Origin: Casuarius casuarius
Lineage: Eukaryota; Chordata; Aves; Casuariiformes; Casuariidae
DNA length: 64,000 bases
Direction: 5' to 3'
Assembly (NCBI GenBank): GCA_003342895.1
Contig: PTFA01000024.1
Coordinates: 3,485,052-3,549,051 of the forward strand
Below, in pieces: positions 1 to 64,000 of the stretch; the stretch's first letter is position 1, and each line of letters begins with the position of its first letter. The notes below the pieces were generated by a model. It searched no databases, had not been told where the DNA came from, and worked only from the letters and a program-made list of their open reading frames with translations. The translations under genes and the position numbers were made by a program.

Positions 1-3000
1 AAGGACATTCAGTGGCACAATAGGTATGCTGTGATGTGCAGAAAAGAATCTGACAAAACAGGGACTCTGTGTTTCAGGTGCTTTCCAGGCATGTTTCTAA
101 GGTTATTTTGGCCTATGGTTCCAACCAGTTCAGGAACACTGACTTCGCATCAACCAGGACTCTGGGAAATACTAACAATATTAACTTCTAAGAACATGGC
201 TCCCAGGGGAGTTGGAATCCAGAAAGAAGTTTGTCGAACCAAACCATTTCCACAAGGTAAAAAATATTAGTAAGTACTGATGGAAAAAAATCACAAGAGT
301 TCTCTGGAGATGCTGTGCCTTCAGGAATGAGGAAGGTGCTTGACTGCTGGGCTACCATCTTTTGACAGAGTGAAGCACATGCTTCCACTTGTACCTGTCA
401 GTACTATCTAGCAAAAGTTGCGACATGACACAGCGCTGCAACATCCCAGCTCAATTCCTCAGTTATTTTAGGCAGACCAATTATGTTGCCTTCCCTCAAG
501 TCAAAGTTCTCTGAGACCAGCCAGGCCAACCCCTTCCTTTTTCAGGGTTTCCAAAACCTTTTTACAGCACTTTTCATTCACCCTCTGCCACAGCCCCAAT
601 GACTAGGACCAGCCACACTGCCTGAAAAATGCTTGAGGAATTTCCTACTCTAGACTTGGGTCTCTGTCCATGCACCAAAATCCTCCTTTCCTCAAGCCCA
701 GTTTCTTACCCCAATACATTCTATCAGAAGGGTGTTTCTGAACAGCTCATCTCTTCAAGCTCTTCTTGAGCAAGTTACTAGTATTCCTTTTCAATCTGCT
801 GTGGGTAACACACATCTGTGGCAGGAAGGCTATAGTCCATCTTGTTTAGTGAACCTTGCTTGAATCCCTCATTCATCTAAGAGCCATACCTTGGAACGAA
901 GTTGACTGGCCCCATATCCACATTACTTATAAAATGGATGGACTTCCAGATCATGTGGCCTCCCTTTTACAAGAGTATGTTTTTTTTATTTCTGTGAAGT
1001 CAGTCCTTCCTCGCTAGGTTTCACAGCATCTACATTCTCCAGATTTTTTTTTCTCTTAGAGCAAATACCTCTGAAGAGAATCTCTGTTAAAAATAGATCC
1101 AGAGGTGGGCAGAGTACTTTGCTGGGACTACAACAGTCTGGACAGCTTTGGGTGATTCTCATTTTCCTTAAATCTCTACGACACTAATGGGGTGTGTGTA
1201 TGTATATATGAACGAGTCTCATACAGCTGTACAATCATACATATAATACACTCAGTATCATTCTGCCAGAAGGGCAGTCTGGCACCTTGAAAACCAGCAC
1301 TCAATCTAAGAGTAGCTCCTCCAAATTTTTATTCAATTTTAAAAAATATCAACCTTCAGCTTTCCAAATACGTACTAATTGTGGACAAACTGTAAGCAGG
1401 CAGTACAAAGATTATAGCCTTTGCAAATTTCTAAATGACACTTTTTTTTTTCCTGGCAGTGGCCACCATTATATGATGCAAATTGTCCCATGCAGGCGGA
1501 AACAGCTTAAGGCTGGTGCAATTCAGCATCTTAGGAGGCAAATCTCATAGAAATGAAAATCATTCTTCACAGTGTTTACAATTATAGGTATTTCTAGCTT
1601 GTCTTGTCACAGAAAAGAATCTTCCTGTCTACGACTCTACATCTCACACCAATGTTAAAGAACATTTCTAGAGGTTCCAAATAATACCTCCGTGTCTAGC
1701 TTTTGAAAGTCCAAGTCCAGCAAGACTAAGGCTCTTGTAATCCTGTCCACTGCTTGGTTATACATTGAAATGAAATCTCTGAGTTGAACTGCCTGTGCAG
1801 AAAGTCATTAGTTAACACAGCTTGAGCTACCATAAAGAAAAGAGAGAAGAAGAAAAATAATTTAATTACTAGTAGTTTCTCCACTTATATCTACAATGGC
1901 ATTTCAAAATTACTCTGAATTTTCTCATCAAGACCCACTGTTCTACTAACCTGTTTTTCCCTTGGTGATGATAAGTGGAGATAGATTTTGCTACAACACA
2001 GACCTGTGTTGATCATTATTCCACAGTAGGGAGCCAGCTCAGAATTTCTAGCTTACTTAAGTCATTTACTTTCACAATTTTTCACCCTGTCTCACTGAGT
2101 AGCCACTTTACCTTCTCTGTTCTTAAAAGAGATTTATTCTGCCATGGATTTTCCTTGTTTAATCCCTTTGACAGCTTTCCTTATTAAATTCCAGTCTCTC
2201 AAGTAAAATAGGCTTCTAGCACTAGTTCTGGAGAGGGGCCTGCAACTGTTCTCAAGTTCAAACTTGAATCATCTGCAGTCTTCCCTAAAGGTAATAAGTC
2301 TGCATTGAAATTATTAATAGTAATAAAATAATGCACCCATTCTGCAAATAACTCAGAGTGGATTGTTTAGTAATTTCAAGCCATTCAGGACGAATTAATT
2401 CCTTTACTGAGCAATGTCTTTACTTAGTAATTAAATCACTAATTAAATATTTTACTAAGTAAATTAAGTACTGGGTAATTTATCTGCTCACTAATGTTGT
2501 TACTGGGTAATCTGGGAAATCTTCCCAAGCAAGTAATTGAAGGAACATGTGACCCATTTAAATTGTTCCCTCCAGCAAATAGTTTATATAGTAATTGTAT
2601 TGTAGCAATAATTTTGAAATTATATCCCCAGAAGACCACATAGGCAGGTTGCACATTGAGCCTGCAAACTCAAATTTTCTTGTCATACCATAAAAATGTA
2701 CGAAATTGACCTGAATGGCTTCTACCAAATTAAAAGTTTATTAGCCCATAACTTGAAAGTCACTGCTGAAATTTCTATATATAAGACAATGGTGATGGAG
2801 GAATGCTATTTGACCCATTCTCACTGTCCTTTGATATCCTGTAAAGCCTTTAATGCAGCTGAGTCAATGCTTTGTTGAACTGGGACCTTAACCATGACAT
2901 AATGAATCTAGGTGTCATTCTTGTTTCAATGAGAATGAAAGCTATTTACTTGTCAGACCAGTCCAAAGGGTATATTGACACTGTTGGGAAAGCTGGAGTG

Positions 3001-3429
3001 TAAGCCAGCTATCAAAATGTGTCCATTGCACATTTAGCAAACAAGCATATGCTAGAAGGGAGGCTTAGCTCAATACTGGAGTCAACCTAAAGTACGTTTG
3101 GTGCCTTAGCATGGCCTTGTTTCTCTTGTTCATGAATTTGCATGAATCAAGTACTGATGGATCTATAGTGTTTTGATTCAGCACACAGATTCAGAGGTAA
3201 GCCAAAATGCTTATATATTTTACAGGATATTTATGCTCACTGTATTGTTTGTCTCTCCCATGTGAGTTTCAAAAATTCACAATTTCAACATTTTGCATCT
3301 AAACTACAGGTAAGCTGTTACTGATTTAAGCCAGCAGTATAGATGGAAGGCATGAAGGCATGAGACTCACAGTGAAGTTTCCAGTAGGAGCACTTCAAAA
3401 CTTTATTTCCCATTTGCTGAAGTCATTAC
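1..3429. other. Non-genic AT-rich stretch
   Basis: I see no convincing exon, RNA gene or recognisable transposon here. Reading frames on both strands are short and lack coding character or paired splice sites. Content is ordinary AT-rich vertebrate intergenic or intronic sequence with small T-runs. Confidence 0.5.
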
Positions 3430-3619
3430 CTCTCCAATGATGTTTATGGGGTCATTTCTATACTTAATATTATCAGCCCTTATGTGTGGCATTTTCTGTG
3501 ACAAAAGGAATATTCTTCCATTTTGCATCATCACTTTTTCCTTGCCTAGCACAGAAGCTTTTCTATGGGATTTCATTCTGCTTGTTGTATTGAACTCTGT
3601 TGGGCTCATTTTGCAAAGT
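3430..3619 (-). other. Candidate internal exon of unknown gene
   Basis: On the minus strand a pyrimidine-rich acceptor (ttctgttctcag) is followed by 190 nt with one frame open throughout (one leading base plus 63 codons), ending at a good donor (GGAGAG|gtaatg). The translation is rich in Lys, Met, Asn and Ser and includes SHRKASVLGKEKV and KMPHIRADNIKYRND. I recognise no family. The kelch gene upstream on the same strand ends with its own stop at 16817, so this would belong to another transcript. It may be chance. Confidence 0.2.
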
Positions 3620-6600
3620 CTGAGAACAGAAGAGTGGGAGGACTGGTCTCTTAGCCACAGAGCTTTGCCAGTCTTAGGGTCTGCCTTGCAGATATCTAGG
3701 TGGGAGCAAATACAGATATATTAACTCCCTCTGAGTCACCTCTGCAGCTGCTACTGAACAGTCATAGATGGATGCCAGCCAATAATAGTTCAAGTCCTGT
3801 AGGAGTCATGTTGCCAGAGGGTAGGGAAGCAGAAAAGGAGCAGTTACTGCTGCATCTCCTGTTCTCAATACAGAAATTCTCTCCACAGGTCCTTGAGGGT
3901 TTTACTGAAGAAAAAATTCTCTTCCCTTATGTGCTTTCTGAATAGCATGCAAGTTCTGACCCATGAGTGTTTCTCCTGTGATTCTTTTTCTCTCTTAAGC
4001 AGAGACTTCTATATAAAATGTGCACTTCATAAACAAAAAAATAAAACCCAGCTCTGAAAACCTAAACAAATAAGAAAGTGTATCTGCAGAGAAGCCATTT
4101 TGTATTTGCCCTGAGGCATAATAAGATACGAATCATGCCCAGGTGATCCAGGAAACCTGTCTTTCTTCCTTGCAATACACCTGAGGGTTAATGTCATACA
4201 GAACGAAACACATCCAGTATTTCACCCCATCTTGCTTTACTTTCAGGTGACAGTTCATTTCCTCAATCCACAGCTCCAGTAAGAGAAAGAAAGCAAACGT
4301 CTAGTTCTATTGATGACAAGGTGAGATGCTTACTGCTATCGCAGGTAGGGTGTCTGTCCTTGTGGAGAGTGTTGATTCTGTTAATTCGTATTTCACTTTT
4401 GGGATTTAAGTGGGAGGAAACTTATGCACCAACACACCAACACACACACACGACTGCTATTTAACAAATTTCAAACAAAGAGAAAATGGCTCAACTGAGA
4501 ATGAATGCTGCTCTTCCTTCTTTTATTCTGAAAATTTGATTTACTTAGAGGAAATTCAAGTTCGCAGCTACAGAGTTGCTAGTTATATTTGGGTGAAATG
4601 AATAAAGCACTGGCAAATTAGCAACATTATTTGAGAACGTGAACTTACAGCATTGCATTCCATTTTCTTTCTTACAATGAATCCAATGTCGATGATTTCT
4701 ATTTTATGTCACCATGATAACCCTAATTACTAATCCCAGGAGTTACTATCATTACCCTGCTTATTTCACCAAACTAGTCCCACTAGGGACTAAGTTCTCT
4801 AGGGTTGAAAACTGTGGGAATGTGAAAACTGAATCTCTGTGAAAATTAACCATGTTTTCAAATGATGTAAATTTGTACATAGCAATAAAAATCAGTTGTA
4901 TTGATATATGAAGAAATTCCAAGTACGTGGTCACTCCCCAAAAAACCTTGCAGAAGACCTAAGAGTAAGACATCATCTTTCTTCTCGCTCCGCCTGGTTT
5001 AATCTTCAAGCTGGAGGAGTACTGCTTTGCTAAACAATCCCTGTCAAGACTACCTGAGGCTTCTGAAGGGGTTTTTGACCGAAGTCACCAATTCAGCTGC
5101 TGTATCGAAATCTGACTGGGCTAATGAATGAGGACTTTCAGCTACTGCAGCTCGCAGTCTGGCACATTAACAGACTGAATTGTTGATTTGTGTTAATACG
5201 TGAACTGAGTTGTCTTAGCAAGTGAACTGCAGAACAACATCCTTGCTACAGACACTGCTCTCTTGGACAGAAAGGCAGAGTGGACAGCTTGCATGGATGA
5301 CCAAAAATGGTGATGTGCATCATCTGGTTGCTTTCCAAGCATGTGATGGCACTAGGAAGAAGGTAGAAAATTCTTCCAGACTGGCATATGCTCACAGCTC
5401 TGTAAAATCACAGATCTATCCCTGCATTTTTCATATACTTCTGCCACTTGGAAGTAGAGACATCTCATGCTCTAACTCCATGTTTTCTGTCACCTATATG
5501 GATGGACTGGAAGCTGTTTTTTCACCTTCCTTTCCCTCTGTTCTTTTTTTTTTGTTTTTGTTTTCTTTTCAGAACTCCCTAGAATAGCATTTTCTTTTCC
5601 TGATTTTTAGGAAGAGATGAAATATCAAATAAGTGTTTGCCCTTGTTCCTTGGCCATCATCAAAGAAAAGATGGAAAACCAATGGCCTTCAAATACTTTC
5701 AAGGAGCAACCAAAGGTCAGCCTGGTGCAACCCTTTTTTCTCCCTGACGTAACAACTGATTAGACAAACATGCTGATTTTGTTTTTTCAGTAATCTAGTG
5801 ATGATGGTAAGCCTGAGGGGAGGGCAGCTGAAAGCAGAGAGAGGAGCAAGATGGAAAAGAGAGAGAAGAGTGGAAACTTTCATATTAAGGACTTGCATCT
5901 AAATATCAGCCTATTATCTCACGGTCATTAAAAGCTGATCTCTGCTAGCAAGAGAAACTACTTATCTGTCTGTGCTGCTATATTTCTCACTGAAATGTTA
6001 GCAATAATTAGAGATGGGCCAGAATCATAGATGATTTATGTAGAGAAAATATTTTACTGCCCACATGTACCAGCTCAGTCAGAGTAACAAAATTGCAAGT
6101 GTTCATCTCGCCCTTACTCCCCATTAAGCGAAAGAATGAAACAATGCCAAAATATAAGCGTACCTGCTCCTTACTCCTTGGATTCCAAACCCTGAGGAAA
6201 TCTCCTTCATTACTTAAATTAAGTTACACGTTTTCCTTTGGTACATTAATGCAATTTACAAACAAGGACTAATAGAGCAAGAAATGAAATGTATCAAGAA
6301 AAGTTTTTATAAGGGGAACTTTTTTACCCCTTTACAAACTAACTGGGCTAGAATTATATAATTACAATAGCATTGGTAGATGCTCTATCTATAATATAGA
6401 GAGCTTTTGTAGCTCTCTATGTAAGTAATAAGTATTCATTAGCAAGGTACGTTTCAAAATGGTCAGATGTTCACAATGACAAATCACATACTTAAAGATC
6501 ATTTGGAAGCTTCAGATAGCTTAGAATATGAGTGCCAGCTTTGTTAGTGGGTTAGATGGCAGAATGAATATTAAACAATTTTTCTCCAAAGATCATCCTG

Positions 6601-9600
6601 GACATTTACTCACATGTCAATGTTGTTAAGGTGTTGATACAAACTCCCTGGGACAGAGGCTGTCCCCATTTCTCTGCAAAAGACATTATATAACTATACT
6701 CTAACCCTACCTGGGTCATACATTTGCTCCTGTAACATAAATATTGACTAATAATAATAGCTGTCATTCTAGCTGTTTCAGCAATTGCTTCTCAATATCA
6801 ATATGTTCCATGAGCTGATGAACTCTTGAAACTTCTTTCCTCTCCCACTTTTCATTTCCTTTTAGTTTACTCAACAGTTGTAAATATTTCTACCTTGGTG
6901 TAAGATTTTCAGAGGAATGGGAAACAGCTGACTCTGTTATCCATTTATTTATGCTCCAGCCTGGCTTAGTCTTCGTATGTACTTTGTGGTAGGAAAGGTG
7001 TGAACATTGGGAATTCTCTGTACCTGCAACATGGTATTGAACCTTGATATATATACACATGGCTCAATGCATACTATAACCCATTTAAAACTGGGAATTG
7101 AGTGCCAGAACTACTATTGCAAGGTGCGAAGTCATTTGCATTTAGTATCTATTAGTCCACCCACAGTATTTGGGCACCTACTTAATGTCCATATGATATT
7201 TCTGATATACACAAGTTGAAGAATATTCCTTTTTTCATGTCTGGTTTGGCATTGCTTCTGAGTTTAAATTTTCCCAGTGTTCTATATGTGTGCTTATTCC
7301 TTTTGGAAACAGAGTGCTTGTAAATTTGGTCAAAGCTCAAATCCATTTGAAAGTTGAGCAGTGTGTAAAGTAAGCATAATGAAGATGTGCTTTTAACAGC
7401 ATATCATCATTCTGTCCACAGTTTGTAGTTTCATCTGTTTGCATTAAACAGTGCACCAACTACTGTTATTCATTTTGATACTACTCTACCTCCAGGAGAT
7501 ATCCATGATTCATTTTTGTGCCTACATTGACATCCATGACAAAGACAAAAATACTGACTTTCTTGGTGTGGATAAGTGCAGGTTTTCAGTTATTTTCAAT
7601 CTGTCTTAAATATATCATAGATACTTTGCATGTTACAACTAGCCCTACTCTTTTAAGACAGAGTATATCCTGGATGATTTCACATAAGCTTCTTCCGTGT
7701 ATGAAGAACCAACAAAGGGTAACTAAGTTTGAATGCTGCACACTCTTCGGTTCAAGTTCTTGCTTTGGAATTCCGTTTTGAAAACACAGTCAGGAAGAAT
7801 ACTGACCTTGGTCCAAACAGTTCATTGTGGCCTTCATTATACTCCTCCAGCTTGAGAGCTCACCCACAGGCTTCCAGTCTTCTCTCCAGCAGCTGCACCA
7901 AAACTCTGTAACTTTGACAGGAGATACTCCTAACTGAGTCCCAGAATATAATGAGTATGAGGTTCCAATTGATTTCTAACTTCAGAAAGACTTGTGGAAA
8001 TACATTCTAGGATGAAAAGCAAGAGAAATGATACAGCGATGAAGAGATGCTAACAGGAAATGGATCACTCAGAGCGCAAGTCCCTTCCACCTAGCTGTTT
8101 CTTCCTGTGGAGTGTAAGGTTCTTAAACATTTACTCATCTCTAAAAAGAACAAGCCCCTATAAGGAAATACCCATCAATGCAGGCACAGATGGCCAGATA
8201 TCATCTTCCACAATAAAAGACCTGCCACCAGAATAGGAGAGTTGCTCACATCACTGGAAAAAAACTCTTAAATCTTGAGAGGAGAGCTGGAGTCTGATAG
8301 AAGACAGAGCTATGCTTCAGGGAAAAGGAGAACCATAGCCTGCTCAGAGGTCTGGAGTGGTATGTTATAAATGGTCCAGAGCTCTGAATATCAGCTTATA
8401 CACTGCTGCTGTACTTGTGGAGATATTCTTATCAGTAATTGTAAAGCAGGACTGTGGAGGTGCATGCCAGTAAAATGGTCTGTAAATGCAGAGGGCAAAG
8501 AAAGCTGGAGCATGTTTCTGTGCTGATATCCAGGAGGTGGAATGATGCAATGACATTTCATTACAGTTGTGGAAATTGCTCACTCCTTAATATGCAGTTT
8601 TAGGCTAGAAATACAGTAGATACATATTACTGGGACGTTAGTGACTATGCTCTGTAATTCACAAAATGAGCACTGTAGTGTTTAATGATTCACTCAGCCT
8701 TTTATAGATGAGATAGAGAAATTATTCTCTAAGATATTTGAATGCCCTTTGAAATATCATGAATTAAAATCAATCCACCATTACAAGTGATCCAAAGCCA
8801 TTGATTATATACCTGTGTGTTTACAGCCAAAATATTAATATTGCTGTGTTCATTCCAGGAATTATTACAAAGTGGAGAGAGAGTTGTTGTTTTTAAAGCT
8901 GTTTTACATTTGCATTAAATTGTTTCCTGCTGTATTCCTGCTCTATAGATCAATGACAGCCAACAGCTAGAGGAGTGACAGCAGAAACTGATTCATTAAA
9001 GCTGAACATGTTATTGAAGTCAAATTCTACTTGTACAGACTCAAAACTTAGCAACCTAAGAAGAGCTGAAAGCAAAAGGAGTCCAGTAATGATTTTAAAA
9101 GGTTAATATTAAAGAGGCAAATTTTTGTTGGACAGCCCTTTTTTGATCTTTCCTATATCTGGAAGTAAGTAGACTTGTTCCCAATTAAAGAGCTACAAAA
9201 AGAATAGTAAATTATTGATATTTTTGCTTTACTGGAACTGCTTGACTGTTTGAGGATAATCTTATCATTTTTAAATTGCCGTGCTACTATTTTAAAATGC
9301 TCTTACACTGAAATCAGTCAGGCTTTAGTACATTGTATATTACAATCACAGGAAACATCTTCTCCCTATGAATGCTTGTTGCAGCCAGTAAGACCATGTG
9401 CAGTGGCTCTGTAGCACCAATTCAGCAGAACACTTAGGTACATAAAAGCACACCTAAACTTATCTATGTTCTTATGTCTTGCTTAGTTCCATAAGACTAA
9501 AGTATATGTTTAAGAACTTACCGAATTATGGATCCTATTATTAAAGGAGGGTTCTCATTAAGTTTTAGCCTGCCTAGAGCACTGAGAAAACATGGTCATT

Positions 9601-10892
9601 CAAAGCAAGAGCAAACAATAGCCAGAAGACAAAGTCTATCAGCTTCACAAATTCTGTAAAGTTCTGAATAGGCTGCAGTCAGTAAGAGTCTTTTAGTTTT
9701 GTCTTTGGTTAACTTACAGCTTTTGGCACAAGCAGAGAAATCTTGTCTGTGAACTTCCGTGGCATCACTGCCTTCATACAGAGTTAATGCCCACAGTGGT
9801 TTGAATTAATCTTCCCTTTGAGATGTTTTTATCACTGATGATTTTCTCTTGTTAGGGTCCCAAACTGAGGTCCTATTTTTGATTCTTCTGAACAATGTTA
9901 TAAAGAGGACAGAATGATTGAAAAGCTGACACATCAGATCCAGTGCGTCTTATACTGTGACTGGTCAGTTGGTATCCAAGTAGTGCACTGCATCTACTCT
10001 TTCTAAAACACCTCCAGGTTCTCAGCAGAAGGGTGGGGAACAATGCAAACAACAACAGTTGCTTTTCGTCAGGCTTCAATATTGTTATACAACAATTTTA
10101 ATGTTCTGCAGACTAAATGGGACCCTCTGAAGGTTTTCTTGACTTACGGTAAAGCATTTCAAGCCAAAGCTGCACTTCCCATGTTTCCTTCATAGACTTC
10201 ATTAAGGAGGCCGACCACACTTTTACTGAGAGACTCAGCAGTGCCTTTTCCAGCTCTTTTAAATCAAGTGCTAAATATGGAGAGCAGAACTGGAGGCTTG
10301 AGTTCCCTTCCTGATAGCTCTTGTGACATGACAGGCATTTTTATGGACTTCCAAACAGAAAAACTAGGCAAAAATATATGTGTTGATCTTTTACTGTTCC
10401 AGGTGGCTAGGACATTGCTAAGCTTTCCACTTGATAAGAAACTGAAACCGCAATTCATTCACTATTACTTTTCTTGGAAGGTACCAAGAGTGAAGGTCTT
10501 AGAAGATATTCCAAACAAATTTTTTTCAATCAAGAAGTGAAGGGAATTTTATTATCCTCATGGACCTAACTTTCATCAGTCCATAGTCATGACTTGTTCT
10601 AGGATTCAGCTCAAGGTATAAGTATTCTGCTGTTTCAGCTGGAAATCTAGATAAATACCTTGGGTTCTATTTCCTGATTTGTCTGGGTTCTTTTTCTTCC
10701 TTTTTCATTTGTCCTATTTGTTATAATGTGGTTCAAGACCACTCTCAAGTTAAGGTCTACAATTTTTAAAAAGTCCTTCTCATCACTACCATGATTGGGG
10801 CCTTTACTTTCCCCCTTCAGGTCAGAAGATCTTCTTTGGGAATCTTTTTTGTTTCTGGCTGGTGGTGCACTCTTTGCATTTACTTCTTTTAG
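3620..10892. other. Non-genic stretch with small simple repeats
   Basis: No exon that I can support. It contains a short CA run near 4440-4453 and a perfect 10-bp stem hairpin at 6396-6420. Several 60-120 codon open frames here look like random AT-rich frames: no motif, no paired splice sites, biased composition. Confidence 0.5.
6396..6420. repeat. 10-bp perfect inverted repeat
   Basis: ATAGAGAGCT and AGCTCTCTAT flank TTTGT. It forms a perfect hairpin with a 5-nt loop in otherwise featureless sequence. Confidence 0.55.
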
Positions 10893-11021
10893 CTAGAGAT
10901 GAACAAGGCAGGGCTTCAGAAAGGGAAGCCGTTTTGTGTAGATATATTCTGTCAAGATCACTGGGGTTAGATCTCAACAGGAACAGAGAGCCTAACAAGT
11001 CCCAGGAACTTTTGAGATCAG
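10893..11021 (+). other. Splice-flanked open segment, unknown
   Basis: A short pyrimidine-rich acceptor (acttcttttag) precedes 129 nt that stay open in one frame and end at GATCAG|gtaagaag. The translated stretch is charged (RDEQGRASEREAV, LNRNREPNKSQELL) and the phase would be symmetrical. I recognise no family and see no partner exon with certainty. It could be a noncoding RNA exon or a chance combination. Confidence 0.15.
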
Positions 11022-12018
11022 GTAAGAAGTGTGGCCCTTTTGTGAAACAGATTCAGAATATTTCTTATATTTATTCAGCCATTCTTCAGCTGTTCAGCCC
11101 GTACTTATTCAGCCACTTCTTTTGGGGCCACCAACCTCTCTCACCAAAATCTGTTCACAACTTGAATCTATCAATCAGCTTCAAGCTCATTTACACACAC
11201 ACACTTGAGGTCGATGTGTGCTTCTGAGCCTGATTTGGGATGCTGCAGATCTATCCACAATCACATTCTGTATAAAGCATCTACTTCTAGTATGAATTAT
11301 GGCCTGAGATGAGAGATTGAGTCAGTCTTTTACTGCCTAGCCACAGTGTTGTCTTTCTGAAACTGTAAAAAGTATTACCGCAGAGTTTAGTATAAGACAG
11401 AAGTAGAGAGAAGACAAAGATATCAACCAATTAGCTCAATGTTAACGATAACTTAAGAATTTAACAAATGCAATGTTAACTTACTAGGTTGTCTATCAGA
11501 AAGGTTTATAAGTTTCATTGACGTTTTATCATTGAGTTCTTCTTCATTCATTCTACCAAAGATACAAAGCTAGGAATTTGAATAAAGCAAAAGACTGCAG
11601 TGCAAATCAGCAAAATATGTCAAGAGCCTATAATTATAAAAACATGTGAGTTAGTTTGTTGATACCTTTCCGTATTACGTACTATACTTTTATATAACAT
11701 TGTTTCAATGTATTATGATCAAACCCACATGACAATTACTCAATGCCTAATTATACCACAGCCTTGGAACATGAAGAAGAATGTTTAAGACTGAGATATT
11801 GTCTGCCCTGTTCCAAAGGTGCAAAGGAACAACTTGATCTGTTCTATGCAAAAGGAGGTATGGGAGATGTGTCCAGTCTCTGCACCCTGTTCGACTCTTG
11901 GTCATACAACATTTCTGTGTGCAGCTTGTAGGGTAAAAGAAGTCTTACATCTACTAGAGGGCTGTCTCTATTTGGCAGGGCCTCAGAGCAGTAGAACAGT
12001 GGAGTAAACACTAAGTGA

Positions 12019-12465
12019 CAAAATGGATGTCATCTTGAAGTACAGAATACAGTGCCAAATGACTATGAAAAACCGGTCAGGAATTACAGGCAGCACTGTG
12101 AAAAAGAATGTAGATACACCAAACAAATTTTGTATTTTCTGGGCAGTATGAGAAATGAAGCAAGCAGAGGTACTAAAAAAACCACAAATGACAAAGTACT
12201 GCAAAAATGTGAAGAAGTGCTCCAGGAAAAAACTTCTGAAATGTAAAAACTGCATCAGCTACAAGTGGAAGAGATAATAAAAGCTCAGACACACTTAGTA
12301 AAAGTCTCTCTTACTAGATAGCAAAAAAAGATATTGCTGGGATATGGAGAGAAGATGAAGCAAATCCTGTGTGGTGCAGGCCTTGCCAAGTGCTCATTTC
12401 CTGCCAGGACAGGAGAAGGATGGCAGTGTTTGGAATCTGATAGCAAATTTCAAGAGTGGAAATAG
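12019..12465 (+). pseudogene. Decayed coding stretch, helical protein
   Basis: One frame runs for 147 codons from 12022 with only two stops (TAA at 12244-12246, TAG at 12319-12321) before the TAG at 12463. The translation has natural-protein character: TNDKVLQKCEEVLQEKTSEM, then KLHQLQVEEIIKAQ, then LLGYGEKMKQILCGAGLAKC, suggesting amphipathic helices. Both stops lie one substitution from Lys, Gln or Glu codons. A donor-like gtaagt lies at 12471 and an acceptor-like tctatttggcag at about 11980. I do not recognise the parent gene. A chance open frame in AT-rich DNA is the alternative. Confidence 0.35.
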
Positions 12466-13029
12466 TGCTGGTAAGTCAGAAGCCTTGCTGACCCCTCTTC
12501 CTACTAATAAAATTTATTTCAGATTCTGTAAGTTACTGATAAACTGTGGTTTGCAGTGTTAAATAGTACCATTAAACTGCCATCAGTTCCATTTTTAAAA
12601 CACTATAAATTAATAAGGTTTGATAGGAAAACAGAAACTGAAGTGTAGATAATGACAGAGAGTAGATAGTGAGTAGACAGTGTATATGTAAGAACTGAAG
12701 AGACTGCTGAGCTGTGTATTGCTTGCATACATACAAATTGCATGCAGAACACATAAATCAGAAAGGCCAACAGTTTGTTGTGACCAAGGGTGAGCAGAAG
12801 GCTTATTCCAACATTGTTTTCACTTACATGGCAATGAAGAACAAATGCCACATGTCTGTGTCTACAAGCAGAAGGAATTCCTATGTGAAGTGGCATCTTC
12901 CATTTTATCTTTGCTGTAAAACAACAATAGAAAAAAACAAACACAAAAGAAAAGAAATACACTGCCTGTAGATTAAGAGACATACCTCTGCAGCAGACTA
13001 CATCCTAGTGCTCTTCGTATTACAAATGA

Positions 13030-13209
13030 ATAATGAAACGTTTGCAAGTCTACAACATTTGTAGAATTATAGGACTTGCCAAGGAAAGAATCGCAGCAAT
13101 GAAAGCTACAGAAAAAGAAAAAATCAGGATTCTGCGTAATCTTCTAATCACAGAAAAGAAGGTTTTGTCAGGCAGATATCCTTCATTCTTCCAGACAGTG
13201 AAAGCTTGA
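13030..13209 (+). pseudogene. Second piece of decayed coding stretch
   Basis: A 59-codon open frame with coding-like composition. It includes GLAKERIAAMKATEKEKIRIL followed by RNLLITEKK and ends in TGA. It has the same modulo-3 register as the 12.0-kb piece, separated by about 560 nt that contain stops. It may be a further part of the same dead gene or of a processed copy. Family not recognised. Confidence 0.3.
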
Positions 13210-16200
13210 ATTCAGGAAGCTGAAAATGCCTAAAACTAAAGCCACAGTCCCACAAAAAGTGTGTGTGGGTTATTATAATAAAAAAACTGTATATGAAACA
13301 AGCTGCTAAGAAAACATTCTATGGATGACAGATGAAAGGGAAGTCTATTTGTAATGTCATAAAGAATAATAATATTATGAGCAAATTTTATATAGACAGA
13401 GTAGCTTTTAATCTCAAAGGTTTTATAAGCTGTATTAAAGAATCATTTTCCTCACCAGTGAAAGACAGTCACTGAGGGAACATAAGCTGGCCTCACTAGC
13501 AGTACACTGACTTGAATTAGTTCCTCCCTGAGAGAAAGGGCAGTTTCACTCCCAAGAACCAGGTGGGGTTATAGAGGTGGAACAGACTGTAGGAAAGGGC
13601 AAAGACGTGTCTGCACTAATCTCCACAGTTCAGGATTTCAAATTCCATACTTGTTATCTGTCTTGATATCTCCTGGAAAAAAATGACTAATCATCAGCCC
13701 CACCATATAACATGATGATTAAAAGAAGAGAATTTCTAAACAATAACTTGGCTTCAAGCAGGTTAATATTTAGTTTTCAGATCTTTGTCTCCTACATCTT
13801 TTTGAAGGCACTTCCTCCAACAGTTTTATCAAAATTCAGATAGATTTTTAAGCATAAACAACATCTGATATTTGGCAATATTTAGTGCAAATAATTTTGA
13901 GTTCCTTGAAATTCCAGGGAGTCAAAAAATCATTCAAAAACAGATTGCTGAGCCTCCCTTCTCATGTATGTCATATGGACTCATAAAAAAAGTTCTTAGC
14001 AGTTTTTCCTAGTCCTTATTGATATTAAATTCATCATAAGATCTACTCATATATTGTGCCCTGTAGTACTTCACCTTGAAAGAAAGGCACGTGTAGTGAT
14101 CCAATTCATTCTTTTAACTTTGGAAACGTCAAAATATTTAATTTTAAGTATATTAGTTATTTCAAAGAAAAGAAGCTTGCCACAAAAGATCATGAAAAAC
14201 ATCAAATTAACATGACAAAAATGAAGTGATAATGAATTTACAAAAAATAGACTGTCTTATTTTTATCTGATTTATTCTTCCTCAGGCAAAAATGATTAAA
14301 ATGCAATAAGCAGTCACCACTACTTCTCTGTACTGCATAGTGAAGTCCATTCTGGTTTAAAAGAAATGGTAAAGTCATATTTGATTTTACTAAAAAACTG
14401 TGTTTATTTACAACCTTTTTTACTGTGGATCACACTGTGAACCTGCTGATTTCATTGGTAAATAACTACATGTCTAAACTGACACACAGACTCCTTTGGT
14501 ACAGTTTGAGTGACTGCTCACCATGGAAAGAAGCAACAGGTTCTCAATATGTGTCTGAGGATATGTGTTATCAGAGATAAATAGGACAGCATCTTGCAGG
14601 CTCCTGGGCAAAATAAAGTGTTGGATTAAAGTTGTTTAGAAAGCTTGTCTAGAGAAACATTGTAATCTGATTTAACCCATAAAATGTTGCCCAGACTTGC
14701 ATTAGAGACTCCAGACAATACCAGAGGGTGCCATAACTTTTTTAAAGGCACAGAAAAGTGGCCTTAGATTTAGAGTCCAATGCTTCTTATGCATAGACAG
14801 TTTACAGTCTTCATTACATCTCACAGATTTGCAATTAACTGCTAAATGATAGATCACAAATTGACTAGAGGTGTATTCGGATATTCTTTGATACAGTTCC
14901 AAGCAGATTCAAAGGCATATACAATCTCATTATATGGCCCTGGTATATCTGTTTAACTAGAATATTTTCAGTTAAAAACTGTGCTGCCTGACTAACCCAT
15001 GTTTGAAATTTTACCCACCTAGCCTTAATTTCGTCATAACATCCTTTGGTGGTTTATTGCCATCTTTGGACCCATATGTTCCTCCAATCAAATAGATATC
15101 CCGTAATAAAATATAGATATCACCACACTTAGAGGAGTACTCTATGCAAAGCCTTTCCCATATATATATGTAGATAGATAGACAAGTATTTATACCACTG
15201 TAAAAATTTTCCTCTCACATGCAGAGTTAAAAAAGAAAAAAGGTGAGAGAAAGAATGAAGTAGCTCATCAACTAATTATCTCTTATTACGAAGGAGAGAA
15301 GATAAGTGTGGGATTTGATGAAATTTGCTATGAACTCTCTACATAGATCTCACTTACTAGGGAACTGCTTGGTTACTACCTTGATGAGGGCTACTGAATA
15401 TCCTAATGTAATTTCAGTGGGTGCTCAGGCATCCTGGATGCTTCTCATGTCCTAGCGAAAGGACAAAAGCCGCAAACTCTGAGGTGTTGGGAAGCAAGGG
15501 GCATTTGGGACTGCAGTTAAGCAAGATTATTCAGTCCTCAGTTCAGGCAGATGGATTCCTAGAAGATGACACAAATAGCATGGCTACACTTTCAAAGAAA
15601 CAGACCTGCCAGTTAGCACTCTAACAGCAACCTCTGCAGGCTGATGTGCATTGTGGCAATAGAGGAACCCACAAAATGCGACATGAACAAATCAAGCTGG
15701 AAATTATGGCTTTTTTTCTTTTGATGTGAACTTAGTGCTTGCAACACTGTAGTCTTGGAAATGAATCTCTCACTTATACATCCCTGAAAGGCAGTGAAGT
15801 TCAAGAAACACCCATGTTGTGCTGCTTGCGGCTCTCAACTTAGTGCTGGAAAGAATACCACTACAGGGGTGAAAACAGTCCAAATTCCTCTCTTGTCAAT
15901 CCTGGGTGTCCTATAAGACTTCCAGCTGTAGTGGTATTTATTCATGTGAACAGCACTCCACTTTTGTGATCACTTTCAAAACTCAAAAAGTCACTAGAAA
16001 GTGAAGCCATTCAGGCATTATTCACTTAGATTAAGTGTGAATTAATGACCAATAAATACACCAAGTGGATCATATCATGCTACTGATTTCTCTGAGGCAG
16101 TACTAAATGGAAATCTTTGCTCTAACCTACATGTTAGCACTTTGAAAGCAGATTATGTCGCATTTTGCCAATACTAACAGCTGCTCTCATAGCACTCACT

Positions 16201-16816
16201 TGAAGGATTTGGTAAGGGAGACATCTTTCACATACGTGAAACTAGGAAAAGATAGGGATGTCTACATTTTCTTTCAAGCAACTCCTTGCTTCTAAGCTTG
16301 AGGTAGCTGGGCTTGATTCTCAGAGGCTGCAAGCAGCTCAGCGTGGTATATGATGTCAGTGAGAACTGTCATTGTGTTACAACTTTGAAAAATGGATTAA
16401 AAGTACTTTGAGTGCCATATGTTGAAGAAGGCTTCTGAAAACTTGGGCCTAAATGTTTTGCTCAGGACTGAAAAGTAGCTCATAGATGTTAGAGGCAGGA
16501 TTAGAGTGCAGGAGATGCCGTCTCTTGGCCCTCTGCTCAGGCTTTTTGAGCACACTGCCAGCAAACTGTCAGCAAAACATAGAAAGAGAAGGCTGTGTAG
16601 ATACCCCCCATTAATACTGTCCCTGTTAGAATTCCAAAAAGGATACGTTTTTATATTTTTTACACACCACAAGAAAAATCACAAGAGAATCAGTCCAAAA
16701 CGGATCAGTCTTTACCTTGTCATAGTGTGCTGTAAGTGTATGATGTGTCCTTCCAGTGGGTATTTCTCCTTTGACCTTGCATTGCTGCCACGTCAATGTA
16801 ACTGTGGGAAAATAGC
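13210..16816. other. Non-genic stretch; 3' flank of the kelch gene
   Basis: No coding feature supported. The right end should hold the 3' UTR of the minus-strand kelch gene whose stop is at 16817. A short TATA/GATA-type simple repeat lies near 15162-15182. Confidence 0.45.
15937..15942 (-). terminator. Candidate poly(A) signal of kelch gene
   Basis: The plus strand reads TTTATT, so the minus strand reads AATAAA about 880 nt past the stop codon at 16817. It is the nearest canonical hexamer I noticed downstream. No clear GT-rich element follows. Confidence 0.25.
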
Positions 16817-16965
16817 TTAGAATAAGTATGTATTTTCCATTACTTCCTTCTGCTGTCTGAAAATTGTATTTAAAATTCTCCCTCTTTCCCAGTATATTAG
16901 CATTCTTTGAAATGCAGCTATCAAGAGAAAGATAACTATAAATAAGAAATAGTACTGGCTCCAGT
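16817..16965 (-). CDS. Kelch gene terminal exon with membrane helix
   Basis: Acceptor ctttctgcatcacccgtag. The exon encodes WSQ, a hydrophobic run (YYFLFIVIFLLIAAF), then a basic, Gln-rich tail (RMLIYWERGR and IFRQQKE) and TAA. This predicts a C-terminal single-pass anchor with a short tail of about 30 residues. Composition and the clean stop make this one of the clearer exons, but its link to the kelch exons is by phase and order only. Confidence 0.6.
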
Positions 16966-19900
16966 CTACGGGTGATGCAGAAAGAGAATGATTTCCCTCT
17001 ACTTCTCTCTTATGAGAATGCTTTCTGGAAAAGATCAAGACATACTGTCTGCACATCCCACCGTGCAAGGAACGCAGGGAGTGACCCTTCCATAACCACC
17101 CAAAGGGGCAACAGACCCTTTTATTTTAGAGCAAATCTGGTTTACTATAAAAATGCGAAGTTCTCACCATGATGACTAATTTCCAAGTGAACCATTTGAA
17201 ATGCAAGCCTGAGTTGCAGGGGGTGGGGGCAGGAAAAGTGGGGAAGAGAAGAATGTTTTATTAATCAGTCTCAAAGGATAACTAGTTCAGAGGGGCATAG
17301 GATACCACAGGATATCAGTGTTGTCTGCAAAATGTCTTTTGCATCTCCTAGGAGGCTGGTATTAGCAGTCTGCAAGAAACTCTTCTTCTCTAACAGTAAA
17401 TAATCTGATAACAGTGTATTTTATTGGACATTAAATATCTTAAGAGGGAAATAATTTGTAATATTGAAAGCTAGCAGAATCCAATGCATACATATCAGTA
17501 CAGTATGTACTTTCATTAGAAAAGCCTCCAAACATGTCTATCATTTGTCCAACTGTAGCAAAAGCATGGCCCAACCTGGAAAGAATGAAATAACTTCTGA
17601 TTCCAAAAGTGTTTCTAGAATTAATAAAATTAGAAAATTATTAAATGGAGGGAAATAAGACTACCATTAGAGGAGGATAAGAATATTGCAGAAAGTATAT
17701 CATGTTTATAATGCTGTCAGTAGAAGCTTCTTTCCCTTTTTTTGAAGAGGCGATAAGTCATAATCCCATATTCCCAGTATGTTCCAATATCACAGAAGAA
17801 ATAATAATTCTTACCATTGATTTTCCCTCATCCACTTTTCAGCATCCTGGGCTAATCCCCAGATGTACAAAATGGATACGCTTTGTATGCTTCGAAGGTG
17901 GAAAGTCTTGGTCAAGATTTGGAACAAGAAATATCACGGCAGAACGTGGATATTTTCACAAGATCTGGAGTACTGCCACTACTGGGACCACTATATCCCA
18001 GTCCAAATAAAAGTAAATTTAAGAAGCAAACAATGAAGGAATTTGTACAAAAGATTATCAAATAATTTGCTTCAAAAGAATGAAAAACTTATTTTCTAAT
18101 TAAAACAAAATTAATCAATAAAAGACATTAGTACATAGAAGAAATGGAGTAACTCCTACACAGCAATGCCAAGTCTTAACTTATAAAACATCAAATCATA
18201 CCATTAAAGTTTAAAATATTATATGTGGTAAAATATTGCATCAGAGAATGTAAGTGAAAATGTTCATACAAGTTGTCCTTGAAGGACAGTGTCTCTGTGT
18301 TTACAAACTGTATGGCCTTTCTAAAGTCTTAGAGTTCTTCACATAATCAAGTTTAGGAGAAATGAGACATGTTTATTATGACTTTTAACATCTTCAAACA
18401 AATCAGCATACATTCCATCGATTTAAAATGTTAATTTCCTAAAATGTACCCTCAAAAGGATTTATACGCATTTTGTCAGACAAATACTGTAAACTATTTT
18501 ATTGCAGTTTCAGAATTTTATTCTCTAAAAAATAAAGTTAAGTACATTTCAAGATGTCATTGCAAAATAAAAAATCAAAAAGTATTGTTTGAAAATAAAT
18601 TGATATTAATTTTAAGGTTACTTTCCATTTTTTGCAATATTTTATAGGGCATAAGACACAACAAAATATCCAGTCCAGGTTCCCTGTTTGCATGTCACTA
18701 TCAAGAAACATGGCAATATTACTTTGTTAAGCTTTGTTAATTCAGCAAGAATACAAATTTAAAGCAAACAATAGTTCCTAACTAAGAAGTGAAACTTGGA
18801 AATAGTTCTCAAATGCCTGTGCTATATATATCTTTGGAGATATTCAAAACACAGCTGGACAAGGCCCTGAGTAACCTGAGCCATGCTGGCCATGCTTTGA
18901 ATGGGTGGTTGGACCAGATGACCCTCAGAGATCCCTTGCAACATAAATTACTCAGTGATTCAGTGGTCCAACCAAAAGAATGTCACTGTTCAGATGAGAT
19001 GCAATACTTACTCCCAGTTGCTGTAGAGAAAGTTGACTTCTCATTGTATACTAACTACTCAACTGAGAAAAAAGGATCCTGACTGAATAAGGAAAAATGT
19101 CTGATACCAGAAAAAGCAGAAAGAGAAAACAAATGGCTTGTTAAGACTAAATACATAAATGGCATTAACACTCAGTTTCTTTACATTGTCATAGTAACTT
19201 CTCTAACAGAGTTTGTGACTTCACTTCACTACAAATCTTCTATCAAGTTAGGAAAAGTTAGAATTAAAACCAAAGAGATATTCATGAAAAGACAGAAAAA
19301 GAAATGTGTATATTATCCCCTCTCATTGCTCAGTGAATCACGACTCATGCTCTGGCTGAGTTTCCAAGAGCTCAAGGGATTCCTCCTTGAATCAAACAGA
19401 TATGAAAGCATATCTCCTTTGCATCATCTGAATGGAATAACATCCTTTTCCACATGAAATTATTCAAAAACTCTGAGGGAATCAAAGTGCTTAACATCCA
19501 GATAGATAGTAGCCATGAAAAATAATTCAGTATACAAAATAGGCAGACTACTCATCTATTTGAACATGTTTTTGAGTCTATATGACTTTTAAAAGTTCTT
19601 TAAGAGTCTTAGACAAGAAAATAATACGTACATGCAGCATCTTTAACTGAGTAACCTAGGGTACTGACTTTCTAACAGAATTTATTAGATCCCATTATGG
19701 TCTAGTTTATAGACTAAACTATGGTCTAATCTTTAAAAAAAGATGTATTAGTTATGAGCATGGTTTTTTGCCTCAATAATTAAATTGGAACAACCTATGC
19801 TAGTATTATCATAATGATTATTTCTCATTTGTATAGTAAGGAATCAGTTAGGATCTTTCTTTATTGACCAAGACACCACTGTGCCAGGTACTGCATGAAC

Positions 19901-22900
19901 ACAGAACAAAAAGACAATGCTTATCCCTCAAATTCGCCATCTATAACATGACTTGTAACAAGGTAGCTGATTCCACTTTCTTGTGTAGGAGTAAGTGACT
20001 ATGCAAATTCAGCTGTTACACATGCCTGAGCAGACAATGTTAGCAACAGTCATGGAAAAGCTCTGCTGCACAACAGGACCTTCTGAGTAGGATGCTGTTC
20101 AGCGCAACCTTGCAGAACTACTTTCTTTCTTCAAGGTCTATTTAATCAAGTATTGTTCAGGTGAGAGGATATAAGTCTACTTACTAGCTATGCCAGCCCC
20201 CATGATTTATTTTTAGTGAGTAATACTTTGTCATGGAAATGTAAATATGGAGCCAAGGTCGAAATACATTCTCTAGGACAATCCATTCTTTGTGTACCTC
20301 ATTTGTAAAGCAGGCCTTATGATTTTTGCTGTAAAGCTTTTTATGGTAAAGGTGAAGGCATGAGAAATATTTTTCCATGACAATTACAGCTCTGAAAAAC
20401 TGCAGCAAACAGGATGGCAAATTAGTGGTTTGATTATACAGCTGGAATCATAGGCATGAACATTTTTAGCCACAATGTTCTTAAATTCTGCATTCTATAT
20501 CTACTCAAATTACTTTAGTGACTCAACTGCAAAGGGTATAAATTCAGTCCTGGCATAAGCAGGGTGCCACAATGATTGTTCTGTTTATGACAGGGGTAAA
20601 CATGTCCTAAAGCTATTTATCTGCCATTTATAAATACAATATAACAATTTTTTTAACGATCATGTTTGCTTCTTCTATTAACCATGATCGTATAACCACA
20701 TTTGTGTCCTTTCATTAGATATCTAATTAAACAGAAAGGGAAAAACAGTATGGGTAAGAAAGATCTTTCTGTACTATTAACCCATCTGAGTCATTCTAAA
20801 ACTCGTACTACTTATCATTCTGTCAACCATCATGAATGCGTTTAACTTAAAACAGAAAAAACAAAGCACAGAGGAAGGCAGATGGTTATGAAATTAATTT
20901 CACAACTAAACTCCCTTGATTCTGCAAGCAAAGATGCAAAGAAAGAGAAGAACCCATAGTACAGATCATTCCCATGCACATTACATAATTTGATTTTACT
21001 GATATTAGAAAACTCTGTGTTTAAAAATACGCTCAACTAAGATGTTTTCCTGGAGCTCCAAAACTGTTTGCCTTTCTGTCCTCAAAGGGCCTCAGTGAAC
21101 TCTATTTTTCAGGGAGTCTAAAGCTTCACATTAAGTGGAAAACACCTCTTATCATCATATTTTCATAATATAAGTATTTTTCGAGGACAACTCTTGTCTC
21201 TCTTTCTTGCATTAGACAGAGAGAAGAGACATTTTTGTTTAGCTGAACACTCATTTGCCATCTTTCATTGCTAGAATGACCTGTACATGAAATAAAACTT
21301 TCAAATGTTAGGAAAACATACTCTTAAAAAATAGCAATCTGAATGAATGCATAACATTTGCCTTTAGCCAAGAAAATACTCCAGTGGTAGCTGCCTATAA
21401 GGTTTTCCAAGACTGGTCTAACATTTAAAATATTTAAGCTTGCCTAGACAGATTAGTTTAATATCCACTTAAGGGGCAATTTCCCTTCCTATGGCATACT
21501 TTAGGATTTTTTAATGATATACAAAGTCAGACCACTTATTAATAATTATTTGGTTTGTTCCTACATTTTTCTAAAGAGAGATGGGAATTTGTGATTTACT
21601 ATGAGTTTTCTGGCTGTGGTTTTCATTATGTAAGCAGTATCCTACCGAGACAATTTTGAGTGCAGAAGGATTTTAGGATTTGTTTTTTTAAGAAGCAAAG
21701 AAGTCCTATATGGTTTTGAAACAATTGCCTTTCCTTGATGGATGCCATGCAGGAACGGATTTGGACTTTGGGGCGTAATCCATTACAGAGGCCTCGGTTG
21801 AGTTCAGTTTTGTCTACAAAGCAGGAATTCAATTTCTTTGTTATGTGTGTAGAATTCAGCATATCTTCCCCAAATGCTTAGCACTTATTCATTGAATGCT
21901 GAATGATTTTTCTCAGAATTTACAAATAAACCCATAAACTGGATTGAAAGGAACTAAAAATGAGTCAGAACATCAGCATCTGTGTGAGCTGGTTCTTTGC
22001 CCTCAATAATACAAACAACAGAATAAAGCAGCCCTTTCAGACTCTTCTTCATATTAAAACTAATTGAGATCTTGTATACAGGCTATATTTGAAGAAATTG
22101 AATAGTGGTTGTACCTGTTTATTTGGAAATACTGTAAGAAGGACAGGTGAACAACTCGGATAACTTTTAAATGGAATGGCTAGAATATAGCCTAAATAAT
22201 GACTGCTCTTCCTCTAGAGCTAACTCAAAGAAAGAGTTCTGCTGGTTTTAATGAGTCGGTAATATGAATAAAGCCAGATACTCATGTCATGTGTCACTAC
22301 AAGATTACAGGTTCCATCTCTCCCTGTTTTTAAAGATCCTATGACTGCATTCTTGCTCACGTGTCAATGCCTGATGGACACCTGGGGGCAGCAGTGGCTT
22401 GGTTGTAAATTGGTTAATGCTTTTGCTCTTTTGCTTCTAATGCTTTTGTTCTTTTCTTAAGCATGGCATTGGCATAAATGAATAGTACTCAACTGTTCAA
22501 TTAGAAAACTCGAGTCTTATAAACTCAGTCAAAGTCCCACCACCACCAGCTTGAGTATACACATACATGGCTATACCTTTCATTATTTGACCACAGTGCC
22601 TTAGCAGATACTTGGACAGGTATTTACAGGACAAGAAAATATGTGAGCCTCTGTTTCTACAGAATTCTTGGCTGCTGCACAAAGACTGTTAAGATAAGTG
22701 TGTTTTGGGAATAATTTTCTACCTATTTATCTACCGTGCACAGAAGAGAAACCATCAAATGTCTCTCATAATGGTTTGCATTATAAAACTAACAAATTAT
22801 GGTCACTGCTAACACAGGTAACTTGGACATTATGCAGGAAAGTAGAAGGGGAAGTCTGCATATTCCATTACAGCCCCACTGATGTAGATATTTTCCCATA

Positions 22901-25900
22901 AGTTAACATTTTGTTAAAAAAACAAAGAGGCTTATTTTGGATGAAAGTAACTCATGGATTGTTTGTGTGATTGACCTTGTTTTTGCATGTTTGAAGAAAC
23001 TGCATGGAAGGAAAGAGATTTCAGCAAAATTGGTAACACCTCCACCCTCAAATCCACAAACTATTTTAAACCTATTTATTACTGCCTTCAAAAATTCTGC
23101 TTTTTTCCTGGACAAGTCGCAAAGTCAGAAAATAAACAGGATTAATTCACCTCTCATGTGTGTGCATTATGATATAGTCTGTGATTTCACGATTGCCTAC
23201 TGGTTTTTTTTTTTCCCAATGGAATCTATACCTGATTCAGTCCACAATATGAATACTGCTCATTTCCTGAAAAAAGAAACAATGGAAAAACAGAAATACC
23301 GTCCAATAAGATTGCAATGACATTCATCCAGGTCATCAGTGGGCTTCTCAGAACTGTCTGCACAGACCTCTGTACTTGAACTAACAGAATAACTGTCTGA
23401 CATTTTGCCAGCCTCTATATGGACAAGCCCCGAAGGAAGATGAGATACTCCTGTATTTGTTGGCACCAAATAAATACTGAATTTCAGGAACGTTGAGTTA
23501 CGCTGAGGTGTCTTTGTCCTCACTGCTGAACTAGAAACTCAAAAGGTGGCAAAAGGGGAGATTAAGAGCACAGACCAAAGAGACAAATCTTAAGCCAAAG
23601 ACCATCCACAAAATTTCTGGTGCTATCCCAAACCTAAGCTTTCTAAAAAGAAAATTTGCCAGAATTTTGTATCCTGAACAAAACATAATAGCCAGCATCA
23701 GGGAAGAGAGACATATGGCTTGTAAAACTGTAGCCCTAATGATTACTCTTGGCAAAGTTATAAGGCATATTATAAAGAGGAGTGATAGTTGACCTTAAAA
23801 TTAGTAAATCTGCCTGAAAAATGTGTGTGTATGTATATGTGCACATGCATGTTTGTGTGTACATACGTACGTATGTGCATGTTTAAGGAGGAGATTTTTT
23901 TAAATTGCATAGTATGCTGAAAGACACAAACATTTTAGATACTAGACTTCTTTTAACCGTCACAATGACTAACTCTTTTTTGTAGAGCTATAATCTTTAA
24001 CCTATAGGTCACGACCCTCAAGCAGTCTTGAAGTGTTACATGGTAGAAGACAGTAAGCAGCAGCAGCAGTTCAGTTTCCTGTGAGCTGTCCAGAAGCTCA
24101 GTTCCCTCAAGGTGGGAAAGTGAGAAAAGACTGTAATGACTGACAGCAAGTGTTTATGTTAGCCAAGGAACTGCCTTTCATTACTGCCAAAAGCTCAGAT
24201 TTTTCCAAAGAAGGAAAGTGAACATAAACAGTGGCTGCCAGTTATTATTCCCAGTTTTCAAGGTCCTATTCTGGAGGAGGTGAGCTGCTAGCATGTGTAT
24301 AACTTCACTGGGTTGTACACAAGTAAGAGCTTCCAATGAGTTCCACTGATGGAATAAGTAAACATTTAGCTGTACTAAGCTCCAAATACCATCCACATAC
24401 TAGACAAATCAGAAAATCACATCGCTTTCATGTTCCCATTTCCTTAAAATTTTTTTTTAAAGAATTATGTCTGATGAAACTCTTTTAAATGTTGTCATAT
24501 ATGTTGATACATCTATTGATATGCCAAGAAAATGAAATCAAAACTCAAAATATCTTGATGAGGCTTCCAAAATACACTAACAAAGACTGCAAATGTCATC
24601 TTCATTTCAAATTTACTTTAGACTCCAAAGAATCTCGCTCAGCTCTTCCAGGCATTTTCTCATGGCAGTAGGTGATGAAAGATAATTTTTTCAGCATTTC
24701 TCCAACTAAACTGCAGGCTTAGCAGCATTAAATTGTATGTATTTTTATCATGCTTAGTGGGGTTTAATCTTTAATTTTAAATTGTATAAAAGCCTTACTT
24801 TGAAAGTAAACCAGCAAGGAAGCTGTTTGAGAAATGAATGAAGATTTTTTTGCCCTTTTAAAAGTGTACACAGTAACTGTTAATTTGTCATTTTGTTTTT
24901 TGTGGTTTTGTACCGTCTCTTTTAATGATTTCTACACTGGCTACACATTCATCTCTTACACATTTCTTATGCTAAGAAGCACACTGCAGAATTTTAATAA
25001 CAAAAGTGCTATTTCTTATTCTATTAGAGTAAAAAAAAATTTGCAGTCCTCAAAAACGGTATTATAAAAGAACTGCGTTATGGAGGCAGCATTAATGACA
25101 GAAAAAAATGAAGTTGCTTTGAGATTTGCATTTAAAGCAGCATTCATAATTTCCTCTCCTAGTTTTCTAACTTTGGCACACTCATTTTTTGGAGGACAAT
25201 TAAGTACTTCTTTGTAGGTGAAATACTTACAGAAGAATGTTTTTCCTACCTCAGGTCTTTTGCATCTATGTAACATCTTCATCAAAGAATTTTCTGTTTT
25301 GAATTTGATTTCTTTCATCATATTCTCTAGAATATAAACTTCTCAGGCCAGTTAACTGACTTTCTTAATGAGGATCATTTTAACAACATAGGTGTATCCT
25401 ATTTACTTCTAACTTAAGTATGCATGTCAACTTATGTATATTATGTCACAACCTAAAAATAATAATAATGTATTGTTTCTATATGTTTAAAGGTCAGAAA
25501 AAGTGACATTTTTCCTAAGAGAGTATTGGAAAGAAATACAGAGTTATACACTGTGTGCTGCCTGGAGCTTGAATTTCAGCTTGAAGCTGAAATTAGTTGA
25601 TAAATTCCTAACTATTTGTGAGCTCATTTTACTTTGACCCTTTGAATCAAATAATTCTTTGTTTTCCACTACGGTAGTCTTAAAAGAATTCATCACTAAC
25701 CTGGCAGCAGGTGCTGAACCTGTGGTTTTGAATGGGTTCCAACTAAGAAATACTGAAATATAATATGGAATTTTAAACCAAAAGTCATAGTAACAGCAGA
25801 GTAATTGTTCAATTTTTAACTTGTATCCCTTGTAAGAATTGTAAATTCTAAAAATTAGGGCTCTATATGACAGTACAAAAAGAATATTAACTATCCAAAA

Positions 25901-28900
25901 GGTATTGTCATAACTTTTGCAACCTTAAGAAAGCACTACTTATATGCAACATAGCCAATAATTTACCAAAACCAAACAAAAAAGTACCTGAAATTATCCA
26001 GCTATGTAACTGGTCTTCTTATAGTTAATATCTACAAACAATTTTCCATCCAACCTAGATGGAACCTGTGAGTTTCAACTACTTTAAGAGCTTAGGTGCC
26101 TAAATGCACATTCAAATAAATAATACGACAAAAGATGGTGGCTTACATGCACATCCTTAAGTCTTACATTGTATTTATCCTATGGAAGGTGATAGAAAGT
26201 TATTAAGGTAACTGATTCGTGCTTATATAGCATATGCCAAAAGGTTTGCAAGCCTGATATTTTAATGGTATACTTTACTTAATAGTATTCATTTTTGCAA
26301 ACATAGCTTTCCAGTTGCAATTTTTCCTAAGTTTGGAAAGAGTTTCTCTAGTACTCAAGTATCTTGTTGCAGCATTGTGAGACGTGTTTCCTAAACACAA
26401 AGATGACAGGACAGCTTTATTTACCTGTATTGAACATGTACAGATCACCAATCACTTTCCTATAGTGGATACTACCACACGCATATATTCCCCACCACAG
26501 CTGAGCTGTGTCTGAGGGTATTAGCCATGATGCCAGTGCTTTTTATCTTCTGCGAAGTAAAAAAACCTAAAGTAACAACAGAAATGGTATTAAAAAAAAA
26601 CAGTCCTCTGCTTTGATCAGTTCGGCATGGGAGGGGAACAGGTTTGAGTGTCCAGACTGAATTCATTGGAGGTTTGGTCAATCATACAAACTTCATTTTA
26701 CTGACAACAAAATTCATCTGCTTTGTCACCTTTTTTCACAGTGGATGGCATGTAGGATTGAGCTACTCAGAATGTCTTGCCTAGGTGTGCAGAGCTCTGA
26801 TTTGTATCCAAATTCATTTCATACCTTTTCCTTTAAATCAGTCACCTCCTGCTGGCTTGCTTTCCTCACCAGCATATTATTGGGTAGCCACAGATCCCTA
26901 ACCACTTTCACTGGAAGTGTGGAGAGGCTAGGGAAAGAGGTTGTAGTGTAATAACCTTTGCATAGCTGCGTGCATATGTACTGAAGGGAGTATAGGGAGA
27001 CACAGGTTATCATAACCCTTATAATAAAATACTATTGGAAACAGTGTCTGAAATATATTACAAATTTGTCTTTTAAAATATTAAAATATTACGCCATTCT
27101 GCTTAAACATAAGAAAAACCTGTTTAAATGTAAGGGTGGTCAAACACTGGAACAGATTGCCTGGAGAGTTGTGGCATCTCCATTCTTGGAGATACTCAAA
27201 CCCTGACTGGACACAGTCCTGAGCAACCTGCTCTGGCTGACGCTTGTTTGGGCAGGAGGGCTGGACTAGGTGATCTCTAGAGCTCTCTTCCAATCTCAGC
27301 AATTCTAAGATTCCATGCTGTGTTTATTTTGGAAAAAAACCCCACAATATCATGCATATTTTCACTATTTGTTGAGCTAAATAGCTAGTCCTAAAGCTGA
27401 AAAGAAGAGAATACTGTTGCAGCACAGAGATGAGACTGAGCAGGAATTCAGTACCACTTGGGCAGTCTAACAAAATGGCCTTGATTCTAAAAGAAAATAT
27501 GCATTGGCAGCCTTGAGGATCTGTCCTGACCATAGAACTGGAGCCTAAGAATATAAACAACAAAGGACGTGTGTATGTGGTAGAAAGGAGGGGAGAAGAT
27601 GGATGGGACAAAGGAATAAGGAATGGAAAGAAAGGAAGCAGCTGAGTGTATTTAAATGTGTGTTAAATGCGTTAATATTTTTCATACTAAGAGAAATATA
27701 TTAATTGTTCCATAGAACTTACCTTAACTTTTATTCAGGACTACTTTTTTATAGGCTCCCTTATCTCCAAAAGTCTAGTGGTGTGACTGGAGGGAAAAGT
27801 CTAGTATCTTACAGATCAGGTTAAGGATGGTGAACATAAAGGAAAGAATGGAAGGAGCAACAGAGACATAATATGACAAGGAGACCAGGAGCTGTTAAAG
27901 ATGATATTATGAATTGTCAAATTAGACAGTAAGAAAGAATAGTAAAGAGTAACAGTGTACAGTTGTAAAGGGCCTAAGAAGAACAGTAAAGAGGCTTCAT
28001 CTTGGCACAGTGAAGCAGAGAAAGCCAGCTGCAAAACTAAAAGAGTGGAGTAAAACGGACGGAGCAATAAAGATGATTTTGTGACAGTGTAGGTGTTAGG
28101 AAGTAGTGCTGGGGAAGACAAAAATTGTGACTGTAAGATTCTGAGATATTTAAGCTGCAGGCAGGAGATTTGGGTGCCTCGAAAGAAATCAGAAGTCATT
28201 TCTTAGCAGTATTAGGCAGCAAGATTTGGACAGAAATGGTGATAAAAACACAAAAGCTTAAAATCTCTTATTTTAGTTACTCATGGCTCTGGTGTGGAAT
28301 CAGTTTTGGAGAGAGGCAATTTACCATAGGTATATAGTAATACAGTTACCAATCCTCTTCACGTCACAGAAAGAGGCAAGTTTTGGATAAACATATCTAA
28401 ACGAAACTATATTATTTTGTCTTACAGAACATTTGAAAAATCAAGCCCAGAGATACCATCTTTAGCCTAAAATAAAAAAATATTATCTGTTCTTTGACAA
28501 TGCTAGCAACAAACTTGTGTCAAGCAAAGGCAGTGGCTCTCCTTTTGCCTACCTCCAACTTCTAAATCCCACGGTTCATCTGAGATACATCTTCTATGCA
28601 ATAGAAGCATGACCTTGTATTCTATCTAGTCAGACAGATGTACACAGCTTTTGGACAAGAATGGCATTTCTGGGATCCTGGCAAATGACTGTAAAGTCCT
28701 CTCCTGTCCTGTCTAGCTCTTCTTCCTCAGAAATGTAGATTTTTGGACATATGCCTAATGCAGCCTCAGACCTGAATTTAATCCCGTATTTCGTCTTCAT
28801 AAACAACTGCAGTCATGCATCAAGCTGATTGAACCTCATAATTTTCTATCACCTCTTTAGAAGTGATAGATTTTACCCCTGCTGTTCAGCCTCAGAATAA

Positions 28901-31900
28901 TAACTATTTAAAAAAAAGCAAAAAAACATTCCATAAAGAAAGTAAACAAAATGTGCAAAACATCACCTTGCATGAACAATGCTAGCAAAATTCTTATATT
29001 CAAAGACACCTGTAAAAACCTGAAGGCAGAGATAGCTCAATTAATAATTAGAAGGAAATATAAAACCCCCAAATGGGTTAAATTACTCGTATTCTGCCTC
29101 CTCATCTACCCAAGAACAAACTGAATCATATCTTTTTTTCTCCTCAGTGTGAAGCACAGATTCAGATCTGGCTCAACATTACAGAATATAAAAATGTGAG
29201 TGGGTTCTAATGGACCTGCTTAAGGTTGCTGACAGAAAACCCTGCAGGATGTGCACTTCACTAGAAATGACAAACGCTCTCAACCAAATAATTTGCACAA
29301 CTCTTTCCGCTGTGCCAGAAGCTTTAAAGTTCCATTTGCAGAATCACAGAATTTGCCAATGTACGAGAGGTTTTCTTGTCAGCCTAAGCATCCATACTGC
29401 TCTATTGTGGAAAAATAGGCTCTCATTCTCCTAATGTAATACAAAATAATCATCACAAAAAGTTGGAAAATTTTACTGCTGCTCACATTCACAAAGAAAA
29501 AAAAAGAACCAACATTTGTAATATTCATGATAACACAAAGCAACCTTGGCTTATTCTTTCTTACCCTGCTACGTGTAATAAATACATTGTTCATTCATTA
29601 AAAAACTAGGAAAGTTAAGAAGAACAAAAAATGTTCTCTGTAGGAGTCACCCTTAGATTAGTTCCAAAGTTCCCACGCTCCATCACATCTACATACAAAA
29701 CACATCATGTAACAGGTCAGACTCTGCCCTTTGGTTCCTTGCTATTCCCTCTTCACAATTGCTTCAATGATGAATATTCCACTGCCTGTCTTGTGACAGC
29801 CTTGCTCAACAAGACATATCTACAGTGACCCTTCTCTTCCTTTCTCAAGTAAGATCCACAGCAGGCACTGGAGCATCAGTTCCAACTGGATCTCACCCAT
29901 AACTTTCATATGGAAGACACAGTATGTAATGTATACTCATCTTTTCAAATAAGAAGTTGTCTGACTCAATATCACTCTTTATCCTGCTAGAGTTGTTCTA
30001 TCTTTGTCACCCACTGTTTCAGAAAATCAAAATATGTCAGGTTTGCATATTTGGTTTGTATGCGCCCTTTTTTATCATTTGGTCCTGTACTTCAATTGAT
30101 ATCTGTCTGGAGAAGAAAAAGCTAGAAAGCTAGACATGAACATTCAAAGCTTCACCCCACCTGCTTTAAGCCAGGAACCTGAAGCTTTCTCCTTCACATC
30201 CCAGGTGAATTTCCTGACCGCAAGACTATTAAAAAAAAAAAAAAAAAGAAAACCCAGAAAAGTTCTGGGATAGATCTGCTGATCTTTCCTACTGGAGTTG
30301 TTTCATTTCTGTAAATTGACCTACAAACAGAGAATGAGAGAAAGAGGGAGAGAGAGAGAAAGAGAGAGACTAAATCCATAGTCCAGGAGCCGGGGCAGGT
30401 ACCCCAACTATGAAACACTCAGGTTCAAACGCTTGCTCAGCCAGAGTACCCCACATCCCATGGAAATGTCCTGTCACTGGATCACATATTCTTAGTACCA
30501 GTACTTTTTTCAGCGGACTTGAAGGAAAAGGAAACTTTAAGGTATCTTGAGTTTATCCTAATATAGAATGGGAATACTCTGGAAATTCTGAAGTTATTTC
30601 CCACCAACCTCTACACACGATGTCTGGGAACACTTCAAGATGTAAAGTTCCTGGTTTTATATGAACATTGAAAATGATGTTCTTGAAAGGACCTGTGTTT
30701 AGCTCACTGTTTCAAACTATGTTTCTCTGTGGAACTAATAAGCCTGAAGCGGGATCTGAAGTGCTGTACATTGAGAACTGACATTTGGCACAGAATTAGT
30801 CTCTTATTTGGAAAGCTCACAGCAAAGAGCCTCACCCACTGAGCCAAGCTGCCTTCAGTGAATGAAGTAAGAAGACATGTAAAAGAGGCATTCCTAAAGA
30901 AGCTGCATTCCAGCGAGGTCTCTCTGTGGCTTGGGAAAGGAAGCTCTAGAATTGCAGCAGCAGCAGCGACAACAGTGAAGAAAGTTAACCTATTGCTGTA
31001 TCCACCTTTATTCTATTAAACCACTAAGAAATACAGTATCTCTGTGGAGCTAGCTAAAGCCTTGTAGCTAACAGGCCTTACACAGAATTCTCCTAATGGA
31101 AAAAAGTTGCTATAATATGCTATGCTTTTAGAATGCAAAATAGATCGTTTAGTTTTGATATTTGAAAACCATGAGATTCTAAAGCAATTGGTAGATTCTT
31201 TGTCACATAATGTAAGTATTTAATAATACATAATACTACAAGATATTATAATATATTCATAATACAAATAACACATTTTTGGAGGTGATAAGGAGGTAGG
31301 GAGTCCTACTTGGGCACAAGCTGAGTACATGCGAATTCCCATCACTAGCTTCCATTACAAAAACCGCATTGAAAACTAAATGTTATACTTGTAAAAAAGC
31401 CCCAGCCCTTTGCACTTATCATTGCCTTAGTGTAACTATAAATAGTATATGTTTTGATTGAACTTTTGTACTCACTAAGAGCAAAGCTGTAGATTCCTGG
31501 AAGACAACCTTCAGCATCCTGAGTAGAACATCCTTCAAATAAATGTAACTTTCCTTTTATCACACTGTAATGCAAAGCAAAGATTGTATGATTGGTTCAT
31601 AAAATAGCTCCTGAATGAATAAACAGAATTTCTATAAAATCAGCATGTTTTTAGATGTATTCTTTATAGCAAATCATGCATGTAAAACATTTCTTAGATT
31701 AAGGCAGACTAAACCTCACCTCCAATCTGATGAAAATCTTTACTGCAACATTGCTTGCATCTACACCTTCTATTTTACTCTTCAGTATATTAAAAAGGCA
31801 GATAATTGCGCAGATTTCAGAAGAATTACAGAAAAAGTTGTCCTTTGATTCTGAGAATTAAAAAGGCATACTGTCAGCTCATCTCTGAGTAATTGAAAAA

Positions 31901-33823
31901 AATAGTGTTGTTTTTGCCCGTATGACACATCTTTAAACAGTGTGAACCTCCTATGTTGCCTCACAACATCTGTCAATTCACAAATATTCCCCAAGCTTTG
32001 CACATTCCTACTTGTCCATGACAGCATTTGTAAGGAAATAAATTTTATTTTCAGGTTTCTAAAAAAAAATTACAAAAATGGAAAGTATTGCTTAATCAAG
32101 GCAAGAACATGGTAGTCCCTCTTAACCCAAAAATGGAAATGTGTTGATGTATTCAAGAAAAATTAATCCATAGATTAAAAACCTGGAAAGCAAAACCACC
32201 TTGATGCAATCCCTTCAGGTGTAATTCATCAGTGCTGATAAAAAGGAACCACGTGATTCTTCTTTTGATTTGCCTAATATGGAGTTTTGTATTCTAACTA
32301 TATTTCCCTCGATTATTTAACTTTATACTGTTTCCCACAATTCTCATTTGTGGAGTGCTTAGATAAATATTTGACTAATTATTTACAGGGATTTTTGCCA
32401 AGTTATTCTTGTTGAAGAAGTTTGTGCTGCACTTCTAAGCACATATCTATTGCACATCTCTGCACATGTTCTATATTTTTCCTGATTAAACATTGTGCAT
32501 TTTCATATACTTATATGGTTTAAAGAATGTGTATGCCTTTGCAGTATACTGATCCATTATCCTGCTTTTGAAAAAGCTAGATGACATATATTCTGTCTAA
32601 AGCATATATCTCTAAAATAATGATACAGTACTAGAAATACATATATACTGAGCAAAAATGCATACAGTTACTTTATTTGACAATAGCAAGTTTAATTTAT
32701 TTGAGTCATCTCACAGGTCTTGTATATTCAATACTGATGTTTATACAGGAAGTGGAAATCTTATTAAAAAAATGTTTACTACTATAGGCCAAATGGGACA
32801 CTGATATGGAAATTTATGATTATAAATATGTGCCTCAAAAACAGAAGATTTCAAAACACAGTGATGTCAGCTGTTTTCCTGACAGTCCTTCCACATGTCT
32901 CTCATGGTTAACGACTCCCTGCCATGCAACTGTTTGGCTCTCACATTTTTGGTTTATTTGCTGGCCGTACCATATGAAACCAATTCCAAGCATCAAAATA
33001 AAATATTTCTGAAAGGAGAAAACAGTCACAAGTTTTATGTGCTTACTACAACCCTCTATTTACAAGAATACATATTACAATGACAAACACATGCACGGTC
33101 CAGAGGGGAGTGCTGAGAATCAAGGCTCCAAGCTTCTAGGTCTTATCTAACCACAGGCTTGTAAAAACACTAAAATAGCTCTGTTTCTCACTCTCCTCAT
33201 CTCTAGAAAGGAACCAATGCTAAGCAACTTCATAGGAATGCTGCAAGTTTTGATTACCTGATACTCTAAAGAGCTTTAGGATTCTTAGAAGTGGCAAAAT
33301 GTTCTGAATTTTTTGTTAGATTAAAAATTCCATTTTTCTTTAAGAATGTATTTTTCTCCAGTGCACTAATTGGCTCCATATGGGTAAAGCCTGTGCAAGA
33401 GGCAGTGAAGACAATAGCATAAATCAGGGATAATGTTAAGGAACCTTACAAATGATTCCAAAATCGTTAACAAATGTGATCTTTTGCCGAAAGATGTTTT
33501 CTATGGCGTGCTTCCACTTAGCAGTCAGATTGTTTACTGCGGCCAAGCATATGAAGTTCTGTTGATGTGCATTTCCTGAGAAGCCCGACACTGAGAGCAG
33601 AGCTTTGTCTAGTTTAGAGACAGTTGCATCAGCAAATGCTCTGCTTCACCTCACTGCAGCATGTTGCACTAGACAGTTGCACAAGAACACATGAACATAA
33701 TTATAGGAGAACAAATATCTCTAATTTAAGCACAGCTGGGAACCTCCCACCACATCATCTTCATTTTGTTCCCTTACAGCAGCATTCCTCAACGTTCATA
33801 ATCAATGACCACCTAACTTCTTT

Positions 33824-33862
<39 letters not shown>

Positions 33863-36800
33863 ACAGACACAGACACAGACACACACACACACACACCCCC
33901 CGGGGGCCTCTACAGTTAAGCAGCAGGCGAGGGAGCTGAGCCCTGCTGTGTGTCATGTATGCAAATAAAAAGTTTTTGCTATACAAAATTGTGTTTTATT
34001 TCAAAATTGGAAACAATAAAGTATAGAATACCAATAAAATAGAACGTGACACTTGGGCTGGGATGCCAGAAGATACTGGCAGCAATCATGAACTGGCTCC
34101 CAACCATCCCTCAGGGTACTTACTATTTCTTTGACTGTAATATTTTTATGAACTATCTTCTGCTGCCTTATGAGTAGTATGTGACTCATGGGTGATGCAC
34201 TAAGTGACACTGCTGATGTACTAATGAGCTCCCAACAGCAGAAAAGAAATACACTTAACACCTGATACTAAGTTGGAGTAGAGAGAGGGCTTTAAGTCCT
34301 TGAGGGGACAAGGCAAGGAAGACGCATACAGTCCATGCCCAGATCCTTAGAGGGGTCCACACTGGCCTCCTCATACAATCAATGAGATACCCAGCTGACA
34401 GCAGTTAAAGTTATGGCTCCATAGTTTTCAGGACATGTTGGCGTACGCTTCCTTCACGGGGAATTGGTAGTTTCGGAGGAAGTGCTAAAGGCACAGACTG
34501 CAAATCTTATCAGTTTGTTAGAAACACAGGATTCAGTTCTCTAGATCCTCAGGGACCTTGGAGGCAAGTCAGGTCTGCTGTGACATAAAATGCACATCTA
34601 TCGTGCTAGCACAGAGAATACAAGACTGAAATCTTTACAAGAAAAGGGAATCCTTGACAGACATGTTTTGCCTGCTAAATGGGCAAGTGACTCCCTACTT
34701 GGATTCACAAAAGCTGCTGTTTAGCCTGGAAAAGGAAATAAAAGACAGGGCTTTTTAATTTTTTCCTTTTTGCCCATGAAGGAAAGGAGCCATATGTGCT
34801 GTCACTTTGGGAAGAGAGTACGTCATTTGTCTGAAAAACAGTTACACATATAAATGTCCATTTTTGTTTGCCCCCTTCTATCCTTTGCCATGTTTGCATG
34901 AGAATAAAGAGCTTACAAGAATCTTTGCAGTAAAACCTTTATCAAGTCCCCCAGTGAAGGGGGTGCCATGAAGGAGAATACTTCTAAATGGATCCTCAAA
35001 AAAACCCATCAGTTTTCATACTGGGAAAAACCATCATCATTATTTGCCTGCTTTTTGAAAAAATATTTAACTATTATATGACTGGCTATATGTGAATAGC
35101 AGGCAGGGGAGGGGAACATGCTGGGTAAAATGACTGCTCTTCCTCTCTGTCCCATTATAGCTGAGCAAAATTATACAGAACTCCAGTTCTGTGTGAAAGG
35201 AAAGAGGCTTCTAAACTGACTTAAAAATGCACCTGTACTCTAGCAGTTCTAGGACTGCTGTTTTTTAATCTTTTCTGAAGCTCTGAAGGCAAAGTCCAAG
35301 GCTTGATATTCAAAATAAATACAAAAAACTATAAAAGAACCATAAAGGAAAGCCAAATAATCATCCAAGAGGGAATTCTGAAAAATGATACAGGTGTAAA
35401 CACAGCTGCAAGGGAAATAACTGATTCTATTAAAGTTTAGCATGCTGCATACTGGAGGCAGATGTTCATAACTTCTAACTTTCTCAGAAAAGGCCTTAAT
35501 TGGCTATATATCACCAGAACTCACAATTTCTCTGTACCTGTTATTTATATAGATACGCTGATTGAGTATGCTGTAAGCATACACATCCATTTTCATTAAT
35601 TACCTTGGTTCTTTAAAGCGCTACTTTGTTAAACACTATCTGTTAGTGATAGCTTTTGGCTGGTATATACTTTAGGACGCTTTTTTTCAAATTGAAAGGG
35701 GGATTCAAAATAATGAGTAATTTATAGAATGGTATGAATGTTCCAGTAAAAAAGCTGAAGCTATTGCAAGCTATTTATATCATCATGCACTGCAAACTGA
35801 CAACTGGAGCTAGTTATTTTCTGAATGGAAGACCCCCATGGGAAATCTGAGTCACGGGGCAAGCAGCGGTGATGGTGACGACTATCCCTGTTGCAGGAAG
35901 CCACTGAACACAGCTTACAATGTTTGGCAATATGTGAATATATCATTCAAACACAAGTGCTGTAAGTGTTCCAACCTCTACGCTCTTTTACATCTGACAT
36001 CTTAAATCACGGCTAAGGTTCAGGTTCTATTCTTTTAGTAAAAGTAGTACATAGAAAGTGAGAACTGAATTCTTCCTGTTCAATTGGTGGAATATGTGAT
36101 ATCTAAGGTCAGGCATATACCCAAGTAACCACAATAATCATAGCTTTCCTGCTGCCCAAGTACTGAGCCCGAGGCCAAGCTACGGCTCAACAACCTTTTG
36201 CTTCACACCAGAGAAGTGAAGGAACAGCAGTACCAGCAACAGACAGACTTAACTGGATAAAGACAATGCTAGCTGAAATTCCAATAGAGAAAAACATCTT
36301 GTATGCAGCTATATACATTGGAATCTTTCATATTTACAGTTCCTGTCTCTTGAGTAAATTCAAGTTTCAGTAAATACGTTCTGCCTTCTTGACCTTTCTC
36401 AGTATTTTGAATTGACTACACTGTATTTTATTTTATCTGTTAAATTATACAGTCTGCTGTAGATGGTTAAACTGCAACTATCTACAGTTCAGTAATGAAG
36501 TGATTCTTGTAATAAAACATGGGTAAGTAGCGCCCACTACAGTTAAGGCTCAGTTCCTATTTCCATTGCTCAGATGTGTAGCAAATAAATTCATCTAGGG
36601 GTTAGCTTAAATGAAGTAGGTTCTGTGTTTATAAAAGTCAAATATCATCTTTCTTTTTTCTTGTTTAAGTTCGAACTCTTGCATTTGGGTTTTTACTGCT
36701 GGCACCTGTAACTAACCTGCAATTTTCCGATGACAAAGATTCTTCAGTATTTTAACTTAGAGATTTCTTTTCAATAATTTCTACAGCTAAAACCCATTAA

Positions 36801-39800
36801 AAAAGCAGAAGAGATGCATACATATATAAAGCAAAGGCAATTTAAAAATGCAGAACAATATTAATTAGAAGTGTCCTGTATTTGTCCAAATCTGGATCTC
36901 ACTCACTTGATAAAGCCACATTTTGATAATGTTGTAATTTTCACAGCAAAGTTTCTTTTCCTTCGATTACCTACTGATCCTGAGATGTAAACACAAGCAA
37001 AGGCCTAGCAAAGCAACAAAAGTGCGAGTGCCTTGGAAATATGGCATAAGGTCAACCTTGCTGCATACCTGCAGCATTGTTGAACAGTAAGTCCTGCCTC
37101 ATTCCTTCCAGAATAATTGAGGACAGTAGAACCTTGTGAAACTATCTTCTTTCTAACTCCTCTCCCATCAGAAACCAGCTATAGGGGTTACTAGGCCTTA
37201 AACAGTGATCCAAATTTTTTTAATCACTGCTGTGAGCCAGTAAGGCTTCCCATAATGCCTGTGCATGCGTTCTCCTTATGCTGGCACCTCTCTTCAGAAT
37301 GAAAGCAGATTATGTTTTGACTTTTGCATAGGCGTCCTGCTTCCTTTAATCCCCCAAACCTCTAATAATGGGCTTACTTTCAATATTGGCCCATAGCTTC
37401 GGCAGACTGCATATTATGAACAGAATCAATATGTTCCTTAATAATAAGGATATTCAGTGAACCTCTGTGTCTCATCCTTAATAAGATGATATGTGGCTAT
37501 GTAGGAAGTAATAAGTATTTTAATTAAATCAATAAAAAGACTTTTAGGACTCCAGGCCCTTAATTTAAAGACAGGCAATGGATTTTACTTTTAACTATAT
37601 ATGCCTACAGTATAGGCTCCACCTCCCACCAATGTCCTTGTCCTGACATGTTCTCAGCATCTGTGGTTCTCATTAGAGCTGATGGTGGTGGAGGTCATTG
37701 ACTTGCCCATTTCTCTGATGATGTCAAAGGGAGCTGCAGTTGCCCAGCACAGCTGAAAATGTGGCTATTCACTTTAAGATAATCACTTTTAGATAATCAG
37801 CTTTGAAAAATTTTGGCCTTCATGTTTGCTAATACGTACCCTATTACACAGCCCATATCTCCTCTGTCTTGCTGAATGTATCAATTTCTTAATTTCTGAA
37901 ATTCATAAATCCATAAATATTCCTGTACTTTTCAAATAGGAGTGTAGGGCTATACAGTATACTTCTTTATACAACAGTTAACTAGTAGAACCCTCTGCTA
38001 TAAGCAGCGTATTTTTAAAGGAACATAAGCAGAGAATTGTCAGTTTCAAGTTACAGGGATAAAGCTTTTGAAACTCCTACTGTGGGTGAGGAAGATAATT
38101 GTCTTAATCTTTTTCTTCTGACAGATATACCACTGCATAACTATCAGTCTTTTATATGAATTCTGAAGTAACTGATGCAAAAGACTGTCAGGTGCTGGAC
38201 CTGATCATGTTTAAAAAAAATTAAATTGAATAACTGGGTACAGTTTTAACAGGTCTCGTTCGTCTTTTATATTGATTTCCCATGATCCTAGCATTCCCAA
38301 TTGTACTTGAATTAAAATGGAAGCAGAATTTGCTATTTAAAACAGACATATCACTGAGTGCCACACTTGATCTGACATATAACTCCTGAATATCAGATGG
38401 GGTACTGTAATGTGTATGTATGTAAAAATATGTATCATTCTCTAACTGTCTGTGGTTTTCACAAAGTCAACACACTGCTGATTTTATTTCATTTATAACA
38501 GCATCTGTGGAGATATTAGGCCTATGTGGAAAGAGTAAGGCTGTCCAGCACGGAATGGCTACTTTTCCACAGAAAACATTGATCCAAAACATTTGCATCT
38601 TCACTCAGTTATGCAAAGCATTCCTGAACCCTAATCTTCCATTGGATTCCAGCTATATGGTCCTCCATTATTCTTGCATTTTGAATGAATTACAGACATT
38701 ATTTTAGCAGTTCTATTGAGTCAGTGACCCGACATCGTGTTTCTCTAATCAACACTAACTGGAGCTCTTGTGTGTCCTATGTGTTGCAATACAGAGTTGA
38801 TACATTGAGCAACTGTTTTCTAATTGAAATAGAAGCTGAAATAGGCACTACCCCAGGGAAAAGGCTAACGTTCAGCTGACTTTTCCTAGTCCCTTCCCCA
38901 ACTATGAGGTAATTTCACATGAAACAGCAAAGAAAAACACTCGAGCTGACTAGTCATTACAATTAATCAGGAAAACAATCTTTTAAAATGTCTACACGCT
39001 AATCTGCCAGGTCTTCTTCCCTGACTACACTAAAAATTCAACAGTAAGTCTTGTTATTCGTTAGCAATGACACTTTCGCAGTTTTTAAAAGGGCATCTAT
39101 CTAGGTCTGTTTAAATTAGCCCTCATATTTCCATATACTTAACTGTAAAGCACCTCATAAAGAAGTACCACGAGACTACTTTGAGCAGAAAACCTAACTG
39201 GAGGTCTACCCCCAGATGAATTCCTATAAAACACAAATGTAAAATATGCCTACTACCTTCTGCAGTTCACGCATGAGCAACCCTTTGTTCCCTGAATGAC
39301 TATTGACTATCATATTTACATATAACCTACTTGACAGATATCAATAGAAATGATGGAAACAAAGTCTTTATCATTGCTCAGATAAATCTAAAGCAAATTC
39401 ATTTAAAAATTTGAATTCTCATGTTTATTTCTTATGTATCGCTCTTACAACTGTACACAAACTAAAGCCAGATCAAACTGAAATTCGCTTCCACAACTGC
39501 TGATCAAAAGTGGGAAATTATCCATATCCTGCAGCTGTGGAACACAGAATTACATAAACTTTCCTTTAACCATGTTGGCCTGCAACAGTTGCAACTTAGC
39601 ACCCATGGGCATTTACACAAAACAAGCAGTTCTAGTTGACGTATTTATATATATCTCACGGATAAATGCTTTCACTTCTGTTACTAGCTTTTGCTGTGTA
39701 TTTTTGTATGTCACAAAGTATATCCATAACAATATTCTGCACTGCTAGATGTCATAACTAATTTTGACCTTTGCAACTTCTGCCTGAGAATTAAGCAGAT

Positions 39801-42800
39801 GGCTGTAACAGCTCAGTACTTCACTTCTTCCTTTTTATTACTTGCTTAATATCATATTTAATATTTAAAAGTGACAAACAAAATTCTGCTTTTCAACAAT
39901 TTTCCTGAAGAGGACAGATGTACTTTTGCTTATATTCTTTTTCTCAAAAGCAAGGATTGGCATTTAAAGTATGTTTGCAAGGTTTGACCACTGAAAGAAA
40001 GAAAATGTTATACAAATAATTACTACTCATTTATGATGACAAAGCAATAATAGAATAAAATAGCTCAAGAATTAATTGAGCTGAGATACCTCTGATTTTC
40101 CAGTTTACCAAAATGTATGTCCTTCTCCACCATAAGGAATATGTCCCTCCTGCAGTATCCTCTCCCAGGTCAAATTAGTGAGAGTGACTGCTGATAAATA
40201 AGAATGTTAGACTATTAACATCTAGCAGTATTCCATTTAATGTATGTGGATAAACACACTGAAAAATGAGGAAAGATGGTGACTGAAACAGCTTACATTG
40301 TATACTTCCATTATTTTTCCCATAATCATTTCACCTTATTATCATCATCATAATTTTTTTTTTATTTGGAAGAGAACATGCTACATACTGTGACATGGAT
40401 GCTTCTGGTAAGGAAGTGAACCATTCATCTTCTAGGAAGAAAAACATTGTGGGCACATAGTTCACTGTTCTTCCTCTCTGTCTTTTCCAAAACAAGTCAA
40501 GTTTCTCTGCAACACTCTTGCAGAAAAATCCAAAATTCAACTATATTTTTAAAAAGGGATTATGAAAAAGGCATTCTATATCCTAGATATATAGCAGCAA
40601 CAGTAAACTGTTCTAATAATATGAAATATTTCCAGATGCACATACAAATACAGCAGGTTAGTAAATGACGACTGTAAAATACATCTAAATAAAGTATCAC
40701 ACGGAGAGAGCAGACGCTAATTGTTCACATGAAGTAAATTAAAAACCACAGGGAATTATAATTACACAGCTTTTATTTCTATATACACATGAAACAGCAG
40801 AATATAAAAGATTTTGTAATTTTTAAATGGTTGTTAAACCATCTCAATCTTGCTCTCAGCAACACTTCACCATTTCTATGGTGATAACACTTTATATACA
40901 GCACAAATGACTGTCCTATTATTGTGAAATATGTGCAAATCCAGAGGGAGAAATAAATCTGTGAGTACTTTGCCAGCTAGAAAAGATTAATAATATCTCA
41001 CTTGTCAACATGTAGAAGTCATTGAAGTATGTTGGCCGATCATCCTAGTGGAGGAAGACAGAGAGATGGAAGTTGATATTTTTATTTACAGGACGTTAAT
41101 AATGACACCATACTAAGGACTGTTTTTTAAATTAAAGAGGTGTTTAAGATATCACAAGCGACTGGTACAAGAAATAAAACATAAATTGTTACCAAGGGAG
41201 GAGTGAGTGAAGAACAGGAATACACAGCAGCACGTGATGCATGGAATCCTGCTACAATGACTAGTAAATATTCAGATTAGAAAAAAGAAATCAAGTCATA
41301 CTGAAGACTGAAAACAAAAGGCTTTAAAAGATATCACTGAATACAGTTGTATAGCAAATTTAATAAAGTATAACAAGTCTAAACCGGTTATACTTACAAA
41401 GGTGTTACAAATGGAACAGCTTCCAAACATGAATGCTATGTTGCCTGCCACTGCCAAAGCATGTCCCTGCCTAAAGTGAAAAGGAAGATGGAGAATAATG
41501 TCGCCTGCTGAAATTATTCACATTTTTTGCCCTTAATCTGACAGCATAACTTAGGATGCCTGGGTGGCAGAAGAGATGGATTTGAACCTCCTTAGCCTAA
41601 GCAGGGAACTGAACTCAAATCAGTCACTTTCTGAGAAGTGCTCTGCTGGGCGTCAGTTAAAACGGGGATGTGTTGCCACCACTACATTAAAGGTGAGTCC
41701 TGTGAAGTTCGCTGCCTGCCAATAGAAAGGATTCATCTCTGAATGTGCTCAGTGAATGGCTGCATCTCAAGTGTAGCCCCTGCGAGCTGCAAAAGATCAG
41801 ATGCCCTTCTCTACATAGTGACCCCTCTTAGATAACTCTACGTACATCCTTGTTCAGAACATGGGAAGCCTGGGTTGCCATTTGGAAGTGTAAACTCGCC
41901 TGTTGACAGCACAGAAAACCCCCATGACCAAAAGAGGTACTTGGAATCACCCTTCTGGGAACAGATTCTTAATTTTCAGGTTCTCACATTAAATTCTTCT
42001 GCAGTTCTAGCACTTGCCTTTTTGAAAGCTCACAGCCTGATCCAGTGAACATATCTGAACATTTCTGCTAAATGGCATCTCCTTGATCTCAGTTTGGCTG
42101 TAAGCATCCTCTGGTGGGAAATGGACCTCTGTGCCCCATTGTGGCAAAGGACCCAGACATAGAATTAGTAGAGGACATGCACAAATTCTTTATTCAAGGA
42201 ATAATACCTTAGATAGTAAACTTTTGGTCAGTTGTTATCTTTTTATTTGCATAGTAGCCAATTCAATAATTTTAAACCAATAAAACGTATACATTCAAAA
42301 TGGCTAAGCCAACAGAAAGATAAAAATTATTAGTGAGAAAGGTGCTTCTGGATGTTTTCACTATCAAAACTTAAAGATCTTCACATATACTAAGCATCTG
42401 CTAAACACTGTATCTATTTTATAAAAGATAGATACAAAAATAGCTAAAAAAGCATTGCAGAATTTTCCTGGAGGCTAGCAAAGCTATTCTGTTGCAACCT
42501 CTGAAGCAAAATAATAACATCTGCCTATGGCATTCTTCATCTACAGGGGCCCCAAACCACTCCGCCAACTGTTTATACATTCAAGATTATTCCAGATGTG
42601 TACTTACACATTATTTCAATATGCTATGTTTGAGTGCCACTGAGTAGTGGTAAGGGCAGGTAAATTTTTGGAAAAAAAAATCGGATTCCAATCAAACCAT
42701 GATGCTAAACTCCTTAGTTGTGTAGTAACTGTACTATATGTGTGATCTCAAAAGTAACCACAAATCATCAGAATAACAACTTATTTCTCATGTGAGAGCC

Positions 42801-43753
42801 AAGGGATTTTAATTAATGTTAAACTTATTCTTAGGTTGAAACAGGTGTAACAACACAAACAAAAGTCTCATCAAATCTGAATTATAGTGTACATGCAGAC
42901 ATAGAATTGGAAAGCATTTGACAAGCAAAAGATAGATAAATGTAACACACCTATGGCTTGGAGGGTCTCCAGTGACCTCTTTTGGAACTGAGTGTCCACT
43001 TGCTAATGCCAGCTTTTGAACTATGGGGAAAAACACGTATTATTTAAAAGGTTCTGCAAGAACATTCTGAAATTCATTCAGTGGATGAATCAGTGATCTT
43101 GATTATTTTACTTAAAAAGGGATTTAGAAGAAATCAACCACTGTTTCTTTATTATGTCTGTGGCTATTCTTTCATACACTGAAGCACTGTATTTATGACA
43201 GTTTTCAAGTTAAAAATAAAAAGTTTAAAGACTGACAACCAGCGAGTCAGAAGTCAAGTCAAAAATAACCTCTTTTGTTACTTTTCTCTTTTCCTTCAAC
43301 CCATATTCCACTCACCTGTTTTGCCTGTTTTTTTCACTCATAGTGTAATGGCTTTCTGTAGATTCAATGTATTGTTAGAAACTCAACTCTGGCCTAATTT
43401 ACCCAGCTCCAGTTCATTCTTTATCTGCCTTGGCAGCAGTTGCTACGACACAAGGTACACTGAAAAAAGATGCACATTTGCTTCATGATGCAGCACTGTT
43501 TCCGGGTTACTGGAACACATGGCAAGTTACACAGATACCTGAGACCTCTGCGTTCATGCTGATACGTCTGTAATATGGCACTACAGTAAAAAGAAGTATT
43601 TTATATTATTATTATTAGATTACACTAGAGAAAAGTTGCATCAGTTGATTGGTAGCTAAACTCGCTGTTAATTTTAAGAGTAATTAACCTTACCTACTAC
43701 ATACAGTTGATGATCTCCATGATCAAGTAACTATATCATCACATTTGGAATTC
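16817..43753 (-). CDS. Kelch-repeat gene with C-terminal membrane anchor (multi-exon, 5' end not found)
   Basis: Fourteen small segments, each between a GT donor and an AG acceptor on the minus strand, join in order from 43753 down to 16817. From the second segment onward the phases agree at every junction and there is no stop until TAA at 16817-16819 (926 nt, about 309 residues). The product reads as kelch blades: SHRQGHALAVAGN...FMFG...YFNDFYML; DEW...EGHTFCVIKGKLHLF...LPGIYSFAL; EPWDLEVGG...RHCGQIMKGIAMYVY...MVHLEISHHDW. A hydrophobic helix (YYFLFIVIFLLIAAF) and a basic tail follow. Kelch blades build beta-propellers that bind partner proteins; the tail predicts membrane tethering. The glycine doublets are altered, so the gene may be relaxed or fast-evolving. 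Start codon and N-terminal blades were not located. Some junctions were chosen because phases fit. No orthologue recognised. Confidence 0.7.
17168..17208 (-). CDS. Kelch gene exon, 41 nt
   Basis: A strong pyrimidine tract and acceptor (ccaccccctgcaactcag) and near-consensus donor (CATCATG|gtgaga). It encodes LAFQMVHLEISHH, a kelch third strand, and the split codon makes the Asp before the Trp of the terminal exon. Confidence 0.65.
17836..18065 (+). other. Open coding-like segment within a kelch-gene intron
   Basis: After a good acceptor (cctcatccacttttcag) one frame includes ASKVESLGQDLEQEISRQN and PNKSKFKKQTMKEFVQ and ends at TAA. It is antisense to the kelch gene intron. No family recognised; may be chance or a retrocopy fragment. 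Confidence 0.15.
18833..18962 (+). repeat. CR1 LINE 3' fragment
   Basis: Matches the CR1 3' region as I know it: TTTGGAGATATTCAAAACAC, CTGGACAAGGCCCTGAGTAA, a GGTTGGACCAGATGAC stretch and a tail near GTGATTC. The orientation is sense on the plus strand. It is diverged and 5'-truncated. Confidence 0.85.
19704..19722. repeat. Short inverted repeat
   Basis: TAGTTTA and TAAACTA face each other across five bases, inside two TATGGTCTA direct repeats. Function unknown; probably incidental. Confidence 0.4.
20656..20691. repeat. 9-bp inverted repeat
   Basis: ACGATCATG pairs with CATGATCGT across an 18-nt loop. Nothing links it to a known element. Confidence 0.5.
22361..22381 (-). CDS. Kelch gene microexon, 21 nt
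   Basis: Excellent acceptor (ccactgctgcccccag) and donor (GACAC|gtgagc) bound 21 nt encoding CPSGID plus split codons. It enters and exits in phase 2. It joins blade core to the MVHLEI strand of the next exon. Confidence 0.5.
22525..22650 (-). CDS. Kelch gene exon, 126 nt
   Basis: Acceptor attctgtagaaacag, donor ACTGA|gtttat (weak). It encodes LLRHCGQIMKGIAMYVY, a kelch R-H strand and core strand. The glycine doublet position reads TQ, followed by AGGGG. The acceptor is a CAGAG pair two nt apart. Without the weak donor this frame would stop at 22497. Confidence 0.55.
23300..23450 (-). CDS. Kelch gene exon, 151 nt, Ser/Asp-rich loop
   Basis: Acceptor gccaacaaatacag, donor GGACG|gtattt. It encodes VSHLPSGLVHIEAGK followed by a polar, acidic segment (SVSSSTEVCADSSEKPTDDL). 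It reads as an inserted loop between blade strands. An insertion of this kind is known in the last blade of RABEPK, a kelch protein. The donor is moderate. Confidence 0.55.
23822..23880. repeat. TG/TA-rich simple repeat with palindrome
   Basis: Alternating purine-pyrimidine sequence made of TGTG, TATG and TGCACATG units. It includes the perfect palindrome ACATACGTACGTATGT at 23861-23876. Such tracts are mutable and Z-DNA prone. It lies in a kelch-gene intron. Confidence 0.8.
27100..27316 (+). repeat. CR1 LINE 3' fragment
   Basis: Contains ACACTGGAACAGATTGCCTG, GAGATACTCAAACCCTGAC, CTGGACTAGGTGATCTC and the ATTCTAAGATTCC tail. Sense orientation on the plus strand, 3' terminal portion only. 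The internal AAGAAAAACCTGTTTAAATG marks its left part. Confidence 0.9.
28553..28579 (-). CDS. Kelch gene microexon, 27 nt
   Basis: Acceptor atgtatctcag, donor GTTGGAG|gtaggc. It encodes EPWDLEVG plus split codons at both ends, giving the expected Trp strand and, with the next exon, a Gly-Gly. I picked this acceptor over an upstream tag because it keeps phase, so the call partly rests on frame fitting. Confidence 0.5.
30231..30247 (+). repeat. Poly(A) tract
   Basis: A run of about 17 A. No retrogene body is recognisable upstream. Confidence 0.7.
30327..30370 (+). repeat. GA-rich simple repeat
   Basis: Imperfect GAGA/GAAA purine tract on the plus strand within a kelch-gene intron. Confidence 0.75.
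31476..31564 (-). CDS. Kelch gene exon, 89 nt
   Basis: Acceptor tgctttgcattacag, donor GCTCTTA|gtgagt. It encodes VIKGKLHLFEGCSTQ then DAEGCLPGIYSFAL. KGKLHLF is the core strand and GIYSFAL the third strand. The glycine doublet reads EG. It is separated from the previous exon by an 8.5-kb intron. Confidence 0.8.
33092..33302 (+). repeat. MIR-like SINE remnant
   Basis: The order of blocks follows MIR/CORE-SINE consensus: a GTCCAGAGGGGAGTGCTGAG start, CTCTGTTTCTCACTCTCCTC then ATCTCTAGAAAGGAACCAAT in the middle, and TAAAGAGCTTTAGGATTCTT toward the end. Divergence is high, as expected of an amniote-age repeat. Confidence 0.55.
33827..33896 (+). repeat. (CA)n microsatellite
   Basis: About 70 bp of CA repeats with interspersed CAGACA units, directly followed by CCCCCCGGGGGCC. 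Length polymorphism is likely. It lies in a kelch-gene intron; a 114-codon frame across it is an artefact. Confidence 0.95.
40109..40159 (-). CDS. Kelch gene exon, 51 nt (or 41 nt)
   Basis: It encodes EGHIPYGGEGHTF, a kelch G-x-x-P-x-x-x-G-H-T strand, ending TTTTG|gtaaac in phase 2. With the consensus donor of the previous exon the acceptor must be gagag|GATAC (exon end 40159). With the alternative donor the better ctgcag acceptor applies (end 40149). Both keep the same downstream frame. Confidence 0.65.
40389..40431 (-). CDS. Kelch gene exon, 43 nt
   Basis: Acceptor tgtttttcttcctag, donor TCACA|gtatgt. It encodes DEWFTSLPEASMS, the Trp-bearing strand expected after FYML. A second donor (CAGTAT|gtagca) four nt further would also keep frame if the next exon used its CAG acceptor. 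Confidence 0.65.
41002..41044 (-). CDS. Kelch gene exon, 43 nt
   Basis: Acceptor ttcctccactag, donor GACAA|gtgaga. It encodes DDRPTYFNDFYMLT, the N-D-hydrophobic-aromatic strand of a kelch blade. It enters in phase 0 from the previous exon and exits in phase 1. Confidence 0.75.
41398..41470 (-). CDS. Kelch gene exon, 73 nt
   Basis: Acceptor ttttcactttag, donor CACCTTT|gtaagt (near consensus). It encodes QGHALAVAGNIAFMFGSC and then SICNTF. The G-H-x-hydrophobic strand followed by FMFG is the kelch core. The position after FG, normally the second Gly, is Ser. Confidence 0.8.
41560..41640 (-). repeat. Possible MIR-like or tRNA-derived SINE piece
   Basis: The minus strand carries GGAGGTTCAAATCCATCTC followed by TTCTGCCACCCAGG, resembling the B box and adjoining part of MIR-type SINEs. 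No full tRNA fold is apparent. Weak call. Confidence 0.3.
42951..43020 (-). CDS. Kelch gene exon, 70 nt
   Basis: Acceptor tgtttttccccatag, donor CCATAG|gtgtgt. It encodes QKLALASGHSVPKEV then TGDPPSH. This is the classical start of a kelch blade (hydrophobic pair, then G-x-x-P-x-x-R), completed by Arg across the next junction. Confidence 0.75.
43539..43580 (-). CDS. Kelch gene exon, 42 nt
   Basis: Acceptor cttctttttactgtag, donor GTCTCAG|gtatct. It enters with two bases and exits with one, and encodes PYYRRISMNAEVS. Its place fits the loop and fourth strand before VQKL. The usual Trp before KL is Val here (codon split across the junction). Confidence 0.5.
43694..43753 (-). CDS. Kelch gene, uncertain upstream exon (contains TAG)
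   Basis: The acceptor gctcctttgtag and donor GTAGTAG|gtaagg bound 60 nt. The end reads DHGDHQLYVV, a typical kelch strand, and exits in phase 1, which fits the next exon. If the whole segment is used, a TAG falls in frame seven codons in. An alternative acceptor directly after that TAG would leave LLDHGDHQLYVV and avoid it. Confidence 0.4.
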
Positions 43754-45196
43754 CTACAAAGGAGCAAAACAGAAATTTGGGCCTAAAACCAGGAATTTAT
43801 TGTAAATGAAAGAGTAACATACTGAAACAGTTTGGGATTTTCATTCCAATACAGTATAATTGTTCCAGCAAAAGCATGTTGGCTGTAAATGGATTGCACT
43901 AAACTTAATTGTTCCTTTGATACACAGTTCTGATTTTCAAAAGGAATTCAGACCACAGAAATTAAAGATAAAATCCTGTTCATTTCTTTGTAATAGTAGA
44001 AACTCAGCTCTCCAATATAGTCTTCTCTTTGTTTTCCTATATAAATGAGACTGGTAATTTGGGACTCCCAGATAATTATTAGAACTCGATCGATAAATAT
44101 GGATAGCTATCAAGAGACGTCTCCGCTATTGCATGTATATGGAAAGACCATGAGAGTACATAATTTACATTACCGCTTTACGCTGCTTCAGCTTTCAGCA
44201 TTTATACTAAGTGAGAGCTCATACTCTGACTAGGGAAGCTACTCGTCAAAGCACTTTGTGAAAATAGAGCTTTGATATGTTTTAGATCATAAAAAAAAAT
44301 TGTTTAATTTCCCAGTACCTCTTACAATTGGTGCAAATCACGACATTGAGCTTATCATTAGATTACTTTTAATTTCCACATCTTCCTGTCCCTTTCCATT
44401 CCCCCCCTGCCTTTTTTTTGCTGTCCTTGTAAAAGATAATTTTATTTGGTATTCTTTGTTTTAAAAACGGCAGATATGAGTGATTTAGCACAAATAACTT
44501 CATTAGATTAAGAGTGGGGATGACCCTTCAGCTGTCTCTCACCATTCTTAAAGCAAAAATTCAAAGGCATTAGTATAATTATTACTTAGATTGATGTAAG
44601 AATGCAAGTGTGCCCAGCACAATAACAACAAATATGGCACCATAATACTAAGTTTTAAAAATAATCACAAATCAGGCAATGCCAAAAATTAATTTTGCCT
44701 AATAATCTCAATTTGTCTTCATAAGATTTGTGTGTGTGTGGTCTTCCTTTTAGTATTACTATATTTGATTCATTCTCATATGAGAAGCTCCTTTTGAAAC
44801 TAAGCAAGAACAAGGACCTAAGGACATAATTATTACTGAAATTCAACTTAATTATTTATTTCTTACATGAAGGAGTATTTGAACCCGGTTATAGGGCACA
44901 CCTGTGCTAACCAGTCTTTGCTCATAAAAACAAATAAAAGAATAAAATCTCTCTTCCAAACAGGTCATAGGTGATGGCACCAATTATGTTACTAATTCCA
45001 AATAAAGATGATTTGTGCTTGGATTTTTTTCTAAATGATATATGGTAAGCATATAAAATAATGACTGGTATTAGAGTAGTGCTGGGTGCAGAGAAGAAAA
45101 ACCATGCTAAACAAAAACGTACTGTAGTTTGGCCACTGAAGTGGCAAGACTGCTCAGAACACTTCAGTACTTTACTCAAAAAAAACCCTAAAACAG

Positions 45197-45295
45197 CTTA
45201 TGCTGAAAGACTATGAAATAATTAAGAAAGCTCAAAAAATTCTAGATTACGAACTGAAGAGACAAGAAGAAGCTATTCTAATCGCACAGAATTAG
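45197..45295 (+). other. Short helical open frame
   Basis: A 32-residue frame (LMLKDYEIIKKAQKILDYEL then KRQEEAILIAQ) ends in TAG immediately before gtaggt, with acceptor-like aaaacag just upstream. Strongly helical composition. Too short to call a gene. Confidence 0.12.
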
Positions 45296-46519
45296 GTAGG
45301 TAACTTGAACAAAATAAGAAGCGAAAAAATCTGTTCTCAAGCCAGATTAAAAAAATCCTCTTCATTTGAAACTATAACCCCATCTAGTGGGACTCCTTTT
45401 TAATAGCTATGTGATAGGATTTGATCTGTTTCTTACTACTACCCTGAACATTTTCTGCTAGTAAAGACCATAAAATAATAGCTGGAGATCCTTGGGTTTT
45501 GCTGGCACCAGTTTTTTCCTTGAAGTACTCTATCCGTGCTACCATTAAGATTACCTTATTAGTAATAAAGGGTTGATGTATACAGGAATATTATCTATTA
45601 TGTTATCTGGATGAACTCTGAGCAAGTTTGGAGTAACACTGGAAAAAAAAAAGCATCCAGTTGTGAGAAAGGTAAGAGAGTTATGGGTAGAAAAGTACAA
45701 TGCAGAAGTAGTGTAACATCAATGGTCCTTGGATTACCCAGCCTGCATGGATTTCCATCAAAGTTGTCTGTGGCCATGGAAATTAATAAACTATAAGGGG
45801 GCCCAAGACTGTATTGGAGCAGTCCAATAGTGAGTTCTGTCTGTGTACACAGGTAAATTGTATTCCTAGCACCTTCCACTGGCTTCGTTCCTCTTGCCTT
45901 TTATAAGACGAAGAAATCGAAGAGGAAAGATGACACCTCAATTCTAAACTCTTTTTGCCAGGAGACTGTGATGTATGGAGCAAGCAGGGGGTAGAGGGTT
46001 TTTCAGGTCTGTAATATCTATAGCTCACTTTATTGTAATACATAGCTGAGACTGAACGCAGAAGCCATGGTGAGTGTCTACCCTGCAGAACAAAGTGGCC
46101 CGCCTCTCACACGCGCTACTGCTTCACTGATAGAAGCCCTCGAGCTGTTTTTGTTGACAACTCATTTAGTAAGAGCATCTTCATCAGCATCCTGCCAAGA
46201 CAGCTGTACAGAGCACTTTCTCACAGGCTGCACAGAGTACTTTCTCAAGCTCCACCCAGCTGGGCCCAACCAAAAACGTTGCTTTCTGAAGACTGCAAAT
46301 CATTACGTGATCTTTTGTATTTCTTTGATCAGTAGTTATGGCTATCAGTGTTGACATACAAATTATCATCAATTAGCTAGAGAGCATATACCCATTGATA
46401 CAAATGAGGCAGTCATGCTTCTCTCAGACCTGTCACTGCATACTTGCAAATTTAGCCAGACAGTGCTATTGTGATTTCTGTTTCAAAGACTTTTGGTCTA
46501 TAAGACTGGCAAGATTTGG

Positions 46520-47640
46520 GCCTTAAAATATAAGAACAGAATACCAAATTTCCACCTATCCCAGTATCCTGCCTCTGAGATATTAGTGGATACTTACAGA
46601 CAGAGTGGAAAAAATGAGCAACAGCAGAGTGGTCTTTCTTCCAATAAACTCAGCCAGCTTCTAGCAATCTGCAGCTTAGGGATTTTCTGTTGCTTAATAG
46701 CCCTTAATGGAGTTTTCTTCCATGAATTTGTGTAACTGCCTTTTAAACCACTTATGCTTTTGAACCAAAAGATCTGGTGGAAATGAGTTCCAGAATTTAA
46801 TGGCACTTTGCCTGAAAAAATACTTGCTTCTGTTGTTTTAAACTTGTTACCTGATCATTTTATTTAGTGCATGCACTTCTGCATAACAAGAAAACAGCAA
46901 GCAACAGTAACTTAGTCACTTTCTCCACATCAGTCACAATTTTATAGACCTCTGTTGTATTCTTCTCTCCCCTCAGTCATCTTCCACATACTGAAGCCAT
47001 TCCATGACTCTGCTCATCCTTGTCTCAGTGTTCTATATTTATTTTAGTTTTATTATTTTTTGAGGATTTTACAGCACAGAGAATTCGGATTCTTGATATG
47101 TTGACATAATGTTTTCGATTTTTTTCTCATCTACCTGTTTCCTAATATTTCCTAAAATTCTATATTCCTTTTCGAACACTGATGAGCATTCAGAAAAGTA
47201 CCTAGAAGGTTTCTAACATCTCTTTCCTAAGTAGGAATAGCTAATTGAGAGATCTACATACCCAATGGCTAATAAGAATTCCTTTCCCCTAGATGAATGA
47301 TCTTCATCCATCAACAGTTAATTTCAGCTGACATTTTCCCATTCATACAAGTTCACGGTATTCTTCTACTACTGCTTATTGTTCTGATCACACCGAACAG
47401 CATTCTGTAATAAACTTAATCTCTTCATTATTAATCCTCTACTCCAGATCACTTAAGAATATTGCTTAAGAATATTCCAAACAGCACGGAGCACAGAATC
47501 TAGGGGAACTCTACAGGTAACCTCTCTTCATAAACTGACTACTTCTTCTTTTTGTTTTCAACTATTTGTTTAACCAGTTCCTAACAAATATTATATACTT
47601 TGCTCAAGATGACAGGCAACAAAAAAATGGGACTGATATG
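46520..47640 (-). repeat. Ancient CR1/L3-like LINE, antisense
   Basis: The plus strand reads as the antisense of an old amniote CR1-clade LINE. Markers are CCCAGTATCCTGCCTCTGA (3' end), TTCCATGAATTTGTGTAACT, GAGTTCCAGAATTTAATG, AAAAAATACTTGC, ATTTTATAGACCTC, and further right CATTTTCCCATTCATACAAG and TTTAACCAGTTCCTAAC. It spans the 3' region and the end of ORF2, heavily diverged. The sense strand is minus. Confidence 0.75.
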
Positions 47641-47979
47641 TTGAACTAACAAAAGAAGACCAATTTTCACCTCACATTTCACTCTATTATCATACAGCTA
47701 ATAAATCCAGACTTAAGCATACATAAGTTGAAGACAAACTGTTTTTCATGAAAGGAGCTCGCTCGTGGAATGAACAGACTTTTTGACTAAACTGCAAACG
47801 TCCTTAGCAAATCTCTTCTACTGTAAACAAAACATTAACTTTATATATCCTTCACAGAACTTCCTGGAAAACTTTGCATGCCTTAATGAACAAACAGCAG
47901 GACAATTTGGGAAGGCCACTGCAGAATTCATTGTTGTGCAGCTCTAAGTTTATCGTACGGTATCTTGGGCCAGACTCCT

Positions 47980-48274
47980 TTCAGTGGTGTCCAGCAATAG
48001 GACACGAGGTAATAGGCACAAAACGAAGCACAGGAACTTCCATTTGAACATGAGGAAAAACTTTTTTACTGTGAGGGTGACTGAGCACTGGAACAGGTTA
48101 CCCAGAGAGGTTGTGGAGCCTCCATCTTTGGAGATATTCAAAAGCTGCCTGGACACAATCCTGGGCAACGTGCCCAGGTGTAGGTGCCCAGGTGTAGGTG
48201 ACCCTGCCTGAGCAGGGGGGTTGGACTAGATGTCCAGGGGTCCCTTCCAACCTCAACCATCCTGCAATTCTGTG
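47980..48274 (+). repeat. CR1 LINE 3' end with internal duplication
   Basis: A good CR1 match: CAGTGGTGTCCAGCAATAGG, GAACATGAGGAAAAACTT, GAGAGGTTGTGGAGCCTCC, GCAGGGGGGTTGGACTAGAT, TCCCTTCCAACCTCAACCAT and the terminal ATTCTGTG. A 14-bp unit (TGCCCAGGTGTAGG) is tandemly duplicated at 48171-48198. One of the younger-looking copies here. Confidence 0.95.
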
Positions 48275-50164
48275 GTATTCCAGTGACAAGCCTTATGGGC
48301 ACTTTATGTTCTTATATAAACAGACAGATCTTGATTCTACAAGCTGCTGAATAATTTGGCCCTAATTTAAAGAAGATGAATAGTATGCACTTAACTTGTG
48401 CTATACCAAAGGATAAAGCTCTAGTATGTTTAAATCAATGACAAAATTCTAATCTCCTTCAATGAAACAAGATTTCATTTAGAACGCTAAAGCAAGTAAG
48501 ACCACTGTATAGGAAACAGACAAGGAAATAAGGCAAATGCAAAAATCTTCTGGGAGAAAACCTTCCAACTTTAAATTCTGTATCAGAGAAGGCCATAACA
48601 TTATGATATGAAATTACTAGTAGCTGTCTTTATTGGGTCTGAATAAATAGCCATCAAAGGTGATGGAAGACTTTCTATTGATTTGGACCCAAATTGGATT
48701 AAGTACATAACGGAGATTACTTTAATGCTGAAACTCTCAAAATACAATGGTGACTTCAAGCAATTCTTATATGAATCTGATGCAGTAGATTGAAACCTGT
48801 GATCAGTTTACAAAAGCTGACGTATTAGACTTATAAATTCATACCTTGCTAGCTAAGGAAGCTGTTTGAATGCCAAAAATTTTGATCACCTTGCAGTCTG
48901 TTTAAAAAAAAAATACTGTGAGGAATGAAATCCCTGTTTTCAGGTCAACAGAAACATTGTCAGGACCTCAAAGGACCCAAGATATTACCTATACTTCATA
49001 GCGCTGCCTACTCTTAAAGAAACGAAATGTTTTCTAAAAGCCTGTAGGCTATACGAATAAGAAAGTGGAAGGAAAGCATGAAACTCTACGCAGAAATTGG
49101 CTTGGGCAGGCTGTGAAAACTCATTTTAAAGAATATATGCTGGTTTACTAATCTCTACACAGTAAAGGATTGAGTTTTGCATATCTATTTAGTTCATGGG
49201 ATCCAGTGTTCCTCTTAAAACGCTGATGTCTAGATTGAACAAAACACAGAGCTTTAAGAAAGGTCACATAAAGAAAGAGAAATACAATTTTTCAAATCAA
49301 CACGTGCAACTTTGCTAGAAGAGAATGCTTGTTGAACTGCAGCACATTGTAGAAGGTAAATTTGCACAGCATGCTACACTTAGCAAGTATATATCTTGTT
49401 ATACACTCACAAAATAGATATAGAACACAAAAAGGCCTTTAAAACTCATTATTCCAGCAAACCAAAAAAATCTGATTCGGTAAATGCTTTTGTACTTAGC
49501 TGTAAACAACTAAGCAGGTGCCGGCTGAAGGCCTCTCCCCGCCGGCCACGCGCAGACCCTCGGGCGCTCTGCTCAGCACGTTATTCCTGACTGACCGTTC
49601 ACATGCTGCACTGAGTTTTCATCCGTTTGTATGCATGGGATGGCCTGAGAGGTACGAAGCATCTAAATACTTCGCATAATAGCTGAAAGGTCTTATAATC
49701 CCCAAGCGAGAGGAAACGGAGCTCCCTATTACACCCTCGCGGTGACGAAGCACCGGGATCCAGCACGGTTTACAGAAGCTAACGCCACAGCAGGTGACCC
49801 TGGGTTTGGATAGGCTCTTATTTCCCTCGTCAGAGGGGAACAGCTTTCACTGAGCGTGACTCTCCCGGGACCTGCGCGACAGGTAACGGCACCTCGGCCG
49901 CAGCGCGAGGCCTCGGCCGCAGCCGTTAACTGTCCCACGCGAGCGGGGCCGGGGGCGGGGCCAGCGTCGAAACCCCGCCCGCCCGCCCACGCCGCGCCCG
50001 GGCCCCGCCCACGCCGCGCGCCTCCATTTGCGCTCCAGCGCCGCCGCGCCCCCTTCCTCCCCTCGGGCGGGCTCCGCGCGCGGCGCTCGGCTTCCGGCCC
50101 GGTGCGGGGCTCCGGCGTGGCGTAGTTCCGCCGAGGTGCAGGGAGAGTGGGCGGGGCGGGGGGC

Positions 50165-50176
50165 GGTCACGTGAGC
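50165..50176 (+). promoter_or_regulatory. CLEAR-like E-box
   Basis: GGTCACGTGAGC contains GTCACGTGA, close to the CLEAR/USF-type motif bound by TFEB, TFE3 or USF. It is about 140 nt upstream of the start codon, with a second CACGTG 26 nt further on. Confidence 0.5.
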
Positions 50177-50298
50177 CCGGCGGCCGGCGGAGCCCCGCCC
50201 ACGTGGCGCGGCGGAGGCGGCCGATGCGGGCGCGGGCGGGAGGCCGCCCCCAGCCCGCTCCGCAGCCGCTGCTCCGCCGGCCCGGCCTCTCCGCGACG

Positions 50299-50316
50299 AT
50301 GGTGGGAGCGAAATGA
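50299..50316 (+). promoter_or_regulatory. Upstream ORF overlapping the MFSD14B start
   Basis: ATG GTG GGA GCG AAA TGA: five codons with a strong initiation context (A at -3, G at +4). The TGA overlaps the main ATG as ATGA, a geometry suited to termination-reinitiation. It requires that transcription starts upstream of 50299. Confidence 0.6.
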
Positions 50317-50471
50317 GCCCCGAGCCGGAGCCGCCGCCAGCCTCGGCCCGGGCGGGAGAGGAGGAGGAGGAGGAGGCGGCGGCGCCGCCGGGGGGAGGCG
50401 GCGGCGCCTGGCGGGGCGGCTGCATCATGCTGGTGAAGAGGGTCGGCCTGAAGGCGGGCGGCGGCGGCGCG
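50313..50471 (+). CDS. MFSD14B: MFSD14B coding exon 1 (residues 1-53)
   Basis: The ATG at 50313 opens a 53-codon frame that ends exactly at GCG|gtgagt in phase 0. The N-terminus is Glu-, Pro-, Ala- and Gly-rich (EEEEEEAAAPPGGGGG), as expected of a variable cytosolic tail. It then reads IMLVKRVGLKAGGGG, resembling the IML-K-K segment before the first helix in the paralogue MFSD14A. The main ATG context is adequate (G at -3). An internal ATG at 50427 lies in the same frame and would give a protein 38 residues shorter. The GC-rich repeats make length variation likely. The product is a 12-helix major facilitator superfamily member of intracellular membranes with no firmly known substrate. Confidence 0.85.
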
Positions 50472-50550
50472 GTGAGTCGGGGGCGGCCGCCGCGGTTGCC
50501 CGGGCGGCGGAGGAGGAGGAGATGGGCCGGCCGGCGGCGGGGCAGCGCTG

Positions 50551-50763
50551 ATGCCGGACCCGCTGGTGCCGGGTGGCCGAGCCGCCCTCTGGGCGAGCCG
50601 CGCGGGACGCCGCTCCGCCGGGGAGGCGCCCGCTGCCCGCGGAAACTTTGCGCGAGTTGGCGGATGCGGCGCTGCGGCCGGCGTCGCGCCNCTGCAGATC
50701 GCGGAGCTGGAGAAGCGGCTGGCGGAGCTGGAGGCGACGGTGCGCTGCGAGCCCGACGGCCAG
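50551..50763 (+). other. Possible alternative exon with coiled coil, next to an N
   Basis: An ATG frame from 50551 stays open across the N at 50691 to a good donor (GGCCAG|gtacgg), exiting in phase 0, compatible with exon 2. Its end encodes IAELEKRLAELEATVRCEPD, with Ile/Leu/Val at heptad positions a and d (spacing 3,4,3,4). Alternatively ctgcag at 50692-50697 is an acceptor and 50698-50763 is a 22-codon phase 0/0 cassette. Upstream of the N another frame reads ETLRELADAALRPASR, so the N may hide a frameshift. The parent gene of this segment is not clear. Confidence 0.35.
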
Positions 50764-51570
50764 GTACGGGGCCGGGGGGCACCGGCGTCGTCCCCCCCCC
50801 GCCGCGCGCGCGCGCGGGGGCCGTTAACGGCCGAGGGGGCGAGCGCGCGCCGGTTGCTGCCGCCGTTGGCGGGCATTGGTCGGGGAGTAAATGAGTAGTT
50901 GGAAAAGAATAGAGGTGCCTCAACGCAGAGCTTGGGCTCTCTTCGCTGGCGTTGTGGGAAGCGCTGGTGGTGGGTGCGTCCTGGTGAGCAGAAGCTGTAG
51001 AATTACCGTGCAGTTTTAGTAACTTGCTCTTTTGGTTCAGTCCTTTCCCATTACGTTAAAACGTCTTTATGCGACTAACTTAAAAGGAGCCGGACTGAGA
51101 GAAATGGTCCTTGCGCACACTTGAAACCGTCTGCAGGAAAGATTACTTTCAGAAGTGTCTGTAAGTGGTGCATAAGTAACTTTCAGCAGAAGTGCATTTC
51201 AGATGGCTTAAGCTTTCCCTTTGTGCATCCATGCCCATAGGCTAACTTAAAAACAAACGTGAGATCACATCATCTGAGCTTTTTGTAGTTGGGGACAAGT
51301 GACTTATTTCAGGCAGGGTGGGCCGGGCTGAGAAGATACAACCTGTTCTGGCTTGTAGAGGGTGAGTCCAGGGCACAGGATGAGAGCAGAGGAATTTAGG
51401 GACATGCATAAGGTAACAAAATAGATGATTATGTCATTGATAGCTTTTAAATGGGCCCAAATACAAAACTGGGCAAAGACAATAACTCATTTCACTCTCT
51501 GTGATAAGTGACTCCAACTTTACAAAAGGGACTTAGACTTTATTTGAAACGTGACTTAGTAGCTCTTAAC

Positions 51571-51601
51571 ATATAAGTGTATGTGTGTGTATATATATAT
51601 T
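51571..51601 (+). repeat. (TG)n(TA)n simple repeat
   Basis: TGTATGTGTGTGTATATATATA tract in intron 1, shorter than 35 bp. Confidence 0.7.
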
Positions 51602-54600
51602 TAGACTACTTTCATGTTCAGGTGTTCCTGAGTAATGTATTTAGTACTTATTTAATCATAAAATTAGATGTGCTAAAAGTATTATTTATGCTGAAAGTTT
51701 TTAACATCCTTAAGTTTTGTCAGATGGCTGACCTGTGTTACACATGTTGTTTCCTCTGTCCTCCCATGCTCCACATATGAACATCTCTGGTATTGGAGAG
51801 AGAAGATGGTTTACTGTTTTATGGTAATGTGAAGTGAGCAAACTTGTCATATATTTAGCAGAACATTAATGATATAGCATTATTGTAATATTGAGACTGG
51901 AGATTTTTTTAAATGCTTGAAATGATCTGTTTGATATCATTAGGTTCTTCATCCCTTACTCATCCAAGGTTATCTGATGGAGGTGTTAAAATACTTCCGA
52001 TGAGTGATGTAAAAAATACCCTTATGTGGTATTCATCAATCACATGAAAATACATTTGTGTATGTTAGTTCTGAAGCGACTGCTTCACGCTTCCTGTAAC
52101 ATTGTAATGTTGACCACATGGTCAATTTGGAGTGTTTGCATATCACTTCTGTGTTTGAGTCTTTCAGATGCTTTTTTTAGAAATAGTTATGCCTTCTAAA
52201 AAGCAGGTTGGACTCATTCAAGAACTTCAGCTGACATTTGATGAATGATATATTTGCTCTTCTAAGATCTTGTACAGCACCTGCTGTTTAAAACTCCAGA
52301 TGTATGTGATGCAGTCATGCATCTTTGAAGTCAGAACGGGGAAATAACTCTAGCAGGTGCCCATTTACTTATTAGTTATGAAATGTAAACTTTCAGGACT
52401 ACTTTCAGTTTGACTTTTATCAGCATGGATGACATAGAAGAAATAGAAGAGGATGTCAATATATGGAAAGAAAATGCATAACTTTAGTAAAATATGAACA
52501 GGAGCTAGGAAAAGAAAGGAAACAAGTTAAAATACTTTCATTTACCTTTCTGTAACTTTGAAGAGGATTAAAACTAAATGGAAAATAGTCATATCTAACA
52601 AAGGTGCTAATGTTTTTCATACTAATGGGTTGAATGTTTGTTAAAATTGAAAAAAGGATTAAAATAATACTTCTGAGTCCCCAAATACGCTGTTTTACCA
52701 GTTTGCAAATTTAGCTACTAAATGATATATATTATTAACTTATAAAATGATCTCAGGTTTTGCTTGATTTCCCCCACCCTCTACCCCCCTAAACGCACAC
52801 TTGTGCCCTTAAGGGAGTTTGTGTTCCTCTAATGCATCTCCTGCAAGACAGGAAGATATCAGGCTCTAGCCTTATCTTCTGTACATTGGTATAGCTGTAA
52901 TAAAATTATACTTGCATCAGTTTAGGGCCTGCTTTACAATTCCTGACTAAATGACCTGTTTCCTATTTTGTTACTGCAGTTCATATACCTCCCTGTGATA
53001 CTCACATGGTTGTCATAGTGTTACAACACTCTCTGCTAAGGCTTTGAATGAGTGTATTCATTCTAAAATATTAAGGGCCAGGTCATGGCTTTAGATATGA
53101 ATGCAGAGATCTCTGAAACCCGTAGGAGTGCAGCTCTGGCATTTGAAAGTGGAAACCTTTGGGCTACTGATGAAGAAACTACAGAAGTGGAATTCTGGTG
53201 ATCTACTTTGGTCTGTAAAATATATCTTATGTAGGACAGAAGAATTAAGCTAATTTAATGTGACAAAGTGGAAAATGTAATTATGAAGTTGTCTGTCCGG
53301 TTGCACAAGGCTTTCTGTTCACCCCACCTGCAGCTTAAGAAGAACAGGTTTCTGTTTCAATTTTTGTGTAACTAACTTCTCCCTCTTGAACTCTTCTCTG
53401 GCATTGACTTGAGTGGAAGAACTAAAGAATAAATGCTGCACAAGTGACTTTTTACAGAAGTCAGTTATTGGCTCAAAAGTAATAAGGGAAAAAGTGTGTT
53501 TAAGTAAATTCCATTGGAATTAAATCAGTTTCCCTTGGATGCATTACTCTGATTTCAGTGAGCTTCAAAAGTTGAAGTAAATGATGCCATGGACATTGTG
53601 TTACTGGTTATGTAATGTTGTTCCACCTAGATTTTGAACACTGATAGTATAAAACTTGGTATGAGTATTTTAAACTTTGTGCCATGTACTTAATTTTTAT
53701 ACAGACTATCAGTACCGCGCTGCCATGCTAAGGAAGCTTTGTAGCAAAATACAATGCCATACTGCTCAAATAAAGTTATCTTATAGGAGAAATTTTCAAA
53801 TCTTCAAAAAAAATACCTATGTACCTTTTTGTAAATCAGTCATACTTCAGTCTCTGTTCTCGGACACTATAAAATGACACAGCTATTGTGGAGACCAAGA
53901 CCTCTGTTTCATCAACAAAATGAAATGTTTGGCAACAAAATGAAAACTTTCTAAAGTTTAAAACTGTACATCTTCAAAGAAATTTTACTGGTCATTATTC
54001 ATTAAACTGTGCTTTACAACGTGATATGCATTTAGTGCATACCCAAAGAATTGCAGATTTTTATTCTTAGTGCTAAAGTTTTTCTAATATTTCATAACAA
54101 AAAAATAGCATCATGAGATTGAAGCACTGTTTCAGGGTTAGGAAACTTTACTGATATGCCTTTCCATCCAGTGAGCTGGCTCCTTAAATTTCTTGCATGT
54201 AGAATTTAAGGAGACTTGCTATTAGTAAATGGGTGAGTCAAATTGGCAGTTTGGTTATCTAGCTCCTTGTGGAGCACATTTTTGTCCTACAAAAGTTATT
54301 TTTCATGTTAAATCTGCTGTAGATTGTTAAATTTGAATAATCAGAGATAAACTGTTCTGTCTTCTCAAGGTTGTTAATGCCATTCTGAATTTTCACACCA
54401 TGTTAAATTAAAATAACACTACTTCTGGACTCTGAACTGTTGCAAGGAATAAATAGGTGCTGTCTTAAATACAAATCATTCTTTTTTGTATTCATATTGA
54501 GAGGTCACTTTTGCTGTTCTGAGTTTTCTGTTGCTTATCCTCTAGGCTCTGACAGTCTGGAACGTTTTGAGTCGTGAGAGAAGTATGCTAGACTAGAGCA

Positions 54601-55434
54601 GTAAAAACTTGACCCTGTAACTGAGACTTGATTCTTCAGTACTGAAGTTCCAAACTTAACTCATTGCCCAGTGGCTACTTAGCTATCCCATGGAGAAACA
54701 TGTGAGATATCTAAGTATGCCTGCTTTTGAACCAGAACCTATGCTTTTGAGAGAAAATTCTCCATGCCTTATGTGTGTCTATATTTTGGGAGCAAAGCTA
54801 TTTAAAGTTCAGCACTGGATAAATCAGCTTGCAGTTTTGTATAGTGTAGAATGATGTTTGTGTATTATTTCTAGGAGTATTTTATTTTGGCAATATGGTA
54901 GCGTCTAAAGCAGAGCTTTTGCAATGTGGCATGCACATAGTGACCGTTCTCTTGGATACTCTTCCTATCCCTAACAGCTCTTGGCTCAGACTGAACCAGA
55001 TACAGTGTTTTAATGTTTACCAGTCCTCAGAGGTTTTCTGTTACCTAAGCTTGTCTAGTGTACATTTAAATGCAAATGTGTTCCCAGTGTCCCCAAAAAG
55101 GACATGGCAAGACATTTTATGCTTCGAGGGTAAACTGTGAAATGCTACCTCACTTTGTTAAACCTAATGTCTCATAGTTTTGCTTAATTCCCCGTATTTC
55201 GGTATCAGAAGGCAATGACAGTTGACTTCTCTTCATCCTCTTCATGTTGCTCTCAGTTTAATAAGTTGCAATTACATCTTTGCTCAGATGTTTCTATTGC
55301 AGCTTGGACAATCTGACTTCATGATTCCTCCATACCTTTAACAGCTGCTTTTGTCTTTCTGTGGGCCTCTTCCGCTTGTGCTTCCATAAAATATAGTATT
55401 CAACAACGTGCATTGTTTCAGGCTCTGAACAGAA

Positions 55435-55530
55435 TAAGCAGTCATGGGATAAGAGGAAAGATCCTTACAAACAAAAATGGGTAAAAGCTCCAAAAGCAGA
55501 CAGTAAGAACAATCACGCAGGCACATCACA
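55435..55530 (+). repeat. Short CR1/L3-like fragment, sense
   Basis: GCAGTCATGGGATAAGAGG followed by AAAGATCCTT matches a conserved ORF2 segment of old CR1-clade LINEs in sense orientation. The rest is too diverged to follow. It sits about 260 nt from an antisense fragment. Confidence 0.35.
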
Positions 55531-55789
55531 TGCTCATGCAATAATATAATGTTTTTTCCTGTTAATGCATATCATTAAATATACTTTAATCACTTCTGGA
55601 ATATTGAAGTGGTGTTTTCCATGGTCCAGGATGATCTGGGATAGCATTCCTGAATGGTAATCATTCTGTATGTGAGGCTAAAATTGTTTCTTCATCTTTG
55701 CATACATTAAAGTTATCTACATTAATTTCTCTGTCACTGACTCCATCAACTTTGGCTGTTTTTCACAATTGCCCTTTACCTTTTCTACC

Positions 55790-56300
55790 CTGAATTGCAT
55801 TATATCATCAATCAACTGTGCCATATTGCTGTTCACACTTTTTACAGCTCATCTATGAATGTATTGAACAACATAGATCCTAGAGCAGAGTGTTGGGACT
55901 CATTTAATATAACTTCTCTGCTGTAAAACTTTTTTCTTAAACTTGCCTTGTTTCTTTTCTCTTAGCTGGGTTTTTTAATCCCTGCAAGGGCTTTGCTTTG
56001 TTCTGTTTTCTTTAAGAGCCTTTGGTGAGGGACCTTGAGTAGTTTAGTTGAATTTTCAGAAAGCTTATTAACTTGATCTGCCTTATCTATACATATGATT
56101 TGTTCTTTCAGAGAACTCCAGAAAGCTTTTAAAGCATGATTTCCCTTTACAAAATCTGCATGGATTTTTCCATTTCAAAGGAGTTGTGGTTCTGATATTT
56201 TAGAGCTCTGGAATATGATCATCTTTTTTTCTTGAGAAAATGCATTGCAATCTTAAGCATGTCCAGATACAGATTTACTTAAAGTATTTCTTTTGGTGAT
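55790..56300 (-). repeat. Ancient CR1/L3-like LINE ORF2 piece, antisense
   Basis: The plus strand has ATCTATGAATGTATTGAACA, AAGAGCCTTTGGTGAGGGAC, TTTTCAGAAAGCTTATTAA and GCATGATTTCCCTTTACAAA. In old amniote CR1-clade LINEs these are the antisense of the reverse-transcriptase region. It partly overlaps in content with the 46.5-47.6 kb copy, so it is an independent insertion. The stretch around TTTTTTCTTAAACTTG is unlike the consensus and may be an insertion. Confidence 0.7.
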
Positions 56301-57356
56301 GGAAACACAAGTTTGAACAATGCATAAACTGAATTAGTTGTGATATATATTCCAGCTCATATGGCATTTCTAAAATGTTAAAAGCTGCACTGTGATTGGA
56401 AAGTACTTTCACTTGTTTTGAGTGTATTCTCACACTGTGTGCAAGGTGACTGTCTTAGACTTAGTCTGTGCACACTGTCACTTGGTGATTACTTCATGTG
56501 ACAAAGGCAACTTGGGTCTGCAGGGTGCTATTTGCACTTGAGTGAATTTTTGCCTATTTTAACAAATGCAGAGAAGATCAAGAGACTTTTGTAGGGATGA
56601 GGGTATAATTAAGGTTGTTTCTAAGTAGTCCTGTTTGAAAATTAGATGCTAGAATCTAGGAAGAGGGAGAGAGCAAGATAAACAGGTAATCTGCCCTACA
56701 GAGCTAACTGGGTAATACATGTAGAGAAAAGAGCATATGTAACTACAAATATAATAAAAACTAAAATACAGTGGTACCATAATGTTTGTGCTAGAATAAA
56801 AAAGAACAATGAATCAGTGATGCAGTGAAGTGTACCAGAAACTATTTGCTTTTTATCATTGGTGTTGAAACTGTTGAGGTTCTTGCGGGGAGGAGGGAGA
56901 GAGGTGAGGGAGACTGAGGAAGTAATAGTGGCGATGTATGTGAAAATGGAACTTGGTAATTTGGTATCACCTTCAAGATCAAAATGATTCACACAGGAAA
57001 ATATGCTTCTGAAAAGAATTTTACTGATTCTGTTAGTTCAGTTGTTTGGTTTCTTGAAAATATAACAGTTGACATCAGAGTATAGTACAGGTGGCCGTGT
57101 TAAAAGTTTTCCTTTAGCAGATAATTTTTGTAGGGGGAGAATATTTCTACAGACTTTTTAAAATGCATTACTGTGAAGAGTATTGTTACTTTAAGTGTTG
57201 GTTTATAGTGCTATGGAAAGACTGAATACACTTTGCAAAATCTCTTCCACACTGAGATATCTTATTTGGGAAAGAATTTTGGGGTTCTGGGGAGAAGATT
57301 GTCAGTTCAGAAGTTCAGCTTGAATTTGATTGTTAGCTTCCTGAGAGAGAACAGGG

Positions 57357-57545
57357 TAATTCAGGCTGGAAGGTTCCTCAGGAGGTCTCTAGTCCACCCT
57401 CTGGCTCACAGCAGGGTCAGCTCTGAGGCCAGATCAGGTTGCTCAGTTTTTTCTGTTTGGAGCTTGAAAACCTCCAAAGATGGAGCCTGACACAGCCTCC
57501 CTGGGTGACCTGCTGCACTGCCCTCATGGAGGGGGGGAAAAGTAT
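57357..57545 (-). repeat. CR1 LINE 3' fragment, antisense
   Basis: Antisense CR1 on the plus strand: CAGGCTGGAAGGTTCCTC, GGAGGTCTCTAGTCCACCC, CAGCAGGGTCAGCTCTGAGG, CAGATCAGGTTGCTCAG, ACCTCCAAAGATGGAGCC and CTCCCTGGGTGACCTGCTGC. 5' limit unclear because the sequence fades past 57545. Confidence 0.9.
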
Positions 57546-60500
57546 GGTGCAGTCATCCAATTAAAGTGAGTCTTTTTCTTAATCTGCCTAGCCCTCATCC
57601 TCATACAAATTTGAAAAGTTCGAAAAGGAACTTTGGAGGGCTTCAGCATTCAAAAAGTGAGAAGTGGTTTTGTTCTGGAATAAGCACATTATTTAGATGC
57701 AAAGCAGTAGTTAAATGTTTGAAATTTGTTGTTAGAGTGCTTTGGCAGTCAATTTGAGCAATGAGTGTAACTAAAGTACAAGTTTGATTTAGTAGGTAAA
57801 TAGTTGACCTAAAACGTTACATGAATATACAAATACTATAAATTTGAGCTTTGCTCTGAAGATTTAGAGTAAAGCTAGCTATAAAAACTTACCTTGGTGT
57901 GGAATATTTTAGGGTGAGCTGTACTTGTTTTCCTTTAGAATGACTAAGAGAAGGTATTCTTACTGCTGCAACATAGTAAATTCTTTTGTCTTGTCTGTGA
58001 GCAATTCCTCACCAGCTGGATTTATAATCTTGATATCTTCTCATGGATTTGTTCATGTTCAACAGCTGTGTTCTAATTTAAATTTCTTACATCCCAGTGG
58101 TTTTCACTGTTGTCCTCAAATTAACTTGTGAGTTTCTGTCCAATTTTTTTGGAATTGCGGGGGGAGATTGTAAAATTGGAGAAATAATAGATATTTTGTT
58201 AGAACTTTTGTGACATCTGGCACTTGATTCATAGTGATGGTCTAAACTTTTACTGTTAAGCATTTGAGATTATGTAATGTTTTGCTTGTTATTGATTATC
58301 CAAGTGTAATAGTTTGACCAACAGCTGCATTTGAAAGTGGCCATAATGTTCATACATAAATTTCTCAGCCCACATGCTAGCCAGTTGTATGAAAATCTGC
58401 ACGGATGGAGAGTAATCCCGTAACAAATTTTAAAGCGTTAGCATGTTAGAAATTGGATGGCTCCAGGAAAGTTTTAAAAACTAAGGGTGGGTGTAGGGAG
58501 GAAGGGAAAGCAATTTGTAAATTGCCTAGATCCCTGCTACTTCTATTTATATTTCTTTGTTTAAAAAGATTTATTTTGTCCCCATATTTTCTAGTTCAAG
58601 AATCCTAAAGCTCTTTGTGCTTCAAATTGTTACCCACTTTGCATGTGTAGGTCTCAAGTTCTCTCTTTACAGAATTTGCATACAGTTGTCCTCTGTTGCA
58701 AAATACTTTCTCAGTACAAAAATTGACCCCCCACAAACACTTCTTTTGGGGTAGATTCTTCTTAAAAGGCCATATCAAGAGAAGCACTTTTGGGGAAACT
58801 CCTTCTGAAGCCCTTTGTTTTTGAACCCAGCAGAGAGATTTTTGTCTGTTTTTAATTAACAGTTTTGGTTGTGTATCTGTTCAATTGTAAACTTTTTTCC
58901 TTTTAAATATCTTGACACTGATTAAAAAAACCCTAAACTTGTGATGGGAGTTTTTAGGGCCTACAGGAAAGATAGACATCTAGAGATAAGTATCTGCATC
59001 AGTCTGCTGGATAAAGTCAGTGAGTTTTCCTGTTTTCATGATTGTAGTTACTAGCACGAGTGTTCTTCAGGTAGTCTAGATGGCCACGGCTCTATAAAGA
59101 AAACTGAAAATCATCAGTTACAGTCTATGCAGTTCGCTGATATTGATATGTCTCAAATCAAACTATTTGCGTGTGTGAACTGGAATGCATGACTTTGTTT
59201 TGACAGGCACATATTCCTTTCAGGATTTAAATTCTACTTTTCCAGGTTATCTCTTGATTTCAAAAGGGTATAGAGATATTTGGGTTTTTTATAGTTCAGT
59301 ACAACTACCTAGAATTTGCACGACACTGCCAAAAGATGACCCTGCCAAAAATTTCTTTTCATCTCCAAGGAATATTCATTTAGGATCAATACAACAGGAT
59401 GGCATTTCTTTCGCAAAAGGACTTATGTGACTGCTGAAGAAAAGGCGAATATTTTTGAATATGGGTGTACATCTTTCTGGTCAACCATCTAAGTCTCAGA
59501 TGAAGTCCTCATGTAATAAAAACTTTTGGTTTTGTTATACTGTAAGTCTGGTGCTTAAAAACAAAAAACAAAAAAAACCCCGTAATATATTTAGTGTCAT
59601 TGGAAGTGTTTGCAGAATGCAAAACACCGTTGTTTATGGTCCAGCATTGCACTTAGTAATGTAGGGTGGGGGAGAGTAGAACAGGAGGAAGCAGAATAGA
59701 GGTGGGGGAGAAGGCTGGGGAGTCCTTTACTGCTGTCTACTGTAAAGTTTGCCTTTTTCTGAGGGGAGCGTGGTGGAAAGGGTTCTTCAGACTGAAGCAT
59801 AATCTGTTTTAAACAGTATCCATACTGACAGACATCTTCACAAAAAATATACTCTTAAAATTATTACCCTGATTGATTATCCAGAAGTACTTGTAGACTT
59901 CTTATATGAGTAAAATCTTATATGTAATCTTTGGAAACTTGGCTATTTCAAGATTAAAAACTGCATGGTAACATGCAGAAGAAATGTTAATGCTTGAAAG
60001 TTATCAGTGTCTCAGCGATAATCTTTGATCTAGGATATCATCATATTATTTTCCTGGAGAGAGAGCTATTTTCCTTAAAATTGTAGCTTCTAAGCAAGCT
60101 ATGATACAAAATTCTTATTAGTTGGAAAAGTATCATGTGTTAGTTTTATTTTGCTACTACAGACTTTGACATCTGATAAGTTTAAAATTATTAGAGAAGT
60201 AGGCATTTAGGCTGTCTTCGCAGTAGGGATTTCTTTAAAAAATTTTTAGTATAGGCAGCAGACTTGAAAGCACTTTTAACAAAATTCATTTTAATCCTGT
60301 CATTCCTACTAATCAAGATGAAAGGTACTGGACAGGAAAAACAGTAAGTGCGTGATTGTGCTCTGCCTTTGTAGTAGGCACTCTGACTTTTTCAGGTTTA
60401 GTGGGAGATCCTGAGGTTCATGTTCTTGTTCTCCAGCTGCCCAAATGAGATAATCTGGCTGATCTGTCACTAGATGATGTCTCTTGAACTGCATCCAGCA

Positions 60501-60939
60501 TTGTTAGATTGTGCAATTTGCAAGAGGAGCATCCTTTCATCTATTGGATAAACTTCAGATTTTCATGGGAGTACCAGATGAGAACGCTACTATTCCTTTC
60601 TAACAATTACTGATCTCTTGGGAGAGGAATGGCTTTGGATTAACTAGAAACCCTGAAAAATCAACCTTCTACAGGGCGGATATTAATGTAAAGGGAAAAG
60701 TAAGTTTAGAACTCAGTAGAACAGTTACTATGGTTAGAGATAGACACAGAAATGAAAGAAAGCAACTACTCTGCTTTACCCAAGGGTTCTGTGTCGTTCA
60801 TCTAGAGAAAATGCTCCCAGATCTCTCAGCTAGGATCTAATCTTTGGGTGTTGCATGGCTGTGTGTTCACAGCAGCATGAGCGTTTCTGTGCTAATTCTT
60901 CCTGGGAGCTATATATTGACTAGCAGAATAGCTCCTGGA

Positions 60940-60967
60940 TCTGTAGTTTGCAGGCACAAACTACAGA
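60940..60967. repeat. 11-bp perfect inverted repeat
   Basis: TCTGTAGTTTG and CAAACTACAGA flank a 6-nt loop in intron 1. It would form a short stable hairpin in the transcript; too short for a microRNA precursor on its own. Confidence 0.5.
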
Positions 60968-61511
60968 AATAATTGGTCAACAGAAAGCTTTACAGGGTGC
61001 CTAAGCTGTCAGTTCTGTTTTATACTTTGACAGTTTCAAATACAAGATTCTGTGCTCTTCTGATTATGCATGTTGTCATATTTTTGTTATAATAGTGACA
61101 TAGTCTTTATAAAATTGGTCTGTTTCATTGCCACTGGTTTGAAACTTATGAAGGTAGCAAGGAGAATTACAAAGCTTGTAGCACTACTGGAGAGGGTTGG
61201 GAATTGCTCAAGGGGAAGGAAACCTAAATACAGGCTGGAGGGGAGAGTAGGGTAGGGCAATGTCAGAAATGGGGAAATAATTCTCTTCGATCAGCAAGGG
61301 ATTGAGGGCAACAATATTTCTGAAGTTCCTTGGAGATCTTTAGTCATTTTGTAATAATTCTTCTCCACCCTTGTTTGGCTTATTGTTCCCAAGGGCTTGG
61401 TAGTAGGTCATCTTGAAAGCCGATTATGTTCTCAAAATATGTTTGTAAGATATCTTTGCACATGTAATGAACTAGATGTGTACAGCCACTGTAAATGTTT
61501 TTCTTTTTTAG

Positions 61512-61607
61512 CAACAAGGTATTGGTCGGCCAAGCGTATACCATGCGGTGGTGGTCATATTTCTAGAATTCTTTGCCTGGGGACTGCTGACAACTCCAAT
61601 GCTAACA
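61512..61607 (+). CDS. MFSD14B: MFSD14B coding exon 2 (first transmembrane helix)
   Basis: The acceptor ttctttttta-g precedes 96 nt, exactly 32 codons, ending at CTAACA|gtaagt (phase 0/0). It reads QQGIGRPSVYHAVVVIF then LEFFAWGLLTTPMLT. This is the hallmark first helix of the MFSD14 family. RPSVYHA and TTPMLT fit MFSD14B better than MFSD14A (which has SPSVYHA and TAPTLV, from memory). It corresponds to residues 54-85 when joined to exon 1. The family continues with VLHETF and the conserved helix 2-3 loop, not found in the remaining 2.4 kb, so exon 3 lies outside the window. Confidence 0.95.
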
Positions 61608-64000
61608 GTAAGTATCACTGGCCTGTCTTAAAGTGATGACAAAAGTTATTGTTACTTACTAGAAATAATATTTTTTATTTGTTTTCCACTTTCTGATGAA
61701 TTCTGAAATTCAGGACTGGTCTCTTAACATTCACCACTGTAGAATGGTATCATTCTAAGGCTGAGATCTGGAGTACTGGAAGACTAGAAGATAGTCTGAA
61801 ATACATTACTATATTTTAAGTAACTTTTGTTCACCTTTTAGAGTAACTGAATGTATGTAAGGCTCTCTGTAGAATTTTTTTTTTAAGACTTCGTAGTCCA
61901 ATTCATCTGCCAATCTTAACCATTGAATCTACACTTCCCATAATTAAGTTTGTACTCGAGCATGGGCTGGTTGTTGTTGTCAGCATATAACTTGAAGTAA
62001 AATATAACTGCTTTCATGGAAGAAACAGATTTTACAAGTATTTCATCTGTGCGGGATTGCAGGTATGTTCCAGATGAATAGATAATTTGAATGTTTGGTA
62101 ATAGCATATGAAGCCTTTCATGTGAACACATGGGTCTTATTTGCTGAAATCAGATGTGCCTATAAATTTAGTTATCAAAAGTCTGTTAGCCCAGTTTTTC
62201 ACCAGATATCTGAGAATACTTTGAATATATGACTGGCATGGTTTTGGGGATAGGAGACCTTGATATTTCATATTTTCCTTCCCCAATCTCCAGGTAAAAT
62301 CAGCTACGTTGCTCTTAAAAGGTGTTTGTGTAACCTTCCTAAAGAGACTATGTTAAAAAGATCACCAAGTATAATCATAATAGAGTGCATATAAATGGTT
62401 AACAGATTTCCATAAAGTAGATGTCTCACTAGATTGCTGTCCTGTCTTGCCAGAGCGAAAGTATGAGGAAGCTTGCTAGGTGTTCGTTATTTTATTTATT
62501 TTTTTTAACCAGAGTGCTCAACTTCAAGTTGTGCTAGCTTGGCACCTCTAATTTAGAGGGATGATGTTCTGACAGTAATTATTCCTTAGTCTTCAAAAAC
62601 TCTGTAGTAAAATTATATTTTACATTAGGCGGGTGTCGTCTTCAGTGTTGTACCTAATTAAAAAAGTTGCCTATAAATTCATACTGTCAGTCACATGCAG
62701 CTCAAATTGTAATTCTTGAAATTAATATTAATTGGAATGTTATAAAGTGCTTTTAACTTAAAGGAAAATTATTATTTTGACTTAAGTATTTGGATTTTAT
62801 ACTTGCAGAAATAAAAGTGGTGGTCTTGAATGTCTTCCTGTATTTTGAATGTTGTATTTTTTCTACACAGTCTTGAATACTTACGAAGCTGTTGCATTTG
62901 ATTGAAAAGTTAAATGTAAAGCACTAACTTAAGTATAATGGTGTAACCTAACACAGGTGTAGATGACTTCTGTATGCTTGTGGCTTGTCTTTATTTTTAA
63001 TCAGCTCTTCCAAACACGTGGTGTTTGTTTTAAACTATTTCAGATCTGGTTTGATATTTGCACCACTCTCCTTCATTACATGCTCGTAACTTAGGTTGGT
63101 GTACTGATCAGCCAGCAGCACTAGAGGTCATGGAGAGCCTTCTTGTGAGCTGGGTCCAGCCTTTGAACTGCCAGCTGCCCGCTGCTGCTCAGTTTTGTCT
63201 AGTAGCGAGAAAAGGGCAGAAATGTGCTGATTAAAACTCCTCATCATCAGGTTTTGGTGGTTGTGTTCTGATGCTCCAGGTCATGCTCAATGCTTAGATG
63301 AAAATGTTTTGTTGTCTGTTACCAAAATAAATTGTATGCAGTTCATGATAGCTGAGATTAGTTAAAGTGAGTTTCCTAGATTTCTTTTCAGCTTCTTTTG
63401 GCATCTGTTTGTCAAAGCTGTAGTGCTTGTATGTTGTACTATGCTTGGATAAGAAGAGATTTAAAGTGTTTATAAAACATACACAAAGGAGATATTGCTC
63501 ACAGAATGCCCAAAGTTCCTGCCCATGACTCTATGGGCTTGTAAGTGAATATTAGTGAATTACCGTAAGTGGAATTAATCACTTAATGTCTTCAATATCA
63601 TACATTTTTGTAAATAGGTAAATATCTAATATCAAATGCCTTACTCTAAGGCAATTCCCTCTATCAGTTTGGGTTTTTTCTTTTGAAAGTAATTTTCTTT
63701 TACTTTATAGACACAAGCTAGGACCTGTGTCAATGCTGGTTGCTTCCTAGCAAAAATACTGGAAAATGCTTTACAGAGAGATAGTTAGACTTGAGCTTTC
63801 TGCGTCCCTGTTTTTGTTAAGACATTGCAAGACATTATCTGCTTTCTAGAGTGCCAGTAGTGATCTCAACTTGACTCGTTTTTATCTTCTTCCACTTGCA
63901 TCAGAAGATCAATGGCCAAACAGATGCAGAATTGTGTATATAAGCAGAATTACCTGAGCAGTATTTTTTTAAACCTATGGTTTGACGATCTTGCCCGTTC
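61608..64000 (+). other. MFSD14B: MFSD14B intron 2 (partial)
   Basis: Begins with gtaagt and runs to the window end. I see no further MFSD14B exon, no RNA gene and no recognisable transposon. Confidence 0.8.

Follow-up and report, generated by a model that had tools for sequence, protein, structure and literature searches.

A kelch propeller typically binds a partner on one of its faces, and each of its blades is characterised by G-H, a hydrophobic core, GG and a Trp strand. KLHDC-type substrate receptors of CUL2 have a C-degron pocket and carry a BC box and a cullin box after the propeller, and in Tea1 and Kel1 of yeasts an N-terminal kelch propeller is followed by a coiled coil; similar kelch/coiled-coil proteins are found in fishes and reptiles. 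Three papers, in the text available, describe KLHDC2 and KLHDC3 as proteins that recognise C-terminal degrons on behalf of ubiquitin ligases (PMC11470957, PMC12922316, PMC11568203), and the available part of a 2025 review tabulates the human KLHDC members along with RABEPK and MKLN1 (PMC12035522). For gene loss, a described case is stk33, which according to the accessible text is a unitary pseudogene in neognath birds, several whole exons having been lost (PMC4509753).

The minus strand of the window (i.e. the whole stretch of DNA that was analysed, 64,000 nucleotides) holds 15 exons, E2-E16, which extend across 41 kb with splice sites present and introns kept; retention of the introns rules out a retrocopy origin for the locus. 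These exons strongly support the presence of a real multi-exon kelch beta-propeller gene, which would be longer than the model proposed in a preliminary description of this DNA. The ten exons beyond E2-E6 lie at 26.5, 25.7, 17.6, 16.8, 15.1, 12.9, 11.5, 6.2, 4.4 and 1.8 kb. The exons are listed below, with splice percentiles (pct) that give the rank of each site among all AG or GT sites on the minus strand of the window; E14-E16 were assigned from their phases and a hand-typed probe and not from a database match.

E2, 42951..43020, minus strand: QKLALASGHSVPKEVTGDPPSH; lead-in to blade 1; AG/GT pct 91/99; in phase with E3
E3, 41398..41470, minus strand: QGHALAVAGNIAFMFGSCSICNTF; core of blade 1, kelch GG reads GS; AG/GT pct 99/91
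E4, 41002..41044, minus strand: DDRPTYFNDFYMLT; N-D strand of blade 1; AG/GT pct 100/98
E5, 40109..40190, minus strand: VTLTNLTWERILQEGHIPYGGEGHTF; Trp strand of blade 1 and start of blade 2; AG/GT pct 91/86
E6, 31476..31564, minus strand: VIKGKLHLFEGCSTQDAEGCLPGIYSFAL; blade 2, kelch GG reads EG; AG/GT pct 95/93
E7 (broken), 26425..26566, minus strand: blade 3, reading FFTSQKIKSTGIMANTLRHSSAVVGNICV up to a frame change and GSIHYRKVIGDLYMFNT after it; AG/GT pct 97/99
E8, 25701..25752, minus strand: FLSWNPFKTTGSAPAA; closes blade 3 and opens blade 4; AG/GT pct 75/99; in phase with E9 and with the second half of E7
E9, 17475..17575, minus strand: LGHAFATVGQMIDMFGGFSNESTYCTDMYALDS; blade 4; acceptor pct 99, expected donor lost (CT)
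E10, 16716..16801, minus strand: TLTWQQCKVKGEIPTGRTHHTLTAHYDK; closes blade 4 and opens blade 5; AG/GT pct 94/98
E11, 15019..15100, minus strand: DIYLIGGTYGSKDGNKPPKDVMTKLRL; blade 5; donor pct 99, expected acceptor lost (GG)
E12, 12828..12913, minus strand: KIKWKMPLHIGIPSACRHRHVAFVLHCH; closes blade 5 and opens blade 6; AG/GT pct 99/99
E13, 11485..11569, minus strand: LCIFGRMNEEELNDKTSMKLINLSDRQP; blade 6, kelch GG reads GR; AG/GT pct 88/97
E14, 6164..6212, minus strand: MKEISSGFGIQGVRS; weak acceptor (pct 23), donor pct 100; in phase with E13; identity from the hand-typed probe
E15, about 4334..4420, minus strand: FPPT, a premature TAA, then IPKVKYELTESTLSTRTDTLPAIA; 5' border uncertain; donor pct 94; phase fits E16; identity from the hand-typed probe
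E16, 1688..1792, minus strand: AVQLRDFISMYNQAVDRITRALVLLDLDFQKLDTE; AG/GT pct 94/82; phase fits E15

When E2-E14 were joined, the product matched the kelch propeller family PF24681 with 242.3 bits (E=4.7e-72) against a cut-off of 50, which places it within the kelch family and upholds the earlier claim that a multi-exon kelch gene lies on the minus strand. Without E8 and the start of E7 the same join scored 139.7 bits, i.e. these two pieces raise the score of the whole model by about 100 bits. Parts of the gene were also recognised separately: the join of E2-E6 (119 aa) narrowly passed the curated cut-off of 50 with 51.2 bits (E=1.3e-13) and matched KLHDC2 in the PDB at 1.1e-9, and the join of E7-E9 fell just under the cut-off at 49.4 bits (E=4.6e-13). 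Reading the translation by eye, we made out six apparent kelch blades in order over E2-E13, followed by a tail that leaves the left end of the window. The GG pair of the kelch motif is intact in two of the six blades (E9 and E11) and substituted in three (E3, E6 and E13), while that of E7 lies at the frame change; by the same reading, a Trp that would be expected where E7 begins seems to have been replaced.

The hand-typed probe was composed after inspection of the exons, and it pointed to E8, whose splice sites and phases then proved to fit; apart from this, the Pfam scores are independent of it. All 14 of its matches of at least 28 bits in the window fell on the minus strand, some exons being matched repeatedly. 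In 60 first-order Markov control sequences there was a mean of 0.02 matches per control, with a best score of 28.1 bits, and the best match in the reversed window reached 23.9 bits. Because the probe came after inspection of the exons, these results support colinearity and do not constitute an independent test.

The best solved relatives by sequence were KLHDC3 (E=4.8e-23; PDB 9d1i), KLHDC2 (5.5e-16; 6do3 and 9bc9) and LZTR1 (1.1e-15; 9mey). The kelch propeller (PF24681) is common to these three proteins and to the gene described here, but the similarity is distant, the tail here looks to be of a different kind, and the gene here is broken. Orthology with KLHDC2 or KLHDC3 is not supported, the similarity being only distant, and the gene could not be placed among the KLHDC members, RABEPK and MKLN1 in the available part of the 2025 review (PMC12035522). 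The layout of kelch domain and putative coiled coil resembles that of Tea1 and Kel1, although here only a possible coiled-coil start, judged from the sequence pattern of E16, lies within the window. The intact gene would have been an ordinary intron-bearing vertebrate gene, encoding a kelch beta-propeller of six blades and, C-terminal to it, a tail that was probably a coiled coil. As in KLHDC-type kelch proteins, one face of the propeller most likely served to bind a partner in the working protein, and the tail may have been used for pairing or docking. The gene runs leftwards for at least 41 kb, and later exons of the tail presumably lie past base 1 of the window.

The first part of the earlier model agrees with this structure. 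Its exons at 43.0, 41.4, 41.0, 40.1 and 31.5 kb are E2-E6, with AG/GT borders at percentiles 86-100, compatible phases and no stop, and the borders of the junction from 43020-42951 to 41470-41398 are exactly those found here. The nine kelch motifs that it had listed divide accordingly: SHRQGHAL, FNDFYML, EGHTF, KGKLHLF and GIYSFAL lie in E2-E6, but EPWDLEVG (28.5 kb), RHCGQIM and IAMYVY (22.6 kb) and MVHLEI (17.2 kb) lie in frames that matched no Pfam family. Beyond 31.5 kb the segments of that chain showed no kelch similarity in Pfam, as its own caveat about the junctions at 28.5, 22.5 and 22.4 kb had anticipated. The phases of a path through the 28.5, 22.5 and 17.2 kb segments were reported to fit; the lack of a Pfam match is weak evidence when taken alone, the pieces being short, and a 32-aa piece of the true E7 likewise matched nothing. 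However, the same blades are filled by E7-E9, which as a join reach the score on PF24681 given above and of which E8 and the start of E7 produce the large gain in the whole model. The candidate exons at 28.5, 22.6 and 17.2 kb were therefore rejected, and a gene that passes through them is almost certainly not what this locus contains. By-eye gene models can thus mix true and false exons, and the present locus might readily receive an annotation as a gene or none at all.

The preliminary description also proposed a working gene with consistent phases and a single open frame free of stops, and here the exons tell otherwise: joined as they stand, they reach a stop after 149 aa. Four disabling lesions of the kind that mark pseudogenes were found in this assembly, i.e. 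a frameshift in E7, a lost donor in E9, a lost acceptor in E11 and a premature stop in E15. To fit the phases of E6 and E8, the length of E7 should be divisible by three, but it is 142 nt. The exon begins in one frame (QKIKSTGIMANTLRHSSAVVGNICV) and continues in a second (GSIHYRKVIGDLYMFNT), and each of its three frames is interrupted, by 3, 1 and 2 stops. The donor of E9 is CT. Two internal GT sites would keep the frame, 17510 (pct 71) and 17501 (pct 44), but splicing at either would remove the end of blade 4; there are also frame-keeping GC sites at 17525 (pct 61) and 17471 (pct 10). The acceptor of E11 is GG, with in-frame AGs upstream at 15127, 15139 and 15211 (pct 44, 8 and 65). The E15 frame that encodes IPKVKYEL and is in phase with E16 is interrupted by a TAA, and it is not reached from E14 through any of the AGs examined. 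With the E7 frameshift, two nearby splice signals gone and a stop in a tail exon, transcripts are expected to be mis-spliced and to run into premature stops, and the full protein would no longer be encoded in this genome. Our best reading is therefore a pseudogene, either unitary or duplicated, and we consider it likely that the locus represents the broken remains of an intron-bearing vertebrate kelch gene, lost fairly recently, and not a hidden working gene.

Each lesion, being seen in one assembly, could individually be an artefact of assembly or reflect an atypical exon border. If this applied to all of them, i.e. if the faults were sequencing or assembly errors or misplaced exon borders, the gene would be intact. 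Most exons and splice sites are indeed well preserved, other possible splice sites exist at E9 and E11, and both the frame change in E7 and the border of E15 depend on one assembly and on our own reading. However, an intact gene would require four separate faults of differing kinds within 1.2 kb to be spurious, the frame change in E7 does not lie in a homopolymer run, and the substitution of the kelch GG in three of the six blades also speaks against it; we consider an intact gene quite unlikely.

A shortened protein could still be made if E7-E9 were skipped, E11 were entered through an alternative acceptor and the message ended in E15, which would give a four-blade kelch domain without the tail. 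As the frame is kept on skipping E7 alone, E8-E9 or E7-E9, such a product is possible, and E7-E9 is a frame-preserving cassette that holds both the frameshift and the lost donor. Joining E2-E6, E10, E11 from one of two outer acceptors, E12-E14 and the first part of E15 gives an open frame of 265 aa with one of these acceptors and 293 aa with the other. However, the two E11 acceptors in question reach only percentiles 44 and 65, several escapes would have to coincide, and no start codon was found; in addition, we know of no four-bladed kelch propeller, which counts against a shortened protein. Overall, its production is unlikely. The more specific proposal that a tailed vertebrate kelch gene has been reduced through E7-E9 skipping to a still-expressed four-blade propeller, and now stands between function and loss, we regard as very unlikely.

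Outside E7 there is one stop in 1090 nt of the coding frame vs 26 and 21 in the other two frames, which indicates that this frame was once under protein constraint; the lone stop is also compatible with a living gene. The expected AG or GT is kept at 28 of the 30 splice sites of E2-E16 when the wrong-phase AG of E15 is counted, or at 27 if the E15 acceptor is scored as missing. Of these 28, 24 rank above the 85th percentile; the E8, E14 and E15 acceptors and the E16 donor do not. Decay is light: the exon order is unchanged and most splice sites are still present, which suggests a recent loss. The neutral rate in birds is near 2e-9 per site per year, and 2 to 3 changes in 60 bases would place the loss, very roughly and with a wide error, at 17-25 million years ago. 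Like stk33 in neognath birds, as presented in the accessible text of that study, this is a multi-exon vertebrate gene left as recognisable exons with indels and stops; however, stk33 is far more decayed, with whole exons lost, whereas here six blades are recognisable and there are about four faults (PMC4509753). The locus may also be a dead duplicate of an intact copy elsewhere in the genome, which is a variant of the preferred reading and shares part of its likelihood. A segmental copy would need to have carried the whole 41-kb intron structure, and nothing speaks directly against it; taken by itself, it is a minor possibility. If the loss is real, it would be a clean and apparently recent addition to the lineage-specific gene losses of vertebrates, with lesions that could be dated in relatives.

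Upstream minus-strand frames, read by eye, contained nothing convincing as exon 1, and the start codon was not found; no support was obtained for the earlier model's upstream segments at 43.58-43.75 kb. Among the literature matches listed there was no paper on this kelch gene, which says little about its novelty. Rfam gave 0 matches at the gathering threshold, and one frame of the adjacent CpG island gave only a weak Dynamitin match in Pfam (E=0.017). The window also contains remnants that we take to be CR1-like, which would suit DNA from a bird or reptile. The end of the earlier model, at 16817, falls just before the clear exon E10 (16801-16716).

The region at 48000-52000 forms a CpG-island-like GC peak, with a GC content of 0.508 (48001-52000) compared with 0.355-0.394 in the remaining 4-kb bins, and it encloses the following frame:

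50476-50898, plus strand, frame with LQIAELEKRLAELEATVRCEPDG, containing one unread base

This frame may represent exon 1 of an adjacent gene; the GC peak is possibly a promoter common to that gene and the minus-strand kelch gene.

Within the kelch gene, the sequence GATATCTAT is present twice on the minus strand (window 15092-15121), once at 15121-15113 and once at the start of exon E11, which encodes blade 5 (15100-15092), i.e. the two copies flank the lost E11 acceptor, one on each side. A small tandem slip at this repeat could have shifted the E11 border.

Two further kinds of feature were seen:

27084-27323 and 47984-48292, minus strand, frames with HLVQPSC..FEYLQEWRCHN and HLVQPPC..FEYLQRWRLHNLSG / HPHSKKVFPHV
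33827-33896, imperfect (AC)35 microsatellite in the E5-E6 intron of the kelch gene

The minus-strand frames, which point tentatively to a bird or reptile source, look like remnants of CR1 retroposons.
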